Below are positions 1 through 51,561 of a stretch of 51,561 nucleotides of DNA, piece by piece. Under the pieces are notes generated by a model that was given only the letters and a program-made list of their open reading frames with translations, did no database searches and had not been told where the DNA came from. The DNA is from Stenomitos frigidus ULC18 (lineage in GTDB: Bacteria; Cyanobacteriota; Cyanobacteriia; Leptolyngbyales; Leptolyngbyaceae). The stretch spans positions 1 to 51,561 of the forward strand of contig NZ_PVWK01000125.1 of NCBI RefSeq assembly GCF_003003795.1. Direction: 5' to 3'. Numbering within the stretch: position 1 is the stretch's first letter; each line of letters opens with the position of its first letter. Both the position numbers and the translations under genes were made by a program.

Positions 1-38
1 ACCTCAAGGTCAGTCTTGGGCGTGAATCTACCATATTT

Positions 39-362
39 TCATGCGTGGTGGTGCACGCAGTGCATGATGACTTCGTTGGGGAAACCGAGGAACAGTGGCA
101 CGTATGGCACGTCACCACCTCTCATCTCCTTCAGGGTCTCGATCGCACGGTTAAAGTCATCACGAGCGATCGTTTGAAACACCTCTGGGTTCGTCAGCCG
201 GAAGCCTAGTGTCCCCAGTTCCAGCTTGAGGATGTTGCCGAGTACTGGCTTTGCTGTCACCACGGGCGGCTGTGAACTTAGATCAGAGCGTTCAATGGCA
301 CAGTCTGTGACTAGAAGTTGTGTACGCCGTAAGGTGATCGTGTTTAGCAGGCGTTGACTCAT
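39..362 (-). CDS. hypothetical protein, 107 aa
   Basis: I do not recognise this protein. The start chosen is the ATG at 362 because a GGGGACAAGG stretch sits just upstream on the minus strand; the frame stays open to 395 without a better site. The product looks soluble, with no signal peptide or membrane segment. Its second half (ETLKEMRGGDVPYVPLFLGF) looks like a folded domain. It lies in a degraded accessory stretch next to a DUF6985-like gene and a polymerase fragment, all on the same strand. It could be a phage- or plasmid-derived gene. Function unknown. Confidence 0.4.
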   Translation of the reverse strand: MSQRLLNTITLRRTQLLVTDCAIERSDLSSQPPVVTAKPVLGNILKLELGTLGFRLTNPEVFQTIARDDFNRAIETLKEMRGGDVPYVPLFLGFPNEVIMHCVHHHA

Positions 363-626
363 CCTTGTCCCCCTCAAAAGTTCGTAGCCCTGCACAGCTC
401 AGTACGCGGCTACGAGGGCGGGAAAGTGAGGTGGCTGAAGTTCACAGGATGTAGAAGGAAGCCACCTCTTAGCCCGCTGCTACACATGTTAACGCTCCTG
501 ACCGACTATACGCACGTTGGGGTTTTAGAGCGGTTTCGCGCTGTGTGCAAGAGTATGTCTGCTCTCTTGGTTCTGTGGGCAAAACAGACGGCACGTCGAT
601 CAACAACACGCGGTCGGTTGGGTGTG

Positions 627-1094
627 TCACCCTTCCAAGCCAAGTTCACCTTGCTGACTGGAGGCATCGGCGTGCCCATTGCGAAAACGCACCACTAGAC
701 CATGTTCAACATCCCAGTCGCATTCGGCGAACAGCAGAAAGGTTGGTGTCGTAATCTCCCCGTGCGGCGGCACTTCAATATACGACGGTTGCACCGCTTG
801 CCACACGTCGATCGACGCTGACAAGAGTGGCATCGCCTCATCGCCGATCAGGTCACGATACACCTCATAATTTTGCACGACGGCTGGTGCCGCCAAGACG
901 AGTACATCGGGCGGTAATGTTAGTGCAAGCTGTACCGCTTCACGTTGCACTGACGACAGTGTGCGTGTGTCAGCGTCCTCAGGTTCGATCTGCACAGGTA
1001 TATCCACACCATTGAAACGCACACGACGTTCAAGCCTCCAATGGGAGCCGTCGAAGTGCATCGGACCAAAATCGCTATCGTGGAGTGTCATCAT
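627..1094 (-). CDS. DUF6985/DUF2004-like protein, 155 aa
   Basis: A soluble protein whose C-terminal part ([20 protein letters not shown]) matches the signature I associate with DUF6985/DUF2004 proteins: an acidic-aromatic CDW followed by EHGL and FxNG. These families are common in accessory regions and next to toxin systems, sometimes as presumed immunity proteins, but no biochemical role is established that I know of. The start is one of two adjacent ATGs at 1094, with GAGGGAC upstream. It overlaps the end of the upstream frame holding the polymerase IV fragment by 4 bp (ATGA type). No toxin gene is recognisable beside it. The family call is from memory of the motif. Confidence 0.55.
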
Positions 1095-1282
1095 GAGTCC
1101 CTCACAAGCAAAACATCATCCGTCACGCCTTCACAGACGTTGCTCAAGGGGTCTTCCTTGTACGTCATCGGTCTACCGCCCACGACAATGGGCTTGCCTC
1201 GGTACTGCGGGTCATCACGCTGCTCCACGGAGGCAAAAAAGGCATCCATGTCGATGTGGATGATCTTACGCTGCACCACCAT
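1091..1282 (-). pseudogene. dinB: DNA polymerase IV (DinB) N-terminal fragment
   Basis: The frame from the ATG at 1282 begins with the diagnostic Y-family start: [16 protein letters not shown], then a stretch ending PIVVGGRP. This is the palm segment holding the first metal-binding Asp of DinB. After about 38 residues the similarity stops. The expected RGVVAAASYEAR segment is absent and the frame ends after 63 residues, against about 350-400 for a whole enzyme. It is therefore a remnant. The frame is open upstream to 1708, but that part resembles nothing I know. It shows that the left edge of the window has been rearranged. Confidence 0.7.
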
Positions 1283-1895
1283 CGTGTCGCCAAACGGGTT
1301 GCTTTCAGTTTGCGACTCCAGTTTAGCCGCTCGCCTGGAGTGATCGTAGGCATGACTGGCACGGTAGGAAGACCGACAGCAATAACCCAAGACAGGCTCA
1401 CCCCGTTGATGGCATTGCTGAAGTTCCCGATTCTGCGCTGACTCTACTTGAGGATGTAGCCAGTACAAGTGCGACTGTCCATAGTAGCCAGCGTTCATGA
1501 GGCTAGCAAAGAGCCATTCCATGACAGCTTGTATAGTCTCTACTGCCACCCCGCTCTCAATATTGCCCAACACTGTTGATCGTTGGGTGCGTCGGCGTGG
1601 GTTCAGATAGCAGCGTCTGCAGTTTGGCGTGCAGGCGATCGCGACGAGCTTAGGCATGGCGATCGCCGGACAGTGGATGGCGCAATGCTTTAATGGTTCT
1701 GGCTTCAAGCTATTTAGTTGGACATTGTTGCACGTGCCGTCTCATCGCAGTCTCTTGAGAGATGTCAAAGCCCACATTACTGACATTCCCAACCGTGATT
1801 TGCGACCCACCTTGCTGTAACGTACTGCTTTGAAAATTGGGATGAGTCTTCTATAGTTTGGAGTACGCCACCCCAGACTCCCCCAGAGAAGCTCT
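1283..1895. other. degraded intergenic region
   Basis: Between the polymerase IV fragment and the giant kinase gene I see no convincing gene. The minus-strand frame is open to 1708 but shows no ribosome binding site, domain or family signature. The plus-strand frames are short. The last bases before 1896 hold an AGAGAAG that can serve the kinase gene. Regulatory sites may be present but none is recognisable. Confidence 0.4.
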
Positions 1896-4800
1896 ATGAT
1901 TGCTCTGCCTGGTATTGCTATCCAAGACACGATCTACGAAAGCTCAGCCTCTCTGGTGTATCGAGGCAGAAGAGACGATGGGCTGGCAGTTGTCATCAAA
2001 CTGCTCAAACAAGATTATCCCTCTCCTCAAGAAATTACCCGCTATAGACAGGAATATGCCATTACCTGCTCCCTCAAGCTGGAAGGCGTAATCAAGGCGT
2101 ACAGCCAGCAGGACTATCAACGCACGCTCGTGATCCTTTTAGAAGACTTTGGTGGAGAGTCTCTAGAGCGATGGATGCAGCAACGCTCAGACTTCTGTCC
2201 AATGCCCTTAGCCAGATTTCTCCCGCTTGCCATCAACTTGACAGAGATTCTAGGCAGCATCCATGCTGCCAATATCATTCATAAAGATATTAATCCTGGC
2301 AATATTGTTTTCAATCCAGAGACTGGCATTGTCAAAATTATTGATTTTGGGATTTCCACCCGCTTTAACCGCACGAATCCATCGTATAGAAGCCTACATG
2401 ATTTAGAAGGAACTCTCGCCTACCTGTCTCCAGAGCAAACCGGGCGCATGAGCCGCTTGCTCGATTACCGTACCGATTTTTACTCGCTAGGTGTCACGTT
2501 CTACCAACTGCTCACCGGACAACTGCCGTTTCCCACAATGGACATGCTGGAACTAGTCCATTGTCATCTTGCCAAACAACCAATTCCGCTTCATGAGCTG
2601 AATGCAGGCATCCCTCAACCTGTTTCAGACATGATTCTGAAACTAATGGCGAAAAATGCGGAGGATCGTTATCAAACTGCTTGGGGCATTAAAGCGGATT
2701 TAGAATTCTGTGCTCACCAATTAGAAGAAAGTGGTCAGATTGATCCCATTCAACTGGGGCTTCAAGACATTTCGGAGCAGTTTCAAATTCCTCAGAAGCT
2801 ATATGGGCGCGAGGCAGAGATTAAAACGTTATTGGCAGCGTTTGATAGAGTCGCAGCGGGAAATAATGGGAAGATGGGGAGTAAAATTGTCTCCGTGTCC
2901 CCGCGTCCCCATCTCCCTGCATCTTCAGAAATGCTGCTCGTTTCTGGCTATGCTGGCATTGGTAAATCGGCATTGGTGCAGGAACTTTATAAACCCATCA
3001 CGGCAAAGCGTGGCTATTTTATTTCGGGTAAGTTTGACCAATTTCAGCGCAATATTCCCTATAGCGCGATCGCCCAAGCCCTACAAAAATTGGTACAGCA
3101 ATTGCTGGGTGAGCCAGAGGAACAGGTCCAGCAGTGGCGATCGCAACTTCTAACAGCGTTGGGAAGCAATGGGCAACTCATCATTGACGTGATTCCGGAA
3201 GTTGAGCTAATTATTGGCAAGCAGCAGCCCATAACCGATGTCGGCGCAACAGAAGCTCAAAATCGTTTCAATCGAGTCTTTCAGCATTTTGTTCGGGTGT
3301 TTTGCTCAAAGGAACATCCGCTTGTACTCTTTCTAGACGACTTACAGTGGGCGGATTCAGCAACACTCAAGTTAATTGAGCTCATTATGCTGGATGAGCA
3401 AGCCCAATCTCTTTTTTTAATTGGAGCGTATCGAGATCATGAAGTAAAGCCAACCCACCCACTGGCACTAACGCTGGAGCGGTTACGCCAACAGGGGGCA
3501 GTGCTTCAGGAGATTGTTCTGGCACCCTTAAGGCTGGAGCCGTTAAGCCAGTTGCTTGCTGAGACACTACATCGGGATGTTGACTCCGTTCGTGCTTTAG
3601 CTGAGTTGGTGCTGTGTAAAACCGAGGGAAACCCTTTCTTTGTCAACGAATTTTTGCGGATGCTGCATAGCGAACATTGGTTGACCTTTAAGGCTGAGCA
3701 GCGAAGCTGGCAGTGGAACATGGCGCAGATTCAAGCCCAAAACATCACTGCTAATGTGGTGGAGTTGCTGCTGACTAAGTTGAAGAAACTACCAGCGGTC
3801 ACGCAGCAAATCCTCCGGTTAGCCGCTTGTATCGGCGCTGAATTTGATTTGGAGACATTAGCGATCGTTTGTGAGCAAGCCCCTAAAGCGATTTTTGGGG
3901 CTTTACTGACAGCAGTACAAGCTGGATTGATTCAGCCTCTCTCCGAATTAGATGAGAACTTGTTAGTTCAGGAGTATAAGTTCTTGCACGATCGCGTGCA
4001 ACAAGCCGCCTATGCCTTAATTGATGAGTCGCAGAAACAGGTTGTTCATCTTCAAATCGGTCACGATCTGCTCGAAAAGACCTTACCAGAGCGACTATCA
4101 GATCGTCTATTTGAAATTGTGGATCATCTTAATTATGGAATTGAGCTAATTACCGATCAGGCAGAACGAGATGAAATTGCCAAACTGAATCTATTGGCAG
4201 GTCAGAAAGCAAAAGCCGCGATCGCTTATGGCACGGCAAAAAACTATTTAGCGACAGGCAGAGAATGGCTAGCAGCCTCTAGCTGGCTAACAAACTATGA
4301 TCTGACATTAGAGTTGTATTCAAAAGCAACAGAAGTCGCCTATTTACGTGGTGAGTTTAAAGATGTAGAACAGTGGGCAGAAGTCGTTCTACAAGAAGCC
4401 AAGACGGTTCTCGATACCGTAAAAGTTTACGAAGTCAAAATTCAACTCAATATGGCACAGAACCAGCCATTAAAAGCAATTGATACGGCATTGCAAGTTT
4501 TGCAGCAACTAGGAATTAGTTTTCCTGAAACACCCAGTCAATCAGATATTCGCCTTCAGATAGACACAATCACATCTCTCTTTGCCGAGAAATCAATTGA
4601 GGATTTAATCCATTTGCCAGAAATGACCGAACCAGACAAATTGGCGGCGATGCGAATTTTATCTGGAATTTCGATTGCGGCTTATATTGCTGCACCTGAT
4701 CTGATGCCTCTCCTTGCAGCTAAACAGGTCACCATGTCAATTCAGTATGGTAATACGTTTGTGTCTTCTTTTGCCTATGCCATCTTTGGAATGGCTCTTT

Positions 4801-7800
4801 GTGGAAGGGGCAGAAACATTGAGTCTGCCTACCAGTTTGGGCAACTTGGTTTAGGGATATTGTCACGGTCGAACGTCCATTCCCTTAAAGCTAGAACTTT
4901 GAACATCATAAGCAACTTCATCATCCACTGGAAAGAACATAATAGAGAACTTTTGAAGCCTTTACTAGAAGCCTATCAGGGCGGACTAGAAACGGGGGAT
5001 TTTGAGTTTGCTGCCTACAGTGCTTATAATTACTGCTTCCAAGCCCTGGTGATCGGAAAAGAACTCATGTATGTTGAGCGCGTGATGAGCACATACAGTG
5101 AAGCAATCCGTCAAATTAAGCATGAAATAGCACTCAACTGGATTCAAATATTCCAACAAACTGTCTCAAGCTTGATGGGGAATTCGAGCAATTCAACTCG
5201 TCTAATGGGCGAATTCTACAATGAAGAGACTGAACTACCACGACTTCAAGCTGCAAATGATAGAAACTCAATCTTCAAAGTTTATTTCAACAAGCTTTTC
5301 CTGAACTATCTATTTTCTAAGTACACTCAAGCCGTTGAAAGCTCAGTCGTAGCGGAAGGTCATTTGAGCTATGTTGCAGCACTACCTCTTGTACCACTAT
5401 ACAATCTCTATGATTCGCTAGCAAGGCTCGCAGCTTATCCTGAAAGTAATGTCCAAGCGCAGCAGGAAGTTCTGAAAAAAGTTGCGGTTAGACAAGAGAA
5501 AATGAAGCAATGGTCACATTCTGCGCCAATGAACTGTTTGCATAAGTATCATTTAGTTGAGGCAGAGAAGGCACGAGTCTTGGGTCAGTTACTTGAGGCA
5601 GAAGCGTTTTTTGAACAAGCGATCCAGGGGGCGAAGGAAAATAAATATATCCAAGAAGAAGCTTTAGCCTATGAATTAGCTGCTAAGTTTTATCTAGAGC
5701 GTGGCAGGTCAAAAATTGCTCAAACCTATATGAAAGAAGCTCACTATTGCTATGAACGCTGGGGCGCAACGGCGAAGGTCAAAGATTTAGAGACTCGTTA
5801 TCCACAGTTTTTCCCTCCGTCATCCAGCGTAGCTTCCACGCCAATTCATACGGCTTTTGGAACCACTTCTAGCACTTCACTTATCGCTTTTGATTTGACG
5901 ACGGTACTGAAAGCATCCCAGGCAATTTCGAGTGAAATTGAACTGAATCAGTTGCTCCGTTCTTTGATGCAGATCCTAATCGAGAATGCTGGTGCACAAA
6001 CCGGATGTCTGCTTTTGGAAAACTCAGGAGAATGGGCGATCGAGGCTGCCTGTGAATTCAATGATGATGAGAATGGCTGTGTAACACGGGTGCTGCAATC
6101 CATCCCAACAGCAAATTGTTTACCAGAATCAATTATTCACTATGTCATTAGGACTCATAAATCTATCCTCTTAAATGATGCGACTCGTGAAGGCAATTTC
6201 ATTAATGACCCCTACATCCAACGCAACCAGACCCGCTCGCTTCTCTGTTTGCCACTGCTGAATCAAAGTAAGCTCGTCGGCGTGCTCTATCTAGAGAACC
6301 AATCGGTGACTGGAGTCTTTACACCAGAGCGATCGCAAGTTTTGCATTTACTATCGACTCAGGCAGCGATTGCGATCGAAAATGCCAAACTCTACTCAAA
6401 GCTCCGCGCTAGCGAAAGTCAGATGACTCAATTTCTCGAAGCAATTCCAGTGGGAATTGGCATAGTCGATGCAGCAGGTCGCCCTTATTACGCCAATCAA
6501 CGGGGCATTCAACTCATGGGCAAAGGGATTGATCCTTCTATCCCACCCGATCAAATTGCTGAGGCTTATCAATTCTATGTGACCGGAACAAATCAAATCT
6601 ATCCGACAGAGAGACTGCCAGTCATTCAGGCGTTGAGCGGCGAGCATGCCACGGTTGATGATATCGATATTCGGCAGAACAATGCAACCATTCCGGTTGA
6701 AGTGTGGGGCACTCCTGTGTTTGATGAGCAGGGCAATGTTGTTTATGGGATCGTTGCGTTTCAAGACATCACAGAGCGCAAACAAGCAGAGAAACTATTA
6801 GCCGATTATAACCAAATATTGGAACAACAAGTCACTGAGCGAACGTTGCTCCTGTCTCAGGAGATTGAAGAGCGCCATCGCGTTGAGTCCGCCCTGCGAC
6901 AGAGTGAAGAACAGCGCAGACTAGCTATGGACGTTAGTTATATTGGCACTTGGGACTGGAATATCGTGGAGGAGACAATAGAGTGGAACGATCACCATGT
7001 CCGACTACTGGGGTTGGTTCCCGGTGAAGTTGAGAGCAGCTATCAGGCATGGCGCGATCGCGTTCATCCAGAAGATCTTCCTTGGGTTGAGCAAGCTATA
7101 GCAGCAGCTCTGGCAACCCATACCGATTATGAAACTGAATATCGAGTAGTTTACCCAGATGGTAATGTCCATTGGTTGATTGCCAGAGGCCGAGGCATTT
7201 ATAACGCAACTGGACAGCCCGTGCGGATGTTGGGGGTGATGCTTGATATTAGCGAACAGCGAAACGCTGCACTGTGTGCCGAGCATGCTTCCATTCTGGA
7301 AGAACGTAACCGGATGGCGCGCGAAATTCATGATACGCTCGCTCAATCCTTCACGGGTATTTTGCTCCAGGTCGGAGCGGCGACACAAGTACTGGCAGAT
7401 GACTTGAACGTCACGCAGGAACATGTGGAGATGCTGGAAATGATTGATGAATTGGCACGCGCTGGGCTGGCAGAGGCACGTCGATCAGTCGCAGCACTCC
7501 GTCCCCAGCTCTTGGAAGAGGGCAATTTACAGAGTGCCCTTCAGCGTCTCGTAATTCAGATGAGAGCTACTACTGATACGACTGTGATCTACGAAAGTAA
7601 AGGCACGATCTATTCGTTGCCTACCGAAGTAGAAAATCACCTGCTACGGATGGGACAGGAAGCCTTAACCAATGCCATCAAATACGCGGATGCTGGCGAA
7701 ATTAGAGTTGAGTTGGTGTATGAAGCGGCGCAATGTCTTTTGCGTATTAAAGATAATGGACGGGGTTTTAGTGTGGGTAGTATCCCATCAGGTAGCGGCT

Positions 7801-7910
7801 TTGGCTTACTGGGCATGAGCGAGCGTGCAGAACAAATAGGCGCACAACTGACAATTCAGAGCCAACTGGGGCAGGGAACAGAAATTGTTGTCACTGTAAA
7901 TCGAGAGTGA
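1896..7910 (+). CDS. Ser/Thr kinase - AAA ATPase - GAF - PAS - histidine kinase hybrid
   Basis: A 2004-residue signalling protein of a type common in filamentous cyanobacteria. In order: a protein kinase domain (about 7-270; Lys35, HKDINPGN at 129-136, DFG at 150-152, so likely active); an AAA_16 ATPase (Walker A GYAGIGKS near 350, Walker B FLDDLQWAD near 477); a long helical TPR-like region (about 700-1310); a GAF domain (about 1350-1495); two PAS domains (about 1510-1630 and 1670-1790); a HisKA_3 dimerisation domain with EIHDTLAQS, phospho-His near 1811; and a HATPase_c domain to the end. HisKA_3 kinases pair with NarL-type regulators, and one overlaps its 3' end by 4 bp. The start ATG has AGAGAAG upstream. 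No membrane segments are seen, so it is probably cytoplasmic. Input signal unknown. Confidence 0.93.
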   Translation: MIALPGIAIQDTIYESSASLVYRGRRDDGLAVVIKLLKQDYPSPQEITRYRQEYAITCSLKLEGVIKAYSQQDYQRTLVILLEDFGGESLERWMQQRSDFCPMPLARFLPLAINLTEILGSIHAANIIHKDINPGNIVFNPETGIVKIIDFGISTRFNRTNPSYRSLHDLEGTLAYLSPEQTGRMSRLLDYRTDFYSLGVTFYQLLTGQLPFPTMDMLELVHCHLAKQPIPLHELNAGIPQPVSDMILKLMAKNAEDRYQTAWGIKADLEFCAHQLEESGQIDPIQLGLQDISEQFQIPQKLYGREAEIKTLLAAFDRVAAGNNGKMGSKIVSVSPRPHLPASSEMLLVSGYAGIGKSALVQELYKPITAKRGYFISGKFDQFQRNIPYSAIAQALQKLVQQLLGEPEEQVQQWRSQLLTALGSNGQLIIDVIPEVELIIGKQQPITDVGATEAQNRFNRVFQHFVRVFCSKEHPLVLFLDDLQWADSATLKLIELIMLDEQAQSLFLIGAYRDHEVKPTHPLALTLERLRQQGAVLQEIVLAPLRLEPLSQLLAETLHRDVDSVRALAELVLCKTEGNPFFVNEFLRMLHSEHWLTFKAEQRSWQWNMAQIQAQNITANVVELLLTKLKKLPAVTQQILRLAACIGAEFDLETLAIVCEQAPKAIFGALLTAVQAGLIQPLSELDENLLVQEYKFLHDRVQQAAYALIDESQKQVVHLQIGHDLLEKTLPERLSDRLFEIVDHLNYGIELITDQAERDEIAKLNLLAGQKAKAAIAYGTAKNYLATGREWLAASSWLTNYDLTLELYSKATEVAYLRGEFKDVEQWAEVVLQEAKTVLDTVKVYEVKIQLNMAQNQPLKAIDTALQVLQQLGISFPETPSQSDIRLQIDTITSLFAEKSIEDLIHLPEMTEPDKLAAMRILSGISIAAYIAAPDLMPLLAAKQVTMSIQYGNTFVSSFAYAIFGMALCGRGRNIESAYQFGQLGLGILSRSNVHSLKARTLNIISNFIIHWKEHNRELLKPLLEAYQGGLETGDFEFAAYSAYNYCFQALVIGKELMYVERVMSTYSEAIRQIKHEIALNWIQIFQQTVSSLMGNSSNSTRLMGEFYNEETELPRLQAANDRNSIFKVYFNKLFLNYLFSKYTQAVESSVVAEGHLSYVAALPLVPLYNLYDSLARLAAYPESNVQAQQEVLKKVAVRQEKMKQWSHSAPMNCLHKYHLVEAEKARVLGQLLEAEAFFEQAIQGAKENKYIQEEALAYELAAKFYLERGRSKIAQTYMKEAHYCYERWGATAKVKDLETRYPQFFPPSSSVASTPIHTAFGTTSSTSLIAFDLTTVLKASQAISSEIELNQLLRSLMQILIENAGAQTGCLLLENSGEWAIEAACEFNDDENGCVTRVLQSIPTANCLPESIIHYVIRTHKSILLNDATREGNFINDPYIQRNQTRSLLCLPLLNQSKLVGVLYLENQSVTGVFTPERSQVLHLLSTQAAIAIENAKLYSKLRASESQMTQFLEAIPVGIGIVDAAGRPYYANQRGIQLMGKGIDPSIPPDQIAEAYQFYVTGTNQIYPTERLPVIQALSGEHATVDDIDIRQNNATIPVEVWGTPVFDEQGNVVYGIVAFQDITERKQAEKLLADYNQILEQQVTERTLLLSQEIEERHRVESALRQSEEQRRLAMDVSYIGTWDWNIVEETIEWNDHHVRLLGLVPGEVESSYQAWRDRVHPEDLPWVEQAIAAALATHTDYETEYRVVYPDGNVHWLIARGRGIYNATGQPVRMLGVMLDISEQRNAALCAEHASILEERNRMAREIHDTLAQSFTGILLQVGAATQVLADDLNVTQEHVEMLEMIDELARAGLAEARRSVAALRPQLLEEGNLQSALQRLVIQMRATTDTTVIYESKGTIYSLPTEVENHLLRMGQEALTNAIKYADAGEIRVELVYEAAQCLLRIKDNGRGFSVGSIPSGSGFGLLGMSERAEQIGAQLTIQSQLGQGTEIVVTVNRE

Positions 7911-8548
7911 GCATCACGATGAGCCAAGCTACTACAATTCGGGTGCTGATTGTTGATGATCATGCCATTGTCAGAAAGGGATTGGCAACCATTATTAACC
8001 GTGATCCAGAAATGACAGTGATCGCTCAAGCTGAAGATGGGCAGCAGGCGATCGACCGCTTTCGGGACTATCAACCTGATGTCACGCTGATGGATTTATC
8101 CATGCCTCAAATGGGAGGGGTGGAGGCTATTACGGCAATCTGTGCTGCATTTAAGCAGGCTCGGATTGCGGTACTCACAACTTACGATGGTGATGAAGAT
8201 ATCTATCGCGGCTTGCAGGCGGGTGCTCAAGGCTATCTACTTAAGGATGCTAAACCCAACGAGCTTTTGAATGCGATTCGCACTATTCATAGTGGTCAAA
8301 AGTATGTGCCACCAGCCGTTGGCGCAAAACTATTGCAACGGATGAGCCATCCGGAACTGAGTGAACGGGAGCTAGCAGTACTCCACTTGATGGCGCAGGG
8401 GATGAGTAATGCCAACATCGCGATCGCTTTAACTATCGGCGAAAGCACCGTCAAATCGCACATCAATCGACTGTTAAGCAAGCTGGGCGTGAGCGATCGC
8501 ACTCAAGCCGTCATTGTTGCGGTTAAACGCGGGCTTGTCAGTTTATAA
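7907..8548 (+). CDS. NarL/FixJ-family response regulator
   Basis: A two-domain response regulator of about 210 residues. The receiver domain starts RVLIVDDHAIVRKGL. The phospho-acceptor Asp is in LMDLSMPQMGG (Asp63 from the GTG start) and the conserved Lys is in YLLKDA. The output is a LuxR-type HTH (LSERELAVLHLMAQG, then STVKSHINRLLSKLGV). The longest start is a GTG at 7907 that overlaps the kinase stop (GTGA). An ATG at 7919 is an alternative and gives a more typical N terminus. Overlap with the HisKA_3 kinase makes them a cognate pair. NarL proteins usually bind inverted heptamers, so this regulator is not an obvious match for the 11-bp direct repeats found at 35.7, 42.1 and 48.4 kb. Confidence 0.93.
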   Translation: MSITMSQATTIRVLIVDDHAIVRKGLATIINRDPEMTVIAQAEDGQQAIDRFRDYQPDVTLMDLSMPQMGGVEAITAICAAFKQARIAVLTTYDGDEDIYRGLQAGAQGYLLKDAKPNELLNAIRTIHSGQKYVPPAVGAKLLQRMSHPELSERELAVLHLMAQGMSNANIAIALTIGESTVKSHINRLLSKLGVSDRTQAVIVAVKRGLVSL

Positions 8549-8970
8549 GCTGTACTTGGCATTGAGCCGAGATACGTGCGAAAGTTTATCATATGGGTAC
8601 TAAAGTTTTGCTGAGTAAGGCTTTCAGCGTTTGGCTCACAACATAGCTATTTTTGTCGGATAGCTGCTGTTCGAGCAGAAGGGCGACGGTAGAATGCGGG
8701 TTTCGGGCGACGAATCAAGCAGAAATTAGGCCGTGTACTAGTCGTCTTGCATTAGTACAAAGGCCAAAATAGTCCAAACCTTCATTAGACAAGGCTTTCA
8801 GTGGTCAGGACTAGAAGCGAAAAGGCTAAAATGCCTATCTAGTTTACGTTTCAAGCGATATGACCAAAAATCGCACGTATCTCGGCTCAACCCCCTACTG
8901 ATGTCATGCAAGAGCAGGGACGATCGTTTGAATGTGGTGGCGAATTGGAGCCAGACAGTAGATTCTTTGT
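8549..8970. other. intergenic region without recognised content
   Basis: About 420 bp between the response regulator and the Rrf2 remnant. No frame on either strand shows a recognisable protein, and I see no tRNA, clear terminator or promoter. It is probably decayed coding sequence continuous with the Rrf2 pseudogene. Confidence 0.4.
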
Positions 8971-9340
8971 GACTATGCAGCAGCAAGCTCTTGGCACTGG
9001 CGAACCATGCGGACCCGCAGCATCCCTTGACAATTAGCAGCATCCCTGCCAGACATGCCATCACCGAGCGCTACTTGGAACAAATTTTGACCATTCTACG
9101 GCGCGGCGGTATGGTTCACAGCCAGTGAGGAGCCCGTGACGGCTATACGTTGACCGGCGAACCCCGGCAGATTAGTTTGCTGGAAGCGACTGCCCTGATG
9201 GATGGCACACACAAACCCTGCGAACAGACGTTACTGGTAACACCAGAGCGCAGGTATTGAATCAAACCTGGCAGCAAGCAAATGTGCTTTCACAGCAGAC
9301 AATGAGCGATCGACTCAGCAGTACAGCAACGAGCCTGGAT
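8971..9340 (+). pseudogene. Rrf2-family transcriptional regulator, broken
   Basis: The frame at 9000-9135 reads LANHADPQHPLTIS, then AITERYLEQILTILRRGG and a stop (TGA at 9126-9128) where a CGA codon is expected. It continues in frame with GARDGYTLTGEPRQISLLEA. This is the winged-helix signature of Rrf2 regulators: ERYLEQIL, L-R-GG, G-GGY-L, ISLLE. A frameshift near 8975 separates the N terminus. Another shift near 9255 is needed to read VLNQTWQQANVLSQQTM, which resembles the family's C-terminal helix. Nonsense mutation plus frameshifts mean the gene is dead. The neighbouring sugar operon reads the other way. Confidence 0.6.
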
Positions 9341-9498
9341 AATCCAAGCTGGTTTCGTCATAGCAAGTTAACGGGTTATAGTGGGGAACTTGCACGCAAA
9401 CAATGGTTGCTCGACCACGAGCGCTTAAGCCGCATGAAACAGCAACGCAACGACTGATGGTCATCCTGTTGCACGAGTTGATCGATCGCCTTTTAAGG

Positions 9499-10317
9499 TC
9501 AAGGTTTGAGGAGACGATCGCTCAGGTTAATCAGCTCCTGCTGCTGATAGTTACAGCGAAAAATACAGCGTTTGTGGTTTGCATGATGCAGTTTGGCACA
9601 CTTCATGGCTCTGCGTCCGAACCAAGATTGGTATAGTGCGGACGCTGAAGCCATACCCATTGGTGGCACACAGACATATAGCCAGAAGGCTGTCCAGTTC
9701 TGGGCTGGCAGCGCTGAGGCAAAACTGCGAGCAGGGTTCATGCCGAAGCCGGAAAGGGGGGCTTCAAAGGTGACGTAGAGCATCACCAAACAGCCCGCAA
9801 AGAGACCCGTGTAGGGATTGAGCTTCTTGTGGTTACTGGTCAACAAAACCATCATCATCATGATGAAGGCAATCACTAATTCACCCAGCACTGCGCCCAT
9901 CCAACCCAACCAACCCGGCACGGTGACAACGTAGTTAACAGGTGGTTGTGTAAACAGGTTGCCAAAGAGCAACGCTACCAAAGAAACGCCAGCCAAGCCA
10001 CCCAGACATTGAAACAAGATGTAAAAGATCGCATCCTGGCGCTTGACTTTACCAGCACGGTAAAACGTGAGCGTAATCGCTGGATTCATATGGGCACCGG
10101 ATTGTTTGCCCCACGGAGAATAGATGAGCGCGATCGCAGTTGTTCCCATTGCCACCCCAATCAAAAAGCGGCGTAGATCGGCATTGGCGATCGCCTGATG
10201 CACAGGGGAGCTGGGAGACTCAAACAAGATTGTAAACACACCAGCCGAAACCATAAAAAGACCAAGTTCTGCGGCTTCCATCAGGTATTCTGGCAGATGC
10301 TTTTTAAGGGTCTCCAT
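9499..10317 (-). CDS. MIP-family channel (aquaporin/glycerol facilitator)
   Basis: A 272-residue integral membrane channel. Both half-helix signatures are present: HMNPA (NPA at 78-80) and GMNPARSF (NPA at 194-196). About six hydrophobic segments in the usual 3+3 arrangement surround them. The start at 10317 is chosen because GGGAGG lies 6-11 bases upstream; the gene then overlaps the end of the GH63-like gene by 14 bp, so translation is probably coupled. It is the last gene of the GMC-SDR-GH63-aquaporin operon, which suggests water or small-polyol flux linked to sugar or osmolyte turnover. The last 40 residues are a hydrophilic extension without known motif. Substrate (water or glycerol) cannot be settled by eye. 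Confidence 0.9.
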
Positions 10318-12994
10318 GCTGACCTCCCGGTGTGTCGCGGTTGACAGTCCGATGTTCCACATTCTGTAGAATCATGGCAGCGACCAGACCCGTCCAACCC
10401 GTTTGATGGCTGGCTCCCAGACCCGCACCATTGTCCCCATGAAAATATTCGTGGAACAGAATGAGATCTTTCCAATATGGATCGGTTTGGAAGACGTCCA
10501 GATTGCCATAAACGGGACGTTTGCCCGCTTCATCTGGCTCGAAGATGGTGACTAAGCGACGGGACAGCTCGATCGCGACTTCTCGCAGCGTCATTTCCTG
10601 TCCAGACCCAATCGGACATTCCACTTTGAACTCATCGCCAAAATACTCGTAGAAGCGCCAGAGCGCCTCAATGATGAGATAATTCACCGGAAACCAGATG
10701 GGACCGCGCCAGTTAGAATTGCCGCCAAACAGACCCGTAGTCGATTCGGCAGGCTCATAGCGCACGCAGTAATCATTATTGCCTTCATGTAATGTGTAGG
10801 GCTGCTCTAGATGAACTTTAGAGAGCGCCCGAATGCCGTGAGGGCTAAGAAACTCGTTTTCATCCAGCAGGTACCTCAAGACGCGCTTAAGCTTTGCGCC
10901 ATAGACGATCGCCAGCAGGCGTCTGGCTCCCATCCCGGGCGTTTCCATACACGCCACTTTATTCTTCAGTTCGGGACGATTGCGGATAAACCAATTCATC
11001 CGTCGCTGGAAGCCAGGAAACTGCTTGAGCGTGTCTAATTCCAGCACCGTCACGGCAAAGAGCGGGATTAAGCCCACCATTGATCGCACTTTTAGTGGAA
11101 ACTGACGCCCATCTGGTAAGTGCAGCGCATCGTAGTAGAAGCCATCTTCATCATCCCACAGGGCAATCTTCGTATCGCCAATGCCATCAATGGCATCCGC
11201 AATGTAGAGAAAATGCTCAAAGAACTTGCTGGCAATATCTTCGTAGGCATTGTCTTCTTTCGCCAGTTCCAGCGCGATCGCCAGCATGTTCAAACAATAC
11301 ATCCCCATCCAGCTCGTCCCATCGGCTTGATTCAGATAGCCGCCAGTGGGTAATTCTTTGCTGCGATCGAACACCCCAATGTTATCCAGCCCCAGAAAGC
11401 CGCCCTGAAAGACGTTGTTGCCTTCCATATCTTTGCGGTTGACCCACCAGGTAAAATTCAGCAGCAGCTTATGGAAGACGCGTTCGAGAAATTGGCGATC
11501 GCTGCGACCATAAAACTTTTGCTCGACCTGATAGACCCGTAACGCTGCCCACGCATGCACTGGGGGATTCACATCACTAAACGCCCACTCATAGGCAGGC
11601 AGTTGACCGTTTGCCTGCATATACCATTCACGGGTGAGGCGATCCAGCTGCAATTTGGCAAAGTCTGGGTCAAGCACCACTAACGGAATAAGATGGAATG
11701 CCAGATCCCATGCCGCAAACCAGGGATATTCCCATTTGTCAGGCATGGAAAGAATATCTTCACTGAACAAATTTGTCCAGTCGCGGTTGCGTCCTGCCTT
11801 CCGTTCGGGTGGCGGCGGTGGTTGGTTGGGATCGCCATGCAGCCAGTCATGCACCACATAGTTGTAATATTGCTTGCTCCACAACAGTCCCGCAAACGCC
11901 TGTCGCTGAATGTTGCGCTCTGCCTCCGACATCGGAAAGGGACAAAGGCGATGGTAGAACTCATCCGCTTCTTGTTTGCGAGTGTGGAAAATAGCATCAA
12001 AAGCAGCACCCAATGGATCACTTAATGTTTGTTGATCAGACAACCGTAGGCGGATGGTTTTGGTTTCTCCTGGTGCGAACGTTAAGGGGTAACGGGCTGC
12101 AAATTTGGTGCCGATGCGATCGACATTAATCGCATGCTGCTTACCATGCACCAGATAATCGTTGATACCGTCTTTGACATAGGGTGATGGATTGCTCGTG
12201 CCAAACAGCCGTTCGTAATTCGTTTCGTTGTTGGTCAAGAGCAACTCTGCGCCCGGTTCACAGTAGAGCCAGTGAGTACCCAGCGTGGGATGGTCGGCTT
12301 CCAGCACGCTCACTGGTGTATCAGCAATGACTTTAATGAAGGGGACTTCCATCTCAGGCTGCCAATCCCACAGGTTACGAAACCAGAGGGTGGGTAGGAG
12401 ATGCAGGGTAGCGGTTTCGGAGCCTCGGTTGGCGATCGTCACCTGGATCAAAAGATCTTCGGGTGTGGCTTTCGCATATTCCACGAAGACATCAAAATAG
12501 CGATTGTCTGCGAAAACCCCTGTATCCAACAGTTCAAATTCGGGTTCAAATTTGCCCCGGCGACGATTTTCTTCTACCAACTGTGTGTAGGGAAATGCCT
12601 GCTGAGGGTATTTATACAGGCATTTCATGTAGGAATGAGTGGGCGTACTGTCTAAATAAAAGTAGTACTCTTTGACATCTTCGCCATGATTCCCTTCACT
12701 ACCCGTTAAACCAAATAAGCGCTCTTTCAAAATGGGATCGTTGCCATTCCACAGAGCGATCGCAAAACACAAGCGCTGACGGCTATCCGAAATGCCCGCG
12801 ATGCCATCTTCACCCCAACGGTATGCCCGCGATCGTGCCTGTTCATGTGGAAAATAATCCCAGGCAGAGCCATACGGGCTGTAGTCTTCGCGCACCGTGC
12901 CCCACTGCCGCTCACTCACATAGGGTCCCCACCGCTTCCAATAAGCAGTGCGTTCCCGATCTTCCTGCAATCGCTGTTCTTCTGGAGTCATCAT
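10304..12994 (-). CDS. GH63-like glucosidase (MGH1/mannosyl-oligosaccharide glucosidase type)
   Basis: An 896-residue protein matching bacterial GH63-like (alpha/alpha)6-barrel hydrolases. These are wrongly named after eukaryotic mannosyl-oligosaccharide glucosidase; some bacterial relatives act on small alpha-glucosides such as glucosylglycerate. Visible signatures are [15 protein letters not shown] (about 420), [17 protein letters not shown] (about 760) and the C-terminal [10 protein letters not shown]. No signal peptide is seen, so it is probably cytoplasmic. The ATG at 12994 has CAGGAG upstream and starts 2 bp after the SDR stop, inside an operon with a GMC oxidoreductase and an SDR. Role inferred: hydrolysis of a compatible solute or oligosaccharide, the sugar then being oxidised by its neighbours. 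Confidence 0.85.
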
Positions 12995-12996
12995 TA

Positions 12997-13803
12997 CTAC
13001 TGCTCCTGATAGTTCCAGAGCAAACCACCATCCACAAAGAAGGTTGTGCCCGTTACATAATCGGCTTCCTCGGATGCCAGAAACGCAACCATCGACGCCA
13101 CATCACCCGGTTTCCCCAAGCGCCCTAGTGGAATGTTCTGTAACAGTGCGCCCAACTTTTGGGGATCATTCAGGAGTTTGGTGTTGATGGGTGTTTCGAT
13201 CGCCCCTGGAGCCACATTATTAATGGTGATTCCAAGCGGGGCAAGTTCGATCGCCAAATTGCGCGTCAGCATCTTCAATCCACCTTTGCTCGCACAGTAA
13301 GCAGCAAAGTGAGGAAAGGGTAGTTCTTCATGGACTGAGCTGATATTAATGATTTTGCCAGGACGGTTCGCTTCTCTCAAATGCTTCACAAGGGCTTGGG
13401 TTGCAAAGAAGACTCCTTTGAGATTAACGTTCAAGACCGCATCATAATCCGCTTCGGTCACGTCCCAGAAGTCAGCATTTTTCTCGATTCCGGCATTATT
13501 CACCAGGATATCCAGTTTGCCAAAATGGGCAATGCTATCTGCAACCATACGCTGCACATCCGCGATCGTGCCCAGATCTGCCTGTACAGTCAGACCTTCG
13601 ACTGAGTCACAGTGCCCCTCGACCATGTGGCAACGACCACCACCTGCTGTTTTGACTTTCTCCAGCGTTTCTTCCGCACCTTTTGGATTAGAGCGGTAAT
13701 TAATCACCACATCGGCACCTTCTTGAGCCATGCGGATGGCAATGGCTTGTCCAATGCCCTGACTACTGCCAGTGACCAAGGCTACTTTACCGTCGAGTTT
13801 CAT
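12997..13803 (-). CDS. short-chain dehydrogenase/reductase (glucose 1-dehydrogenase-like)
   Basis: A 268-residue classical SDR. The Rossmann motif is [12 protein letters not shown] at the N terminus, NNAG follows in mid-protein, the catalytic pair is YCASK, and the C terminus carries the [11 protein letters not shown] signature. A 15-20 residue insertion ([15 protein letters not shown]) sits before the usual VQADL strand and is atypical. The start ATG has AGGAAA upstream. It lies second in the operon, between the GMC oxidoreductase and the GH63-like hydrolase, consistent with NAD(P)-dependent oxidation of a sugar or polyol. Substrate is inferred from family and context only. Confidence 0.9.
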
Positions 13804-13868
13804 AGGTTTCCTGATTAGTTTTGAGTTTTGAGTGATGGCATTGGGCTATGAGCGCTTACCATTCCTGG

Positions 13869-15443
13869 CTACTTCAAACGATCGATCAAATGGTCACCCA
13901 CTCGCAGCGCATTTGCAATAATGGTCAACGTCGGGTTGACGCCAGAGTTTGATGGAAAGAAGCTGCCGTCCACCACATACAGATTGTCAATGTCATGGGT
14001 GCGGCAATTGAGATCCAGTACCGATGTGGTGGGGTCTTCGCCAAAGCGACAGGTGCCGCACTGATGCCCCACCACCTGAATGCCTGTGTTGTTGCGCGGA
14101 TAAATGCCGTGGTGCAGTCGCACATTTTCGGCACCTTTGTCGATCGCCTTCAAGACCTCTGTCCAGCGATGGATCAGGCGATCGCGAGCTTCGGTATTAT
14201 TAGGCGTGTAGTTTAAGTGCAATTTATCTCCGTCGACCCATACTCGATTGTTAGGATCAGGTAAATCCTCCGTTTGCAGCCACCATCCTGTCGAGTGGTT
14301 GGCAATTTGCTGTAGTCCAAAACCGGGCACCAATTTTGCCAGGGGAGCCAGCAAGGGCGGCGCTCCGGCTGGGATCATATCTCCGAGCACGTTACCCGTG
14401 TTCTGCACTTCGCCCATAGGGTACGGAAAATCCGGTTCGCCCCAGTAGAAATCGTTCAGGCAAATGGTTTTTTGATACACATCTGGATTGGGCGTGACAC
14501 TGAGCTGCACCATTGCGGTCGTCAGGTGTTTCATTAAATTGCGCCCAACTTGATCAGAACGGTTGGCAAGTCCCGTTGGATGCTGGTCGTTTGCCGATCG
14601 CAACAGCAGTGCTGCCGAATTGATCGCGCCACAGGCAACCACCACAATGTCACCCCGGAACAGGTGAGTCTCTCCACCCATTTCAGTTTCGACACCTGTA
14701 ATCGCTCGACCCGATTCGCTTGTGTGCAGACGTAACACTTTCGCCTCGGTTTTAAGCGTCACGTTGGGAAATTCCAGCGCTGGTTCAATCCCATTCACTT
14801 CTCCATCCGCCTTAGCGTGAAGCAGACAAGGAAAACCATCGCACGTATCACAACGAATACACGTACTGAGGGTGCGATCGACCTCATTGAGCTTCAATCC
14901 CAGCGGCAGATGGAAGGGATGTAAGCCTTGTTGGGCGATCGCCTCAGAAAGCTGCTGCATACGCGGCTCATGGTTAACAGGAGGATAGGCATACTCGCTA
15001 CTGCGGGGTGGTTCCGTGGGGTCTTCACCCTGCTTGCCATGCACATCGTAAAGGGTCTCCGCCTGAGTGTAGTAAGGTTCAAAATCGGCGTATTTGAGTG
15101 CCCAGGCAGGCGAAATGCCGTCACAATGTTCCACCGCCTCAAAATCTTGCTCTCGTAAGCGCAGCAGAGCCGCACCATACACTTTGGTATTGCCCCCTAC
15201 CCAGTAGCTCATTTGCGGGCGAAAGGCTTTCCCAGTGCTGTCATACCAGTGGTCTGACGTATGGTAGCGCTCTTTGACATACACTTCAGTGGCACTCCAG
15301 TTTGCCTTTTCTTTGGGTAAGTAAGTCCCTTGTTCCAGAATCAGAATTTTCTTGCCAGTGGAGGCTAATTTGTATGCCAACGTGCCGCCACCGGCCCCTG
15401 TACCAATGATAATCAGGTCATAAGCTTGCTCATCACTGACCAC
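13869..15443 (-). CDS. GMC-family FAD oxidoreductase
   Basis: A 524-residue glucose-methanol-choline oxidoreductase. The N-terminal FAD-binding dinucleotide fold reads DLIIIGTGAGGGTLAYKLA, and the C-terminal region carries GHQCGTCRFG and VVDGSFFPSNSGVNPTLTI, typical of the bacterial subgroup acting on sugars or alcohols. No Tat or Sec signal is visible. The start is a GTG at 15443 with a strong GGAGGAGAG upstream. It is the first gene of the four-gene operon, so the operon promoter should lie between 15444 and about 15865. It probably oxidises a sugar or polyol hydroxyl; the electron acceptor is unknown. Confidence 0.9.
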   Translation of the reverse strand: MVSDEQAYDLIIIGTGAGGGTLAYKLASTGKKILILEQGTYLPKEKANWSATEVYVKERYHTSDHWYDSTGKAFRPQMSYWVGGNTKVYGAALLRLREQDFEAVEHCDGISPAWALKYADFEPYYTQAETLYDVHGKQGEDPTEPPRSSEYAYPPVNHEPRMQQLSEAIAQQGLHPFHLPLGLKLNEVDRTLSTCIRCDTCDGFPCLLHAKADGEVNGIEPALEFPNVTLKTEAKVLRLHTSESGRAITGVETEMGGETHLFRGDIVVVACGAINSAALLLRSANDQHPTGLANRSDQVGRNLMKHLTTAMVQLSVTPNPDVYQKTICLNDFYWGEPDFPYPMGEVQNTGNVLGDMIPAGAPPLLAPLAKLVPGFGLQQIANHSTGWWLQTEDLPDPNNRVWVDGDKLHLNYTPNNTEARDRLIHRWTEVLKAIDKGAENVRLHHGIYPRNNTGIQVVGHQCGTCRFGEDPTTSVLDLNCRTHDIDNLYVVDGSFFPSNSGVNPTLTIIANALRVGDHLIDRLK

Positions 15444-15865
15444 GATCGCTCTCCTCCTTGTTTGTTGCTTTGCTTACTAACTCAGGCAAAAGAACCGTCT
15501 CAGTCACTAATGCCACATGGTTCCAGACCAGCTTTCTACTGGTTGAGCTGATGCGAATTTCATCAATAACGCTACCAGAGGGTTCTGAGTAGCAGGTGAG
15601 TTAGGCTTTAAAGGCAGGTGAAAGTGTTCACAGGCAAATACATGCCACCATTGTATGGAAAGCTCCGTCATCCGTGTTGCGGCGGAGATGATTTACCTGC
15701 GATCAGTCACATCAGCATTGATGAGCAGCTGTGTCGCAGCAGTAGTAGACGGGATTTTTGGCATGACCCCTCGAAAAGGTATATTCCACATTGAGACGGC
15801 CGAGTCTCAATGTGCGGATGAGGCTACCTTCGTACCATCCAGATAGCGATACACACTGGACTTCG
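15444..15865. other. intergenic region, probable promoter of the GMC operon
   Basis: About 420 bp between the divergent boundary of the GMC operon and the IS6 element. No recognisable gene. It contains one strong inverted repeat (15787-15814). The leftward operon must be transcribed from here, but I cannot single out -35/-10 boxes. Confidence 0.4.
15787..15814. repeat. 11-bp perfect inverted repeat
   Basis: CACATTGAGAC at 15787-15797 is followed by a 6-nt spacer and its exact reverse complement at 15804-15814. There is no T tract, so an operator or a mobile-element end is as likely as a terminator. It lies about 345 bp upstream of the leftward GMC operon. Confidence 0.6.
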
Positions 15866-16688
15866 GGTTCTGTCGCAAGCATGATACGCTGGGGAGGCTC
15901 AATTTTCTCCCATCTCATCCAAAATGGCTTCCCAATCCCTGTTTAAGTGGTGTCACTTTCTGCCAGAGATCAGCCTGCTGAACGTGCGGTAGTCTTGCCG
16001 TTAGCCCTTAAGCGATCGGAACCTGGAAGCGATGATGGCAGAGCAAGGAGTCGAAGTGGATCACTCAACGATCAACCGATGGGTGTTGAAGTATGCGCCA
16101 GAAGTGGACAACCGCATTCCACCCCATTTGCATCCGACGAACGATTCCTGGAGGGTGGACGAGACTTATATCCAAATCAAAGGTGAGTGGCAAGATTTGG
16201 ATCGAGCTGTGGACTCAAAAGGCAACACCCTTGACTTCATGCTGAGTGCCAAGCGGGATCGTCAGGCAGCCGCACGCTTTTGCCGCAAGGTACTCAAAGC
16301 CCAGCACACGCAAGCACCACGAGTGATCACCGTCGCTAAAAATCCTGCTTACCCAGCAGCAATGGAAACGCTGAAGGCAGAGGAGACGATCGCGGGTGAG
16401 ACCGCATTGAGCCAGAGCAAGTATTTCAACCATCTTGTTGAACACGACCATCGCAACATTAAGCGCATTGTCAAGCCAATGATGGGTTTGAAGTCTTTCA
16501 ACAGTGCGAGCAGAACGTTACGTGGGATTGAAGCGATGCAGATGATCCGAAAAGGGCAAGTGAAAGGAATCAGTCAAGGGGATAGCGTCTCTCAAGCAAA
16601 GTTCATCAGCGAAATCTTTGGAGTAAGTGCTTAAGACAAGACGATTGGTGCAGATCGTCTGTCACCTTAAAAAGTTTGCGACACAACC
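15866..16688 (+). mobile_element. IS6-family insertion sequence (decayed)
   Basis: An 823-bp element bounded by imperfect inverted repeats. GGTTCTGTCGCAA starts at 15866, and GGTTGTGTCGCAAAC is read on the other strand from 16688. Both match the IS6-family terminal consensus, and size and single transposase frame also fit. No 8-bp target duplication is visible (GGACTTCG on the left, GCCAGGGG on the right), so at least one flank has been rearranged. The first 145 bp recur at 51344-51488 in the same orientation. Confidence 0.85.
15924..16634 (+). pseudogene. IS6-family DDE transposase with two in-frame TAG stops
   Basis: The frame from the ATG at 15924 reads MASQSLFKWCHFLPEISLLN, then VR-stop-SCR-stop-PLS, where WYCRYALS is expected, and continues in the same frame to 16634. 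A usual Trp and a usual Tyr codon are both TAG. The downstream part keeps the catalytic triad context: SWRVDETYIQ, AVDSKGNTLDF and the Glu of HLVEHDHRNIKR. The Asp usual in TVDKNPAYP is Ala here. A shorter product starting at 16032 is possible but would lack the N-terminal DNA-binding part. Non-functional unless the ambers are suppressed. Confidence 0.85.
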
Positions 16689-17391
16689 GCCAGGGGTTCC
16701 ACCCCTGCACCCCGTCCTAACCAGTATGGCTGTAGCTATAACTGTTGCTTTAGCGCTAACCATGCGGCGCGAAAGAAGTAATCTAACTCGCTAACTGACC
16801 AAATGACTGGATTGAGCGCTTCTTGGAAAACCTGAAAGCGTTGTTTGGAAAGGCTTCTATGCTTCAGCTCTGGTTATTGTTGAAGCAAGCCTTAAGTGGC
16901 CAACTTAAGTGGCTGAATGTCCTGGAGGTTTTGAGTCAGCCAGGCTAAGGTTGTTGAAGTGGATACAGCGTCCGTTTTCCATGCTGAGTACCTATGCATG
17001 ACGCGAAACGAGGTTGTTCCACTGACCTTACCTGGAGATGAGCCCCCGTGTTTTTCAAACATCGCGGTATACCCCACCGTTCTGGTTCTTCAACGGCCTG
17101 TTCCGCTCAACTTCACAGCGTTTCATCAAGTGCGATTGCTCTCGTCGATCGCAAATCTCGTGCTACTGTCCCCAGGCAGGGAGTGACATCCTCTCCACTC
17201 ACAAGAGCCTCTTTAGTTTCATTCTGGAGGCTTTATTCTATGTAGCTACAAAGGATTGGTATTACAATCATGACAACATAAGCATTTACAGTCGCTCATA
17301 CCATCAGCTTTCTCTTGCAGTAATTACCTCTTTCCATTCCGTCACGATCGCTAGCTGTGCCGTACTCGCTGCTCCAAACTCAGGAGAAATC
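16689..17391. other. intergenic region with possible coding remnant
   Basis: About 700 bp between the IS6 element and the YjdF gene. A plus-strand stretch near 16812-16950 reads ERFLENLKALFGKASMLQLW and ends at a stop shortly after. It looks like the C-terminal tail of a lost gene, but I cannot name the family. The rest shows no recognised gene. I looked for a yjdF-type riboswitch before 17392 and could not identify one by eye. Confidence 0.35.
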
Positions 17392-17808
17392 ATGAAGCTG
17401 ACCGTGCTGTTCAATGGTCAATTTTGGGAAGGCGTTGTCGAGTTTGATCAAGAGGGTTACTTGAAAGTGGGGCGACACCTCTTTGGTGCAGAGCCAAGTG
17501 ATGTTGAGGTGTTGGAATTTGTTTTGAATAACAGCGCTTCGGAATTGATTGACCAAGCGCATTCTGCGGTTACCTTAAGTCCCACAGAAAGTAAGTCAAT
17601 TAATCCAAAGCGGCGATCGCGGCAAGTGTCGAAAGAAATGGCCGTTCGGGGCCTTTCAACGATGGCTCAAATTGCTTTTCAGAAAGAGTTTGAGCACCGC
17701 AAACAGGACGTTAAGCGGCAGTCGAAAGCAGAAGCAGAAGCCAAACAAGCAGAGAAACGACTATTAATGCGGCAGAAAGCGAAGGCAAGGCATCGTGGGA
17801 AAGCGTAA
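17392..17808 (+). CDS. YjdF-family protein
   Basis: A 138-residue protein of the YjdF family. It begins MKLTVLFNGQFWEGVVEFDQ and carries the family's basic C-terminal helix: INPKRRSRQVSKEM, STMAQIAF, then a Lys/Arg/Glu-rich tail ending RHRGKA. The ATG at 17392 has AGGAGA directly upstream; the frame is open further left but without similarity. In Firmicutes yjdF is controlled by a riboswitch responsive to azaaromatic compounds, and its biochemical role is unknown. Here it sits beside an aromatic polyketide locus but inside the IS6 bracket, so a link to xenobiotic or self-product response is possible and unproven. Confidence 0.85.
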   Translation: MKLTVLFNGQFWEGVVEFDQEGYLKVGRHLFGAEPSDVEVLEFVLNNSASELIDQAHSAVTLSPTESKSINPKRRSRQVSKEMAVRGLSTMAQIAFQKEFEHRKQDVKRQSKAEAEAKQAEKRLLMRQKAKARHRGKA

Positions 17809-18610
17809 CTGCTCTAAAAACAGCACGATTGCTTGTTCATCTGCATGGCAAAGAGCTTGACTTCACAGAAACTTTAAACTGGCATATACATCTTTACATG
17901 CTCTTTATGCATTATTTCGACTTTTAATCTCAAAACAAATTACATTAGCAATCAATACAACAAAAATTATTTCCAACAACGGAAATAATTCAAAAGGTAG
18001 ATAGGCTACTGTCAAAATAATCTATACATTTCACAGGGTTGCATTCTTGCTAGGTGATTTAAATGACTCTAGCTCAATCAGTAAAAATACTGATTATTGA
18101 GAGGTGTCAATTTATTCAGGTGATTTGAACATCATAGGCGTTAAAAACCAATTTTGAAGTTGAAGTATGGCTTACCTGTCAGGGTATAGGCGACAAACAT
18201 AACCGAACAACGGTCTATTTCTTTGGTTATACTACAAGGCTGAAAACATTCTGTTACAAATAAAATTGTAAGATCTTTTACTTTTTGAGTTTTCTACAAA
18301 GAGCTTAAATCTGGACTTATCTGCTACAAAAGTGAGCAGAATTTTTATAAGACATTAGTTTAGCAAATTGCTGTTCAACAATTTCCTTAAGAAATGCTTG
18401 AGCATGTTGTGTTTTAAATGGTGCTATTTGCTTCTAAGCTTGTACATCATTTAATTGTTGCTAATTTGTGTTCCCTGCTTCAGCTTTATCAAGGCCTTAC
18501 TTCAGCGTTAATAGATCAGCCTACTTTACTGCTTTTAGAAGACTGTCGTTTGCTTTAGGCCGTAAAGGAGTCGTTGATCGTTGTCAAATTAGTGGGATCA
18601 GGACAAGCTA
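17809..18610. other. AT-rich intergenic region before the first NACHT gene
   Basis: About 800 bp, clearly more AT-rich than the flanking genes, with no recognisable gene, tRNA or repeat. AGGACAAGCTA just before 18611 can serve as the ribosome binding site of the NACHT gene. The promoter of that gene probably lies here but I cannot place it. Confidence 0.4.
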
Positions 18611-20953
18611 ATGACAGAACGAATGGGACGATCGCTGCAAGCCTCGGACGTTGGGATCGCAAAAGCGAACAAAGCCGCCCTCGAATTTGCCCGCAAAGCA
18701 GACTTAGCAGAGGAATTAGAAATCTCTCGTTCTACGCTGCAAAAGTTCTTCTCTGGGAAACCCATTGGGCGTGAGAACTTTCATCAGATCTGTCAGCGAT
18801 TAGGGTTGAACTGGCGCACGATCGCCAGCGGCTCGCCTAGCGTGGGCGACGAACTGGACGTTGAGCAAGCCAGTGAGGAGTCTCCTTACAAAGATGTTGA
18901 AGCACTCGTAAAGCTAGTGCGGCAACAAGGAAAGACCTCTATTCAGGCCCAGTGCGGCATCATGCGCGTGCTGGATATGTCGCAGTCGATCGCCCTCAAC
19001 GATATCTACATCAGCGTCAACATTCTGGAGAGAATCAGCGGACGGCGACGAGTGGGGATGGATAAACTGCTGCAAACCCTGACAACGAAGCAGTTTGACC
19101 GTCCCTTTTTAGGCAACGTGAGCGAACGTCGCGTTGCGGGACTGGAAGCCGCCAGTCGATTCAACAAGCTCATTGTGTTGGGGCACGCAGGCGTTGGCAA
19201 AACAACCTTTCTGAAATATCTAGCGCTGCAATGTAGCCTGGGAGAATTTAAAGCACAGCAAGTCCCGATGTTTATTTCCCTCAAAGACTTTGCAGAAACG
19301 CCAGAGCAATCGACGCTGTTGGAGTACATCAATCAGCAAATCATGCGGTATGAAGTGTCGATCCCACAAGCAGCAGAGCACTTATTGCAACAGGGGAGAA
19401 TGCTGCTGTTATTGGACGGGCTAGACGAAGTCAAAGAATACGACAGCAAGCGGATCGTGCAGCAGGTGCAGCGGTTTTCAATTCAATTTCCGCTTAACCA
19501 ATTTGTCATGAGCTGCCGTATTGCCACGCACGAATATACCTTTGCAGAATTCACCGAAGTAGAAGTAGCAGATTTTGATCAGATCCAAATGACGACCTTT
19601 GTGCGCCGTTGGTTTGCTAAGAAGGAACCGATGCTGGGTGAACAAGTTGTAGAGAAATTGCGATCGTCTGCTCATCGACCTGTGCAAGAGTTAGCCACCA
19701 ATCCGCTCTTATTAACGTTGCTGTGTCTGGTGTTTGAAGACTGCGGCGAGTTGCCACTCAATCACCATGAACTTTACAAAGAGGGCTTAGATATTCTGTT
19801 GAAAAAGTGGGATGGCAAGCGAAATATTGAGCGGGATCAAGTTTTTAAAAAACTGTCGTTCCATCACAAAGAGGCTTTGCTGAGCCGGATTGCATGGTTG
19901 ACCTTCAATCAAGGAGCTTACTTTTTTCAGCAGACCGAACTGGAGCAGCAGATCAGTGATTATCTCTGCACGTTGTCTGAGGCCGAGGCTGAGCCCCAAA
20001 AAGGGCAATTTGACAGTGAAGCGGTACTGAAATCGATCGAAGCCCAGAATGGACTTTTAGTAGAGCGAGCGCGAGGCATTTACTCATTTTCTCATCTCAG
20101 CTTTCAGGAATACTTCACAGCTCGAGCAATCGTTGAAGCCGACTCTGGACGAGAAGCCCTGTTAAGAAAGCTGGTTAAACACATTGTTGATCCCCGTTGG
20201 CGAGAAGTCTTTTTGCTCACGGTAAGCATGTTGCGGCAGCCAGACTGCTTGCTGAAGCTAATGAAGCAGCGCATTGATCATCTATCCCAAGACACGCAGC
20301 TACAACAGTGCCTTCTTTGGCTCCAGCAAAAATCAGCAAGTGTGTCTGCGCCCTACAAGCCGATTGTGATCCATGCGTTCTACCTGGATCTGGAAGTTGC
20401 GCGCAGCTTAAAACTATCCGATCGCCTGCTTGACCTCTCCCGCGCTTTGAATTGCAACCTGACTCACGAACTTGATCCCAATTTGGCGCTGGATTTGGCG
20501 CTCGATCGCGCCCTGACGCTGACCGGTCAACTCACCAGCGTGCCTGACCCGCTAGGTACGCTGAACCGCCTACTGAGTCGAGCGATCGCTCGCGTCCATG
20601 ATCTCGATCCCACGGCAACGACGGGTCTGGCGCACGCCCTGCGGCAAATCAAAGCGCAGCTGCCTCAGCAGTCTCAGGATCAGTCATCCTTTAATCTATG
20701 GTGGCAGGAACACCAGCAAGCTTGGACGGAGACCCTCAGAGCGACGATGATTTCGTATCGCAATATCGGTCACAATTGGCAGTTGAGCCCGCCGGAGCAG
20801 CACAAATTTGAGCAATACTACACTGCCTGCTGCTTGCTCATCGATTGCTTAAACAACGCTATTTGTTCAACGCAGACTGAACGCAGCACGATCTCCTACA
20901 ACCACCTGCCCCATCTGAACGAAAAAAAGGGTCTGCGGTCGTCAAGAAGGTGA
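18611..20953 (+). CDS. HTH-NACHT NTPase (paralogue 1)
   Basis: A 780-residue STAND NTPase. Residues about 28-72 form an Xre-like helix-turn-helix (DLAEELEISRSTLQKFF, then IGRENFHQICQRLGL). Residues about 100-150 carry CGIMRVLDMS, found in cyanobacterial NACHT proteins. The NACHT core has Walker A GHAGVGKT (191-198), Walker B LLLLDGLDEV (265-274) and the winged-helix signature SFSHLSFQEYFTAR. The C terminus is alpha-helical and low-complexity (repeated LDLALDRAL), with no LRR or TPR. It resembles 33270-35618 along its whole length. Bacterial NACHT proteins include antiphage effectors; an HTH at the N terminus also allows a regulatory role. Stop lies 25 bp from the convergent TPR gene. Confidence 0.88.
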   Translation: MTERMGRSLQASDVGIAKANKAALEFARKADLAEELEISRSTLQKFFSGKPIGRENFHQICQRLGLNWRTIASGSPSVGDELDVEQASEESPYKDVEALVKLVRQQGKTSIQAQCGIMRVLDMSQSIALNDIYISVNILERISGRRRVGMDKLLQTLTTKQFDRPFLGNVSERRVAGLEAASRFNKLIVLGHAGVGKTTFLKYLALQCSLGEFKAQQVPMFISLKDFAETPEQSTLLEYINQQIMRYEVSIPQAAEHLLQQGRMLLLLDGLDEVKEYDSKRIVQQVQRFSIQFPLNQFVMSCRIATHEYTFAEFTEVEVADFDQIQMTTFVRRWFAKKEPMLGEQVVEKLRSSAHRPVQELATNPLLLTLLCLVFEDCGELPLNHHELYKEGLDILLKKWDGKRNIERDQVFKKLSFHHKEALLSRIAWLTFNQGAYFFQQTELEQQISDYLCTLSEAEAEPQKGQFDSEAVLKSIEAQNGLLVERARGIYSFSHLSFQEYFTARAIVEADSGREALLRKLVKHIVDPRWREVFLLTVSMLRQPDCLLKLMKQRIDHLSQDTQLQQCLLWLQQKSASVSAPYKPIVIHAFYLDLEVARSLKLSDRLLDLSRALNCNLTHELDPNLALDLALDRALTLTGQLTSVPDPLGTLNRLLSRAIARVHDLDPTATTGLAHALRQIKAQLPQQSQDQSSFNLWWQEHQQAWTETLRATMISYRNIGHNWQLSPPEQHKFEQYYTACCLLIDCLNNAICSTQTERSTISYNHLPHLNEKKGLRSSRR

Positions 20954-20977
20954 TGGGGAATCGGTAATTGCTTCGCC

Positions 20978-21889
20978 TTATTTCACTAACCATTGCGTCA
21001 TTTGCCGCCACGTTGCCAGGTCGCCGTTGCTGGCGACAAGCAGTGCATTTAGATCATCAAAATCTCGGTGAATGCTATCTTTTAAACCTTGTGCTTTAGC
21101 TTGGTAGGCTGCAAGTTTTTCTGGGTTTGACTGTCCTTGTAACAGATAGTGCTGGAAGTACTCAAATAAAGCAATAAGCGTTTGAAACGGCAGCACAAGC
21201 TGAGGATTATTCAATGAGCTTGCATACGCTTCATAGGTAGGCACATCGCCTCGAATAATCAAATATTCCAGGTAGTTAAGTTTTACAAAAGGATTGTTGG
21301 GAAACTGCTCAAGCGATCTTTGCATGAGCTCCAATGAGCGATCGACCTGATGCTGCTTCAACAGCAATAGCGCATACCGCTTCACCGCCCAGGTGTAGGC
21401 TGGATTTTGCTGCAAAACTGATTGGTATACCCGTTCAGCGGCATCTAACTGATTGTCTTTCTCCAGAAAGTAAGCGTAGTGCGAAAGCGTCCACAGATCG
21501 TCAGCATAGCCATTTTTGAGAGCTATTTGATACCATTGTTCTGCCTGATCCATTAACAGATTGCGCTCTAGAATGTAAGCATAGTAGTCTGCACCCTCGG
21601 TACGATCGCCCTGCTGAAACGCCTGCTGTAGATAAAAAAGAGCAGTTTGATATTGGTAAGCTTTTCCGTAGCACTGACCGATGCCGAAATACGTGTCAGC
21701 AGTGGGTTGTTGTTGCAGCAGGTAGTCATAGAGCGGCAGCGCAACATTGTAGATGTCTTGATGACGTAAAAACTCAGCAGTTTCGACGATCGTCGAGATC
21801 GAATAGGTTTGATACGTCGTCAGAATTGAGTCATAGTCTTTGGCCTGAGCCAGGTTGATCAAAGCGCTGGTTTGAAGGGTGCTACGCAT
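20978..21889 (-). CDS. tetratricopeptide-repeat protein
   Basis: A 303-residue all-helical protein with TPR-like units across most of its length, for example NVALPLYDYLLQQQPTADTY, QTALFYLQQAFQQGD, AERVYQSVLQQNPAYTWAVK and RSLELMQRSLEQFPNNPFVK. The start at 21889 is preferred because GGAGAA lies about 8 bases upstream; the longer frame to 22039 lacks a site. It is the last minus-strand gene after the polyketide core, about 190 bp beyond the hydrolase stop, and converges with NACHT gene 1. TPRs mediate protein contacts. It could be a scaffold for the synthase or be unrelated. Function unknown. Confidence 0.75.
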   Translation of the reverse strand: MRSTLQTSALINLAQAKDYDSILTTYQTYSISTIVETAEFLRHQDIYNVALPLYDYLLQQQPTADTYFGIGQCYGKAYQYQTALFYLQQAFQQGDRTEGADYYAYILERNLLMDQAEQWYQIALKNGYADDLWTLSHYAYFLEKDNQLDAAERVYQSVLQQNPAYTWAVKRYALLLLKQHQVDRSLELMQRSLEQFPNNPFVKLNYLEYLIIRGDVPTYEAYASSLNNPQLVLPFQTLIALFEYFQHYLLQGQSNPEKLAAYQAKAQGLKDSIHRDFDDLNALLVASNGDLATWRQMTQWLVK

Positions 21890-22080
21890 CGCGATCGTTC
21901 TCCACTGAAAAGTTGCTGTGACAAAAGAGCCCGATAGTCTAAGAGAATGTTTGAAAAGCCGCGTAGCATTGGCGACTTCAGTCGCAGCGACACAGGCACA
22001 AACCAGTTTCAACGATGCGATCGGCGATCGCGTCTGCAAAGCTGTCGTCCCAACCTCTGCATTGGTTCAAAATGATGAAT

Positions 22081-22905
22081 TTACACCGGACAGACTGCCG
22101 ATCGAGACTGCTGCAAAAAGTGAGCCAGTGTCGCTGCAACCGTTGCTGCCTGCTCAACGTGGACGTAGTGACCCGCACCAGGAAGCGTCACCAGTGAGGC
22201 ATTGGGAAGCGCTCGCTGCAAGAGTTTGGATTTGCGCGGGGAGATAATCACGTCATCATCTCCCGTCACAACTAGGGCGGGCATCGGCAAGGTAGGCAGC
22301 GCAGCGCGGAGATCAGCCTGATTTAAATCCATGAAATCCGCTGCCTCTGAAGCGAGCCGCAGATGTTGAAATTCATTCAGCACCAGTTGCTTCAAATTCT
22401 CTGCAATGTCCGGCGCAAAACTCTGTTGCAGTGAGGCGTAGTCCCAGTCTCCGGTGAGCGCCTGCTGCAGAAAATCGGGGTGGAGTTGGATTTGGGCAGA
22501 GGTTGCCATCAACACCAGTCGATCGACCCGGTGCGGGTAGCTCAGAGCAAACTGGATACCCAGCAAGCCTCCGGCAGAATGTCCTACGTAACAGACGGGG
22601 TTGGTGATCCCTAGCGCGTCGAGAAACGCGTCCAGAAACGCCGCGATGTCGGCGATCGAAGGCAGCACAGTTCCTTCCGAAGCTCCGTGTCCGGGGAGAT
22701 CGATCGCTACGGGAAAGAGCCCCGGCTCCATTGGCATCGCAAACCAGGCTTTCAGCATCGGTTCCCAGTGGCAACTGCTGCCACCTGCACCATGCACCAG
22801 CAGCACCAGCTGATCATCGCTAGAGGAAGGTAAGCCCCAAGGGGCAATATAGCGGGTGTTTAGCCCGCTGCATTGAATGGATAGCATAGGACGTGACGTT
22901 AGCAT
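22081..22905 (-). CDS. alpha/beta hydrolase, possible product-release thioesterase
   Basis: A 274-residue alpha/beta-hydrolase with oxyanion motif VHGAGG (38-43), nucleophile elbow GHSAGG (Ser110), an acid in VTGDDDVIIS and the catalytic His in GAGHYVHVE. No signal peptide is seen. The ATG overlaps the salicylate synthase stop (ATGCTAA), so translation is coupled and the gene belongs to the polyketide operon. Likely roles are hydrolytic release of the finished chain from the ACP, editing of stalled or mis-primed ACP, or ester cleavage in tailoring. An internal ATG at 22887 is an alternative start. Family certain, role inferred. Confidence 0.88.
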   Translation of the reverse strand: MLTSRPMLSIQCSGLNTRYIAPWGLPSSSDDQLVLLVHGAGGSSCHWEPMLKAWFAMPMEPGLFPVAIDLPGHGASEGTVLPSIADIAAFLDAFLDALGITNPVCYVGHSAGGLLGIQFALSYPHRVDRLVLMATSAQIQLHPDFLQQALTGDWDYASLQQSFAPDIAENLKQLVLNEFQHLRLASEAADFMDLNQADLRAALPTLPMPALVVTGDDDVIISPRKSKLLQRALPNASLVTLPGAGHYVHVEQAATVAATLAHFLQQSRSAVCPV

Positions 22906-24221
22906 TTCATTACCAGATTGGACAGCATCGTGTTCATCTTGTTGACGGACTCGACGTATTCGTTCTCTGGAACCGACTCTGCCACAATGCCTGCGCCTGC
23001 ATTCAGGTAGACGCAGTCGCCGTACTGATATGCCGAGCGGATGGCGATCGCCAGATCGGTTTCGCCTTTGCTGTTAATCCAGCCGATTGCGCCTGCATAA
23101 AGGCCACGCGGCTCGTCTTCCAGGCGATCGATCCACGCCAAGGCTCGTTCTTTGTTGATGCCCGATACGGTGATGCCAGGAAACAGGACTTTCATCGCAT
23201 CCCACAACGTTTTATCGGGCTTCAGTTGTCCGCCAACTCGGGACGAGAGGTGCTGCACCGTGCGATACTTCTTCACTTCCATGAAATCGAACACCTGCAC
23301 GGTGTCTGCCTGGCACACCGAGGCGATTTCGGTCTGCGCTAGCCAGATCGATAGGGCGTGCTCTTTCACTTCTTTGGCATCGGTAAAGAGCTCATTGTGC
23401 AGTCGAGCATCTGCTTCGGGGTCTTGGTCGCGTGGTCGCGTGCCTGCCAGTGGATTCGTCACCACAAAGCCGTCTGGGCTCACTTCCATAAAGATTTCAG
23501 GACTGAAGCCAACGGCGCAGACATCGCCCATGCGAAGGCAGTAGGAGCGAGCGGCATTGTTGTTGCGAGCACCCAGTGCATAGGTTCCCAAGACGTCCAT
23601 GTCACCTTTGACTTTGATTGATCGAGAAACAATCGCCTTTTGCAGTTCGCCGCTCTGAATCGCGCCGACGAGCGTTGCCACCTGATGCTGATACTGTTCG
23701 CTATCGGCAAAATCAACGACGGGTGGTGTCGCCGTGTATTCCGCTAGTTGCGAATCTGCAGCGATCGCCTTCTGGATTTTCTCTGGCGACTTGAGGCTAC
23801 GGATATAGATGCCTCTGGGAGTGCTAAAGATTTCGGTTTCTGGCACCGTGAATTGCACGATCGGCTGCTCGATCGCTTTCGAGTATGGGTAGTAGAAACG
23901 CGAAACATCAAAGCTGACGTAGCCATAAGCTGTCCAGTTTTCGACGGGCAACTCTGCCAGCAGCGCTTCCACTTGCTTCAGCGGATCCTGCGCCGGTTCC
24001 GACTGCTTACGACCCAAATAATTCATTGTCACGGCGGTTGAAGTCACGGTGACATGCGCCAGCGCATCCCCTGCAATTCGCACTTCGTCCCCATCCTGGT
24101 ACATCACATAGTCGGAAACAACCTGGGCAGACAAAAGATTCTGCAACACAAGCAGCGCATCCTTTTGACCCGGCAAAAAGAGTTCATGATACGCGACAAG
24201 ATCGGTAGCTAATTGGTACAT
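22899..24221 (-). CDS. salicylate synthase (MbtI/Irp9-type chorismate-utilising enzyme)
   Basis: A 440-residue member of the anthranilate/isochorismate/salicylate synthase superfamily, close to the usual length of Irp9 and MbtI. Visible features are GELQKAIVSRS (equivalent of the active-site Lys region), VGFSPEIFMEV, the NPLAGTRPR loop, the LFTDAKEVKEHALSIWLAQ segment, KYRTVQHLSSRV, LFPGITVSGINKERAL and the terminal GAGIVAESVPENEY. Family members convert chorismate to isochorismate and then salicylate plus pyruvate, with Mg2+. No separate isochorismate pyruvate-lyase gene is nearby, which favours the bifunctional type. AAGGAG precedes the ATG. Lying next to an aryl-acid ligase and a type II PKS, it most likely makes the starter unit. 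A plain isochorismate synthase is the alternative. Confidence 0.85.
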   Translation of the reverse strand: MYQLATDLVAYHELFLPGQKDALLVLQNLLSAQVVSDYVMYQDGDEVRIAGDALAHVTVTSTAVTMNYLGRKQSEPAQDPLKQVEALLAELPVENWTAYGYVSFDVSRFYYPYSKAIEQPIVQFTVPETEIFSTPRGIYIRSLKSPEKIQKAIAADSQLAEYTATPPVVDFADSEQYQHQVATLVGAIQSGELQKAIVSRSIKVKGDMDVLGTYALGARNNNAARSYCLRMGDVCAVGFSPEIFMEVSPDGFVVTNPLAGTRPRDQDPEADARLHNELFTDAKEVKEHALSIWLAQTEIASVCQADTVQVFDFMEVKKYRTVQHLSSRVGGQLKPDKTLWDAMKVLFPGITVSGINKERALAWIDRLEDEPRGLYAGAIGWINSKGETDLAIAIRSAYQYGDCVYLNAGAGIVAESVPENEYVESVNKMNTMLSNLVMKC

Positions 24222-24247
24222 TGAGTTACTCCTTCAGAGATTCGGAA

Positions 24248-24293
24248 CAATTCAAAATTCAGAATTTTGAATTATGAATTATGCATTATGCAT
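24248..24293. repeat. ATTCAAAATTC-type short tandem repeat
   Basis: AT-rich direct and inverted heptamers (ATTCAAAATTC, GAATTTTGAATT, ATGAATTATG) of the kind scattered in cyanobacterial spacers. The stop codon of the aromatase gene (24286) lies inside the array, so the repeat replaced or formed the 3' end of that gene. Confidence 0.75.
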
Positions 24294-24786
24294 TCGAGGC
24301 AGCGTAAGCGGCTAGGGGCTGTGGGATTGGAGCAGACCAAGCTTCAACTCGTTTTCTGATTGCTTGCATCTGGGTACGGGTGTTGCGGTTCAAAAAGGAT
24401 TCCATTTGCTCAGTCGTCCATTTGCACGCATCGTGCACTTCAAAGGTCTGCATCCAGGTCATCACAACACCTATGTTTTGAGGCAGTTCTTCGTAAGTCC
24501 AGTGGATTTTCATGTCCTTAAACGGGAAGGCTTTTTCAATGCGTTCTGCCGTTGCTTGCCGTCCCGGTTTGTCAATAATGCGGCGCGAAACCCAAGTGCG
24601 TGAGGGACGATCGCCCTCTGGATACGTCGTCAGGCTAAACACAACTTCGTTGCCCTTGCGTTCTAGTACTTCTGCTTTTTGATATTCGGTAAATAATTCC
24701 GTCCACACTTCGATCGCGTTTGTCAGATCAAATACCGTATCGAAATCACGCAGAATCACAATCGAATTTTCGGTGTAGCCAGTCAT
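24286..24786 (-). CDS. TcmN-like aromatase/cyclase (SRPBCC fold)
   Basis: A 166-residue START/Bet v1-like polyketide cyclase. It begins YTENSIVILRDFDTVFDLTN and carries the family landmarks VWTELFTEYQKAEVLER, RTWVSRRIID, MKIHWTYEELP and the long C-terminal helix FLNRNTRTQMQAIRKRVE. Single-domain members such as the TcmN N-terminal domain and WhiE-ORFVI relatives steer first-ring cyclisation and aromatisation of a nascent poly-beta-ketone on the ACP. AGGAGC precedes the ATG. ATTCAAAATTC repeats lie on both sides of the gene. The single domain fits a non-reduced chain, in agreement with the lack of a ketoreductase. Confidence 0.88.
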   Translation of the reverse strand: MTGYTENSIVILRDFDTVFDLTNAIEVWTELFTEYQKAEVLERKGNEVVFSLTTYPEGDRPSRTWVSRRIIDKPGRQATAERIEKAFPFKDMKIHWTYEELPQNIGVVMTWMQTFEVHDACKWTTEQMESFLNRNTRTQMQAIRKRVEAWSAPIPQPLAAYAASNA

Positions 24787-24818
24787 AGCAGTATGCTCCT
24801 AAGTAAAAGTGGGAGGGA

Positions 24819-24901
24819 AATTATGAATTATGAATGATGAGTTTTGAATTTTGAATGGCGAGTCTTAAATTCATCATTCAAAATTCATCATTCAAAATTC
24901 T
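24819..24901. repeat. ATTCAAAATTC / TGAATGATGA short repeat array
   Basis: Tandem and inverted copies of ATTCATCATTCAAAATTC and GAATTTTGAAT fill the spacer between the PF04199 cyclase and the aromatase. Same family as the arrays at 24248, 38401, 39393 and 43674. Confidence 0.75.
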
Positions 24902-25696
24902 TCAGTTCACCATTGCGACCGCTCGAACCCAACTGGCATCTAGCCCTTTGACTTTGAGTGGAAAGCAGGAGACCTGAAAGCCGGTATCTGGAAGCTGATC
25001 GAGATTGGCTAACCGTTCAATCTGGATGTATTCGCACTCCCGACCGTAAAAGTGAGCGGGCCACAGATGCTCCCGATCGCCTGTGCGCCAGAAATCTTCC
25101 AGCATGGTAACGAAGGGGCGATCGAAGCCGTAGGTGTCAATGCCAATAACTTTGATGCCCTGCTGTGTGAGCCATTCGGTGGCTTCGCGGCTCATGCCGG
25201 GAGCGTGCGAGAAATATTCGCGCTTGCCCCACAGTTTGTCGGTTCCCGTCCAGAGCAGCACGATGTCTAGTGGTTGCAGCTTGTGTCCGGTGGCATCCAG
25301 CGCTACTTGGATGTCTTCGATCGTGATGAATGTTCCTGCGGCTTTGTGCCGCAAATCCAATCGCACTCCGGGCGCAAAGAACCACTCCAGTGGCAGTTGA
25401 TCGATCGATCGAGCGGGCTTGCCTTCGCAGTTGGGCCCGTAGTGAATCGGGGCGTCGATGTGTGTGCCCATGTGGGTTGGCAGCGTCACGGTGTCAAGCG
25501 TGATAAATGCTGCGTCCGGGAAGTCTTGGGGATACAGGCGGCGCGGATCGGCGGGTTGCTTCGCTGCATTGCGAGTTTCGACTTCGTGGCAAAAATGCTT
25601 TGCACCCTCAACGTGATCCAAGCGCTCGGTCTGCATCTTCAGCGGCTCCGACGGAGAATTTTCCACTAGAACGCTGAGATCAACCAATCGCTGCAC
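24902..25696 (-). CDS. PF04199 cyclase-family protein (metal-dependent polyketide cyclase)
   Basis: A 264-residue member of the cyclase/kynurenine formamidase-like family with the metal-binding signature HMGTHIDAPIHY (75-86). Relatives occur in aromatic polyketide clusters as later-ring cyclases. The start is a GTG at 25696: AAGGAGG lies 6 bases upstream, giving VQRLVDLSVLVENSP, the usual N terminus. The longer upstream frame is arginine-rich read-through of the neighbouring gene. The GTG start lies inside the end of the CMD-like gene, a 17-bp overlap implying coupled translation. Length and C terminus (FPLKVKGLDASWVRAVAMV) are normal for the family. Regiochemistry cannot be read from sequence. 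Confidence 0.87.
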   Translation of the reverse strand: MQRLVDLSVLVENSPSEPLKMQTERLDHVEGAKHFCHEVETRNAAKQPADPRRLYPQDFPDAAFITLDTVTLPTHMGTHIDAPIHYGPNCEGKPARSIDQLPLEWFFAPGVRLDLRHKAAGTFITIEDIQVALDATGHKLQPLDIVLLWTGTDKLWGKREYFSHAPGMSREATEWLTQQGIKVIGIDTYGFDRPFVTMLEDFWRTGDREHLWPAHFYGRECEYIQIERLANLDQLPDTGFQVSCFPLKVKGLDASWVRAVAMVN

Positions 25697-26024
25697 TGGC
25701 AACCTCCTTACGCGCAGTCGCGAGGCGAGTTTGAACCGTGTCGATCGCATCCACAGCCTGATCCAGCGCCAGATTTGTATCGGTAATGCCCACGATCGGC
25801 AAGGCCAACAAGATGGCAGCAATGATTTCTTCTTTGGTCGCACCTTCGTTCATTGCTCGCTCAACGTGAGTATCAATACCGCGTAAACCACGAGCCGCTG
25901 CGAAAATACCCAAAAGAATCAATTCGTTGGTTTTCTCATCGAGTGGCGAGTATTGCTTGACCGACTTTGCCAAATCGAAGAAGCCTTGAGCCACTCCAGG
26001 CGCTTCTTTCATCATGTTCTTCAT
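25680..26024 (-). CDS. carboxymuconolactone decarboxylase-like (AhpD fold) protein
   Basis: A 114-residue all-helical CMD-family protein. The core reads TNELILLGIFAAARG, then THVERAMNEGATKEEIIAAI. The CxxC redox pair of AhpD-type members is absent; the equivalent stretch is ARGLRGIDTHV. The His that often serves catalysis in decarboxylase-type members is kept. It is therefore not a peroxiredoxin partner and more likely acts on a carbon acid, as a cyclase or decarboxylase. GGAGCAAAGACC precedes the ATG. It overlaps the PF04199 cyclase by 17 bp, which argues for joint action, perhaps as one ring-forming pair. Confidence 0.82.
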   Translation of the reverse strand: MKNMMKEAPGVAQGFFDLAKSVKQYSPLDEKTNELILLGIFAAARGLRGIDTHVERAMNEGATKEEIIAAILLALPIVGITDTNLALDQAVDAIDTVQTRLATARKEVASAAIG

Positions 26025-26111
26025 GGTCTTTGCTCCAATAGTAATGGTTACGTTTTAGTGCTTAGTTTTAGTGGTTAGTTTTAAGCGCTTGTCCTGTTAA
26101 GCGAACTAAGG

Positions 26112-26250
26112 GGCTGTAAAGAAATAACGTCATGGACTGTCGGTCAGCCATCAGCGCTCAGCGGTCAGCCATTAGAGAAAAGCTGATCGCTGATCGCTGA
26201 TCGCTAATCCAAGAGTATGGAGTTATTTTTTAACAAGTCCTAAGAACTAA
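26112..26250. repeat. inverted-repeat element with CTGATCG tandem core
   Basis: Imperfect terminal inverted repeats (TGTAAAGAAATAACGTCAT on the left; TGTTAAAAAATAACTCCAT read from the right end) enclose GGTCAGCC and GCTGATCGCTGATCGC tandem units that can also pair with each other. It resembles a non-autonomous MITE inserted between the cupin and CMD genes of the operon. Transcription must pass through it for downstream genes to be co-transcribed. Confidence 0.6.
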
Positions 26251-26267
26251 CCACTCATCACTAGCGA

Positions 26268-26657
26268 CTATTCATGAATGATGTGCCCATCCTTGGGAGA
26301 GGGTGCTAGCGGTCCGGCGGCGAAGACAACGCGAATTTCTTCATCTCCGGTGTTTTCGATGGAATGTACCGCTCCTTGAGGAGTCAAAACGGCTTCTCCT
26401 GGCTTAAACGGCATGACGCCAACACCTTCGATGATGATTTCCCCCTGGCCTTGCAGGACATAGAAACACTCTTCCCCATGCGGGTGAGCGTGGCGCAACA
26501 CGCGCCCACCCACAGGTACCGTCGCCGTTCCCATGATTAAATGTGTGGACTGCACACTGGTTGGCGAAATCAGTACGTGGATTTCGCCACCCCGGTCTTC
26601 GATCGTGGGAACCTCCGTTGCATTCATGACCAGTCGTCTCAATTGTTGGGTTGTCAT
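26268..26657 (-). CDS. cupin-fold polyketide cyclase candidate
   Basis: A 129-residue single cupin with motif 1 HAHPHGEECFYVLQG and motif 2 PGEAVLTPQGAVHSIEN, so the metal-binding His-His-Glu-His set is complete. Small cupins of this type occur in type II PKS clusters; RemF (resistomycin) and TcmJ (tetracenomycin) are the precedents, and RemF is a structurally known metal-dependent cyclase. The position between the aryl ligase and the CMD gene supports a ring-closure role. Start uncertain: ATG 26657 has no clear site, and ATG 26627 gives a product beginning MNATEVPTIED. A dioxygenase is an alternative. Confidence 0.82.
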   Translation of the reverse strand: MTTQQLRRLVMNATEVPTIEDRGGEIHVLISPTSVQSTHLIMGTATVPVGGRVLRHAHPHGEECFYVLQGQGEIIIEGVGVMPFKPGEAVLTPQGAVHSIENTGDEEIRVVFAAGPLAPSPKDGHIIHE

Positions 26658-26741
26658 AGCGTGTAAGTTGAGTAGGGTGAAATGAATCGGTTTAGTGATG
26701 ATTAATTAGTTGAGTGAGCACTCGCAACTAGTCATTAACGA

Positions 26742-28307
26742 CTAAACAATCTGCCGTACAGGGACACTTGCATTCAGATTTACAAGCGCTTTGCGGTGGA
26801 TTTTCCCAGTGGGTGTGCGGGGCAGTTTTTCCAGGAAATGAATCACTTTGGGCGCTTTGAAATGCGGTAGACAAGCTTTCGCTAATTTCCGAATGCTGTC
26901 TTCGAGTTCTGGTGAACCTGTAAAGCCAGTCTTAAGCGTGATAAACGCCACCACGTAGGGGAGCGATTCCTGTGCGTCGCCTTGAGGGACAACGGCAACA
27001 TCCAGGACGCTTTCGTGTTGTAGCAGGGCTTCCTCGATATCGAACGGCGATACCCATTGACCATTGATTTTGAACAAATCATCTTTGCGGCCCATGAACC
27101 AGAAGAAACCTTCGGCGTCGCAGCGATACTGATCGCCCGTGCGGATGCTGTGACCGTAGATAACGTTGCGGGTTTCGTCGAGGCGGTTCCAGTAGCCCAA
27201 CATCAAGCTCTCACCTGTGACTTGCAAGGTGCCAATTTCGCCGATCGTCACTGGATAACCTTGATCATTCAGAATTTGCACTTCATAGCCAGGCACCGGA
27301 AAGCCAGAGCTTCCTGGTTGGCATTCTCCCGGTCGGTTAGACAGGAAAATATGCAGCAGTTCAGTGGTGCCAATGCCCTCGCAGATTTCATAGCCGTAAG
27401 CTTGAAACCACTTAGTCCAAATCGTTTTGGGCAATTGCTCCGCCGCAGACAAACATAGTCTCAAGCGCGTCGTTTCCAGCAGCGCGATTTCTCGCACCGC
27501 TAAAATGCTGGCGTAGGTGGAAGGTACGCCAAACAAAACCGTCGGCTGATAGTGATTTAAATCGGCGATGATGTCGAAGGCGTTGGCGGCATCGGACAGT
27601 ACCGACGCCGCACCGACTGCCATCGTCATATAGAGCGTATTGCCCAGCCCGTAGGCAAATGGCATCTTGGCAACCGAATACGTGATGTCGTTTTCGTGCA
27701 AGCCAAGGATATCTTTGCCGTAGTGTTCCGCCGACACTACCATGCTGGCGTGCCGATGCACGACCCCTTTTGGACGCCCCGTACTGCCGGACGTATAGAG
27801 CCAGAAGGCAGGCTCGTTGGGAGACGTCCGAGCGGGCGTTGCTTCTTTGCTGGTTTGGTCGAGGCGTGAACGGAACGGCTCTTCGCCATCGACTAGCAGC
27901 ACCTCGCTCAGAAACTCAGACTTGATTTCAGACAGCTTTTCGTGCCACATCTGCGAGGTGAGCAACACTTTGGCACGACAGTTTTGGATGATGTATTGGA
28001 TGTCGTCGATCGTGCAGGCCGTGTTGATGGGTACCGGCACCGCTCCTGCCCAAAGCGCTCCCCAAAAGGCAAAGACTAATTCTGGAGAATCGGGCAGCAG
28101 AATAGCGATACGGTTTTCCCGCTCTAAACCTAGCTGCCTCAATACGGTAGCCGCCCGACGCACATAGCTCCGCACTGTGCGATAAGTGTACGTCTCATCG
28201 CGATAGTAAAAGGCGATGCGTTCGCTGTGCCCTCGCGACAAACTGCCTTCAATAAAATACGCTGCAATGTTGAAAACATCGGGTAGCCGTTCGCAAATGC
28301 GGTCCAT
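26742..28307 (-). CDS. benzoate-CoA-ligase-like aryl-acid adenylating enzyme
   Basis: A 521-residue ANL-superfamily enzyme. The ATP loop is YTSGSTGRPKG (171-181), followed by the aromatic-acid-type region MPFAYGLGNTLYM, then GIGTTELLHIF, the hinge GRKDDLFKINGQW and the A10 Lys in TPTGKIHRKAL (Lys502). These look more like benzoate-CoA ligases than DhbE/MbtA siderophore ligases. The start at 28307 has GGGAG upstream. With a salicylate synthase in the same operon, the likely substrate is salicylate, activated as acyl-adenylate and passed to CoA or directly to the ACP. Enterocin's EncN loading benzoate on an ACP is a precedent. Substrate is inferred. Confidence 0.88.
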   Translation of the reverse strand: MDRICERLPDVFNIAAYFIEGSLSRGHSERIAFYYRDETYTYRTVRSYVRRAATVLRQLGLERENRIAILLPDSPELVFAFWGALWAGAVPVPINTACTIDDIQYIIQNCRAKVLLTSQMWHEKLSEIKSEFLSEVLLVDGEEPFRSRLDQTSKEATPARTSPNEPAFWLYTSGSTGRPKGVVHRHASMVVSAEHYGKDILGLHENDITYSVAKMPFAYGLGNTLYMTMAVGAASVLSDAANAFDIIADLNHYQPTVLFGVPSTYASILAVREIALLETTRLRLCLSAAEQLPKTIWTKWFQAYGYEICEGIGTTELLHIFLSNRPGECQPGSSGFPVPGYEVQILNDQGYPVTIGEIGTLQVTGESLMLGYWNRLDETRNVIYGHSIRTGDQYRCDAEGFFWFMGRKDDLFKINGQWVSPFDIEEALLQHESVLDVAVVPQGDAQESLPYVVAFITLKTGFTGSPELEDSIRKLAKACLPHFKAPKVIHFLEKLPRTPTGKIHRKALVNLNASVPVRQIV

Positions 28308-28350
28308 GCGACTATCTCCCTTGAAGTGGTCTAGTATCCCTTGAAGTGAT

Positions 28351-28716
28351 CTAATAAGTGAGGACGTGAACCAGCACGTAGTCATCCCAGCAGCACCAGG
28401 TTGCTAGCCAGTGCTGAACGCCGTTGATCATCGCCTGCCGCTGAGCGGCTCCCTGTAGCTGAATGGTTAAGCCAGATGGGTCGATCGCGGTTTCAATCTC
28501 GTTCCAGCCAATGTCGGCGAGTCCGGTTCCCAGTGCTTTTCCCACCGCCTCTTTGGCACAGAAGCACACAGCATAATGCTGGTAAGGATAAGAGACAGAT
28601 TGGCAATGATCGATTTCACGCGTTGTAAACACCAGGCTCAAAGTGTCGCGATCGTAGCGTTTGACCCAGTTGGCAACGCGGCTGATTGATTCCAAGTCAA
28701 TACCAATTCCCATCAT
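28351..28716 (-). CDS. AcpS-type holo-ACP synthase (4'-phosphopantetheinyl transferase)
   Basis: A 121-residue AcpS-family enzyme with both metal/catalytic landmarks: GIGIDLESISR (Asp7) and CFCAKEAVGKALGTG (Glu56, Lys60). It transfers phosphopantetheine from CoA to the ACP serine. The ATG has ACGGAG upstream, and the gene begins 11 bp after the ACP stop, so it is almost certainly dedicated to that ACP. Cyanobacteria usually rely on one Sfp-type transferase for all carriers, so a cluster-borne AcpS is a sign of import from another lineage or of a carrier the host enzyme does not accept. Confidence 0.9.
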   Translation of the reverse strand: MMGIGIDLESISRVANWVKRYDRDTLSLVFTTREIDHCQSVSYPYQHYAVCFCAKEAVGKALGTGLADIGWNEIETAIDPSGLTIQLQGAAQRQAMINGVQHWLATWCCWDDYVLVHVLTY

Positions 28717-28726
28717 GGTTGCTCCG

Positions 28727-28969
28727 TTAGGTTGCTGCAGGATTCAGCGACATTGACTGCACAACCTTGTCGCAGACCTGCGCGATCGTTGTATCCTGCC
28801 GCGCTTCTAGCTTCACACTGGCACCCAGCCGCCGCTTAATTTCTAAGGCAATTTGCACGGTTTCAGTAGAGTCAAGTTGCAGATCTTTGCGGAGATAGGC
28901 ATCTTCGTTGATATCAGATTGATCAATGCCTAATTCCAGCAGAATTTCGGTTAGCGTATCCATCACCAT
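28727..28969 (-). CDS. acyl carrier protein of the type II PKS
   Basis: An 80-residue discrete ACP. The phosphopantetheine site is Ser34 in LRKDLQLDSTETVQIALEI. This has DST followed by ETV in place of the common DSL-E pattern; the acidic helix-II context is kept. GGAGGG lies 8 bases before the ATG at 28969. The order KS-alpha, KS-beta, ACP is the classic minimal PKS order. It carries malonyl extender units and the growing chain, and may also receive the salicyl starter, because no second carrier protein is present. Confidence 0.92.
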   Translation of the reverse strand: MVMDTLTEILLELGIDQSDINEDAYLRKDLQLDSTETVQIALEIKRRLGASVKLEARQDTTIAQVCDKVVQSMSLNPAAT

Positions 28970-29008
28970 AGTGATATCCCTCCGGTTGCTTGTAGTGAGT
29001 ACTGTTAG

Positions 29009-30241
29009 CTATTGACTGCGCCCAACCACGAACGAGAAATTCACTGCTTCTCGTGCGCGTGAATTGACCATGAATTGAGACACCGATCGCGTTTCCGGCT
29101 GCGTCACAAAATTGAGCTGACAATTGGGATCGGACTCTGTGAGCGGCTGCATCACGGGAAGTTTTTCGGTTTCCATTGCCAGTAGTCCGCAAGCTACTTC
29201 AGTGGCACAACTGCCGCCGTACAAATGACCGTACAGCGCCTTAGGAACCGAAACGGGCACTTGAGGCGCGTCCTTAAAGACCGACGCGATCGCCTGTGCT
29301 TCGACGCGATCGCTGACCTGCGTGCCACAGCCTTCCGCTAGCAGCAGATCCACCGCTGAGGACGTAACGCCTGCTTCTTGCAGTGCTTCCTGCATCGCAC
29401 GTTCAAACGCTTTGCCGACATCGGGAGCGCGATCGGTCGTGGCGCTGCCAGACAAAATTTCGCCATAGATTTTCGCTCCGCGTCGCTGCGCATGCTCCAG
29501 CGATTCCAACACGAGAACGGTGCTACCCTCGCCGAGAACGATGCCAGAGCGGTTGCGATCGAACGGTTGGTACGCATGCTCCGGGTCGGTCTCGCCGCTC
29601 AGTTCGCCCGTTTCGTAGTAGCAGGTCATGCCGAAGCGCGTGATGGGTGCTTCTGATCCGCCTGTGAGAACAACATCGTTATGGCCTTGCAGAATCGACT
29701 TGACGCCGAAATACAAACCGCTCGCACCACTGGCACGATCGCAAACAAAACTCTTGCTGTAGCCGCGAATGCCGTAGCGAATTGTGACGAACCCTTGTGC
29801 CGCTGTCGGAAACCATGCGGTTGCCTGCCACGGATTCACCATGGTTGCACCATCGTTGTAAAGCTCATAGAAGCCTCGCTCTGCAATATCCCAGCCGCCT
29901 GCATTGTTGCCAAACCAGACGCCGACGCGGTAGGAGTCTTCTTGTTCCAGGTCCAAAGCAGCGTCTTTCAGGGCAAGTTCCGCAGCGGCGAGGGCATAGT
30001 GCGTGAAGCGATCGGTTTTAATGACAAACCGCTTGGGCACAAAATCCGCTGGCTCAAATTCTGGAATTTCTCCGGCAACCTGAGTGGGAAATTCGCTGGC
30101 ATCAAAGCGAGTAATGCGACGAAGCGCAGAATTACCTGCCGAAATGTTGTTCCAGAAAGCATCCTTACCAATGCCAGCCGGATTGACAATGCCAATACCC
30201 GTAATCACAACGCGCTGACTGGGGCGATCGGTATAATTCAT
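29009..30241 (-). CDS. KS-beta / chain length factor of the type II PKS
   Basis: A 410-residue ketosynthase-fold protein that has lost catalysis. At the nucleophile elbow it reads CDRASGASGLYFG, so the active-site Cys position is Arg169 (a Cys lies two residues earlier). At the first catalytic His it reads AEGCGTQVSD, with Glu for His. The second His context KALYGHLYGG is retained. KS-beta subunits heterodimerise with KS-alpha and set chain length; most have Gln at the Cys position, so Arg is unusual. Its ATG overlaps the KS-alpha stop (GCATGA), the coupling usual for this pair. GGAGAG precedes it. Confidence 0.92.
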   Translation of the reverse strand: MNYTDRPSQRVVITGIGIVNPAGIGKDAFWNNISAGNSALRRITRFDASEFPTQVAGEIPEFEPADFVPKRFVIKTDRFTHYALAAAELALKDAALDLEQEDSYRVGVWFGNNAGGWDIAERGFYELYNDGATMVNPWQATAWFPTAAQGFVTIRYGIRGYSKSFVCDRASGASGLYFGVKSILQGHNDVVLTGGSEAPITRFGMTCYYETGELSGETDPEHAYQPFDRNRSGIVLGEGSTVLVLESLEHAQRRGAKIYGEILSGSATTDRAPDVGKAFERAMQEALQEAGVTSSAVDLLLAEGCGTQVSDRVEAQAIASVFKDAPQVPVSVPKALYGHLYGGSCATEVACGLLAMETEKLPVMQPLTESDPNCQLNFVTQPETRSVSQFMVNSRAREAVNFSFVVGRSQ

Positions 30242-31527
30242 GCGTTCTCTCCATACTTACGGAAAATTGCTGCCGAGTGAATGCCGCCAAAACCGCTGGC
30301 AGTCAGCATTGCCGTGCCGACCGCGTGCGATCGCGCCACATTGGGGACATAATCCAAATCGCACAAGGCATCGGGATATTCGTAATTCGCGGTTGGGTGA
30401 ACGACAGAGAGCTCGATCGCGCCCAGCGTTGCCACTACGCCGACCAAACTTGCCGACGACAGCGAATGTCCAATCATGGATTTGGTCGAGCTAATCGGAA
30501 TGTTGTACGCCTGCTCACCCAAGACTTTTTTGTAGGCGTTTGTTTCGAACAAATCGTTTTGCGGCGTGGAACTACCATGAGCATTGATGTAATCCACGTC
30601 TTTGGGCTCCACCTTGCCCTGCTTCATGGCTTGCTCCACCACTTTCGCCATGGGAATGCCGTGGTCAGGCAGGTCGGTCATGTGGAAGGCGTTGCTGACG
30701 CTGGAGTAGGCGATCGCTTCAGCATAAATGTGTGCGCCGCGTGCCAGAGCGTGCTCTAATTCCTCCAGCACCAGTACCGCCGCCGCCTCACCAATCACGA
30801 AGCCACCTCGCTTAGCGTCAAACGGACGCGATGCCTTTTCCGGTTCGCAATCTGTAACCGATAGCGACCCAATCACATCCAGCGTGGCGTAGGTCAGACT
30901 GGTCAACGGTGCTTCTGACGCGCCCGCCAGCATCACTGTTGCCTCGCCAGAGCGAATCATTTCGACACTCAGTCCCAGCGCGTCAAGACCTGCCGTGCAT
31001 CCGGTAGAAAGCGATGTACACGCGCCCTCGATGCCGTGCTTGCGGGCAAGCAGCGACGCAGGGTAGTTGAACATGCCTGCGTTGTAGAAGTTTTCGCCCA
31101 CGGGCATGTAGCGGATCGGTTGGGTGCCACGATCGCTGAGCAATTCGTAAATCTTTTGAATGTATGGCGTACCGCCGATCGCCGACGAGAAGATAATGCC
31201 AATGGATTCCGGATTCTCCTGCGCTAAATCCAGCCCGGAGTCGTCGATCGCCATCGATCCTGACACAACGCCAATTTGCACCACGCGGTCTTGCTCGTGC
31301 AGATGCTCGAACTCTTCACTCTGGCAGTAATCCGCCAAATTAAAGTCGTCAATGCGACAGAGCACCTTGCTCTTAATACCCATCGACTCCATCTCTGGAT
31401 CAGCGGTTAAATAGGACTGCCCGCGCTGAGCATTTTTCCAGAATTGCTCTTTGCCGATGCCCAGTGGTGCCACCACGCCAATGCCCGTCACTACGACTCG
31501 CTTCGTTTCAGTTTGATAAATTCCCAT
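30238..31527 (-). CDS. KS-alpha ketosynthase of the type II PKS
   Basis: A 429-residue beta-ketoacyl synthase with a complete active site: Cys177 in STGCTAGLDALG, His317 in NAHGSSTPQND, Lys349 and His354 in STKSMIGHSL. The Cys context is the one typical of actinobacterial type II PKS KS-alpha (TGCTSGLDAV) rather than housekeeping FabF (TACATG). With KS-beta, encoded with a 4-bp overlap, it performs repeated decarboxylative condensations of malonyl-ACP. GAGGGGAAAGC precedes the ATG. It follows the MetF-like gene by 32 bp. Together with the ACP this is a minimal PKS. Confidence 0.95.
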   Translation of the reverse strand: MGIYQTETKRVVVTGIGVVAPLGIGKEQFWKNAQRGQSYLTADPEMESMGIKSKVLCRIDDFNLADYCQSEEFEHLHEQDRVVQIGVVSGSMAIDDSGLDLAQENPESIGIIFSSAIGGTPYIQKIYELLSDRGTQPIRYMPVGENFYNAGMFNYPASLLARKHGIEGACTSLSTGCTAGLDALGLSVEMIRSGEATVMLAGASEAPLTSLTYATLDVIGSLSVTDCEPEKASRPFDAKRGGFVIGEAAAVLVLEELEHALARGAHIYAEAIAYSSVSNAFHMTDLPDHGIPMAKVVEQAMKQGKVEPKDVDYINAHGSSTPQNDLFETNAYKKVLGEQAYNIPISSTKSMIGHSLSSASLVGVVATLGAIELSVVHPTANYEYPDALCDLDYVPNVARSHAVGTAMLTASGFGGIHSAAIFRKYGENA

Positions 31528-31559
31528 GCTTTCCCCTCAAATGGATATTGAATGTTGGC

Positions 31560-32603
31560 TTAGCCGATCGCGGTCACATCGACAGCAACAGGATTCGGTA
31601 CGCGCAGTAGGTCTGAAATCTGAGGTAGCCAGTCTCGCGGCTGCAGCGATCGCAGATGTAGACCGCGAATGCCCTCGATCGCTCGTATGCCCAAGATCAG
31701 CTCCCGGTTGATTTTCCAGCACTCCGATCGACTGCCATGATGTGACAAACGCGCCCTTAATGACTCTGGAATGCTCAATCCAGGAATCTCACTGAACCGC
31801 TCTAGCGCCTTCAAGCAGCTAAACGGATAGATCGATGCTAGAAAATGCGCTCGCTGGTGTAAACCTCGCGCTCGAACCTCTGCCATCCACTGCTCTAGCG
31901 TCTCCAGTTCAAACGTCGCCTGAAGCTGGATGTACTTCGCGCCGCTGTCGATTTTGGCTGTCAGTTGCGCCATGCTTGCGTCTAGATCTAGCGTCGTTGG
32001 GGTAGCGATCGCGCCAATGAAAAACGTTGGTGGTGGCGTAATGATTTGACCATTAAACAGTTGTCCCTGCGTGGTCAAGCGGTTTAGGGCCGCGATCGCA
32101 TCAACAGTGCTGATGTCAGTGGCATCTTTCGCCGTTGGGTCGCTGCCGATCGAACAGGAAGAGCCGCCTAAAACAACCACATTGCGAAGGCCCAAAGCAG
32201 CCAAGCCCAGCAAATCGCTTTGTAGCGCAATGCGATTTCGATGCCGCAGTGTCAGTTGAACAACGGGCTCCAGCCCTGATCGTTGCATTAACTGAGCCGC
32301 AACTAGGGGGCACAAACGTGCTTGTGCCATCACATTGTCGTTCACCTGCACGATGTCAATACAGGCAGCAATCTTTTCTGTACTGGTAATAAAAGCATCC
32401 ACCTTGTAATGACGGGGAGGCGTTACTTCGGCAGAAACAACGAAATGTCCAGCGGTAAGTAGGGTTTGAAATCGACTGAACGGTTGAGCCGACACCGGGG
32501 CTAATTGACCAACTGAGCCAGCTGTCAACGCTGTAAAAAAGGTTGATAGCCGACTAAAGTACCCAGCCGTGAGAAGTGTTTGCAATTGATTAAATGTAAT
32601 CAT
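31560..32603 (-). CDS. methylenetetrahydrofolate reductase-like (MetF-fold) protein
   Basis: About 347 residues from the ATG at 32603; an upstream ATG at 32618 is possible and neither has a strong site. The body resembles MetF: FVVSAEVTPPRHYKVD, DIVQVNDNVMAQ, QLTLRHRNRIALQSDLLGL, NVVVLGGSS, and later KYIQLQATFELETLEQWM. MetF reduces methylene-THF to methyl-THF with FAD. The first 60 residues are odd: a near-duplicate motif, QTLLTAGYFS then QTLLTAGHFV, with a Thr/Ala-rich link. As the first gene before KS-alpha it belongs to the polyketide operon. It may supply one-carbon units for methylation or be a flavoenzyme recruited to a new step. Confidence 0.8.
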   Translation of the reverse strand: MITFNQLQTLLTAGYFSRLSTFFTALTAGSVGQLAPVSAQPFSRFQTLLTAGHFVVSAEVTPPRHYKVDAFITSTEKIAACIDIVQVNDNVMAQARLCPLVAAQLMQRSGLEPVVQLTLRHRNRIALQSDLLGLAALGLRNVVVLGGSSCSIGSDPTAKDATDISTVDAIAALNRLTTQGQLFNGQIITPPPTFFIGAIATPTTLDLDASMAQLTAKIDSGAKYIQLQATFELETLEQWMAEVRARGLHQRAHFLASIYPFSCLKALERFSEIPGLSIPESLRARLSHHGSRSECWKINRELILGIRAIEGIRGLHLRSLQPRDWLPQISDLLRVPNPVAVDVTAIG

Positions 32604-33269
32604 TCTAAAAGCACCACCCATACGGTACAAAATGAACGAAAGCAACAATTTTGACCTTGATAAACCGGAACATACTGAGCGCTAATGGCTTAATCCATAG
32701 TCGAGATGTACAGAATCAATTCAGTCGATCGAAGTTGAGCTAAATTGTTAAAGGACAAACAAGATATAAGTAATCTTTACAATTCAATAGAGCCGTATAG
32801 CATTTGAAAAACTACTGAAATGACTATTGCGTGTGGTCTTTACGCACTCAATGTGCCTGAAGAACTCGCTAAAGCTGGAGCTAAAACACAAACAATCGGC
32901 ACCGGCCAAAAGTATGGCGCTAACGCATTGAAAGCGAGTAGGCTTTCAATGTGTCTATTGATACAACTCATAAAGTAGGTGCTATGAATTTGTTCGTTTC
33001 AGTGTCTCATGGTGTTCCTTTGCATGTGTCTAAGCAAAGCTTTAATACTGTCGATTTTGTGTCTAATCTACGAGTAGCTTTTTTCAAAAGCTTGAGTCAT
33101 GATAAAAATGAAGATTCTAAAAGAATTTTGTAATAAAGAGTTTTGTAATACTGGCAACATCTTTTTCATCCATTTCTTGATTAAGGTGTGATTATCTATC
33201 TTAATCTCGATCGATTCTTAAACCTTTCATATTGCTTTACCGTTATTCATTTAATCAGGGAGGCGTATC
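32604..33269. other. divergent promoter region of the PKS operon and NACHT gene 2
   Basis: About 665 bp between the leftward PKS operon and the rightward NACHT gene, so promoters for both should be here. It is AT-rich. A 52-codon frame (32820-32978) is present but has no ribosome binding site. I do not find the direct-repeat element AACCTAnnCCTAACYT on either strand here, so the PKS core may be controlled differently from the plus-strand units. CAGGGAGG at 33256-33263 is the ribosome binding site of NACHT gene 2. Confidence 0.5.
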
Positions 33270-35618
33270 GTGGTAGTTAAAGCAAGCCGATCGCTAAAGG
33301 CATCTTCCACTGGCATTCGTCGAGCTAACCGAGCCGTGATGGTGTTTGCCACCAAGATTGATTTAGCCGCTGAATTGGAAATTTCCCGTGCTACCGTGCA
33401 GAACTTTTTTGCTGAAAAACCGATCGGGCGCGAAAACTTCCACAAAATTTGTCAAGCGCTTAAACTCCCCTGGCAGGAGATTGCCGACCTGACCGAAGAA
33501 ATAGAAACTGATCCAGCGGAGTTTGAGAAGCAACTCAGTGATGATAGCAATCGCAGCGATTTTGCCTTCGTTCCGCTACCCACGCCCGATTTGGTTCAAA
33601 CATTGCGACAGCAGATTCAGGTCATCATCCAGCAGCAGTGCGGCAGTTTACGCGTACTGGATATGTCGCAACCGCGCAAGCTGAGCAAGATCTATACCGA
33701 GGTTAAGCTTTTAGAGAAGATGAGCAGTCGTCGTTGGCTCAACATTCCCGATTTGCTCAAAGCTTCTGTGGCGATCGAAGACGATCGTCCATGCTTGAAC
33801 TGCATTCCACAAAAGCCGCTGCCGGGGTTTGATGTGGTTGAAAAACACTCCAAGCTGATGATTTTGGGTAAGCCTGGAGCGGGCAAAACTATATTTTTGA
33901 AGCAAATCGCCATTGAATGTATTGAAGGTAACTTTCTGGCCGATCGTGTACCCATTTTCATCAGCCTCAAAGATTTTGCAGAGACGCCCTGCAGAGATTT
34001 TCTGCACTACATCACCGCGCAATTTGCCACGATCAGCACAATCGCGGCGCAGTTGGCTCTAACCGTACTGATTCAGGGCAACGCGCTGCTGCTGCTAGAT
34101 GGATTGGACGAAGTGGGGCCGGGCCATCGCCAATCCATTTTGCAAGCGGTGCGTCAATTTGTGGGGCGGTTTCATGCCAATCAGTTTGTGATTACCTGTC
34201 GCATTGCAGCCCAAGACTATCTATTTGAGCAGTTCACCGAAGTTGAAATTGCGGATTTTGACTGGTTGCAGATTACCAATTTCGCCCTGAAATGGTTTGC
34301 CGATCGCGAGACCAGCTTGTGTTTCCGCTTTATGCAAGCGTTGCAGCAGAATCGTCCGATTCAAGAACTGGCGACCAACCCGCTGCTGCTGACGCTGTTG
34401 TGTCTGGTCTTTGAAGACAGCGGCGAGTTTGCAGCTAGCCGAGCGGCACTGTGCAAAGAATCGCTACAAGTGCTGCTGAAAAACTGGGACGCTCGACGGC
34501 ACATTGAGCGTAGCCAAGCCCATCAAGACTTGCCGCTGCGCCATAAAGAAGAGTTACTGAGTCATATCGCGCTGAGCATGTTGGAGCGCGGGGACTACTT
34601 TTTTCGGCAGAAAGAACTGGAGCAGTTTATCTGCGACTACCGCCGCCGGTTGCCTCGCGCCATCGTTAAGCCGGACGATCATGTGGACAGTGAAGCCGTG
34701 CTGAAAGCGATCGAGGCGCAACACGGACTGTTAGTCGAGCGGGCAAGAGGCGTTTATTCATTCCCCCATTTCATTTTTCACGAGTATTTTGCCGCGCAGC
34801 GAATCGTCAGCGCGGCGAACGGCCCAGCGCGGGAACGATTCCTTCAACGCCTCGTCAATCACGTGACGAATCGCCACTGGCGCGAAGTCTTTTTGCTGAC
34901 GATGGAAATGCTGCCTGACACCGCTTGTCTGGTTCAACTGATCGAGCAAAAACTCGATTGCCTCGCTCAAGACGCCAGTCTACAAAGAGTTTTCAGCTGG
35001 CTGACTCAGAAAACGGAGGCAGTCTCTACGACTGCCAATGCTGTAGAACTACGATCGCGTTATCTTGAGCTAGAGCTCGGTCCGCTCCTCGATCTGGCCG
35101 ACTGTGTGCAACTCTCCCAAAGCGACTCGTTGGAAGGTGACCTCACGCTCGATCGACTGTTGGTGCGAATAATCACCCTGGCCCGATCGCTCGATCGTGC
35201 TCTGGAAGAGGCACCGGACTTGTTCATACTCACTCTGGCACACGCGTTGGCGCACGCCTTGGTTCAAGCACTTAGCTGTTCGCTGCACGTTGCGCCTGAA
35301 CTCGCGCTGGTGCTGCAAGCACTGCAAGCGCAGCTGCCGTTGCTTGAAACGGAGCGGGCGCATGCACCGCAATTTCGGGAGTGGTGGCAGAAACCCCGTT
35401 TAGCCTGGACTGTACAGTTGCGAAGCGTCATCGTTCAGTACCGTAATCTTGGTCACGATTGGCAGCTTACCGCGCACCAGAAACGCCTACTGCAAGGGTA
35501 CTATCGAGCCAATCAACTGCTGCTGGACTGCTTGAATTATGCTTCTGTGGTGACTCCGACAACGCTCCCAAAGAGCCAAGGCATGTTGTTGCTGCCCGCT
35601 ACCAAGAGTCAGCGGTAA
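33270..35618 (+). CDS. HTH-NACHT NTPase (paralogue 2)
   Basis: A 782-residue STAND NTPase with the same architecture as the gene at 18611: an Xre-like HTH (DLAAELEISRATVQNFF, IGRENFHKICQALKL), the CGSLRVLDMSQ element near 124-134, NACHT Walker A GKPGAGKT (200-207), Walker B LLLLDGLDEVG, the winged-helix motif YSFPHFIFHEYFAA and a helical, Leu-rich C terminus. The start is a GTG with CAGGGAGG upstream. The first 70 residues are especially similar between the paralogues, so they may sense or bind the same target. The two lie on either side of the minus-strand PKS operon, in the same orientation. Role: defence, or a regulator of the cluster. Confidence 0.88.
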   Translation: MVVKASRSLKASSTGIRRANRAVMVFATKIDLAAELEISRATVQNFFAEKPIGRENFHKICQALKLPWQEIADLTEEIETDPAEFEKQLSDDSNRSDFAFVPLPTPDLVQTLRQQIQVIIQQQCGSLRVLDMSQPRKLSKIYTEVKLLEKMSSRRWLNIPDLLKASVAIEDDRPCLNCIPQKPLPGFDVVEKHSKLMILGKPGAGKTIFLKQIAIECIEGNFLADRVPIFISLKDFAETPCRDFLHYITAQFATISTIAAQLALTVLIQGNALLLLDGLDEVGPGHRQSILQAVRQFVGRFHANQFVITCRIAAQDYLFEQFTEVEIADFDWLQITNFALKWFADRETSLCFRFMQALQQNRPIQELATNPLLLTLLCLVFEDSGEFAASRAALCKESLQVLLKNWDARRHIERSQAHQDLPLRHKEELLSHIALSMLERGDYFFRQKELEQFICDYRRRLPRAIVKPDDHVDSEAVLKAIEAQHGLLVERARGVYSFPHFIFHEYFAAQRIVSAANGPARERFLQRLVNHVTNRHWREVFLLTMEMLPDTACLVQLIEQKLDCLAQDASLQRVFSWLTQKTEAVSTTANAVELRSRYLELELGPLLDLADCVQLSQSDSLEGDLTLDRLLVRIITLARSLDRALEEAPDLFILTLAHALAHALVQALSCSLHVAPELALVLQALQAQLPLLETERAHAPQFREWWQKPRLAWTVQLRSVIVQYRNLGHDWQLTAHQKRLLQGYYRANQLLLDCLNYASVVTPTTLPKSQGMLLLPATKSQR

Positions 35619-35666
35619 ACTCGGGTTCCGCGCTCTGGTTGCTCGATCGCTGGCTAAAGTCAGACA

Positions 35667-35715
35667 TAACCTATCCCTAACCTGTACACCTTCCGGGTCC
35701 TGTCTTCAGTACAAT
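35667..35715 (+). promoter_or_regulatory. direct-repeat activator site and -10 box before the exporter operon
   Basis: TAACCTA at 35667-35673 and TAACCTG at 35678-35684 form a direct repeat with an 11-bp period. TACAAT at 35710-35715 is a good -10 box, with no standard -35. The block is clearly similar to those at 42056-42102 and 48400-48440. The remaining 295 bp to the HlyD gene hold no gene I recognise and would be a long leader. Octamers read as 8+3 units (CATAACCT, CCTAACCT) resemble the cyanobacterial Pho box. Confidence 0.6.
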
Positions 35716-36010
35716 CTAATCTCAGAACAGCCGTTAGCCCGCAGCTTTAGAAACCCGTAAAGCTGATCTGCGTGAGCTTGATGGATACTACTAACGGTTT
35801 GAGACGCTAATGAGTAGTCGGTGGGTGCCATTGCATCGAAGCTCCTTGTAGATTGGGCTGAGGCACAAAACTCGACACCCGCTAGGGTGACGCCATCGCT
35901 AGCCCATGCTTCAAATAATTTAGCCTACCGACTTGAATGGACTGAACACACTGAAAGCGATTAGCTATCACTAATCGCTCCTACTTCCTGAGCTTCCGAG
36001 GTCGCTACCG

Positions 36011-37372
36011 ATGACACAAACACTGCCTGGTTCTGTTGATAGTCCGCAAGAGCTACCCGCCATTCCTGTAAAAGCGAAACGCCCACCCAAGCAGCTTTTG
36101 CTGCTGCCGATCGCCCTTGTGCTAGCGGGGGCTGGCTATGGAGCTTGGCAATGGCTCTCCCCCGCTGACAAAAGCCTTCATCTGAGTGGACGCATCGAAG
36201 TCTACGAAACCGCGATCGGAGTTAAGCGATCGGGACGGGTCGAGAAGGTGGCGGTTCGAGAAGGAGCCGTCGTGCGCAAAGGCGACGTGCTGGTGACGTT
36301 AGATGGCAGTAACGATCAGCTACTTCAGGATCAGTTGCGCGGTGCACAGGCACGGGTGCTGAGCGTAAAGCAGGAAGCGGAACAAGCGCGGTCGGAGGTT
36401 GCACGAGCGCAAAGCGCCATTAGCGAGGTTAACAGCCAGATCCAGGAAGCTCAGTTAAACGTGCAGCAGTCGCAGGGTGACACGCAGGGGCGCGTTGACC
36501 AGGCGCGATCGCAAGTAGCAGTCGCTAAAGCGCAGCTCGCCCAGGCAGAAGCTCAGGCGGTTCAAGCCAGTGCAGAACAAAAGCTGGCAGCTTTGAATCG
36601 CGAGCGCTACGCGACACTGTTGCAAGAGGGCGCGGTCAACCAGCAGCAGTTTGACCAGGCACAGACGACTCTAGAAACGTCTCACGCCAAAGCTCAGGCA
36701 CAGGTGGCAGCCGTAGAAGCCGCTCGTCAACAGTTAAGCGCGGCAGCAGGGGGGCTAACGCAAACCGAAAGCAGCAGCTTAAACCCGACCATTCGCAATA
36801 CTCAGTTAGCGGCGCTGCTGCAACGGCGTGAACAGAGTTTAGCGGCACTAAGCGTTGCCCAGGCACAACTCAAAGGCGCAGAAGCGCGGGTGAAAGACGC
36901 TCAGGCAGCCAGACAGCAGATTGAAACGCAAATCAAAGACTCTGAACAAGACTCCAGTGTAGTCAGTCCGCTGGATGGCGTTGTGACGGCACGTAGCGTT
37001 GAACCGGGAACCGTCGTCGATAGTCAATCGAAACTTCTGACGCTGATCGATCCGCAAACCGTTTATTTGCGAGGCTTCCTGCCTGAGGGAGAGATTGGCC
37101 ATGTGCGAGTGGGACAAATGGTGCAGGTGTTTCTCGATTCTGCGACCAATAAGCCGCTAGAGGGCAAGGTCATCGCGATCGACTCCCAAGCCTCCTTTAC
37201 GCCAGAAAATATTTACTTCCAGCAGGATCGCGTGAAACAAGTGGTCGGTGTGCGCATTAGCGTCGAAAATCCGGCAGGCTGCAATAATCCTGCGACTCCT
37301 TATGCGGACAATGGCTTGCCCTGCGCCAAACAGGGAATGCCTGCGGATGCCAGAATTCTCCTGAAAGATTAA
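36011..37372 (+). CDS. HlyD/EmrA-type membrane fusion protein
   Basis: A 453-residue periplasmic adaptor. It has an N-terminal cytoplasmic tail, one membrane anchor at about 29-47, a biotinyl-lipoyl half motif (GRIEVYETAIGVKRSGRVEK), a long Ala/Gln/Glu-rich coiled coil at about 95-320, the second lipoyl half (VVSPLDGVVTARSVEPGTVV) and a beta-barrel domain. A CNNPATPYADNGLPC stretch near the C terminus with two Cys may form a periplasmic disulphide. GAGG precedes the ATG, and the ABC gene starts 10 bp downstream. In YbhG-YbhFSR-type systems it links the inner-membrane ABC pump to the outer membrane. Probably exports the polyketide. Confidence 0.92.
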   Translation: MTQTLPGSVDSPQELPAIPVKAKRPPKQLLLLPIALVLAGAGYGAWQWLSPADKSLHLSGRIEVYETAIGVKRSGRVEKVAVREGAVVRKGDVLVTLDGSNDQLLQDQLRGAQARVLSVKQEAEQARSEVARAQSAISEVNSQIQEAQLNVQQSQGDTQGRVDQARSQVAVAKAQLAQAEAQAVQASAEQKLAALNRERYATLLQEGAVNQQQFDQAQTTLETSHAKAQAQVAAVEAARQQLSAAAGGLTQTESSSLNPTIRNTQLAALLQRREQSLAALSVAQAQLKGAEARVKDAQAARQQIETQIKDSEQDSSVVSPLDGVVTARSVEPGTVVDSQSKLLTLIDPQTVYLRGFLPEGEIGHVRVGQMVQVFLDSATNKPLEGKVIAIDSQASFTPENIYFQQDRVKQVVGVRISVENPAGCNNPATPYADNGLPCAKQGMPADARILLKD

Positions 37373-37382
37373 TTAAACCTTC

Positions 37383-39392
37383 ATGCATCAGACTGACTCA
37401 CTTCCAGCCATCGTTTCGACGATCGCGCTTGCGCCAGCAGCAGCCATTTCGGTACAGGGATTGCACAAACACTACGGAAAGCTGGTCGCTGTTCGTGGCA
37501 TTGATTTCACTGTGCAGCCAGGCGAACTGTTTGGACTGATTGGACCCGATGGCGCAGGCAAAACCACCACGTTTCACATCTTGGGCGGTGTCATGGAAGC
37601 GACTGCCGGCGACGTGAGCGTACTGGAACGATCGCCTCGCGATGCCCGACTGGTTACGGGCTACCTGACGCAGCAGTTCTCGCTGTACCTGGATCTCAGC
37701 GTTGATGAGAATTTGCAGTATGCCGCTGGGCTGCGACAGGTGCCCGAAACGGCCTTTCAGCAGCGACGGACTAAATATCTGCGACTGATGGAGTTGGATC
37801 GGTTTGGCGATCGCCTCGCGGGGCAGCTATCTGGCGGCATGAAGCAAAAGCTGGCGCTGTGCTGTGCGCTGATTGCTCAACCGCAAGTACTGCTGCTGGA
37901 CGAACCCACTACAGGTGTTGATCCCGTGTCGCGGCGAGAATTTTGGGATGTGCTGGCGGAATTGTCGGCTGAGGGTATGACGATCGTCGTTGCCACCCCG
38001 TATTTAGACGAAGCCGAACGCTGCAACCGTATTGCTCTGATGTATGACGGACAGATTCAGCAAATCGGCACTCCAGCAGAACTCCGCGCCAGTTTAGGGC
38101 TGCATCGCCTCGTCGTCCGCACTCCGGAACTCGACGCCACCGAACAGGTGCTTACCCAAGCGACAGGCGATGAGATTGCCGATGTGCAGCTTTTTGGCGA
38201 TCGTCTGGATGTCTTGGTGCCCCATTTGCAGCACGGCGAAACTCACCTTCGACACTTGCTCCAGCAGCAGCAATTACCCAAACCCGACATCGAAGCCGCC
38301 GAACCCACCCTGGAGAATGTCTTCGTCACGCGTTTGCGTCAACAAGGAGGGACATCGCAATGCCTGGAGTTCCCGCGATCAAGAGGAGGCCATAGAGAAA
38401 ATTTTGAATGCAAAATTGAGAATTCAAAATTCAAAACTCAAAATTCAAAATTCAAAATTGAACCTTCCCACGCCATTTCCGCTTGCAATCTCAACCGCGT
38501 TTTCGGCAATTTTCAAGCCGTTAAACACGTCAATTTGCACGTTCAATACGGCGAAATCTTCGGCTTGCTGGGCGCGAATGGAGCCGGAAAAACTACCACG
38601 ATTAAAATGCTGTGTGGCCTGCTGGGAGCCAGTGATGGCGAAGTATCCCTCGGTGGTGAAACCGACCTGCGGAGTGCCGCTTTGCGGCGACGCATCGGCT
38701 ACATGAGTCAGAAATTCACGCTGTATGATGATTTGACGATCGTCCAAAATTTGGAGTTCTACAGTGGTGTTTATGGTGTGCCGTCGAAGCTTCGCCGCGA
38801 AAAAATTGATTGGGTACTTGCAACCTGCGGACTCGTAGGGCAAGAAGACATGCTGACCGGACAGCTACCCGGCGGTTGGAAACAGCGCGTCGCGTTCGGC
38901 GCATCGGTGCTGCACGAGCCGGATATTTTATTTCTGGACGAACCAACATCAGGCGTTGATCCCGTGGCGCGACGGCAATTCTGGAAATTGATTAATGATT
39001 TTGCCCGGAACGGCACGGCCATTCTGGTGACGACGCACTACCTGGAAGAAGCCGAACAGTGCAACCGCATGAGCTTCCTCGTGGCTGGAGAAATCGCTGC
39101 CGAAGGCTCCCCTAGCGAACTGAAAGCGGCCCAACCCGGACAGTTACTCGAAATCGTCGTCGATCGCCCGCAAGCCGCCTCCAATCTACTCAAACACCAC
39201 CTCGAACCCTGGCGCGTCTCCATTTTCGCCGATCGCCTCCACCTGGTGCTCGACAACCCCAACCAAGAACTCGCCTCTGTGCGATCGCTCCTCACCACCC
39301 ATCATCTGACGCTTCATTCCCTCCGTCGTATTCCCTTCTCGCTCGAAGATGCCTTTATTGGCATTGTGCAAAGAGCTCAAGGGCAATTATGA
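37383..39392 (+). CDS. YbhF-type tandem ABC transporter ATPase
   Basis: A 669-residue protein with two complete ABC ATPase domains. Domain 1 (about 20-310): Walker A GPDGAGKT, signature LSGGMKQ, Walker B LLLDEPTTGVDP. Domain 2 (about 360-660): Walker A GANGAGKT, a degraded signature LPGGWKQ, Walker B LFLDEPTSGVDP. The linker (about 340-360) is a translated ATTCAAAATTC repeat giving IENSKFKTQNSKFKIE, which explains part of the extra length over YbhF (about 580 residues). It energises the two downstream ABC-2 permeases in drug-efflux fashion. No strong ribosome binding site precedes the ATG, so it is probably coupled to the HlyD gene. Confidence 0.93.
   Translation: MHQTDSLPAIVSTIALAPAAAISVQGLHKHYGKLVAVRGIDFTVQPGELFGLIGPDGAGKTTTFHILGGVMEATAGDVSVLERSPRDARLVTGYLTQQFSLYLDLSVDENLQYAAGLRQVPETAFQQRRTKYLRLMELDRFGDRLAGQLSGGMKQKLALCCALIAQPQVLLLDEPTTGVDPVSRREFWDVLAELSAEGMTIVVATPYLDEAERCNRIALMYDGQIQQIGTPAELRASLGLHRLVVRTPELDATEQVLTQATGDEIADVQLFGDRLDVLVPHLQHGETHLRHLLQQQQLPKPDIEAAEPTLENVFVTRLRQQGGTSQCLEFPRSRGGHRENFECKIENSKFKTQNSKFKIEPSHAISACNLNRVFGNFQAVKHVNLHVQYGEIFGLLGANGAGKTTTIKMLCGLLGASDGEVSLGGETDLRSAALRRRIGYMSQKFTLYDDLTIVQNLEFYSGVYGVPSKLRREKIDWVLATCGLVGQEDMLTGQLPGGWKQRVAFGASVLHEPDILFLDEPTSGVDPVARRQFWKLINDFARNGTAILVTTHYLEEAEQCNRMSFLVAGEIAAEGSPSELKAAQPGQLLEIVVDRPQAASNLLKHHLEPWRVSIFADRLHLVLDNPNQELASVRSLLTTHHLTLHSLRRIPFSLEDAFIGIVQRAQGQL
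38401..38460 (+). repeat. ATTCAAAATTC repeat inside the ABC ATPase gene
   Basis: Five or so ATTCAAAA/ACTCAAAA units lie in frame between the two ATPase domains. The array keeps the reading frame open and encodes a Lys/Asn/Ser/Phe-rich linker. Elsewhere in the window the same repeat is confined to spacers. Confidence 0.85.
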
Positions 39393-39490
39393 GTTGTGAA
39401 TGATGAATTGAGAATGATGAGTTGTGAATGATGAATTGAGAATGATGAATGATTAAGTGTATGGCTCTGTAATTCAAAATTCAAAATCTC
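39393..39490. repeat. TGAATGATGAATTGAGA / ATTCAAAATTC repeat array
   Basis: Tandem GTTGTGAATGATGAATTGAG units followed by ATTCAAAATTCAAAA fill the spacer between the ATPase and the first permease and run up to the permease start. Same family as the other ATTCAAAATTC arrays. Confidence 0.8.
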
Positions 39491-39492
39491 CT

Positions 39493-40602
39493 ATGAACCG
39501 CATTCTGGCTCAGTGTCGCAAAGAACTCGTACAATTTCGGCGCGATCGTCTTACCCTCGCGCTAGCGTTTTTACTGCCGTTAATCACATTGCTAATTTTT
39601 GGCTTTGCCGTGCGGTTGGAAAGTAAAGATATTCCAGTGATTGTGCAGGATTTTGACCACAGCAAACTGAGTCGCAGTTATATTGAGCGACTCTATGCGA
39701 CGAATCAATTTACACCGCGAGAATGGTCGGGCAGCGAACCAGCGCGGGACGCGATCGATCACGGCATTGCCAAAGCTGCCATCATTATTCCGCCAGAGTT
39801 CAGTCGGCAGGCAAGAGCGGGAACACCTACTACGATCCAGATTCTAGTCGATGCAGCGGATGTCAATAATGCACGGGTGATTCGATCGGGCATTCAATCT
39901 GTGACGAATTTCTTTATGCGGGATCAAGGGTTACTGTCCACCCAAAATACCGTTACGGCTCAAACTCGGCTCTGGTTTAATCCCGGTCGTCTGGAATCTC
40001 TTTATATTGTGCCTGGAACCTTTGCGGTTGTGCTGTGGATTTTTCCATCGCTGCTAACGGCGATCGCGATGGTCAAAGAACGAGAAAAAGGCACAATTCT
40101 ACAGGTTTACGCATCGAGCATTAGCGCGGTCGAACTTTTGCTGGGTAAGGGCTTAGCATACTGGCTAATTGCCGTTGGTGAGGCGATCGTCGTCATCGGA
40201 CTGGGTGCTCTTGTCTTTCAACTGAAGTTCGCTGGAAATCCCATTCCCTTACTGGTCGGAACCTGCGTGTTTCTAGCAGACAGCATTTTGTTTGGCTTGA
40301 TGCTGGGGGTAAAAGCCGAGAGCCAAGCAGAAGCCGTTCAAGGCGCTTCTCTGATTGGGTTTATCACTTCTCTGCTGCTGTCCGGCTTCATCTATCCGCT
40401 CAACAATATTCCCTTTCCGCTATCCCTGATTCCTAACGTCGTTCCCGCCCGTTACTTCATCGACATTACCCGTGATGCTTTTGTACGCGGTACAGGTTGG
40501 GCAGGCGTTTGGTTTAGCCTGCTCATGCTCATTGTTCTAGGGCTTTTCTTTTTCACCGTATCGCGTAAGGGGCTTGACCGAATGCAGCTTGAGACTGAAT
40601 AG
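39493..40602 (+). CDS. ABC-2 type permease (YbhS-like)
   Basis: A 369-residue ABC-2 permease. One N-terminal membrane segment (LALAFLLPLITLLIFGFAV) is followed by a large extracytoplasmic domain with the typical VQDFDHSKLSRSYIERL and IPPEFSRQARAG stretches, then five membrane segments. The start at 39493 (MNRILAQCRKELVQF) is the family start; the frame runs further upstream only into repeat DNA. It pairs with the second permease and the tandem ATPase. The spacer is an ATTCAAAATTC array with no proper ribosome binding site, so expression may be inefficient or coupled. Confidence 0.92.
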   Translation: MNRILAQCRKELVQFRRDRLTLALAFLLPLITLLIFGFAVRLESKDIPVIVQDFDHSKLSRSYIERLYATNQFTPREWSGSEPARDAIDHGIAKAAIIIPPEFSRQARAGTPTTIQILVDAADVNNARVIRSGIQSVTNFFMRDQGLLSTQNTVTAQTRLWFNPGRLESLYIVPGTFAVVLWIFPSLLTAIAMVKEREKGTILQVYASSISAVELLLGKGLAYWLIAVGEAIVVIGLGALVFQLKFAGNPIPLLVGTCVFLADSILFGLMLGVKAESQAEAVQGASLIGFITSLLLSGFIYPLNNIPFPLSLIPNVVPARYFIDITRDAFVRGTGWAGVWFSLLMLIVLGLFFFTVSRKGLDRMQLETE

Positions 40603-40773
40603 CTCATCGCTCGATCGACGTTAAAGAATTCCAAGAAAAATCTGCCCCATCGTAAGGACAGGTCTAGTGGAGTGCCTCTCATCAAACCGAGTTACTTTTA
40701 GCCAAACCCACCCCTAGCAGTTGGATCTTTTTTCTGTGGTTTACTCTTATTCTCTACTGAATGCCATAAATTT

Positions 40774-41880
40774 ATGTTTCGTAATACTCCTTTCCTGGCA
40801 TTACTTCGTAAAGAAATTAATCAGATTCTGCGCAACAAACAGCTTTTGTTCCTGCTCATTATTCCGCCGATCGTTCAGTTGATGCTCTACGGTTTTGCTC
40901 TGAATCCCGATGTGCAGAATTTGAAATTGGGAGTGATTGACTACGCCAACGTTTATGAAAGTCGAGAATTAGTGTCTGCCTTGACGGAGAATGGGATTTT
41001 TGTTGCCCAGTCCCCACCGCTGAGTGAAGCGGATCTGGGTCAGCAGGTGGAGACGGGAAAATTAAATGTGGGTGTGGTGATTCCGCCAGAGTTTCCTCGC
41101 CGCTTTGCTGCAGGTGACGCAGAAATTCAGGTGTTGATTGATGCCGTCAATGCCAACACTGCGGGCATCATCAACGGCTACATTTCACAAATAATGCTGC
41201 AATATAATCGTCGTCTTGAAACGGCACAAACCACTCTACCCGTGCAGTCTCAAGTGCTGTTTCTCTACAATCCGGGTTTGACGAGTAGCTGGTTTTTTAT
41301 TCCCGGCGTCATGGGCTTGGTGCTGACGTTGATTGGCACGATCGTCTCCGCGATCGCGGTTGTGAAGGAGAAAGATGTCGGCACGCTGGAACAACTGTTG
41401 ATGACTCCATCGGCAGCGTGGGAGATTCTGCTGGCAAAAATTGTGCCGCTGTTTGTGTTGCTGTTAGGAGATGTGCTGCTGGCGCTGACGTTGGGACGCT
41501 TGATTTTCGGCGTTCCGTTTCGCGGCAGCTTTCTGCTGTTTATGCTGCTGTCCGGTTGCTATTTGTTTGTCAGCATCAGCATCGGCACGCTGCTCGGAAC
41601 GATTTATCAATATCAACAGCAAGTTGTTTTGACGACCTTTTTCATCAATATGCCAATGGTGGAAACCTCCGGCGCGATCGCCCCTGTGGAAAGTATGCCG
41701 CCATTTTTCCGCATCCTATCGCTACTCAATCCAATGCGACATTACATTGCCATCGTGCGAGGCATCCTCCTCAAAGGTGCGGGCTTGGATGTTCTGTGGC
41801 TGCATGTTTTGGCGCTGGTGCTGTTTGCGATCGTGCTTCTAACGATCAGCATTCGCAAGTTCCGTAGCCAACTGCTTTAG
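40774..41880 (+). CDS. ABC-2 type permease (YbhR-like)
   Basis: A 368-residue ABC-2 permease with an N-terminal membrane segment (LLFLLIIPPIVQLMLYGFA), an external domain with IPPEFPRRFAAGDAEIQVLID, and C-terminal segments including the NPMRHYIAIVRGILLKGAG motif common to the family. It is the second half of a heterodimeric permease. It is 171 bp from the first permease, and I see no promoter-like repeat there, so it is probably in the same operon. A possible hairpin follows its stop at 41920-41961. Confidence 0.92.
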   Translation: MFRNTPFLALLRKEINQILRNKQLLFLLIIPPIVQLMLYGFALNPDVQNLKLGVIDYANVYESRELVSALTENGIFVAQSPPLSEADLGQQVETGKLNVGVVIPPEFPRRFAAGDAEIQVLIDAVNANTAGIINGYISQIMLQYNRRLETAQTTLPVQSQVLFLYNPGLTSSWFFIPGVMGLVLTLIGTIVSAIAVVKEKDVGTLEQLLMTPSAAWEILLAKIVPLFVLLLGDVLLALTLGRLIFGVPFRGSFLLFMLLSGCYLFVSISIGTLLGTIYQYQQQVVLTTFFINMPMVETSGAIAPVESMPPFFRILSLLNPMRHYIAIVRGILLKGAGLDVLWLHVLALVLFAIVLLTISIRKFRSQLL

Positions 41881-41919
41881 GGTTCAACTGATACCAGTTT
41901 CGTCTGAACTTGCATAGAA

Positions 41920-41961
41920 CTGTCGGTTGGGTTGAGTCTACAAACTCCAACCGAGCGACAG
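41920..41961 (+). terminator. hairpin after the exporter operon
   Basis: CTGTCGGTTGG at 41920-41930 can pair with CCAACCGAGCGACAG at 41947-41961, with a small bulge. No T run follows, so if it ends transcription it is not a textbook intrinsic terminator. It sits between the exporter operon and the direct-repeat promoter of the tailoring operon, the expected place for a terminator. Confidence 0.4.
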
Positions 41962-42055
41962 CTGGCGTAAAGCCTTTGGCATGCCTGCGCTAGGGATTTC
42001 ACGCTGTTCAGCCCAACCTGTAATCTCAATAAAAGATAACGCGCCAAGTTAGACA

Positions 42056-42102
42056 CAACCTACACCTAACCTCTACACATTTCCAAGGCTGATCTCTGTA
42101 AT
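42056..42102 (+). promoter_or_regulatory. direct-repeat activator site and -10 box before the tailoring operon
   Basis: CAACCTA at 42056-42062 and TAACCTC at 42067-42073 repeat with an 11-bp period. TGTAAT at 42097-42102 is the -10 candidate, followed by CTAATCTC, which is also present after the -10 at 35710. The ABM gene starts 63 bp downstream. Similarity to the 35667 site extends over about 60 bp, more than expected for unrelated promoters. Confidence 0.65.
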
Positions 42103-42164
42103 CTAATCTCAAATGGCTAGAGAAGCGATTTATCGTAGCCAGTGCTTGTATCTGGAGAGCTTTT

Positions 42165-42515
42165 ATGACAGTATTCACAACCGACAGCAAGGTAGTGACG
42201 ACGATCGCTCAGGAGCAACAGCTCGTCACTCTGATCAATGTATTTAAAGTGGCGCCAGAAAATCAACAGCTCTTAGTTGATCTACTCGTCGATGCCACCG
42301 AAGAGGTGATGTGTAAACTTTCTGGTTTCATTTCGGCAAATATCCACAAAAGTCTAGACGGTACGCGCGTTACCAACTATGCCCAATGGCGCAGCGTTGA
42401 AGACTTCAGAGCCATTTTTCAAACGCCAGCAGCGACGGCGCACATGCCTGCCATCTCTCAAATTGCCGAATCTGATCCGGTGCTATACGAAGTTTGCTAC
42501 ATGAAACAAGCTTAG
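42165..42515 (+). CDS. antibiotic biosynthesis monooxygenase (ABM) family protein
   Basis: A 116-residue dimeric alpha-beta barrel protein: LVTLINVFKVAPENQQLLVD, SGFISANIHKSLDGTRVTNY, QWRSVEDFRAIF, PAISQIAESDPVLYEVCY. ABM proteins such as ActVA-ORF6 and TcmH are cofactor-free oxygenases that turn a phenolic ring (for example an anthrone or naphthacenone) into a quinone. GGAGAGC lies about 6 bases before the ATG. First gene of the tailoring operon (ABM, methyltransferase, P450, Rieske). Together with the non-reduced PKS set it predicts a quinone product. Confidence 0.88.
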   Translation: MTVFTTDSKVVTTIAQEQQLVTLINVFKVAPENQQLLVDLLVDATEEVMCKLSGFISANIHKSLDGTRVTNYAQWRSVEDFRAIFQTPAATAHMPAISQIAESDPVLYEVCYMKQA

Positions 42516-42570
42516 CGATCGGCACAAAGTTTCTAACCGCTGAGTTGGCAAAAAAGACTGTTTTTAAACG

Positions 42571-42605
42571 CCTCACTCCTCACACCTCACACCTCACACC
42601 TCACT
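42571..42605. repeat. CTCACACC short tandem repeat
   Basis: CCTCACTCCTCACACCTCAC and further CTCACACC units run to within 10 bases of the methyltransferase ATG, taking the place where a ribosome binding site would be expected. A different repeat class from the ATTCAAAATTC arrays. Confidence 0.8.
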
Positions 42606-42611
42606 TAACCC

Positions 42612-43667
42612 ATGACGACAACGATCAAGCCAGATGCGCCAAAAGTGATGCCCGATTTGCCCCCTCAGGTCGCCATGCTGCAAATGCTCGGTGGCATGAG
42701 GGTCGCACGCATTATCTACACAGCGGCAACGTTGGGTATTGCAGACCTGTTAACCGACGCACCGAAAACCGTTCAGGAACTTGCTGAGGCAACCGGAACC
42801 CATGCGCCATCGCTTTACCGCGTTTTGCGGGCGCTTGCCGGCGTTGGCGTCTTTGCCGAAGACGAAGACGGACGCTTCCACCTGACGCCCAATGCCCAGT
42901 TTTTGCGTCATGACCTGCCCGACTCGATCGGTCCGATGGTCAAGGTACTGGGCAAAGATTGGCACTGGCAGGTGTGGGGACGCCTACTGGAAAGTGTGCA
43001 GACGGGAGAAGCGGCTTTCGATCGCATTCACGGTATGGAGTTATACGACTACTGCCAGCAAAATCCCGACTTTGCGCGGACGCACGGTCCCTCGAAAACC
43101 AGCGTTTCGGCGAGAGCGTCAGCGGCACTGCTGGCAAATTACAATTTCTCTGGTATGAGCAAGGTGATTGATGTGGCCGTTTTAGGCGGCTATGGCAATA
43201 CGCTGATTCCACTGCTCACCGCGCATCCGACGATGCAGGGCGTTTTGTACGACCTGCCCTTTGTGATTGAGGGTGCCCGACCTGTGATTGCCGCGTCGGG
43301 CATTGCCGATCGCTGCGAGCTGTTGCATGGACATTGCCTCGATGCTGTTCCCGCTGGCGGTGATGCCTACGTACTGATGTTTGTGATTCACAACTGGGAC
43401 GACCAGCGAGCAATTAAAATTCTGCAAAACTGCCGCGAAGCCATGGCCACCAATGGCAAAGTCCTACTGGTCGAAATGGTGATGCCGTCCGGCAACGATC
43501 CGTTTGTCGGCAAATTTGTCGATCTCGAATCGCTGCTGACGACACCCGGAGGCTATGAACGCACCGAAGCGCAGTATCGATCGCTCCTCGAAGCCGCTGG
43601 CTATCAGCTAGCACGAATCATTCCAACCCAAACGGCGAACAGCATTCTTGAGGCGGTACGAGCTTAG
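42612..43667 (+). CDS. SAM-dependent O-methyltransferase (AcmB/Methyltransf_2 type), copy 1
   Basis: A 351-residue class I O-methyltransferase. An N-terminal dimerisation winged helix (AARTLGI-like TAATLGIADLL, SLYRVLRALAGVGVF) is followed by a Rossmann domain. The catalytic His is in FVIHNWDDQRAIKIL, and the C terminus has GGYERTEAQYRSLLEAAGY. The SAM-binding loop reads VIDVAVLGGYGNTL (about 185-198) in place of VVDVGGGHG, with two extra residues and Gly-to-Ala. A related insertion occurs in the copy at 49281. Similar enzymes methylate phenolic hydroxyls of aromatic polyketides. No ribosome binding site is visible because a CTCACACC repeat abuts the start. Confidence 0.88.
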   Translation: MTTTIKPDAPKVMPDLPPQVAMLQMLGGMRVARIIYTAATLGIADLLTDAPKTVQELAEATGTHAPSLYRVLRALAGVGVFAEDEDGRFHLTPNAQFLRHDLPDSIGPMVKVLGKDWHWQVWGRLLESVQTGEAAFDRIHGMELYDYCQQNPDFARTHGPSKTSVSARASAALLANYNFSGMSKVIDVAVLGGYGNTLIPLLTAHPTMQGVLYDLPFVIEGARPVIAASGIADRCELLHGHCLDAVPAGGDAYVLMFVIHNWDDQRAIKILQNCREAMATNGKVLLVEMVMPSGNDPFVGKFVDLESLLTTPGGYERTEAQYRSLLEAAGYQLARIIPTQTANSILEAVRA

Positions 43668-43673
43668 GAAATT

Positions 43674-43773
43674 CTCAATGATGAATTTTGAATTTTGAAC
43701 TAGCGGATAGATTTCAATCACCTTTGCAATTCAAAATTCGTAATTCAAAATTCAAAATTCAAAACTCAAAATT
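43674..43773. repeat. ATTCAAAATTC repeat array before the P450 gene
   Basis: Two blocks of direct and inverted ATTCAAAATTC/GAATTTTGAATT units separated by about 30 bp of unique DNA. They form a potential long hairpin between the methyltransferase and the P450 gene. GGAG downstream of the array serves the P450. Confidence 0.8.
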
Positions 43774-43788
43774 GTATGGAGTTCTCCC

Positions 43789-45129
43789 ATGACAGTTCAA
43801 GTCTTACAGCGACTTAAATCCGCCGATGAGATGCCTGGAAGCTTTGGGCGCGGAGAATCCAAAGAACTCTTTGCGGACGACGAATTGTTCTACTGGCGAC
43901 GGTTTGAGCGCTATGGTCCAATTTTCAAAAGCTGCATTAAGGGGCACAAGTTTGCCTACTTAATTGGGCCAGAAGCTAATCGGCTGGTGCTGAGTGAACA
44001 GGTCGATCACTTTTCGACGCGACTAGGGTGGCAGTTTTTGGAGCCGCTGCTGGGTCGCGGCATTTTGATGCAGGGCGGAGCAGAGCACCGCGCCACGCGC
44101 AAGCTGATGTTTCCTTCGATGCACGGACGGGCGATCGCCAACTACTTCGACACGGTGCAACAGGTTGTAGACCAACTGCTCATCGAATGGGGGCAACAAG
44201 ATACCGTTCCCCTCATTGACTCGTTTGGGCAATTTACGACGATCGTTGCTAGCAAATTATTTCTAGGTACCGAATCGGATGCGGAAATTCAGCAGACTAG
44301 CCAGTGGTTTCGCCAACTGATGCGCGGTTTGCGTGGCAAGCTTAAACTCGATATTCCGCAAACGCTGTACGGTCAATCGCAGCAGGCCCGTCGCAATCTT
44401 CTGGGTTTTGTGCGCAACAAAATTACCACACGTCGCGCCCAAGGCAACTTGCAGGAATGCCGCGATGTGTTGGGCATGTTGATGGTGGCAACAGATGAAC
44501 AGGGCAATCACCTCACTGAGTCCGAAGTCACAGACCAGGCCTTGATGCTGCTGCTGGCGGGACAAGACAATCCGGCGATGCTGCTGAGTTGGGTGCTCTT
44601 TGAGCTGAGTGCCCATCCAGAATGGCGCGATCGCCTCCGTACCGAACTTGCACAAGTCGTGGGCGATGCGCCGCTGCAACTCTCTCACCTCAATAAGCTG
44701 CCCCAGATGAGCAACGTGCTGAAAGAAGCGGAGCGGCTGTATCCACCCGTCTTCGGCATGGCGCGTGGGGTTATCAAAGACGTAGAATTCGCCGGATACC
44801 ATATTCCCGCAGGCTGGTATATAGACATTTCGCCCATGCTCACGCACCGCTTACCCGACCTTTATCCCAACCCCGATCGCTTCGATCCCGATCGCTTTGC
44901 TCCACCGCGTGAAGAAGACAAGCGCCATCCGTTTGCACTCATTGGCTTTGGCGGCGGCCCGCACACCTGCATTGGCTTGGAGCTAGCCAAGCTGGAGATG
45001 AAGGTGTTTCTCGCTACACTCCTACGCCAATTCGATTGGACTGTAACGCCCGATCGCGCCGCGATTGCGCCTGTGCTTCAACCAACAAAAGTGCAGGAAC
45101 ATTTACAGGCGGAATTAAAACGGCGCTGA
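43789..45129 (+). CDS. cytochrome P450
   Basis: A 446-residue soluble P450. It has the heme-ligand loop FGGGPHTCIG (Cys394), the ExxR of helix K as EAERLYPPV and the PERF-like PDRFDPDRFAPP. The I-helix reads LLLAGQDNPAM, with Asn-Pro where the acid-alcohol pair normally has Thr-Thr, so proton delivery to the heme oxygen may differ from usual. The overall look is that of the CYP120/CYP51-like soluble P450s of cyanobacteria. GGAG precedes the ATG. No ferredoxin or reductase is adjacent; host photosynthetic ferredoxin could serve. Probably hydroxylates or couples the aromatic skeleton. Confidence 0.92.
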   Translation: MTVQVLQRLKSADEMPGSFGRGESKELFADDELFYWRRFERYGPIFKSCIKGHKFAYLIGPEANRLVLSEQVDHFSTRLGWQFLEPLLGRGILMQGGAEHRATRKLMFPSMHGRAIANYFDTVQQVVDQLLIEWGQQDTVPLIDSFGQFTTIVASKLFLGTESDAEIQQTSQWFRQLMRGLRGKLKLDIPQTLYGQSQQARRNLLGFVRNKITTRRAQGNLQECRDVLGMLMVATDEQGNHLTESEVTDQALMLLLAGQDNPAMLLSWVLFELSAHPEWRDRLRTELAQVVGDAPLQLSHLNKLPQMSNVLKEAERLYPPVFGMARGVIKDVEFAGYHIPAGWYIDISPMLTHRLPDLYPNPDRFDPDRFAPPREEDKRHPFALIGFGGGPHTCIGLELAKLEMKVFLATLLRQFDWTVTPDRAAIAPVLQPTKVQEHLQAELKRR

Positions 45130-45199
45130 CGCCCCACTGCCCATACGCAGCATTCTACACACAGTCATTCATTCAACGTTCAAATGCGAGGTTTGTCCG

Positions 45200-46264
45200 A
45201 TGGAATTTCTGAAGAACTATTGGTATCCGCTTGTTCTCTCCTCAGATGTTTCTGCTGTTAAGCCGTATGGAACGTCTCTACTCGGAGATCCATTGGTGCT
45301 GTTTAGAGATCGCACGGGCAAGGTGCTTTGCCTACACGATTCTTGCCCACATCAAGGTGTGCCGCTTTCGATCGGAACGGTGAAAGCGGGAAGCATCGAG
45401 TGCGCTTATCACGGGTGGCAGTTTGGCGAGAGCGGCAACTGTACGAAAATTCCCTGTTTAGCGGACGATGCCACACTGCCCAAAGGTGCCAGGTGTCAGT
45501 TTGCCTACCCGACAGAAGAACGCCTGGGCGTGGTTTGGGTCTTTGCTGGAGCAGCGGCGGACGCACCCCCACTGCGTTTACCAGAGGGCACCACTGAAGC
45601 GGGCTGGGTGCATGACGTCATTGTCCGAGAGCAGGATATTCCGCACAAGTTAATGATCGCAGGCGGTCTGGATTTTGCTCATTTCCCTTTTCTACACACG
45701 AAGTCGATCGCCAGTAAAAAGCAGCGAGACTATTTGCGATCGCTTGAAGTCAGCTTGAGCGAGTATGAATATGGCATGACCATGATGGTCAAAAATGCCG
45801 ATGGTGAAGACTACAACGATTTTGTTTACTCGTTTGAGCCGCCGTGTTTAGTCAAGGTGGCGATCGAGCCCAAGCCAGGCTGGCGACTGATTGCTAGCGA
45901 TTACTTTGTGCCGCTGTCAGGAAATAAGACGAGGCTGTTTGTGTTTGAAGCAAGAGATTGGCTGACGTGGAACCCACTCGTGAGTCGATCGCTCAGACGT
46001 AAAGCCAACCAAATTCTTGACGAAGATCTGCCGATTCTCAGAGCGCAAACCGAGTGGCATAACCATGGCTATGGAGACTGGAAATGTACTGTGAAGCCAG
46101 ACCTGCTCTCGCTGAGATATCGTCAGTGGTACGATCGCAAAGCGCGAGAATTTGCCACTGCTTCAATCTCTCAACCGTATGAATTGAGTAATGAATTGAA
46201 AAATTGCGTTCTGGTCGAAGGAGAAATGCCATCAGTAACACAGCCTGAAGCAGTTGGATTGTAG
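45200..46264 (+). CDS. Rieske-type non-heme iron oxygenase
   Basis: A 354-residue oxygenase. The Rieske cluster ligands are Cys49-Pro-His51 and Cys68-x2-His71 (CPHQGVPL and CAYHGWQF). The mononuclear iron site is in the GGLDFAHFPFLH stretch (D-x2-H-x4-H). No C-terminal membrane helices are seen, unlike pheophorbide a oxygenase, though the domain is of that general type. GAGG precedes the ATG; the gene is 70 bp behind the P450 and ends the tailoring operon. It would perform a further hydroxylation, demethylation or oxidative ring rearrangement. No reductase partner is in the window. Confidence 0.92.
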   Translation: MEFLKNYWYPLVLSSDVSAVKPYGTSLLGDPLVLFRDRTGKVLCLHDSCPHQGVPLSIGTVKAGSIECAYHGWQFGESGNCTKIPCLADDATLPKGARCQFAYPTEERLGVVWVFAGAAADAPPLRLPEGTTEAGWVHDVIVREQDIPHKLMIAGGLDFAHFPFLHTKSIASKKQRDYLRSLEVSLSEYEYGMTMMVKNADGEDYNDFVYSFEPPCLVKVAIEPKPGWRLIASDYFVPLSGNKTRLFVFEARDWLTWNPLVSRSLRRKANQILDEDLPILRAQTEWHNHGYGDWKCTVKPDLLSLRYRQWYDRKAREFATASISQPYELSNELKNCVLVEGEMPSVTQPEAVGL

Positions 46265-46602
46265 CTAAAATAGCGGTCTGATTCAACCTCATTAAAATGC
46301 GACCTTCGCAGCGATTATATGTGCTGAAGATTAGTGATTTTAATCCAGATTTTCAGCACAAATTTGTTGTTTTCACGGTTAATTAATGATGCTTTATATA
46401 TTTTTTCTGGCTTATAACCATAGCATTATTTCATTTAAAGGCATCCATAAAATCCAGTTGAATTGCGTATTTTCACTCATTCTTCTTACAGTAGAAAAAG
46501 TGAAGAAGATTACTTAAATTAGCCTGTGACGTCTCTACCAAAACCTTGAGATCGCGGTAAAGATATTTAGTATCGAGTTCACCTTAAGCAAGGAGTTTCA
46601 CT
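46265..46602. other. AT-rich spacer
   Basis: About 340 bp with no recognisable gene. It lacks the 11-bp direct-repeat element that precedes the other plus-strand units. AAGGAG just before 46603 is the ribosome binding site of the next gene. Confidence 0.45.
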
Positions 46603-47754
46603 ATGCCTATTGCCATAGATACTGTACAGCTAGGTCAAGAAATTGAAAAAGCTGCGTATAACTTTACTTCAATCACTAACGGTTTTCACGTACCTTATCG
46701 TGCTTTTCGACAAGCCACCATTAACAACAATGGGCTCGTTGTCTTCGAAGCATTCTTTACTGCTGAAGCGCCACCTGCAGCAATCTTGGCTGGCGATGGC
46801 GTTGGCCTCACGACGATTGCAGACAAACCCAGCACAGGAGCAGACATCGTCTTTATTCCATCGCTCAACTTAGATGGCGTGGTATCGTTCACAGGCAATC
46901 AGTTCGGTCCTGGTATCGGCGCTCCACCTGCAGCCAGCGGCATCTTTACCAATAGTGACGGCAACTTCACAACCGTTGCCGATCGCAGCACCAGCAGCGG
47001 TCCATTCGGTAACTTCCTCTTTTTGGGTGGCAGCGACATCAACGATGTCAAAGACGTTGCCTTCTTAGGCATCACCAATCAATCTGAGGTTGGCATTTTC
47101 ATCGCTGATGGCGGAGAGATTGTGCCGATCGCTGTGACCAGCGGTGAGTTCGATTCATTTGAGAAGCAAATAAACACAGTGGGCGGTGATGGACCGATTA
47201 CGGGCGTGTATCCCTTCCTGGCGTTCAATAATACAGGTAACGTCTTTTTCACCGCAAGTCTGGATAGCGGGGAGCGGGGAATCTTCAGCAGCGGCGAGGC
47301 GAATGAGGCGATCGTAGACAGCAAGGGCGTGTTTGACTTGTTTGGTTCACCTTCGGTCAACGACAACGGAGCCGTCGCGTTCCTGGCTCAACTGGATAAC
47401 CATGAAGCCGGAATTTTCACGATCGACACCAATGCCATTCTGACCACTGTTGCCACCACAGAGGGGCCGTTCAGTGCGTTTTTGTCGGACCCATCCATTA
47501 GCCCTGATGGTAAAGTGGCTTTTCAGGCAAGGTTGGATGATGGCAGCGAGGGGATCTTCGTTGGCTCTGACCCTCGAACCGGAAAGGTCATTGGGGTCGG
47601 TGATGTGGTGGCGGGTTCTACGGTTACCCAGCTATTCTTCACAGGCAGGGAAGCCTTCAATGGGCTGGGTCAAATCGCGTTTGGGGCAACGCTAGCAAAT
47701 GGAACGAACGGCATCTTCCGCGCTGATCCAATTTCGTCGGGCCTGAGTTGTTAG
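46603..47754 (+). CDS. beta-propeller-like repeat protein (DUF7453-like)
   Basis: A 383-residue protein built from repeating strands of the pattern VAFxAxLDDGSxGIF: GVVSFTGNQFGPGIG, DVAFLGITNQSEVGIF, NVFFTASLDSGERGIFSS, AVAFLAQLDNHEAGIF, KVAFQARLDDGSEGIFVG, QIAFGATLANGTNGIF. About 6-7 such blades suggest a beta-propeller. Relatives in cyanobacteria are usually exported proteins with PEP-CTERM or other anchors. Here there is no signal peptide and no anchor, only a C-terminal SSGLSC, so it looks cytoplasmic. AAGGAG precedes the ATG. A propeller inside a biosynthetic locus could be a binding protein or an enzyme. Function unknown. Confidence 0.75.
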   Translation: MPIAIDTVQLGQEIEKAAYNFTSITNGFHVPYRAFRQATINNNGLVVFEAFFTAEAPPAAILAGDGVGLTTIADKPSTGADIVFIPSLNLDGVVSFTGNQFGPGIGAPPAASGIFTNSDGNFTTVADRSTSSGPFGNFLFLGGSDINDVKDVAFLGITNQSEVGIFIADGGEIVPIAVTSGEFDSFEKQINTVGGDGPITGVYPFLAFNNTGNVFFTASLDSGERGIFSSGEANEAIVDSKGVFDLFGSPSVNDNGAVAFLAQLDNHEAGIFTIDTNAILTTVATTEGPFSAFLSDPSISPDGKVAFQARLDDGSEGIFVGSDPRTGKVIGVGDVVAGSTVTQLFFTGREAFNGLGQIAFGATLANGTNGIFRADPISSGLSC

Positions 47755-47756
47755 GG

Positions 47757-47820
47757 ACTTGCAAACAAATAGTATCCCAGCGTAGGGGCATGGCAATGCC
47801 ATGCCCCTACTTGCAAACAA
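47757..47820. repeat. palindromic element flanked by 12-bp direct repeats
   Basis: A perfect palindrome (two 14-nt arms and a 1-nt centre, 47782-47810; arm GTAGGGGCATGGCA) lies between two exact copies of ACTTGCAAACAA (47757-47768 and 47809-47820). The direct repeats look like a target duplication, or like a unit that moves with the palindrome. The palindrome recurs, with one base missing, at 49210-49237. The strong hairpin may also end transcription of the propeller gene. Confidence 0.7.
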
Positions 47821-47871
47821 TGTGTCGATTTTATTTAATCCGCGATCCTTAGCGATCTTCTCACGATTGCG

Positions 47872-48273
47872 TCAGGGTAACTGTTGCAGGTGCCCTTTTT
47901 GCTGTGTTGAATACAGCAGCACTGTGGCGGCAGCAAATTCACCAGAGTGGCTGATCGAGGTATCGATCGCAAGCCTCTGTTCCTGACACCACTGCGCCAA
48001 CGGACCAACCAGCCCAATCCAGGGACGCCCAGTGGCACTATGACGCACTTCAACATCTGCGAAGGTGCAATCTGGATGGGCACTATGAGCGATCGCGCTC
48101 ATAAAGGCTGCTTTGGCGCACAAAATGCCTGCAAACGACGCTAAAGGGTTTGTTTTGCTGAGACAATAGCTGCGCTCATAGGATGAAAAATACTCAACGT
48201 CACTCAGCAGCAGCGTGCGATTGATGTCTACGATCGCTTGAATCACGCTTTTGATTACTAGCACCAGTAACAA
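47872..48273 (-). CDS. degenerate AcpS-like phosphopantetheinyl transferase
   Basis: About 120-130 residues with AcpS-family layout: IVDINRTLLLSDVEYF at the N terminus, FAGILCAKAAFMSAIA in the middle, FADVEVRHSATGRPWIGLVG and a C-terminal ISHSGEFAAATVLLYS. The Asp of the metal site is kept (IVDI), but the essential Glu of AKEA is Ala (AKAA), so the usual Mg/CoA site is damaged. The start is uncertain: no ribosome binding site, and a TTG at 48273 or an internal GTG are both possible. It reads against its neighbours. Either a decaying second AcpS or a neofunctionalised relative. Confidence 0.65.
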   Translation of the reverse strand: MLLVLVIKSVIQAIVDINRTLLLSDVEYFSSYERSYCLSKTNPLASFAGILCAKAAFMSAIAHSAHPDCTFADVEVRHSATGRPWIGLVGPLAQWCQEQRLAIDTSISHSGEFAAATVLLYSTQQKGHLQQLP

Positions 48274-48399
48274 TTAAAGTGATTGGAATTTTTTAATTAT
48301 ATTCTTTCCCATGATCCAAAGTGCAACACCCAGTTCAATAAACACTACAGCTCTAAATTGTTTCATCTGGCTTGTCAATCTTGCTCAGCAAAACAGGCG

Positions 48400-48440
48400 C
48401 AACCTAACCCTAACTTCCACAGTCCTGGTTCATTCGTTAG
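48400..48440 (+). promoter_or_regulatory. direct-repeat activator site before the late unit
   Basis: CAACCTA at 48400-48406 and TAACTTC at 48411-48417 repeat with an 11-bp period, the third copy of AACCTAnnCCTAACYT. A TTAGAC at 48438-48443 is a weak -10 candidate. The gene at 48517 follows about 75 bp downstream, in the arrangement seen before the ABM gene. Confidence 0.6.
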
Positions 48441-48516
48441 ACATTCTCACGCTGCGTGTATGTAAGACTGAGAACTAGTTTCGGTTGTCTGCAAACCTGA
48501 TGCCCCTCACAAATAT

Positions 48517-49062
48517 ATGATGCAGTCTTTACTCGAAGTCCACTCCAAAGAGAAAGCCAGAGAATCTTTTCGTCGTCCTCAGCAGACTGACACCATCCCG
48601 TTTAATCGAGTTAATCACAAAGCTCGCACGGCTCCACAGAAAGTTTATTCACGTTTAAATCGCAAAGTAGACGCTCTTTCAAAAAGGCTTCGTGCCCCGC
48701 TCGAACGGTCTCAAACCACTAGCACCTCACTGTCCGTTCAATTTCCGATCGCTGGCAGCAACCGTGTGGAAGCCGTTCGCTATATTGAACCGAGGCACGA
48801 TCAGGAAGGGCAGATTTGGATTAACCAAACGCAGTATTTTGAAGGCGTATCACACGCGCTTTGGGACTTTTCTTTGGGCGGACGGCAAGTTTGTCAGAAG
48901 TGGCTTCAGGAGCGTCAGGATTGTACGCTGTGTGAGCAAAGTATCCAGCACTATCAACGCATGGTGACGATTCTGAAGGATGTGGTTGAACTGATGGCAA
49001 GCAGCGATCGCGCCCTTCACGGACAGTCTCGTAACAGTTTGACCTCTGCAGTGTCTTACTAA
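48517..49062 (+). CDS. stand-alone type ISP restriction-enzyme specificity domain protein
   Basis: A 181-residue protein. Residues about 85-165 (GQIWINQTQYFEGVSHALWD, SLGGRQVCQKWLQERQD, IQHYQRMVTILKDVVELM) match the C-terminal specificity domain found at the end of type ISP restriction-modification polypeptides, in which it recognises DNA. Here the helicase, nuclease and methyltransferase parts are absent. In their place is a basic N-terminal stretch of about 75 residues (many Arg/Lys, for example VYSRLNRKVDALSKRLRAPL). The gene is preceded by the shared direct-repeat promoter and followed by a methyltransferase and the acyltransferase. A DNA-binding regulator is conceivable. No clear ribosome binding site precedes the ATG at 48517. 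Confidence 0.72.
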   Translation: MMQSLLEVHSKEKARESFRRPQQTDTIPFNRVNHKARTAPQKVYSRLNRKVDALSKRLRAPLERSQTTSTSLSVQFPIAGSNRVEAVRYIEPRHDQEGQIWINQTQYFEGVSHALWDFSLGGRQVCQKWLQERQDCTLCEQSIQHYQRMVTILKDVVELMASSDRALHGQSRNSLTSAVSY

Positions 49063-49072
49063 AAACATAGAC

Positions 49073-49182
49073 AGGACTTACGCATTTGCCCCCTAGCACC
49101 CAATTCTGGGGGCTTTAATAAGCTCAGTTCCCCCAATTTTGGGGGCTAGGGGGCGAACTTCGACAGCTTTTGCGTAAGTCCT
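49073..49182. repeat. 110-bp hairpin MITE
   Basis: Perfect 12-bp terminal inverted repeats: AGGACTTACGCA at 49073-49084, its complement at 49171-49182. Inside are CCCCCTAGCACCCAATT and a matching CCCCCAATTTTGGGGG-CTAGGGGG block, so almost the whole element can fold on itself. Typical of small non-autonomous elements in cyanobacteria. It lies between the type-ISP-domain gene and the second methyltransferase. Confidence 0.8.
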
Positions 49183-49209
49183 GATAGATCAAACAAGATT
49201 GAATTTCTG

Positions 49210-49237
49210 GTAGGGGCATGGCAATGCCATGCCCTAC
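49210..49237. repeat. GTAGGGGCATGGCA palindrome, second copy
   Basis: Near-perfect palindrome with the same arms as 47782-47810, one C missing in the right arm. No flanking direct repeat here. It sits 44 bp before the second methyltransferase gene and could attenuate transcription into it. Confidence 0.75.
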
Positions 49238-49280
49238 AGAGTGGCAGATTCATTAGTAATCACCTCAATGGATTGAACTC

Positions 49281-50351
49281 ATGGTTGTAGCGAAATCAGA
49301 CCCTAGAAAACAGGCAGACGATCGTGCAACAAGTGCACCAACAATGCCACCTCAAGTAGCGATGATGCAAATGGCAAATGCCTATCGCGTCTCGCAGGCA
49401 ATCCATGTGGCAGCAAAATTGGGCATTGCAGATGTGTTGTCTGATGGTGCAAAAAGCATTCCTGTTCTTGCAGCGGCGACACAAACTCATCCACAAGCGC
49501 TCTATCGCCTGCTACGAGCGCTTGCCAGCATGGGGATTTTTGCCGAAACTGAAACGGGTGAATTTGCCTTAACTCCGCGTGCAGCAACGCTGCGCTCAAA
49601 CGTTCCTGGTTCTCTGAGAGACTACGCGATCGTTCTGGGTGAAACGTGGCACTGGCAGACCTGGGGAGACATTCTCTACAGCGTGCAAACTGGGCAACCC
49701 GCGTTCGATCACCTCTACGGGATGGAGTTTTTGGACTACCTCGCCCAACATCCTGACCTTGCCAGCGCGTTCGATCGCAGCATGGTCAGCCTGCTGGAAA
49801 CGATCGATAACGGCATTCTCGCCCACTACACCTTCACGAAGACAATCGTCGAAGTCGGCATTCCCGGTGGCTATGGGTCTTTGCTGGCGCGCATACTCAA
49901 AGCGGACTCCAGCTTGAGCGGTATCTTCTTTGATCTGGCGCCCGGCATTGCCCTGGCACAATCGCTGCTGACGGCTCAAGGAGTGAGTGATCGTTGCCAG
50001 TTAACCACTGGGGACGTGTTTGAGTCGCTGCCTCAAGGCGGGGATGTCTACATTCTCAAGAATCTGATTCACGACTGGGATGATGACACCGCAGGCAAAA
50101 TCTTGCAGAACTGCCGCAAGGCGATGCATGAGACGGCCAAGCTGTTAGTGGTGGAGATGCTTATTCCACCAGGCAATGCCCCCGCGCTCAGCAAAATCAT
50201 CGACATTGAAGCACTGATTATGTCGGCAGGTGGCTACGAGCGGACTGAAGCGCAGTATCGATCGCTGTTTGCCATCGCAGGCTTAACTGTAACCAAGGTC
50301 ATTGCGACGCGATCGCCGTTCAGCCTCATCGAAGCTGTCCGTACAAACTGA
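49281..50351 (+). CDS. SAM-dependent O-methyltransferase (AcmB/Methyltransf_2 type), copy 2
   Basis: A 356-residue paralogue of the enzyme at 42612, similar throughout: PPQVAMMQMANAYRVSQAI, ALYRLLRALASMGIF, WHWQTWGDILYSVQTGQPAF, YGMEFLDYLAQHPDLASAFD, the catalytic His in NLIHDWDDDTAGKIL and GGYERTEAQYRSLFAIAG. The SAM loop reads IVEVGIPGGYGSLL (189-202) in place of VVDVGGGHG, with a two-residue insertion at the same place as copy 1 but keeping the first Gly. So at least two hydroxyls, or one hydroxyl and one other site, may be methylated. It follows a MITE and a palindrome, and the acyltransferase starts 36 bp downstream. Confidence 0.9.
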   Translation: MVVAKSDPRKQADDRATSAPTMPPQVAMMQMANAYRVSQAIHVAAKLGIADVLSDGAKSIPVLAAATQTHPQALYRLLRALASMGIFAETETGEFALTPRAATLRSNVPGSLRDYAIVLGETWHWQTWGDILYSVQTGQPAFDHLYGMEFLDYLAQHPDLASAFDRSMVSLLETIDNGILAHYTFTKTIVEVGIPGGYGSLLARILKADSSLSGIFFDLAPGIALAQSLLTAQGVSDRCQLTTGDVFESLPQGGDVYILKNLIHDWDDDTAGKILQNCRKAMHETAKLLVVEMLIPPGNAPALSKIIDIEALIMSAGGYERTEAQYRSLFAIAGLTVTKVIATRSPFSLIEAVRTN

Positions 50352-50387
50352 CCACTCATCGCTTTCCGACACAGGGAGACTTCATCA

Positions 50388-51254
50388 ATGAAGACCGCAT
50401 GGGTATTTCCGGGGCAGGGGTCGCAAACCGTGGGCATGGCAGATAAGTTGCTTCTGCCAGCAACAAAAATGCGCTTTGAGCAAGCAGAGCGTATACTTGG
50501 CTGGTCTGTGCCCGACCTGTGTCGTCAAGAAGATCGGCTCTTCCGCACTCTTTACACGCAGCCCTGTCTGTATACGGTCTCTGCAATCCTGGCAGAGCAA
50601 ATGGCAGAGCAACCAGATTTTGTAGCGGGTCACAGTTTGGGAGAGTACGTGGCGCTCTTTGCTGCGGGCGTGTTTAGCTTTGAGACCGGCTTGCAGTTGG
50701 TCAAACAGCGAGCATCATTGATGGATCGGGTGAGTACAGGCGGGATGATAGCGTTGATGGGAGTCGATCGCGCTCAACTCGAAACGCAATTGCAACAAAC
50801 GTCGAACGTTGTTCTTGCTAATGACAACCATCCAGGTCAGGTTGTGCTTTCCGGGCTAGCGGATGCCGTTCAAACCGTGCTGGCTCAGGTAAAATTTCGT
50901 CGAGCCGTCCCCCTGAAGGTAAGCGGCGCGTTTCATTCGCCCGTTGTGGCCGAAGCAGCGGCAGCGTTCCGTCAGATCTTGGAGTCTGTTCCCTTTAAAG
51001 CGGCTCAAATTCCAGTGATCTCAAATGTTGATCCAACGCCCGCAATCGACGCTGATATTTTAAAGGCGAGATTAATGCAGCAGATGACAGGCTCCGTTCG
51101 ATGGCGCGAAACGTCTTTAAGGCTAGCGATAGAGGGCGTTGAACGGGTAGTTGAAATTGGTCCCGGAACAGTTCTAACGGGATTGATTGAGCGAACCTGT
51201 GACAATCTCATTCTGGAAAATATCAGCAGTCCCTCTTACCCACTAACAGTTTGA
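50388..51254 (+). CDS. malonyl-CoA:ACP acyltransferase (FabD-like)
   Basis: A 288-residue discrete acyltransferase. It starts KTAWVFPGQGSQTVGMAD. The nucleophile is Ser83 in GHSLGEY, the substrate Arg is in KQRASLMD, the His is in SGAFHSPVV (His183), and the oxyanion Gln is in FPGQGSQ. Type II PKSs often borrow the housekeeping FabD; this one, at the far end of the locus behind a methyltransferase and with GGGAG before the ATG, is probably a dedicated malonyl supplier for the ACP at 28727. It is slightly shorter than a typical FabD (about 300-310). Last gene before the right-hand IS6 fragment. Confidence 0.9.
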   Translation: MKTAWVFPGQGSQTVGMADKLLLPATKMRFEQAERILGWSVPDLCRQEDRLFRTLYTQPCLYTVSAILAEQMAEQPDFVAGHSLGEYVALFAAGVFSFETGLQLVKQRASLMDRVSTGGMIALMGVDRAQLETQLQQTSNVVLANDNHPGQVVLSGLADAVQTVLAQVKFRRAVPLKVSGAFHSPVVAEAAAAFRQILESVPFKAAQIPVISNVDPTPAIDADILKARLMQQMTGSVRWRETSLRLAIEGVERVVEIGPGTVLTGLIERTCDNLILENISSPSYPLTV

Positions 51255-51343
51255 GGCGAGTAACAATATACAGATAGCGCGCAAAAAGCACTCCCAGCTT
51301 TAGGGTAGGGGTGATTCTCTAAAGGAAGGAAAGCAATTCACCC

Positions 51344-51488
51344 GGTTCTGTCGCAAGAATGATACGCTGGGGAGGCTCAATTTTCTCCCACCTCATCCAA
51401 AATGGCTTCCCAATCCCTGTTTAAGTGGTGTCACTTTCTGCCAGAGATCAGCCTGCTGAACGTGCGGTAGTCTTGCCGTTAGCCCTTA
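51344..51488 (+). mobile_element. truncated copy of the IS6-family element
   Basis: 145 bp beginning with the IS6 terminal repeat GGTTCTGTCGCAA and matching 15866-16010 with only a few differences (for example GCAAGAATG versus GCAAGCATG, CCCACCTC versus CCCATCTC). It includes the start of the transposase frame and the same two TAG codons. The match ends abruptly after AGCCCTTA. Same orientation as the left copy. No transposase function remains. Confidence 0.85.
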
Positions 51489-51561
51489 GGAGATTTCTAG
51501 GAATGAATTTACCCGCTAGCAGGTTGAATAAGGATATCCCATTTTGGTAATTCTGGATTGC

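Follow-up and report, generated by a model that had tools for sequence, protein, structure and literature searches.

The polyketide synthase core and starter supply

The window, that is the whole 51,561 nucleotide stretch of Stenomitos frigidus ULC18 DNA analysed here, contains a type II polyketide synthase (PKS) locus whose core is encoded on the minus strand. The genes for the ketosynthase KS-alpha (30238–31527) and for its partner KS-beta, the chain-length factor (CLF; 29009–30241), overlap by four bases. In alignment KS-alpha has the residues Cys177, His317 and His354, and the CLF carries Arg, Glu and His at the same positions, its active-site Cys being replaced by Arg. A MTHFR-like flavoprotein (31560–32648; PF02219, 2.1e-26) stands at the head of the operon, and an acyl carrier protein (ACP; 28727–28969, PF00550) with a DST motif, in which Ser34 is accompanied by Q31 and T35, lies on the other side of the pair together with a dedicated AcpS-type phosphopantetheinyl transferase (28351–28716; PF01648, 8.6e-15). 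In a 64-row tree of KS and CLF sequences, which was built from 40 loci, keeping KS stretches longer than 330 residues, and without aryl-polyene and ladderane KSs, KS-alpha and the CLF each cluster with type II PKS partners, with 100% bootstrap support and apart from the genome's own FabF (100/99 on the KS side and 100/100 on the CLF side). The tree thereby bears out the earlier note on this DNA, which had read the locus as a cyanobacterial type II PKS and had named FabF as the group to check against, and together with the missing Cys in the CLF it led to the rejection of a FabF or fatty-acid pair.

Further genes on the same strand encode an aryl (probably salicylate) CoA ligase or ACP loading enzyme (26742–28385; TIGR02262, 489 bits with a cut-off of 375.25), whose best PDB matches are benzoate-CoA ligases, and a salicylate synthase for starter supply (22899–24221; TIGR03494, 344.8 bits with a cut-off of 325.15), whose best PDB matches are salicylate synthases of the MbtI type. 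Between them lie the proteins that had been described as cyclase-type and that Pfam resolves into a cupin (26268–26657; PF07883), a small carboxymuconolactone-decarboxylase-family (CMD) protein (25680–26024; PF02627), a PF04199 cyclase (24902–25843; 1.3e-37) and a SRPBCC polyketide cyclase/aromatase-like protein (24286–24786; PF03364, 4e-8), the last being 66–86% identical to those of cyanobacterial relatives. The PF04199 cyclase gene overlaps the CMD gene; several of its homologues align only from residue 52–55 onwards, and the start of its reading frame is probably set about 50 residues too early. An alpha/beta hydrolase (22081–22905; PF00561), which is a candidate release or lactone-handling enzyme, and a TPR protein (20978–22039; TPR_19/TPR_14) are also encoded on the minus strand.

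Export, tailoring and candidate regulatory genes

The plus-strand genes run from a HlyD-family membrane fusion protein (36011–37372) through a tandem-ATPase ABC exporter subunit (RbbA/DrrA-like; 37383–39392), two ABC2 permeases (39457–40602 and 40774–41880), an antibiotic biosynthesis monooxygenase (ABM; 42165–42515, PF03992), an O-methyltransferase (OMT; 42612–43667, PF00891 and PF08100), a cytochrome P450 (43789–45129; PF00067), a Rieske/VanA-type oxygenase (45200–46264; PF00355 and PF19112) and a second OMT (49281–50351) to a FabD-like malonyl transferase (50388–51254; TIGR00128, 317.7 bits with a cut-off of 260.9). This FabD is the second copy in the genome, the other protein above the TIGR00128 cut-off being encoded on contig C14. 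Two cluster-linked genes are located between the Rieske oxygenase and the second OMT, one for a DUF7453 or NxxGxxAF-repeat protein (46603–47754) and one for a small protein resembling the specificity domain found in type ISP restriction enzymes (48517–49062; PF18135, 8e-17), for which the structure prediction (mean pLDDT 44) is too poor to use.

Two NACHT NTPases, both matching PF05729 and PF22727, are likewise encoded on the plus strand. NACHT 1 (18611–20953) has a weak N-terminal helix-turn-helix of the Cro/C1 type (HTH_3, 21.2 bits with a cut-off of 23), and NACHT 2 (33270–35618), whose gene is divergent from the MTHFR-like gene, has one at the cut-off (HTH_26, 22.1 bits with a cut-off of 22). 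Because the matches of the N termini to helix-turn-helix models fall just short of the cut-off or just reach it, a role as regulators of the cluster is the preferred, if unproven, reading. A function in phage defence was considered and rejected, the PADLOC matches being weak and covering the NTPase part only (PDC-S60).

Every gene class that the earlier note had listed for 20978–51254 is present, from KS-alpha, CLF, ACP, AcpS, ligase, cyclases, salicylate synthase and hydrolase on one strand to exporter, ABM, two OMTs, P450, Rieske oxygenase and FabD on the other. The left border proposed there does not hold, as the locus extends to NACHT 1 at 18611 and to yjdF at 17392, and the list had left out the MTHFR-like, DUF7453, ISP-like and both NACHT genes, all of which recur in relatives. 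The contig stops 307 bases beyond FabD, so that the claim of a complete locus and a full pathway is unproven.

Conservation in cyanobacteria and Firmicutes

Among 467 cyanobacterial genomes, 11 contain close homologues of the cluster, and five Firmicutes carry the core cassette. The ten cyanobacterial relatives used for comparison are ULC007 (G430), LEGE 10410 (G459), a Myxosarcina MAG (G070), a Gloeocapsopsis (G005), a Chroococcidiopsidaceae MAG (G400) and the genomes G395, G396, G397, G399 and G464; the window genes were sought within the stretches fetched from each, and one of the comparisons uses matches above 55 bits, one per place. From KS through to the alpha/beta hydrolase the gene order is the same in all ten, with the hydrolase coming after the salicylate synthase in each. 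It is largely kept in the Firmicutes too, of which three were compared by tblastn and two through annotation and Pfam. Such conservation argues that the arrangement is not due to chance. A homologue of the MTHFR-like protein precedes KS in eight of the ten (no match in the G464 and G400 stretches), and one of the TPR protein lies in the locus in nine (none seen in the G400 stretch).

The second half of the cluster is more variable. In ULC007 most of it forms one block with the core, and this is the only one of the ten stretches in which the HlyD/ABC2 exporter is matched (75% for HlyD, 83% for the tandem ATPase, 83% and 84% for the two permeases). ABM, OMT and P450 genes lie close to the core in ULC007, G395–G397, G399, G459 and G464, with identities of 69–78% for ABM and 53–81% for the P450 in seven relatives, and OMTs of 43–56% identity to the second OMT are found in the same genomes and in G400. 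Five relatives (G395, G396, G397, G399 and G464) have three OMTs as against two in the window. Four other genes have a patchier distribution close to the core: the Rieske oxygenase recurs in ULC007 (81%) and G464 (72%), with no match in the stretches of the other eight; DUF7453 at 35–38% in the loci of G395, G396, G397, G399, G459 and G464; the ISP-like gene next to FabD or an OMT in seven relatives; and FabD, at 54–58%, adjoining the core in G070, G459 and G464. The 58 kb stretch of ULC007, the nearest relative, gave no match for DUF7453, the ISP-like gene or FabD, so that it is the other relatives which tie the right end of the window to the core. Homologues of NACHT 1 are located near the TPR gene in ULC007 (65%) and occur in G395–G397, G399, G400 and G005 (49–53%). 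As tailoring and exporter genes differ among the relatives, their end products probably differ too. A 16S search of the Stenomitos genome itself gave no match, a negative that carries no weight because the same search missed five of 14 control genomes.

The Firmicute cassettes, in Priestia megaterium, Orenia, Lapidilactobacillus and plasmids of Lactobacillus gasseri and Apilactobacillus kunkeei, share with the window the order KS-CLF-(ACP)-ligase-cupin-(CMD)-cyclase-SRPBCC, but their CLFs are 39–51% identical to that of the window. Salicylate synthase, MTHFR, P450 and Rieske genes of the window type gave no tblastn match in three of these loci (L038, L049 and L050), and the annotated stretches of the two lactobacillus plasmids show none.

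Relationship to gloPKS and the proposed pathway

The likening of the locus to actinobacterial clusters of the tetracenomycin, resistomycin and enterocin types is not upheld, since its nearest kin form a clade of cyanobacteria and Firmicutes, and an actinobacterial-type cluster was rejected on tree position and gene set. The actinobacterial references, three Streptomyces plasmid clusters, Nonomuraea and Amycolatopsis, resemble the window in the logic of the KS-alpha/CLF heterodimer, form the neighbouring group in the tree and in one case have ABM genes. However, in all five of their CLFs the Cys is replaced by Gln or Glu, and not by Arg as in the window (of six actinobacterial rows aligned, only that of Streptomyces sp. 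15-116A also has Arg), and the three Streptomyces clusters carry genes for a TcmI-type cyclase and an SDR/FabG reductase, which have no counterpart in the window core.

The closest characterised system is gloPKS of Gloeocapsa sp. PCC 7428, which is described as salicyl-primed, with gloSCL loading the salicyl unit, and as thermorubin-like; in vitro it gave C29 products, and the product mixtures were complex (PMC11744666). Thermorubin itself, from Laceyella sacchari, has an undecaketide backbone on a salicylate starter made by a salicylate synthase (McCord 2022, cited in PMC11744666); the likeness of the window to that cluster, which belongs to a different phylum and does not figure among the 80 loci retained from a contig scan, rests on the description in the gloPKS paper (PMC11744666). 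G396 is probably the PCC 7428 genome, its ACP having the Q31, S34 and T35 given for gloACP (PMC11744666). The window shares with gloPKS the KS-CLF pair, an ACP with the same three residues (the sequence LRKDLQLDSTE is common to the window and G396 ACPs), a phosphopantetheinyl transferase and a salicylate-CoA ligase. Identity to G396 is 81% for KS, 67% for the ligase (its orthologue there being the probable gloSCL), 71% for the salicylate synthase and 75% for the CLF, a value that does not fix chain length. G396 keeps the core order and has ISP-like, OMT, ABM and P450 genes together with it; the window has an HlyD/tandem-ATPase/ABC2 exporter, a Rieske oxygenase, a FabD and a second NACHT gene, none of which turned up in the 76 kb stretch of G396, and two OMTs as against three there. 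Being homologous to gloPKS (PMC11744666), the cluster belongs to an already known kind. This comes close to the finding that the earlier note had named as a refutation, an identical cluster already characterised, although at about 60–82% identity to the core proteins of G396 the two are not identical. The window carries this kind, represented by a single reconstituted cyanobacterial system, into a further order of cyanobacteria, and the comparison reveals a larger conserved locus.

In the most probable reading, to which we give a probability of about 0.82, the locus encodes a type II polyketide pathway of the gloPKS/thermorubin kind that is self-contained and primed with salicylate. Salicylate synthase would convert chorismate to salicylate, which the aryl ligase would load onto an ACP activated by the cluster's own AcpS; KS-alpha and CLF would then extend the salicyl starter with malonyl units, for which the cluster's FabD may serve as the loading enzyme. 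The SRPBCC, PF04199, cupin and CMD proteins would fold and aromatise the chain, the ABM, Rieske oxygenase and P450 would oxidise it and the two OMTs methylate it. The product would leave the cell through the HlyD-ABC exporter, with the HTH-NACHT NTPases regulating the pathway and YjdF shielding the producer. Orthology to gloPKS predicts a C29 chain (salicyl plus 11 malonyl units), and the product would be a planar, thermorubin-like and probably ribosome-directed polyketide.

Two other readings have been weighed against this pathway. A fatty-acid or polyene-type KS pair, in a cluster that is not an aromatic PKS, would fit the finding that fabF is the best NCBIfam model for both KS-alpha and the CLF, albeit below its cut-off, and that the four best PDB matches of the CLF are FabF proteins. 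It is nevertheless highly improbable in view of the tree, the best PDB match of KS-alpha (6smo_B, a PKS_KS protein ranked above every FabF), the presence of salicylate synthase, aryl ligase and cyclases, and the Pfam matches of the core, which include no ketoreductase or dehydratase family. A type II PKS with a product unlike thermorubin, made from another aryl-acid starter or with a different chain length and belonging to a different aromatic class, is less easily dismissed but still unlikely. Tailoring and transport genes vary between clades, gloPKS is described as yielding products even without salicylate (PMC11744666), and a salicylate synthase was neither matched in the three Firmicute cassettes searched with that of the window nor annotated in the two lactobacillus plasmids, so that salicylate is not the obligatory starter across the clade; against it stand the window's own salicylate synthase, above the curated TIGR03494 cut-off, and a ligase and KS/CLF pair that are close homologues of their G396 counterparts.

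YjdF and the yjdF riboswitch

At the left end of the locus lies a gene for a YjdF (DUF2992) family protein (17392–17808, plus strand), a full-length match to PF11208 above the gathering score (4.1e-38, 131 bits, positions 1–132 of 132). Its reading frame is listed from 17038, and 17392 is probably the true start. The function of YjdF and the natural ligand of the yjdF riboswitch are given as unknown in papers of 2016, 2020 and 2024 (PMC4793209, PMC7266159, PMC10987639), and none of the papers searched joins yjdF with a polyketide synthase. A structure prediction for the protein (mean pLDDT 59) is too poor to use, and its profile found two PDB sequences only, at E values of 0.12 and 0.38, which are treated as noise.

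The gene is present in all 11 PKS-positive cyanobacterial genomes as against two of 456 PKS-negative ones (Fisher p 1.5e-20 without correction for kinship, and p 0.0035, 3.7e-5 and 3.4e-4 within clades), in a search for which 24 of 386 genome rows were listed. It lies on another contig than the PKS in three of the 11 and 160 kb away in ULC007. Near the Firmicute cassettes it is found in four of five cases, and in the two lactobacillus plasmids it is located directly 3' of the biosynthetic genes. The control set consists of 73 loci (L051–L123), many of them shorter than 21 kb, and YjdF is also absent from the short flanks of L044–L048 and L050. Plasmid searches gave 17 and 43 YjdF records, one common to both and none from Streptomyces, hence 59 distinct records. 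The cassette-type plasmids are the best 15 CLF matches (30 of 896 rows), 13 of them A. kunkeei plasmids that are similar in size; 44 of the 59 YjdF records are not among these 15, and in the three of the 44 that were looked at no PKS is annotated near yjdF.

The window shares the full-length PF11208 protein with the yjdF azaaromatic riboswitch system (PMC4793209, PMC10987639) but has no aptamer upstream, RF01764 being absent before yjdF at the gathering score and, within 16600–17500, at E values up to 1. RF01764 precedes yjdF in P. megaterium and Orenia (L038 and L049) and, among the 11 cyanobacterial yjdF genes checked, in G400 alone (L170). At the gathering score none was found in the window or in the other nine relatives, nor at E values up to 10 in seven of these (G459, G464, G070, G005, G396, G397 and G399), and none in loci L141, L142 and L050.

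YjdF is proposed to protect against planar aryl-primed polyketides. Its close co-occurrence with this one pathway in cyanobacteria, together with its position next to the cassette in Firmicutes, names a concrete class of compounds as candidate ligand and toxin, and it is conceivable, though short of probable, that YjdF serves for self-protection in producers of aryl-primed type II polyketides and that such compounds are a natural signal of the yjdF riboswitch. Thermorubin-like planar polyketides would stack on RNA and signal through this orphan 'azaaromatic' riboswitch. An alternative, likewise short of probable, is that YjdF is not protective and instead serves the cassette in biosynthesis or regulation, or is merely carried along with a moving cluster. 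The adjacency in the lactobacillus plasmids and the remote location in the four cyanobacterial genomes have been counted towards it, as has the description of a B. subtilis YjdF knockout with unchanged sensitivity to the azaaromatics tested (PMC4793209). However, the retention of the gene at a distance in those four genomes speaks against mere carriage, and ON-control of the riboswitch by planar compounds suggests detoxification (PMC4793209). YjdF is moreover found without the pathway, in the 44 plasmid records outside the cassette-type set and in B. subtilis, which also has PF11208, and it is therefore not needed only for biosynthesis. If YjdF is protective, bacteria with yjdF but without the pathway would keep a resistance gene against such polyketides.

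The type II polyketide synthase locus

The window is one entire contig of 51,561 bases from a genome of 6.98 Mb. This genome is cyanobacterial, sharing its family with Phormidesmis priestleyi ULC007 and its class with Gloeocapsopsis crepidinum (G005). The window carries a type II polyketide synthase (PKS) locus in two runs of genes. The minus-strand run (32648-20978) encodes an MTHFR-like protein, KS-alpha, CLF, ACP, AcpS, aryl ligase, cupin, CMD protein, PF04199 cyclase, SRPBCC cyclase, salicylate synthase, alpha/beta hydrolase and TPR protein, and the plus-strand run (36011-51254) an HlyD/ABC exporter, ABM protein, O-methyltransferase (OMT), P450, Rieske protein, DUF7453 protein, Type_ISP_C-like (ISP-like) protein, second OMT and FabD. 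In the alignment KS-alpha has Cys177, His317 and His354, with Arg, Glu and His at the matching positions of CLF, and the two genes overlap by 4 bases. Both proteins fall, in a KS/CLF tree of 64 rows, inside a clade made up of nine rows from cyanobacteria and five from Firmicutes (support 100/100 each). KSs from actinobacteria, Ktedonobacteraceae and Nitrospirae join this clade on the KS side (100/99); FabF of the same genome is placed apart from KS-alpha. The 22 CLF rows all group together (100/100), with a weak split (87/33) between the cyanobacterial/Firmicute clade and the actinobacterial CLFs. Among solved structures the top match of KS-alpha is 6smo_B (340 bits), labelled a PKS_KS domain protein and presumably AntD of Photorhabdus, which outranks every FabF entry; for CLF, FabF takes the top four places and the actinorhodin CLF 1tqy_B the fifth. 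The earlier note's observation of a type II PKS locus is confirmed with small corrections. The contig ends 307 bases beyond FabD, so the cluster, claimed to be complete, may be incomplete.

The core is flanked on each side by a NACHT NTPase with a weak N-terminal helix-turn-helix (18611-20953 and 33270-35618), possibly a pair of STAND-type regulators. Two are likewise present in Phormidesmis priestleyi ULC007, a member of the same family, and one in the stretches of the cyanobacterial relatives G395-G397, G399, G400, G005, G459 and G464. The MTHFR-like protein (31560-32648), whose gene comes first in the operon of most of the cyanobacterial clusters examined, is without an obvious role in polyketide chemistry. 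Further left, 1896-8548 encodes a very large protein of kinase/AAA/GAF/PAS/histidine-kinase type; the gene for a LuxR-type response regulator comes next.

Starter unit and likeness to gloPKS

The salicylate synthase scores above its curated cut-off and, when aligned to MbtI, retains the motifs SPE, KE..EHA.S, VQHL and T.SGI.K, which are presumed to have catalytic roles in MbtI-type enzymes. PMC11744666 describes a type II PKS (gloPKS) in the cyanobacterium Gloeocapsa sp. PCC 7428: its ligase puts salicylate onto the ACP, and its KS-CLF then yields C29 products with 11 malonyl units, the cluster being similar to that of thermorubin. Genome G396 (5.9 Mb, 5 contigs), whose ACP has the residues named in that paper, Q31, S34 and T35, is probably PCC 7428 itself or a near relative. 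The window ACP has the same three residues, and identity between the two clusters is 81% for KS, 75% for CLF, 67% for the ligase and 71% for the salicylate synthase. The window cluster joins the gloPKS/thermorubin kind as a further member and is not an unknown kind. The earlier interpretation is partly supported: the locus does encode a type II PKS in a cyanobacterium, but one whose kind was already known.

Distribution and variation

Genomes were scored PKS-positive by a CLF homologue of at least 72% identity, the source genome being counted. Such homologues occur in 3/386 genomes of an even phylum sample, where the next matches fall to 38% identity, in 2/42 of the window's order, in 6/19 of the family of Gloeocapsopsis crepidinum (G005) and in 3/27 of that of a Myxosarcina MAG (G070), or 11 of 467 distinct genomes when the four samples are pooled. 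The claim that type II PKSs are rare outside actinobacteria holds, although KS-CLF pairs from 14 phyla already included Cyanobacteria (PMC10132072). Since none of six other genomes of the genus has a CLF homologue, the sporadic occurrence suggests horizontal transfer or repeated loss. A plasmid search found Firmicute cassettes in P. megaterium, L. gasseri and A. kunkeei, and one scan of genome contigs found those of Orenia and Lapidilactobacillus too. The Apilactobacillus kunkeei and Lactobacillus gasseri cassettes (L142 and L141), which include an aryl ligase, are borne on small plasmids of hosts from honeybee and human samples; neither has an annotated salicylate synthase, so in lactobacilli the starter may be scavenged.

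In ULC007 the genes form a single block, Rieske-P450-OMT-OMT-ABM-ABC2-ABC2-ABC-HlyD-NACHT-MTHFR-KS-CLF-..., at 68-89% identity to the window apart from two lower values, 55% for NACHT and 47% for the second OMT, and 36011-46264 therefore belongs with the PKS core. The 58 kb ULC007 stretch yielded no DUF7453, ISP-like or FabD gene. About 16-24 kb separate KS from an ISP-like gene, three OMTs, ABM and P450 in G395, G396, G397 and G399. In G464 and G459 (LEGE 10410) FabD and the ISP-like gene adjoin the core, with the genes for P450, OMTs and ABM about 27-39 kb off. Because tailoring and export genes vary in this way, the end products probably differ among relatives. Seven relatives keep the ISP-like gene (48517-49062) next to FabD or OMT genes; its product is a stand-alone protein resembling the specificity domain at the C terminus of type ISP restriction enzymes. 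The DUF7453/NxxGxxAF-repeat protein (46603-47754), whose family name gives no tie to biosynthesis, recurs in the PKS loci of G395, G396, G397, G399, G459 and G464.

Association with YjdF

The part of this work most worth carrying forward is the association of the PKS with YjdF (PF11208, DUF2992), whose gene occupies 17392-17808 and is separated by 3.2 kb from that of the TPR protein. Among the 467 cyanobacterial genomes, each searched for both, PF11208 is present in 11/11 PKS-positive genomes and in 2/456 PKS-negative ones (G020, and G431 with a 40-position fragment only). Fisher's test gives p 1.5e-20 without kinship correction, and 0.0035, 3.7e-5 and 3.4e-4 inside three clades. Seven genomes (that of the window, G395, G396, G397, G399, G459 and G464) have yjdF 7-23 kb away from CLF. 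ULC007 has 160 kb between the two genes, and G005, G070 and G400, a Chroococcidiopsidaceae MAG, have them on different contigs. An IS6-family transposase (16032-16634) immediately left of the window yjdF hints at mobility.

YjdF also accompanies four of the five Firmicute cassettes. The gene lies 3.7 kb before KS in P. megaterium, about 9.7 kb after CLF in Orenia, where it is cut by the locus end, immediately 3' of the hydrolase gene in L. gasseri and immediately 3' of the SRPBCC gene in A. kunkeei. The fifth cassette (L050) is without it on a contig that stops about 240 bases past the hydrolase, and YjdF was found in 0/73 other KS loci (L051-L123).

The yjdF riboswitch and a possible ligand

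At a cut-off of 45 bits the yjdF riboswitch (RF01764) lies directly 5' of yjdF in P. megaterium (82.6 bits, L038 8455-8564), Orenia (90.9 bits, L049 20705-20816) and the cyanobacterium G400 (70.9 bits, L170 3205-3312), and is absent before the other 10 of 11 cyanobacterial yjdF genes, including that of the window. A stray Firmicute origin of the G400 yjdF contig is unlikely, since the YjdF it encodes shares 68-70% identity with the G396, G397 and G399 proteins and the contig matches the G400 PKS contig in G+C.

PMC4793209, PMC7266159 and PMC10987639 give YjdF function and the natural riboswitch ligand as unknown. In the literature on the riboswitch, large planar compounds are bound by the RNA, with detoxification as the preferred guess. 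The tetracyclic part of thermorubin is described as stacking on rRNA bases (PMC9938272). Given these two properties, a planar polyketide antibiotic from yjdF-carrying organisms would be a natural candidate for riboswitch ligand and toxin. Against this idea counts the lack of the riboswitch in 10 of the 11 cyanobacterial producers. So does nitrogen, which the reported ligands contain and thermorubin is not known to contain. A YjdF knockout of B. subtilis, with unaltered sensitivity to the azaaromatics tried (PMC4793209), counts against it as well. Within the open-access collection searched, no paper joining yjdF with a polyketide synthase was found; thermorubin and riboswitch are both mentioned in one paper, the words being used once and twice.

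In P. megaterium an annotated TrmH-family RNA methyltransferase adjoins yjdF, which would be in keeping with a product aimed at the ribosome. The occurrence of yjdF without a PKS pathway in B. subtilis and on many plasmids also counts against the idea above; this distribution fits a resistance role and is not proof of it. One such gene, on a Priestia sp. J2 plasmid (L171, about 15001-15414), has macrolide 2'-phosphotransferase, dihydrofolate reductase and GNAT acetyltransferase genes as neighbours, a resistance-like setting.
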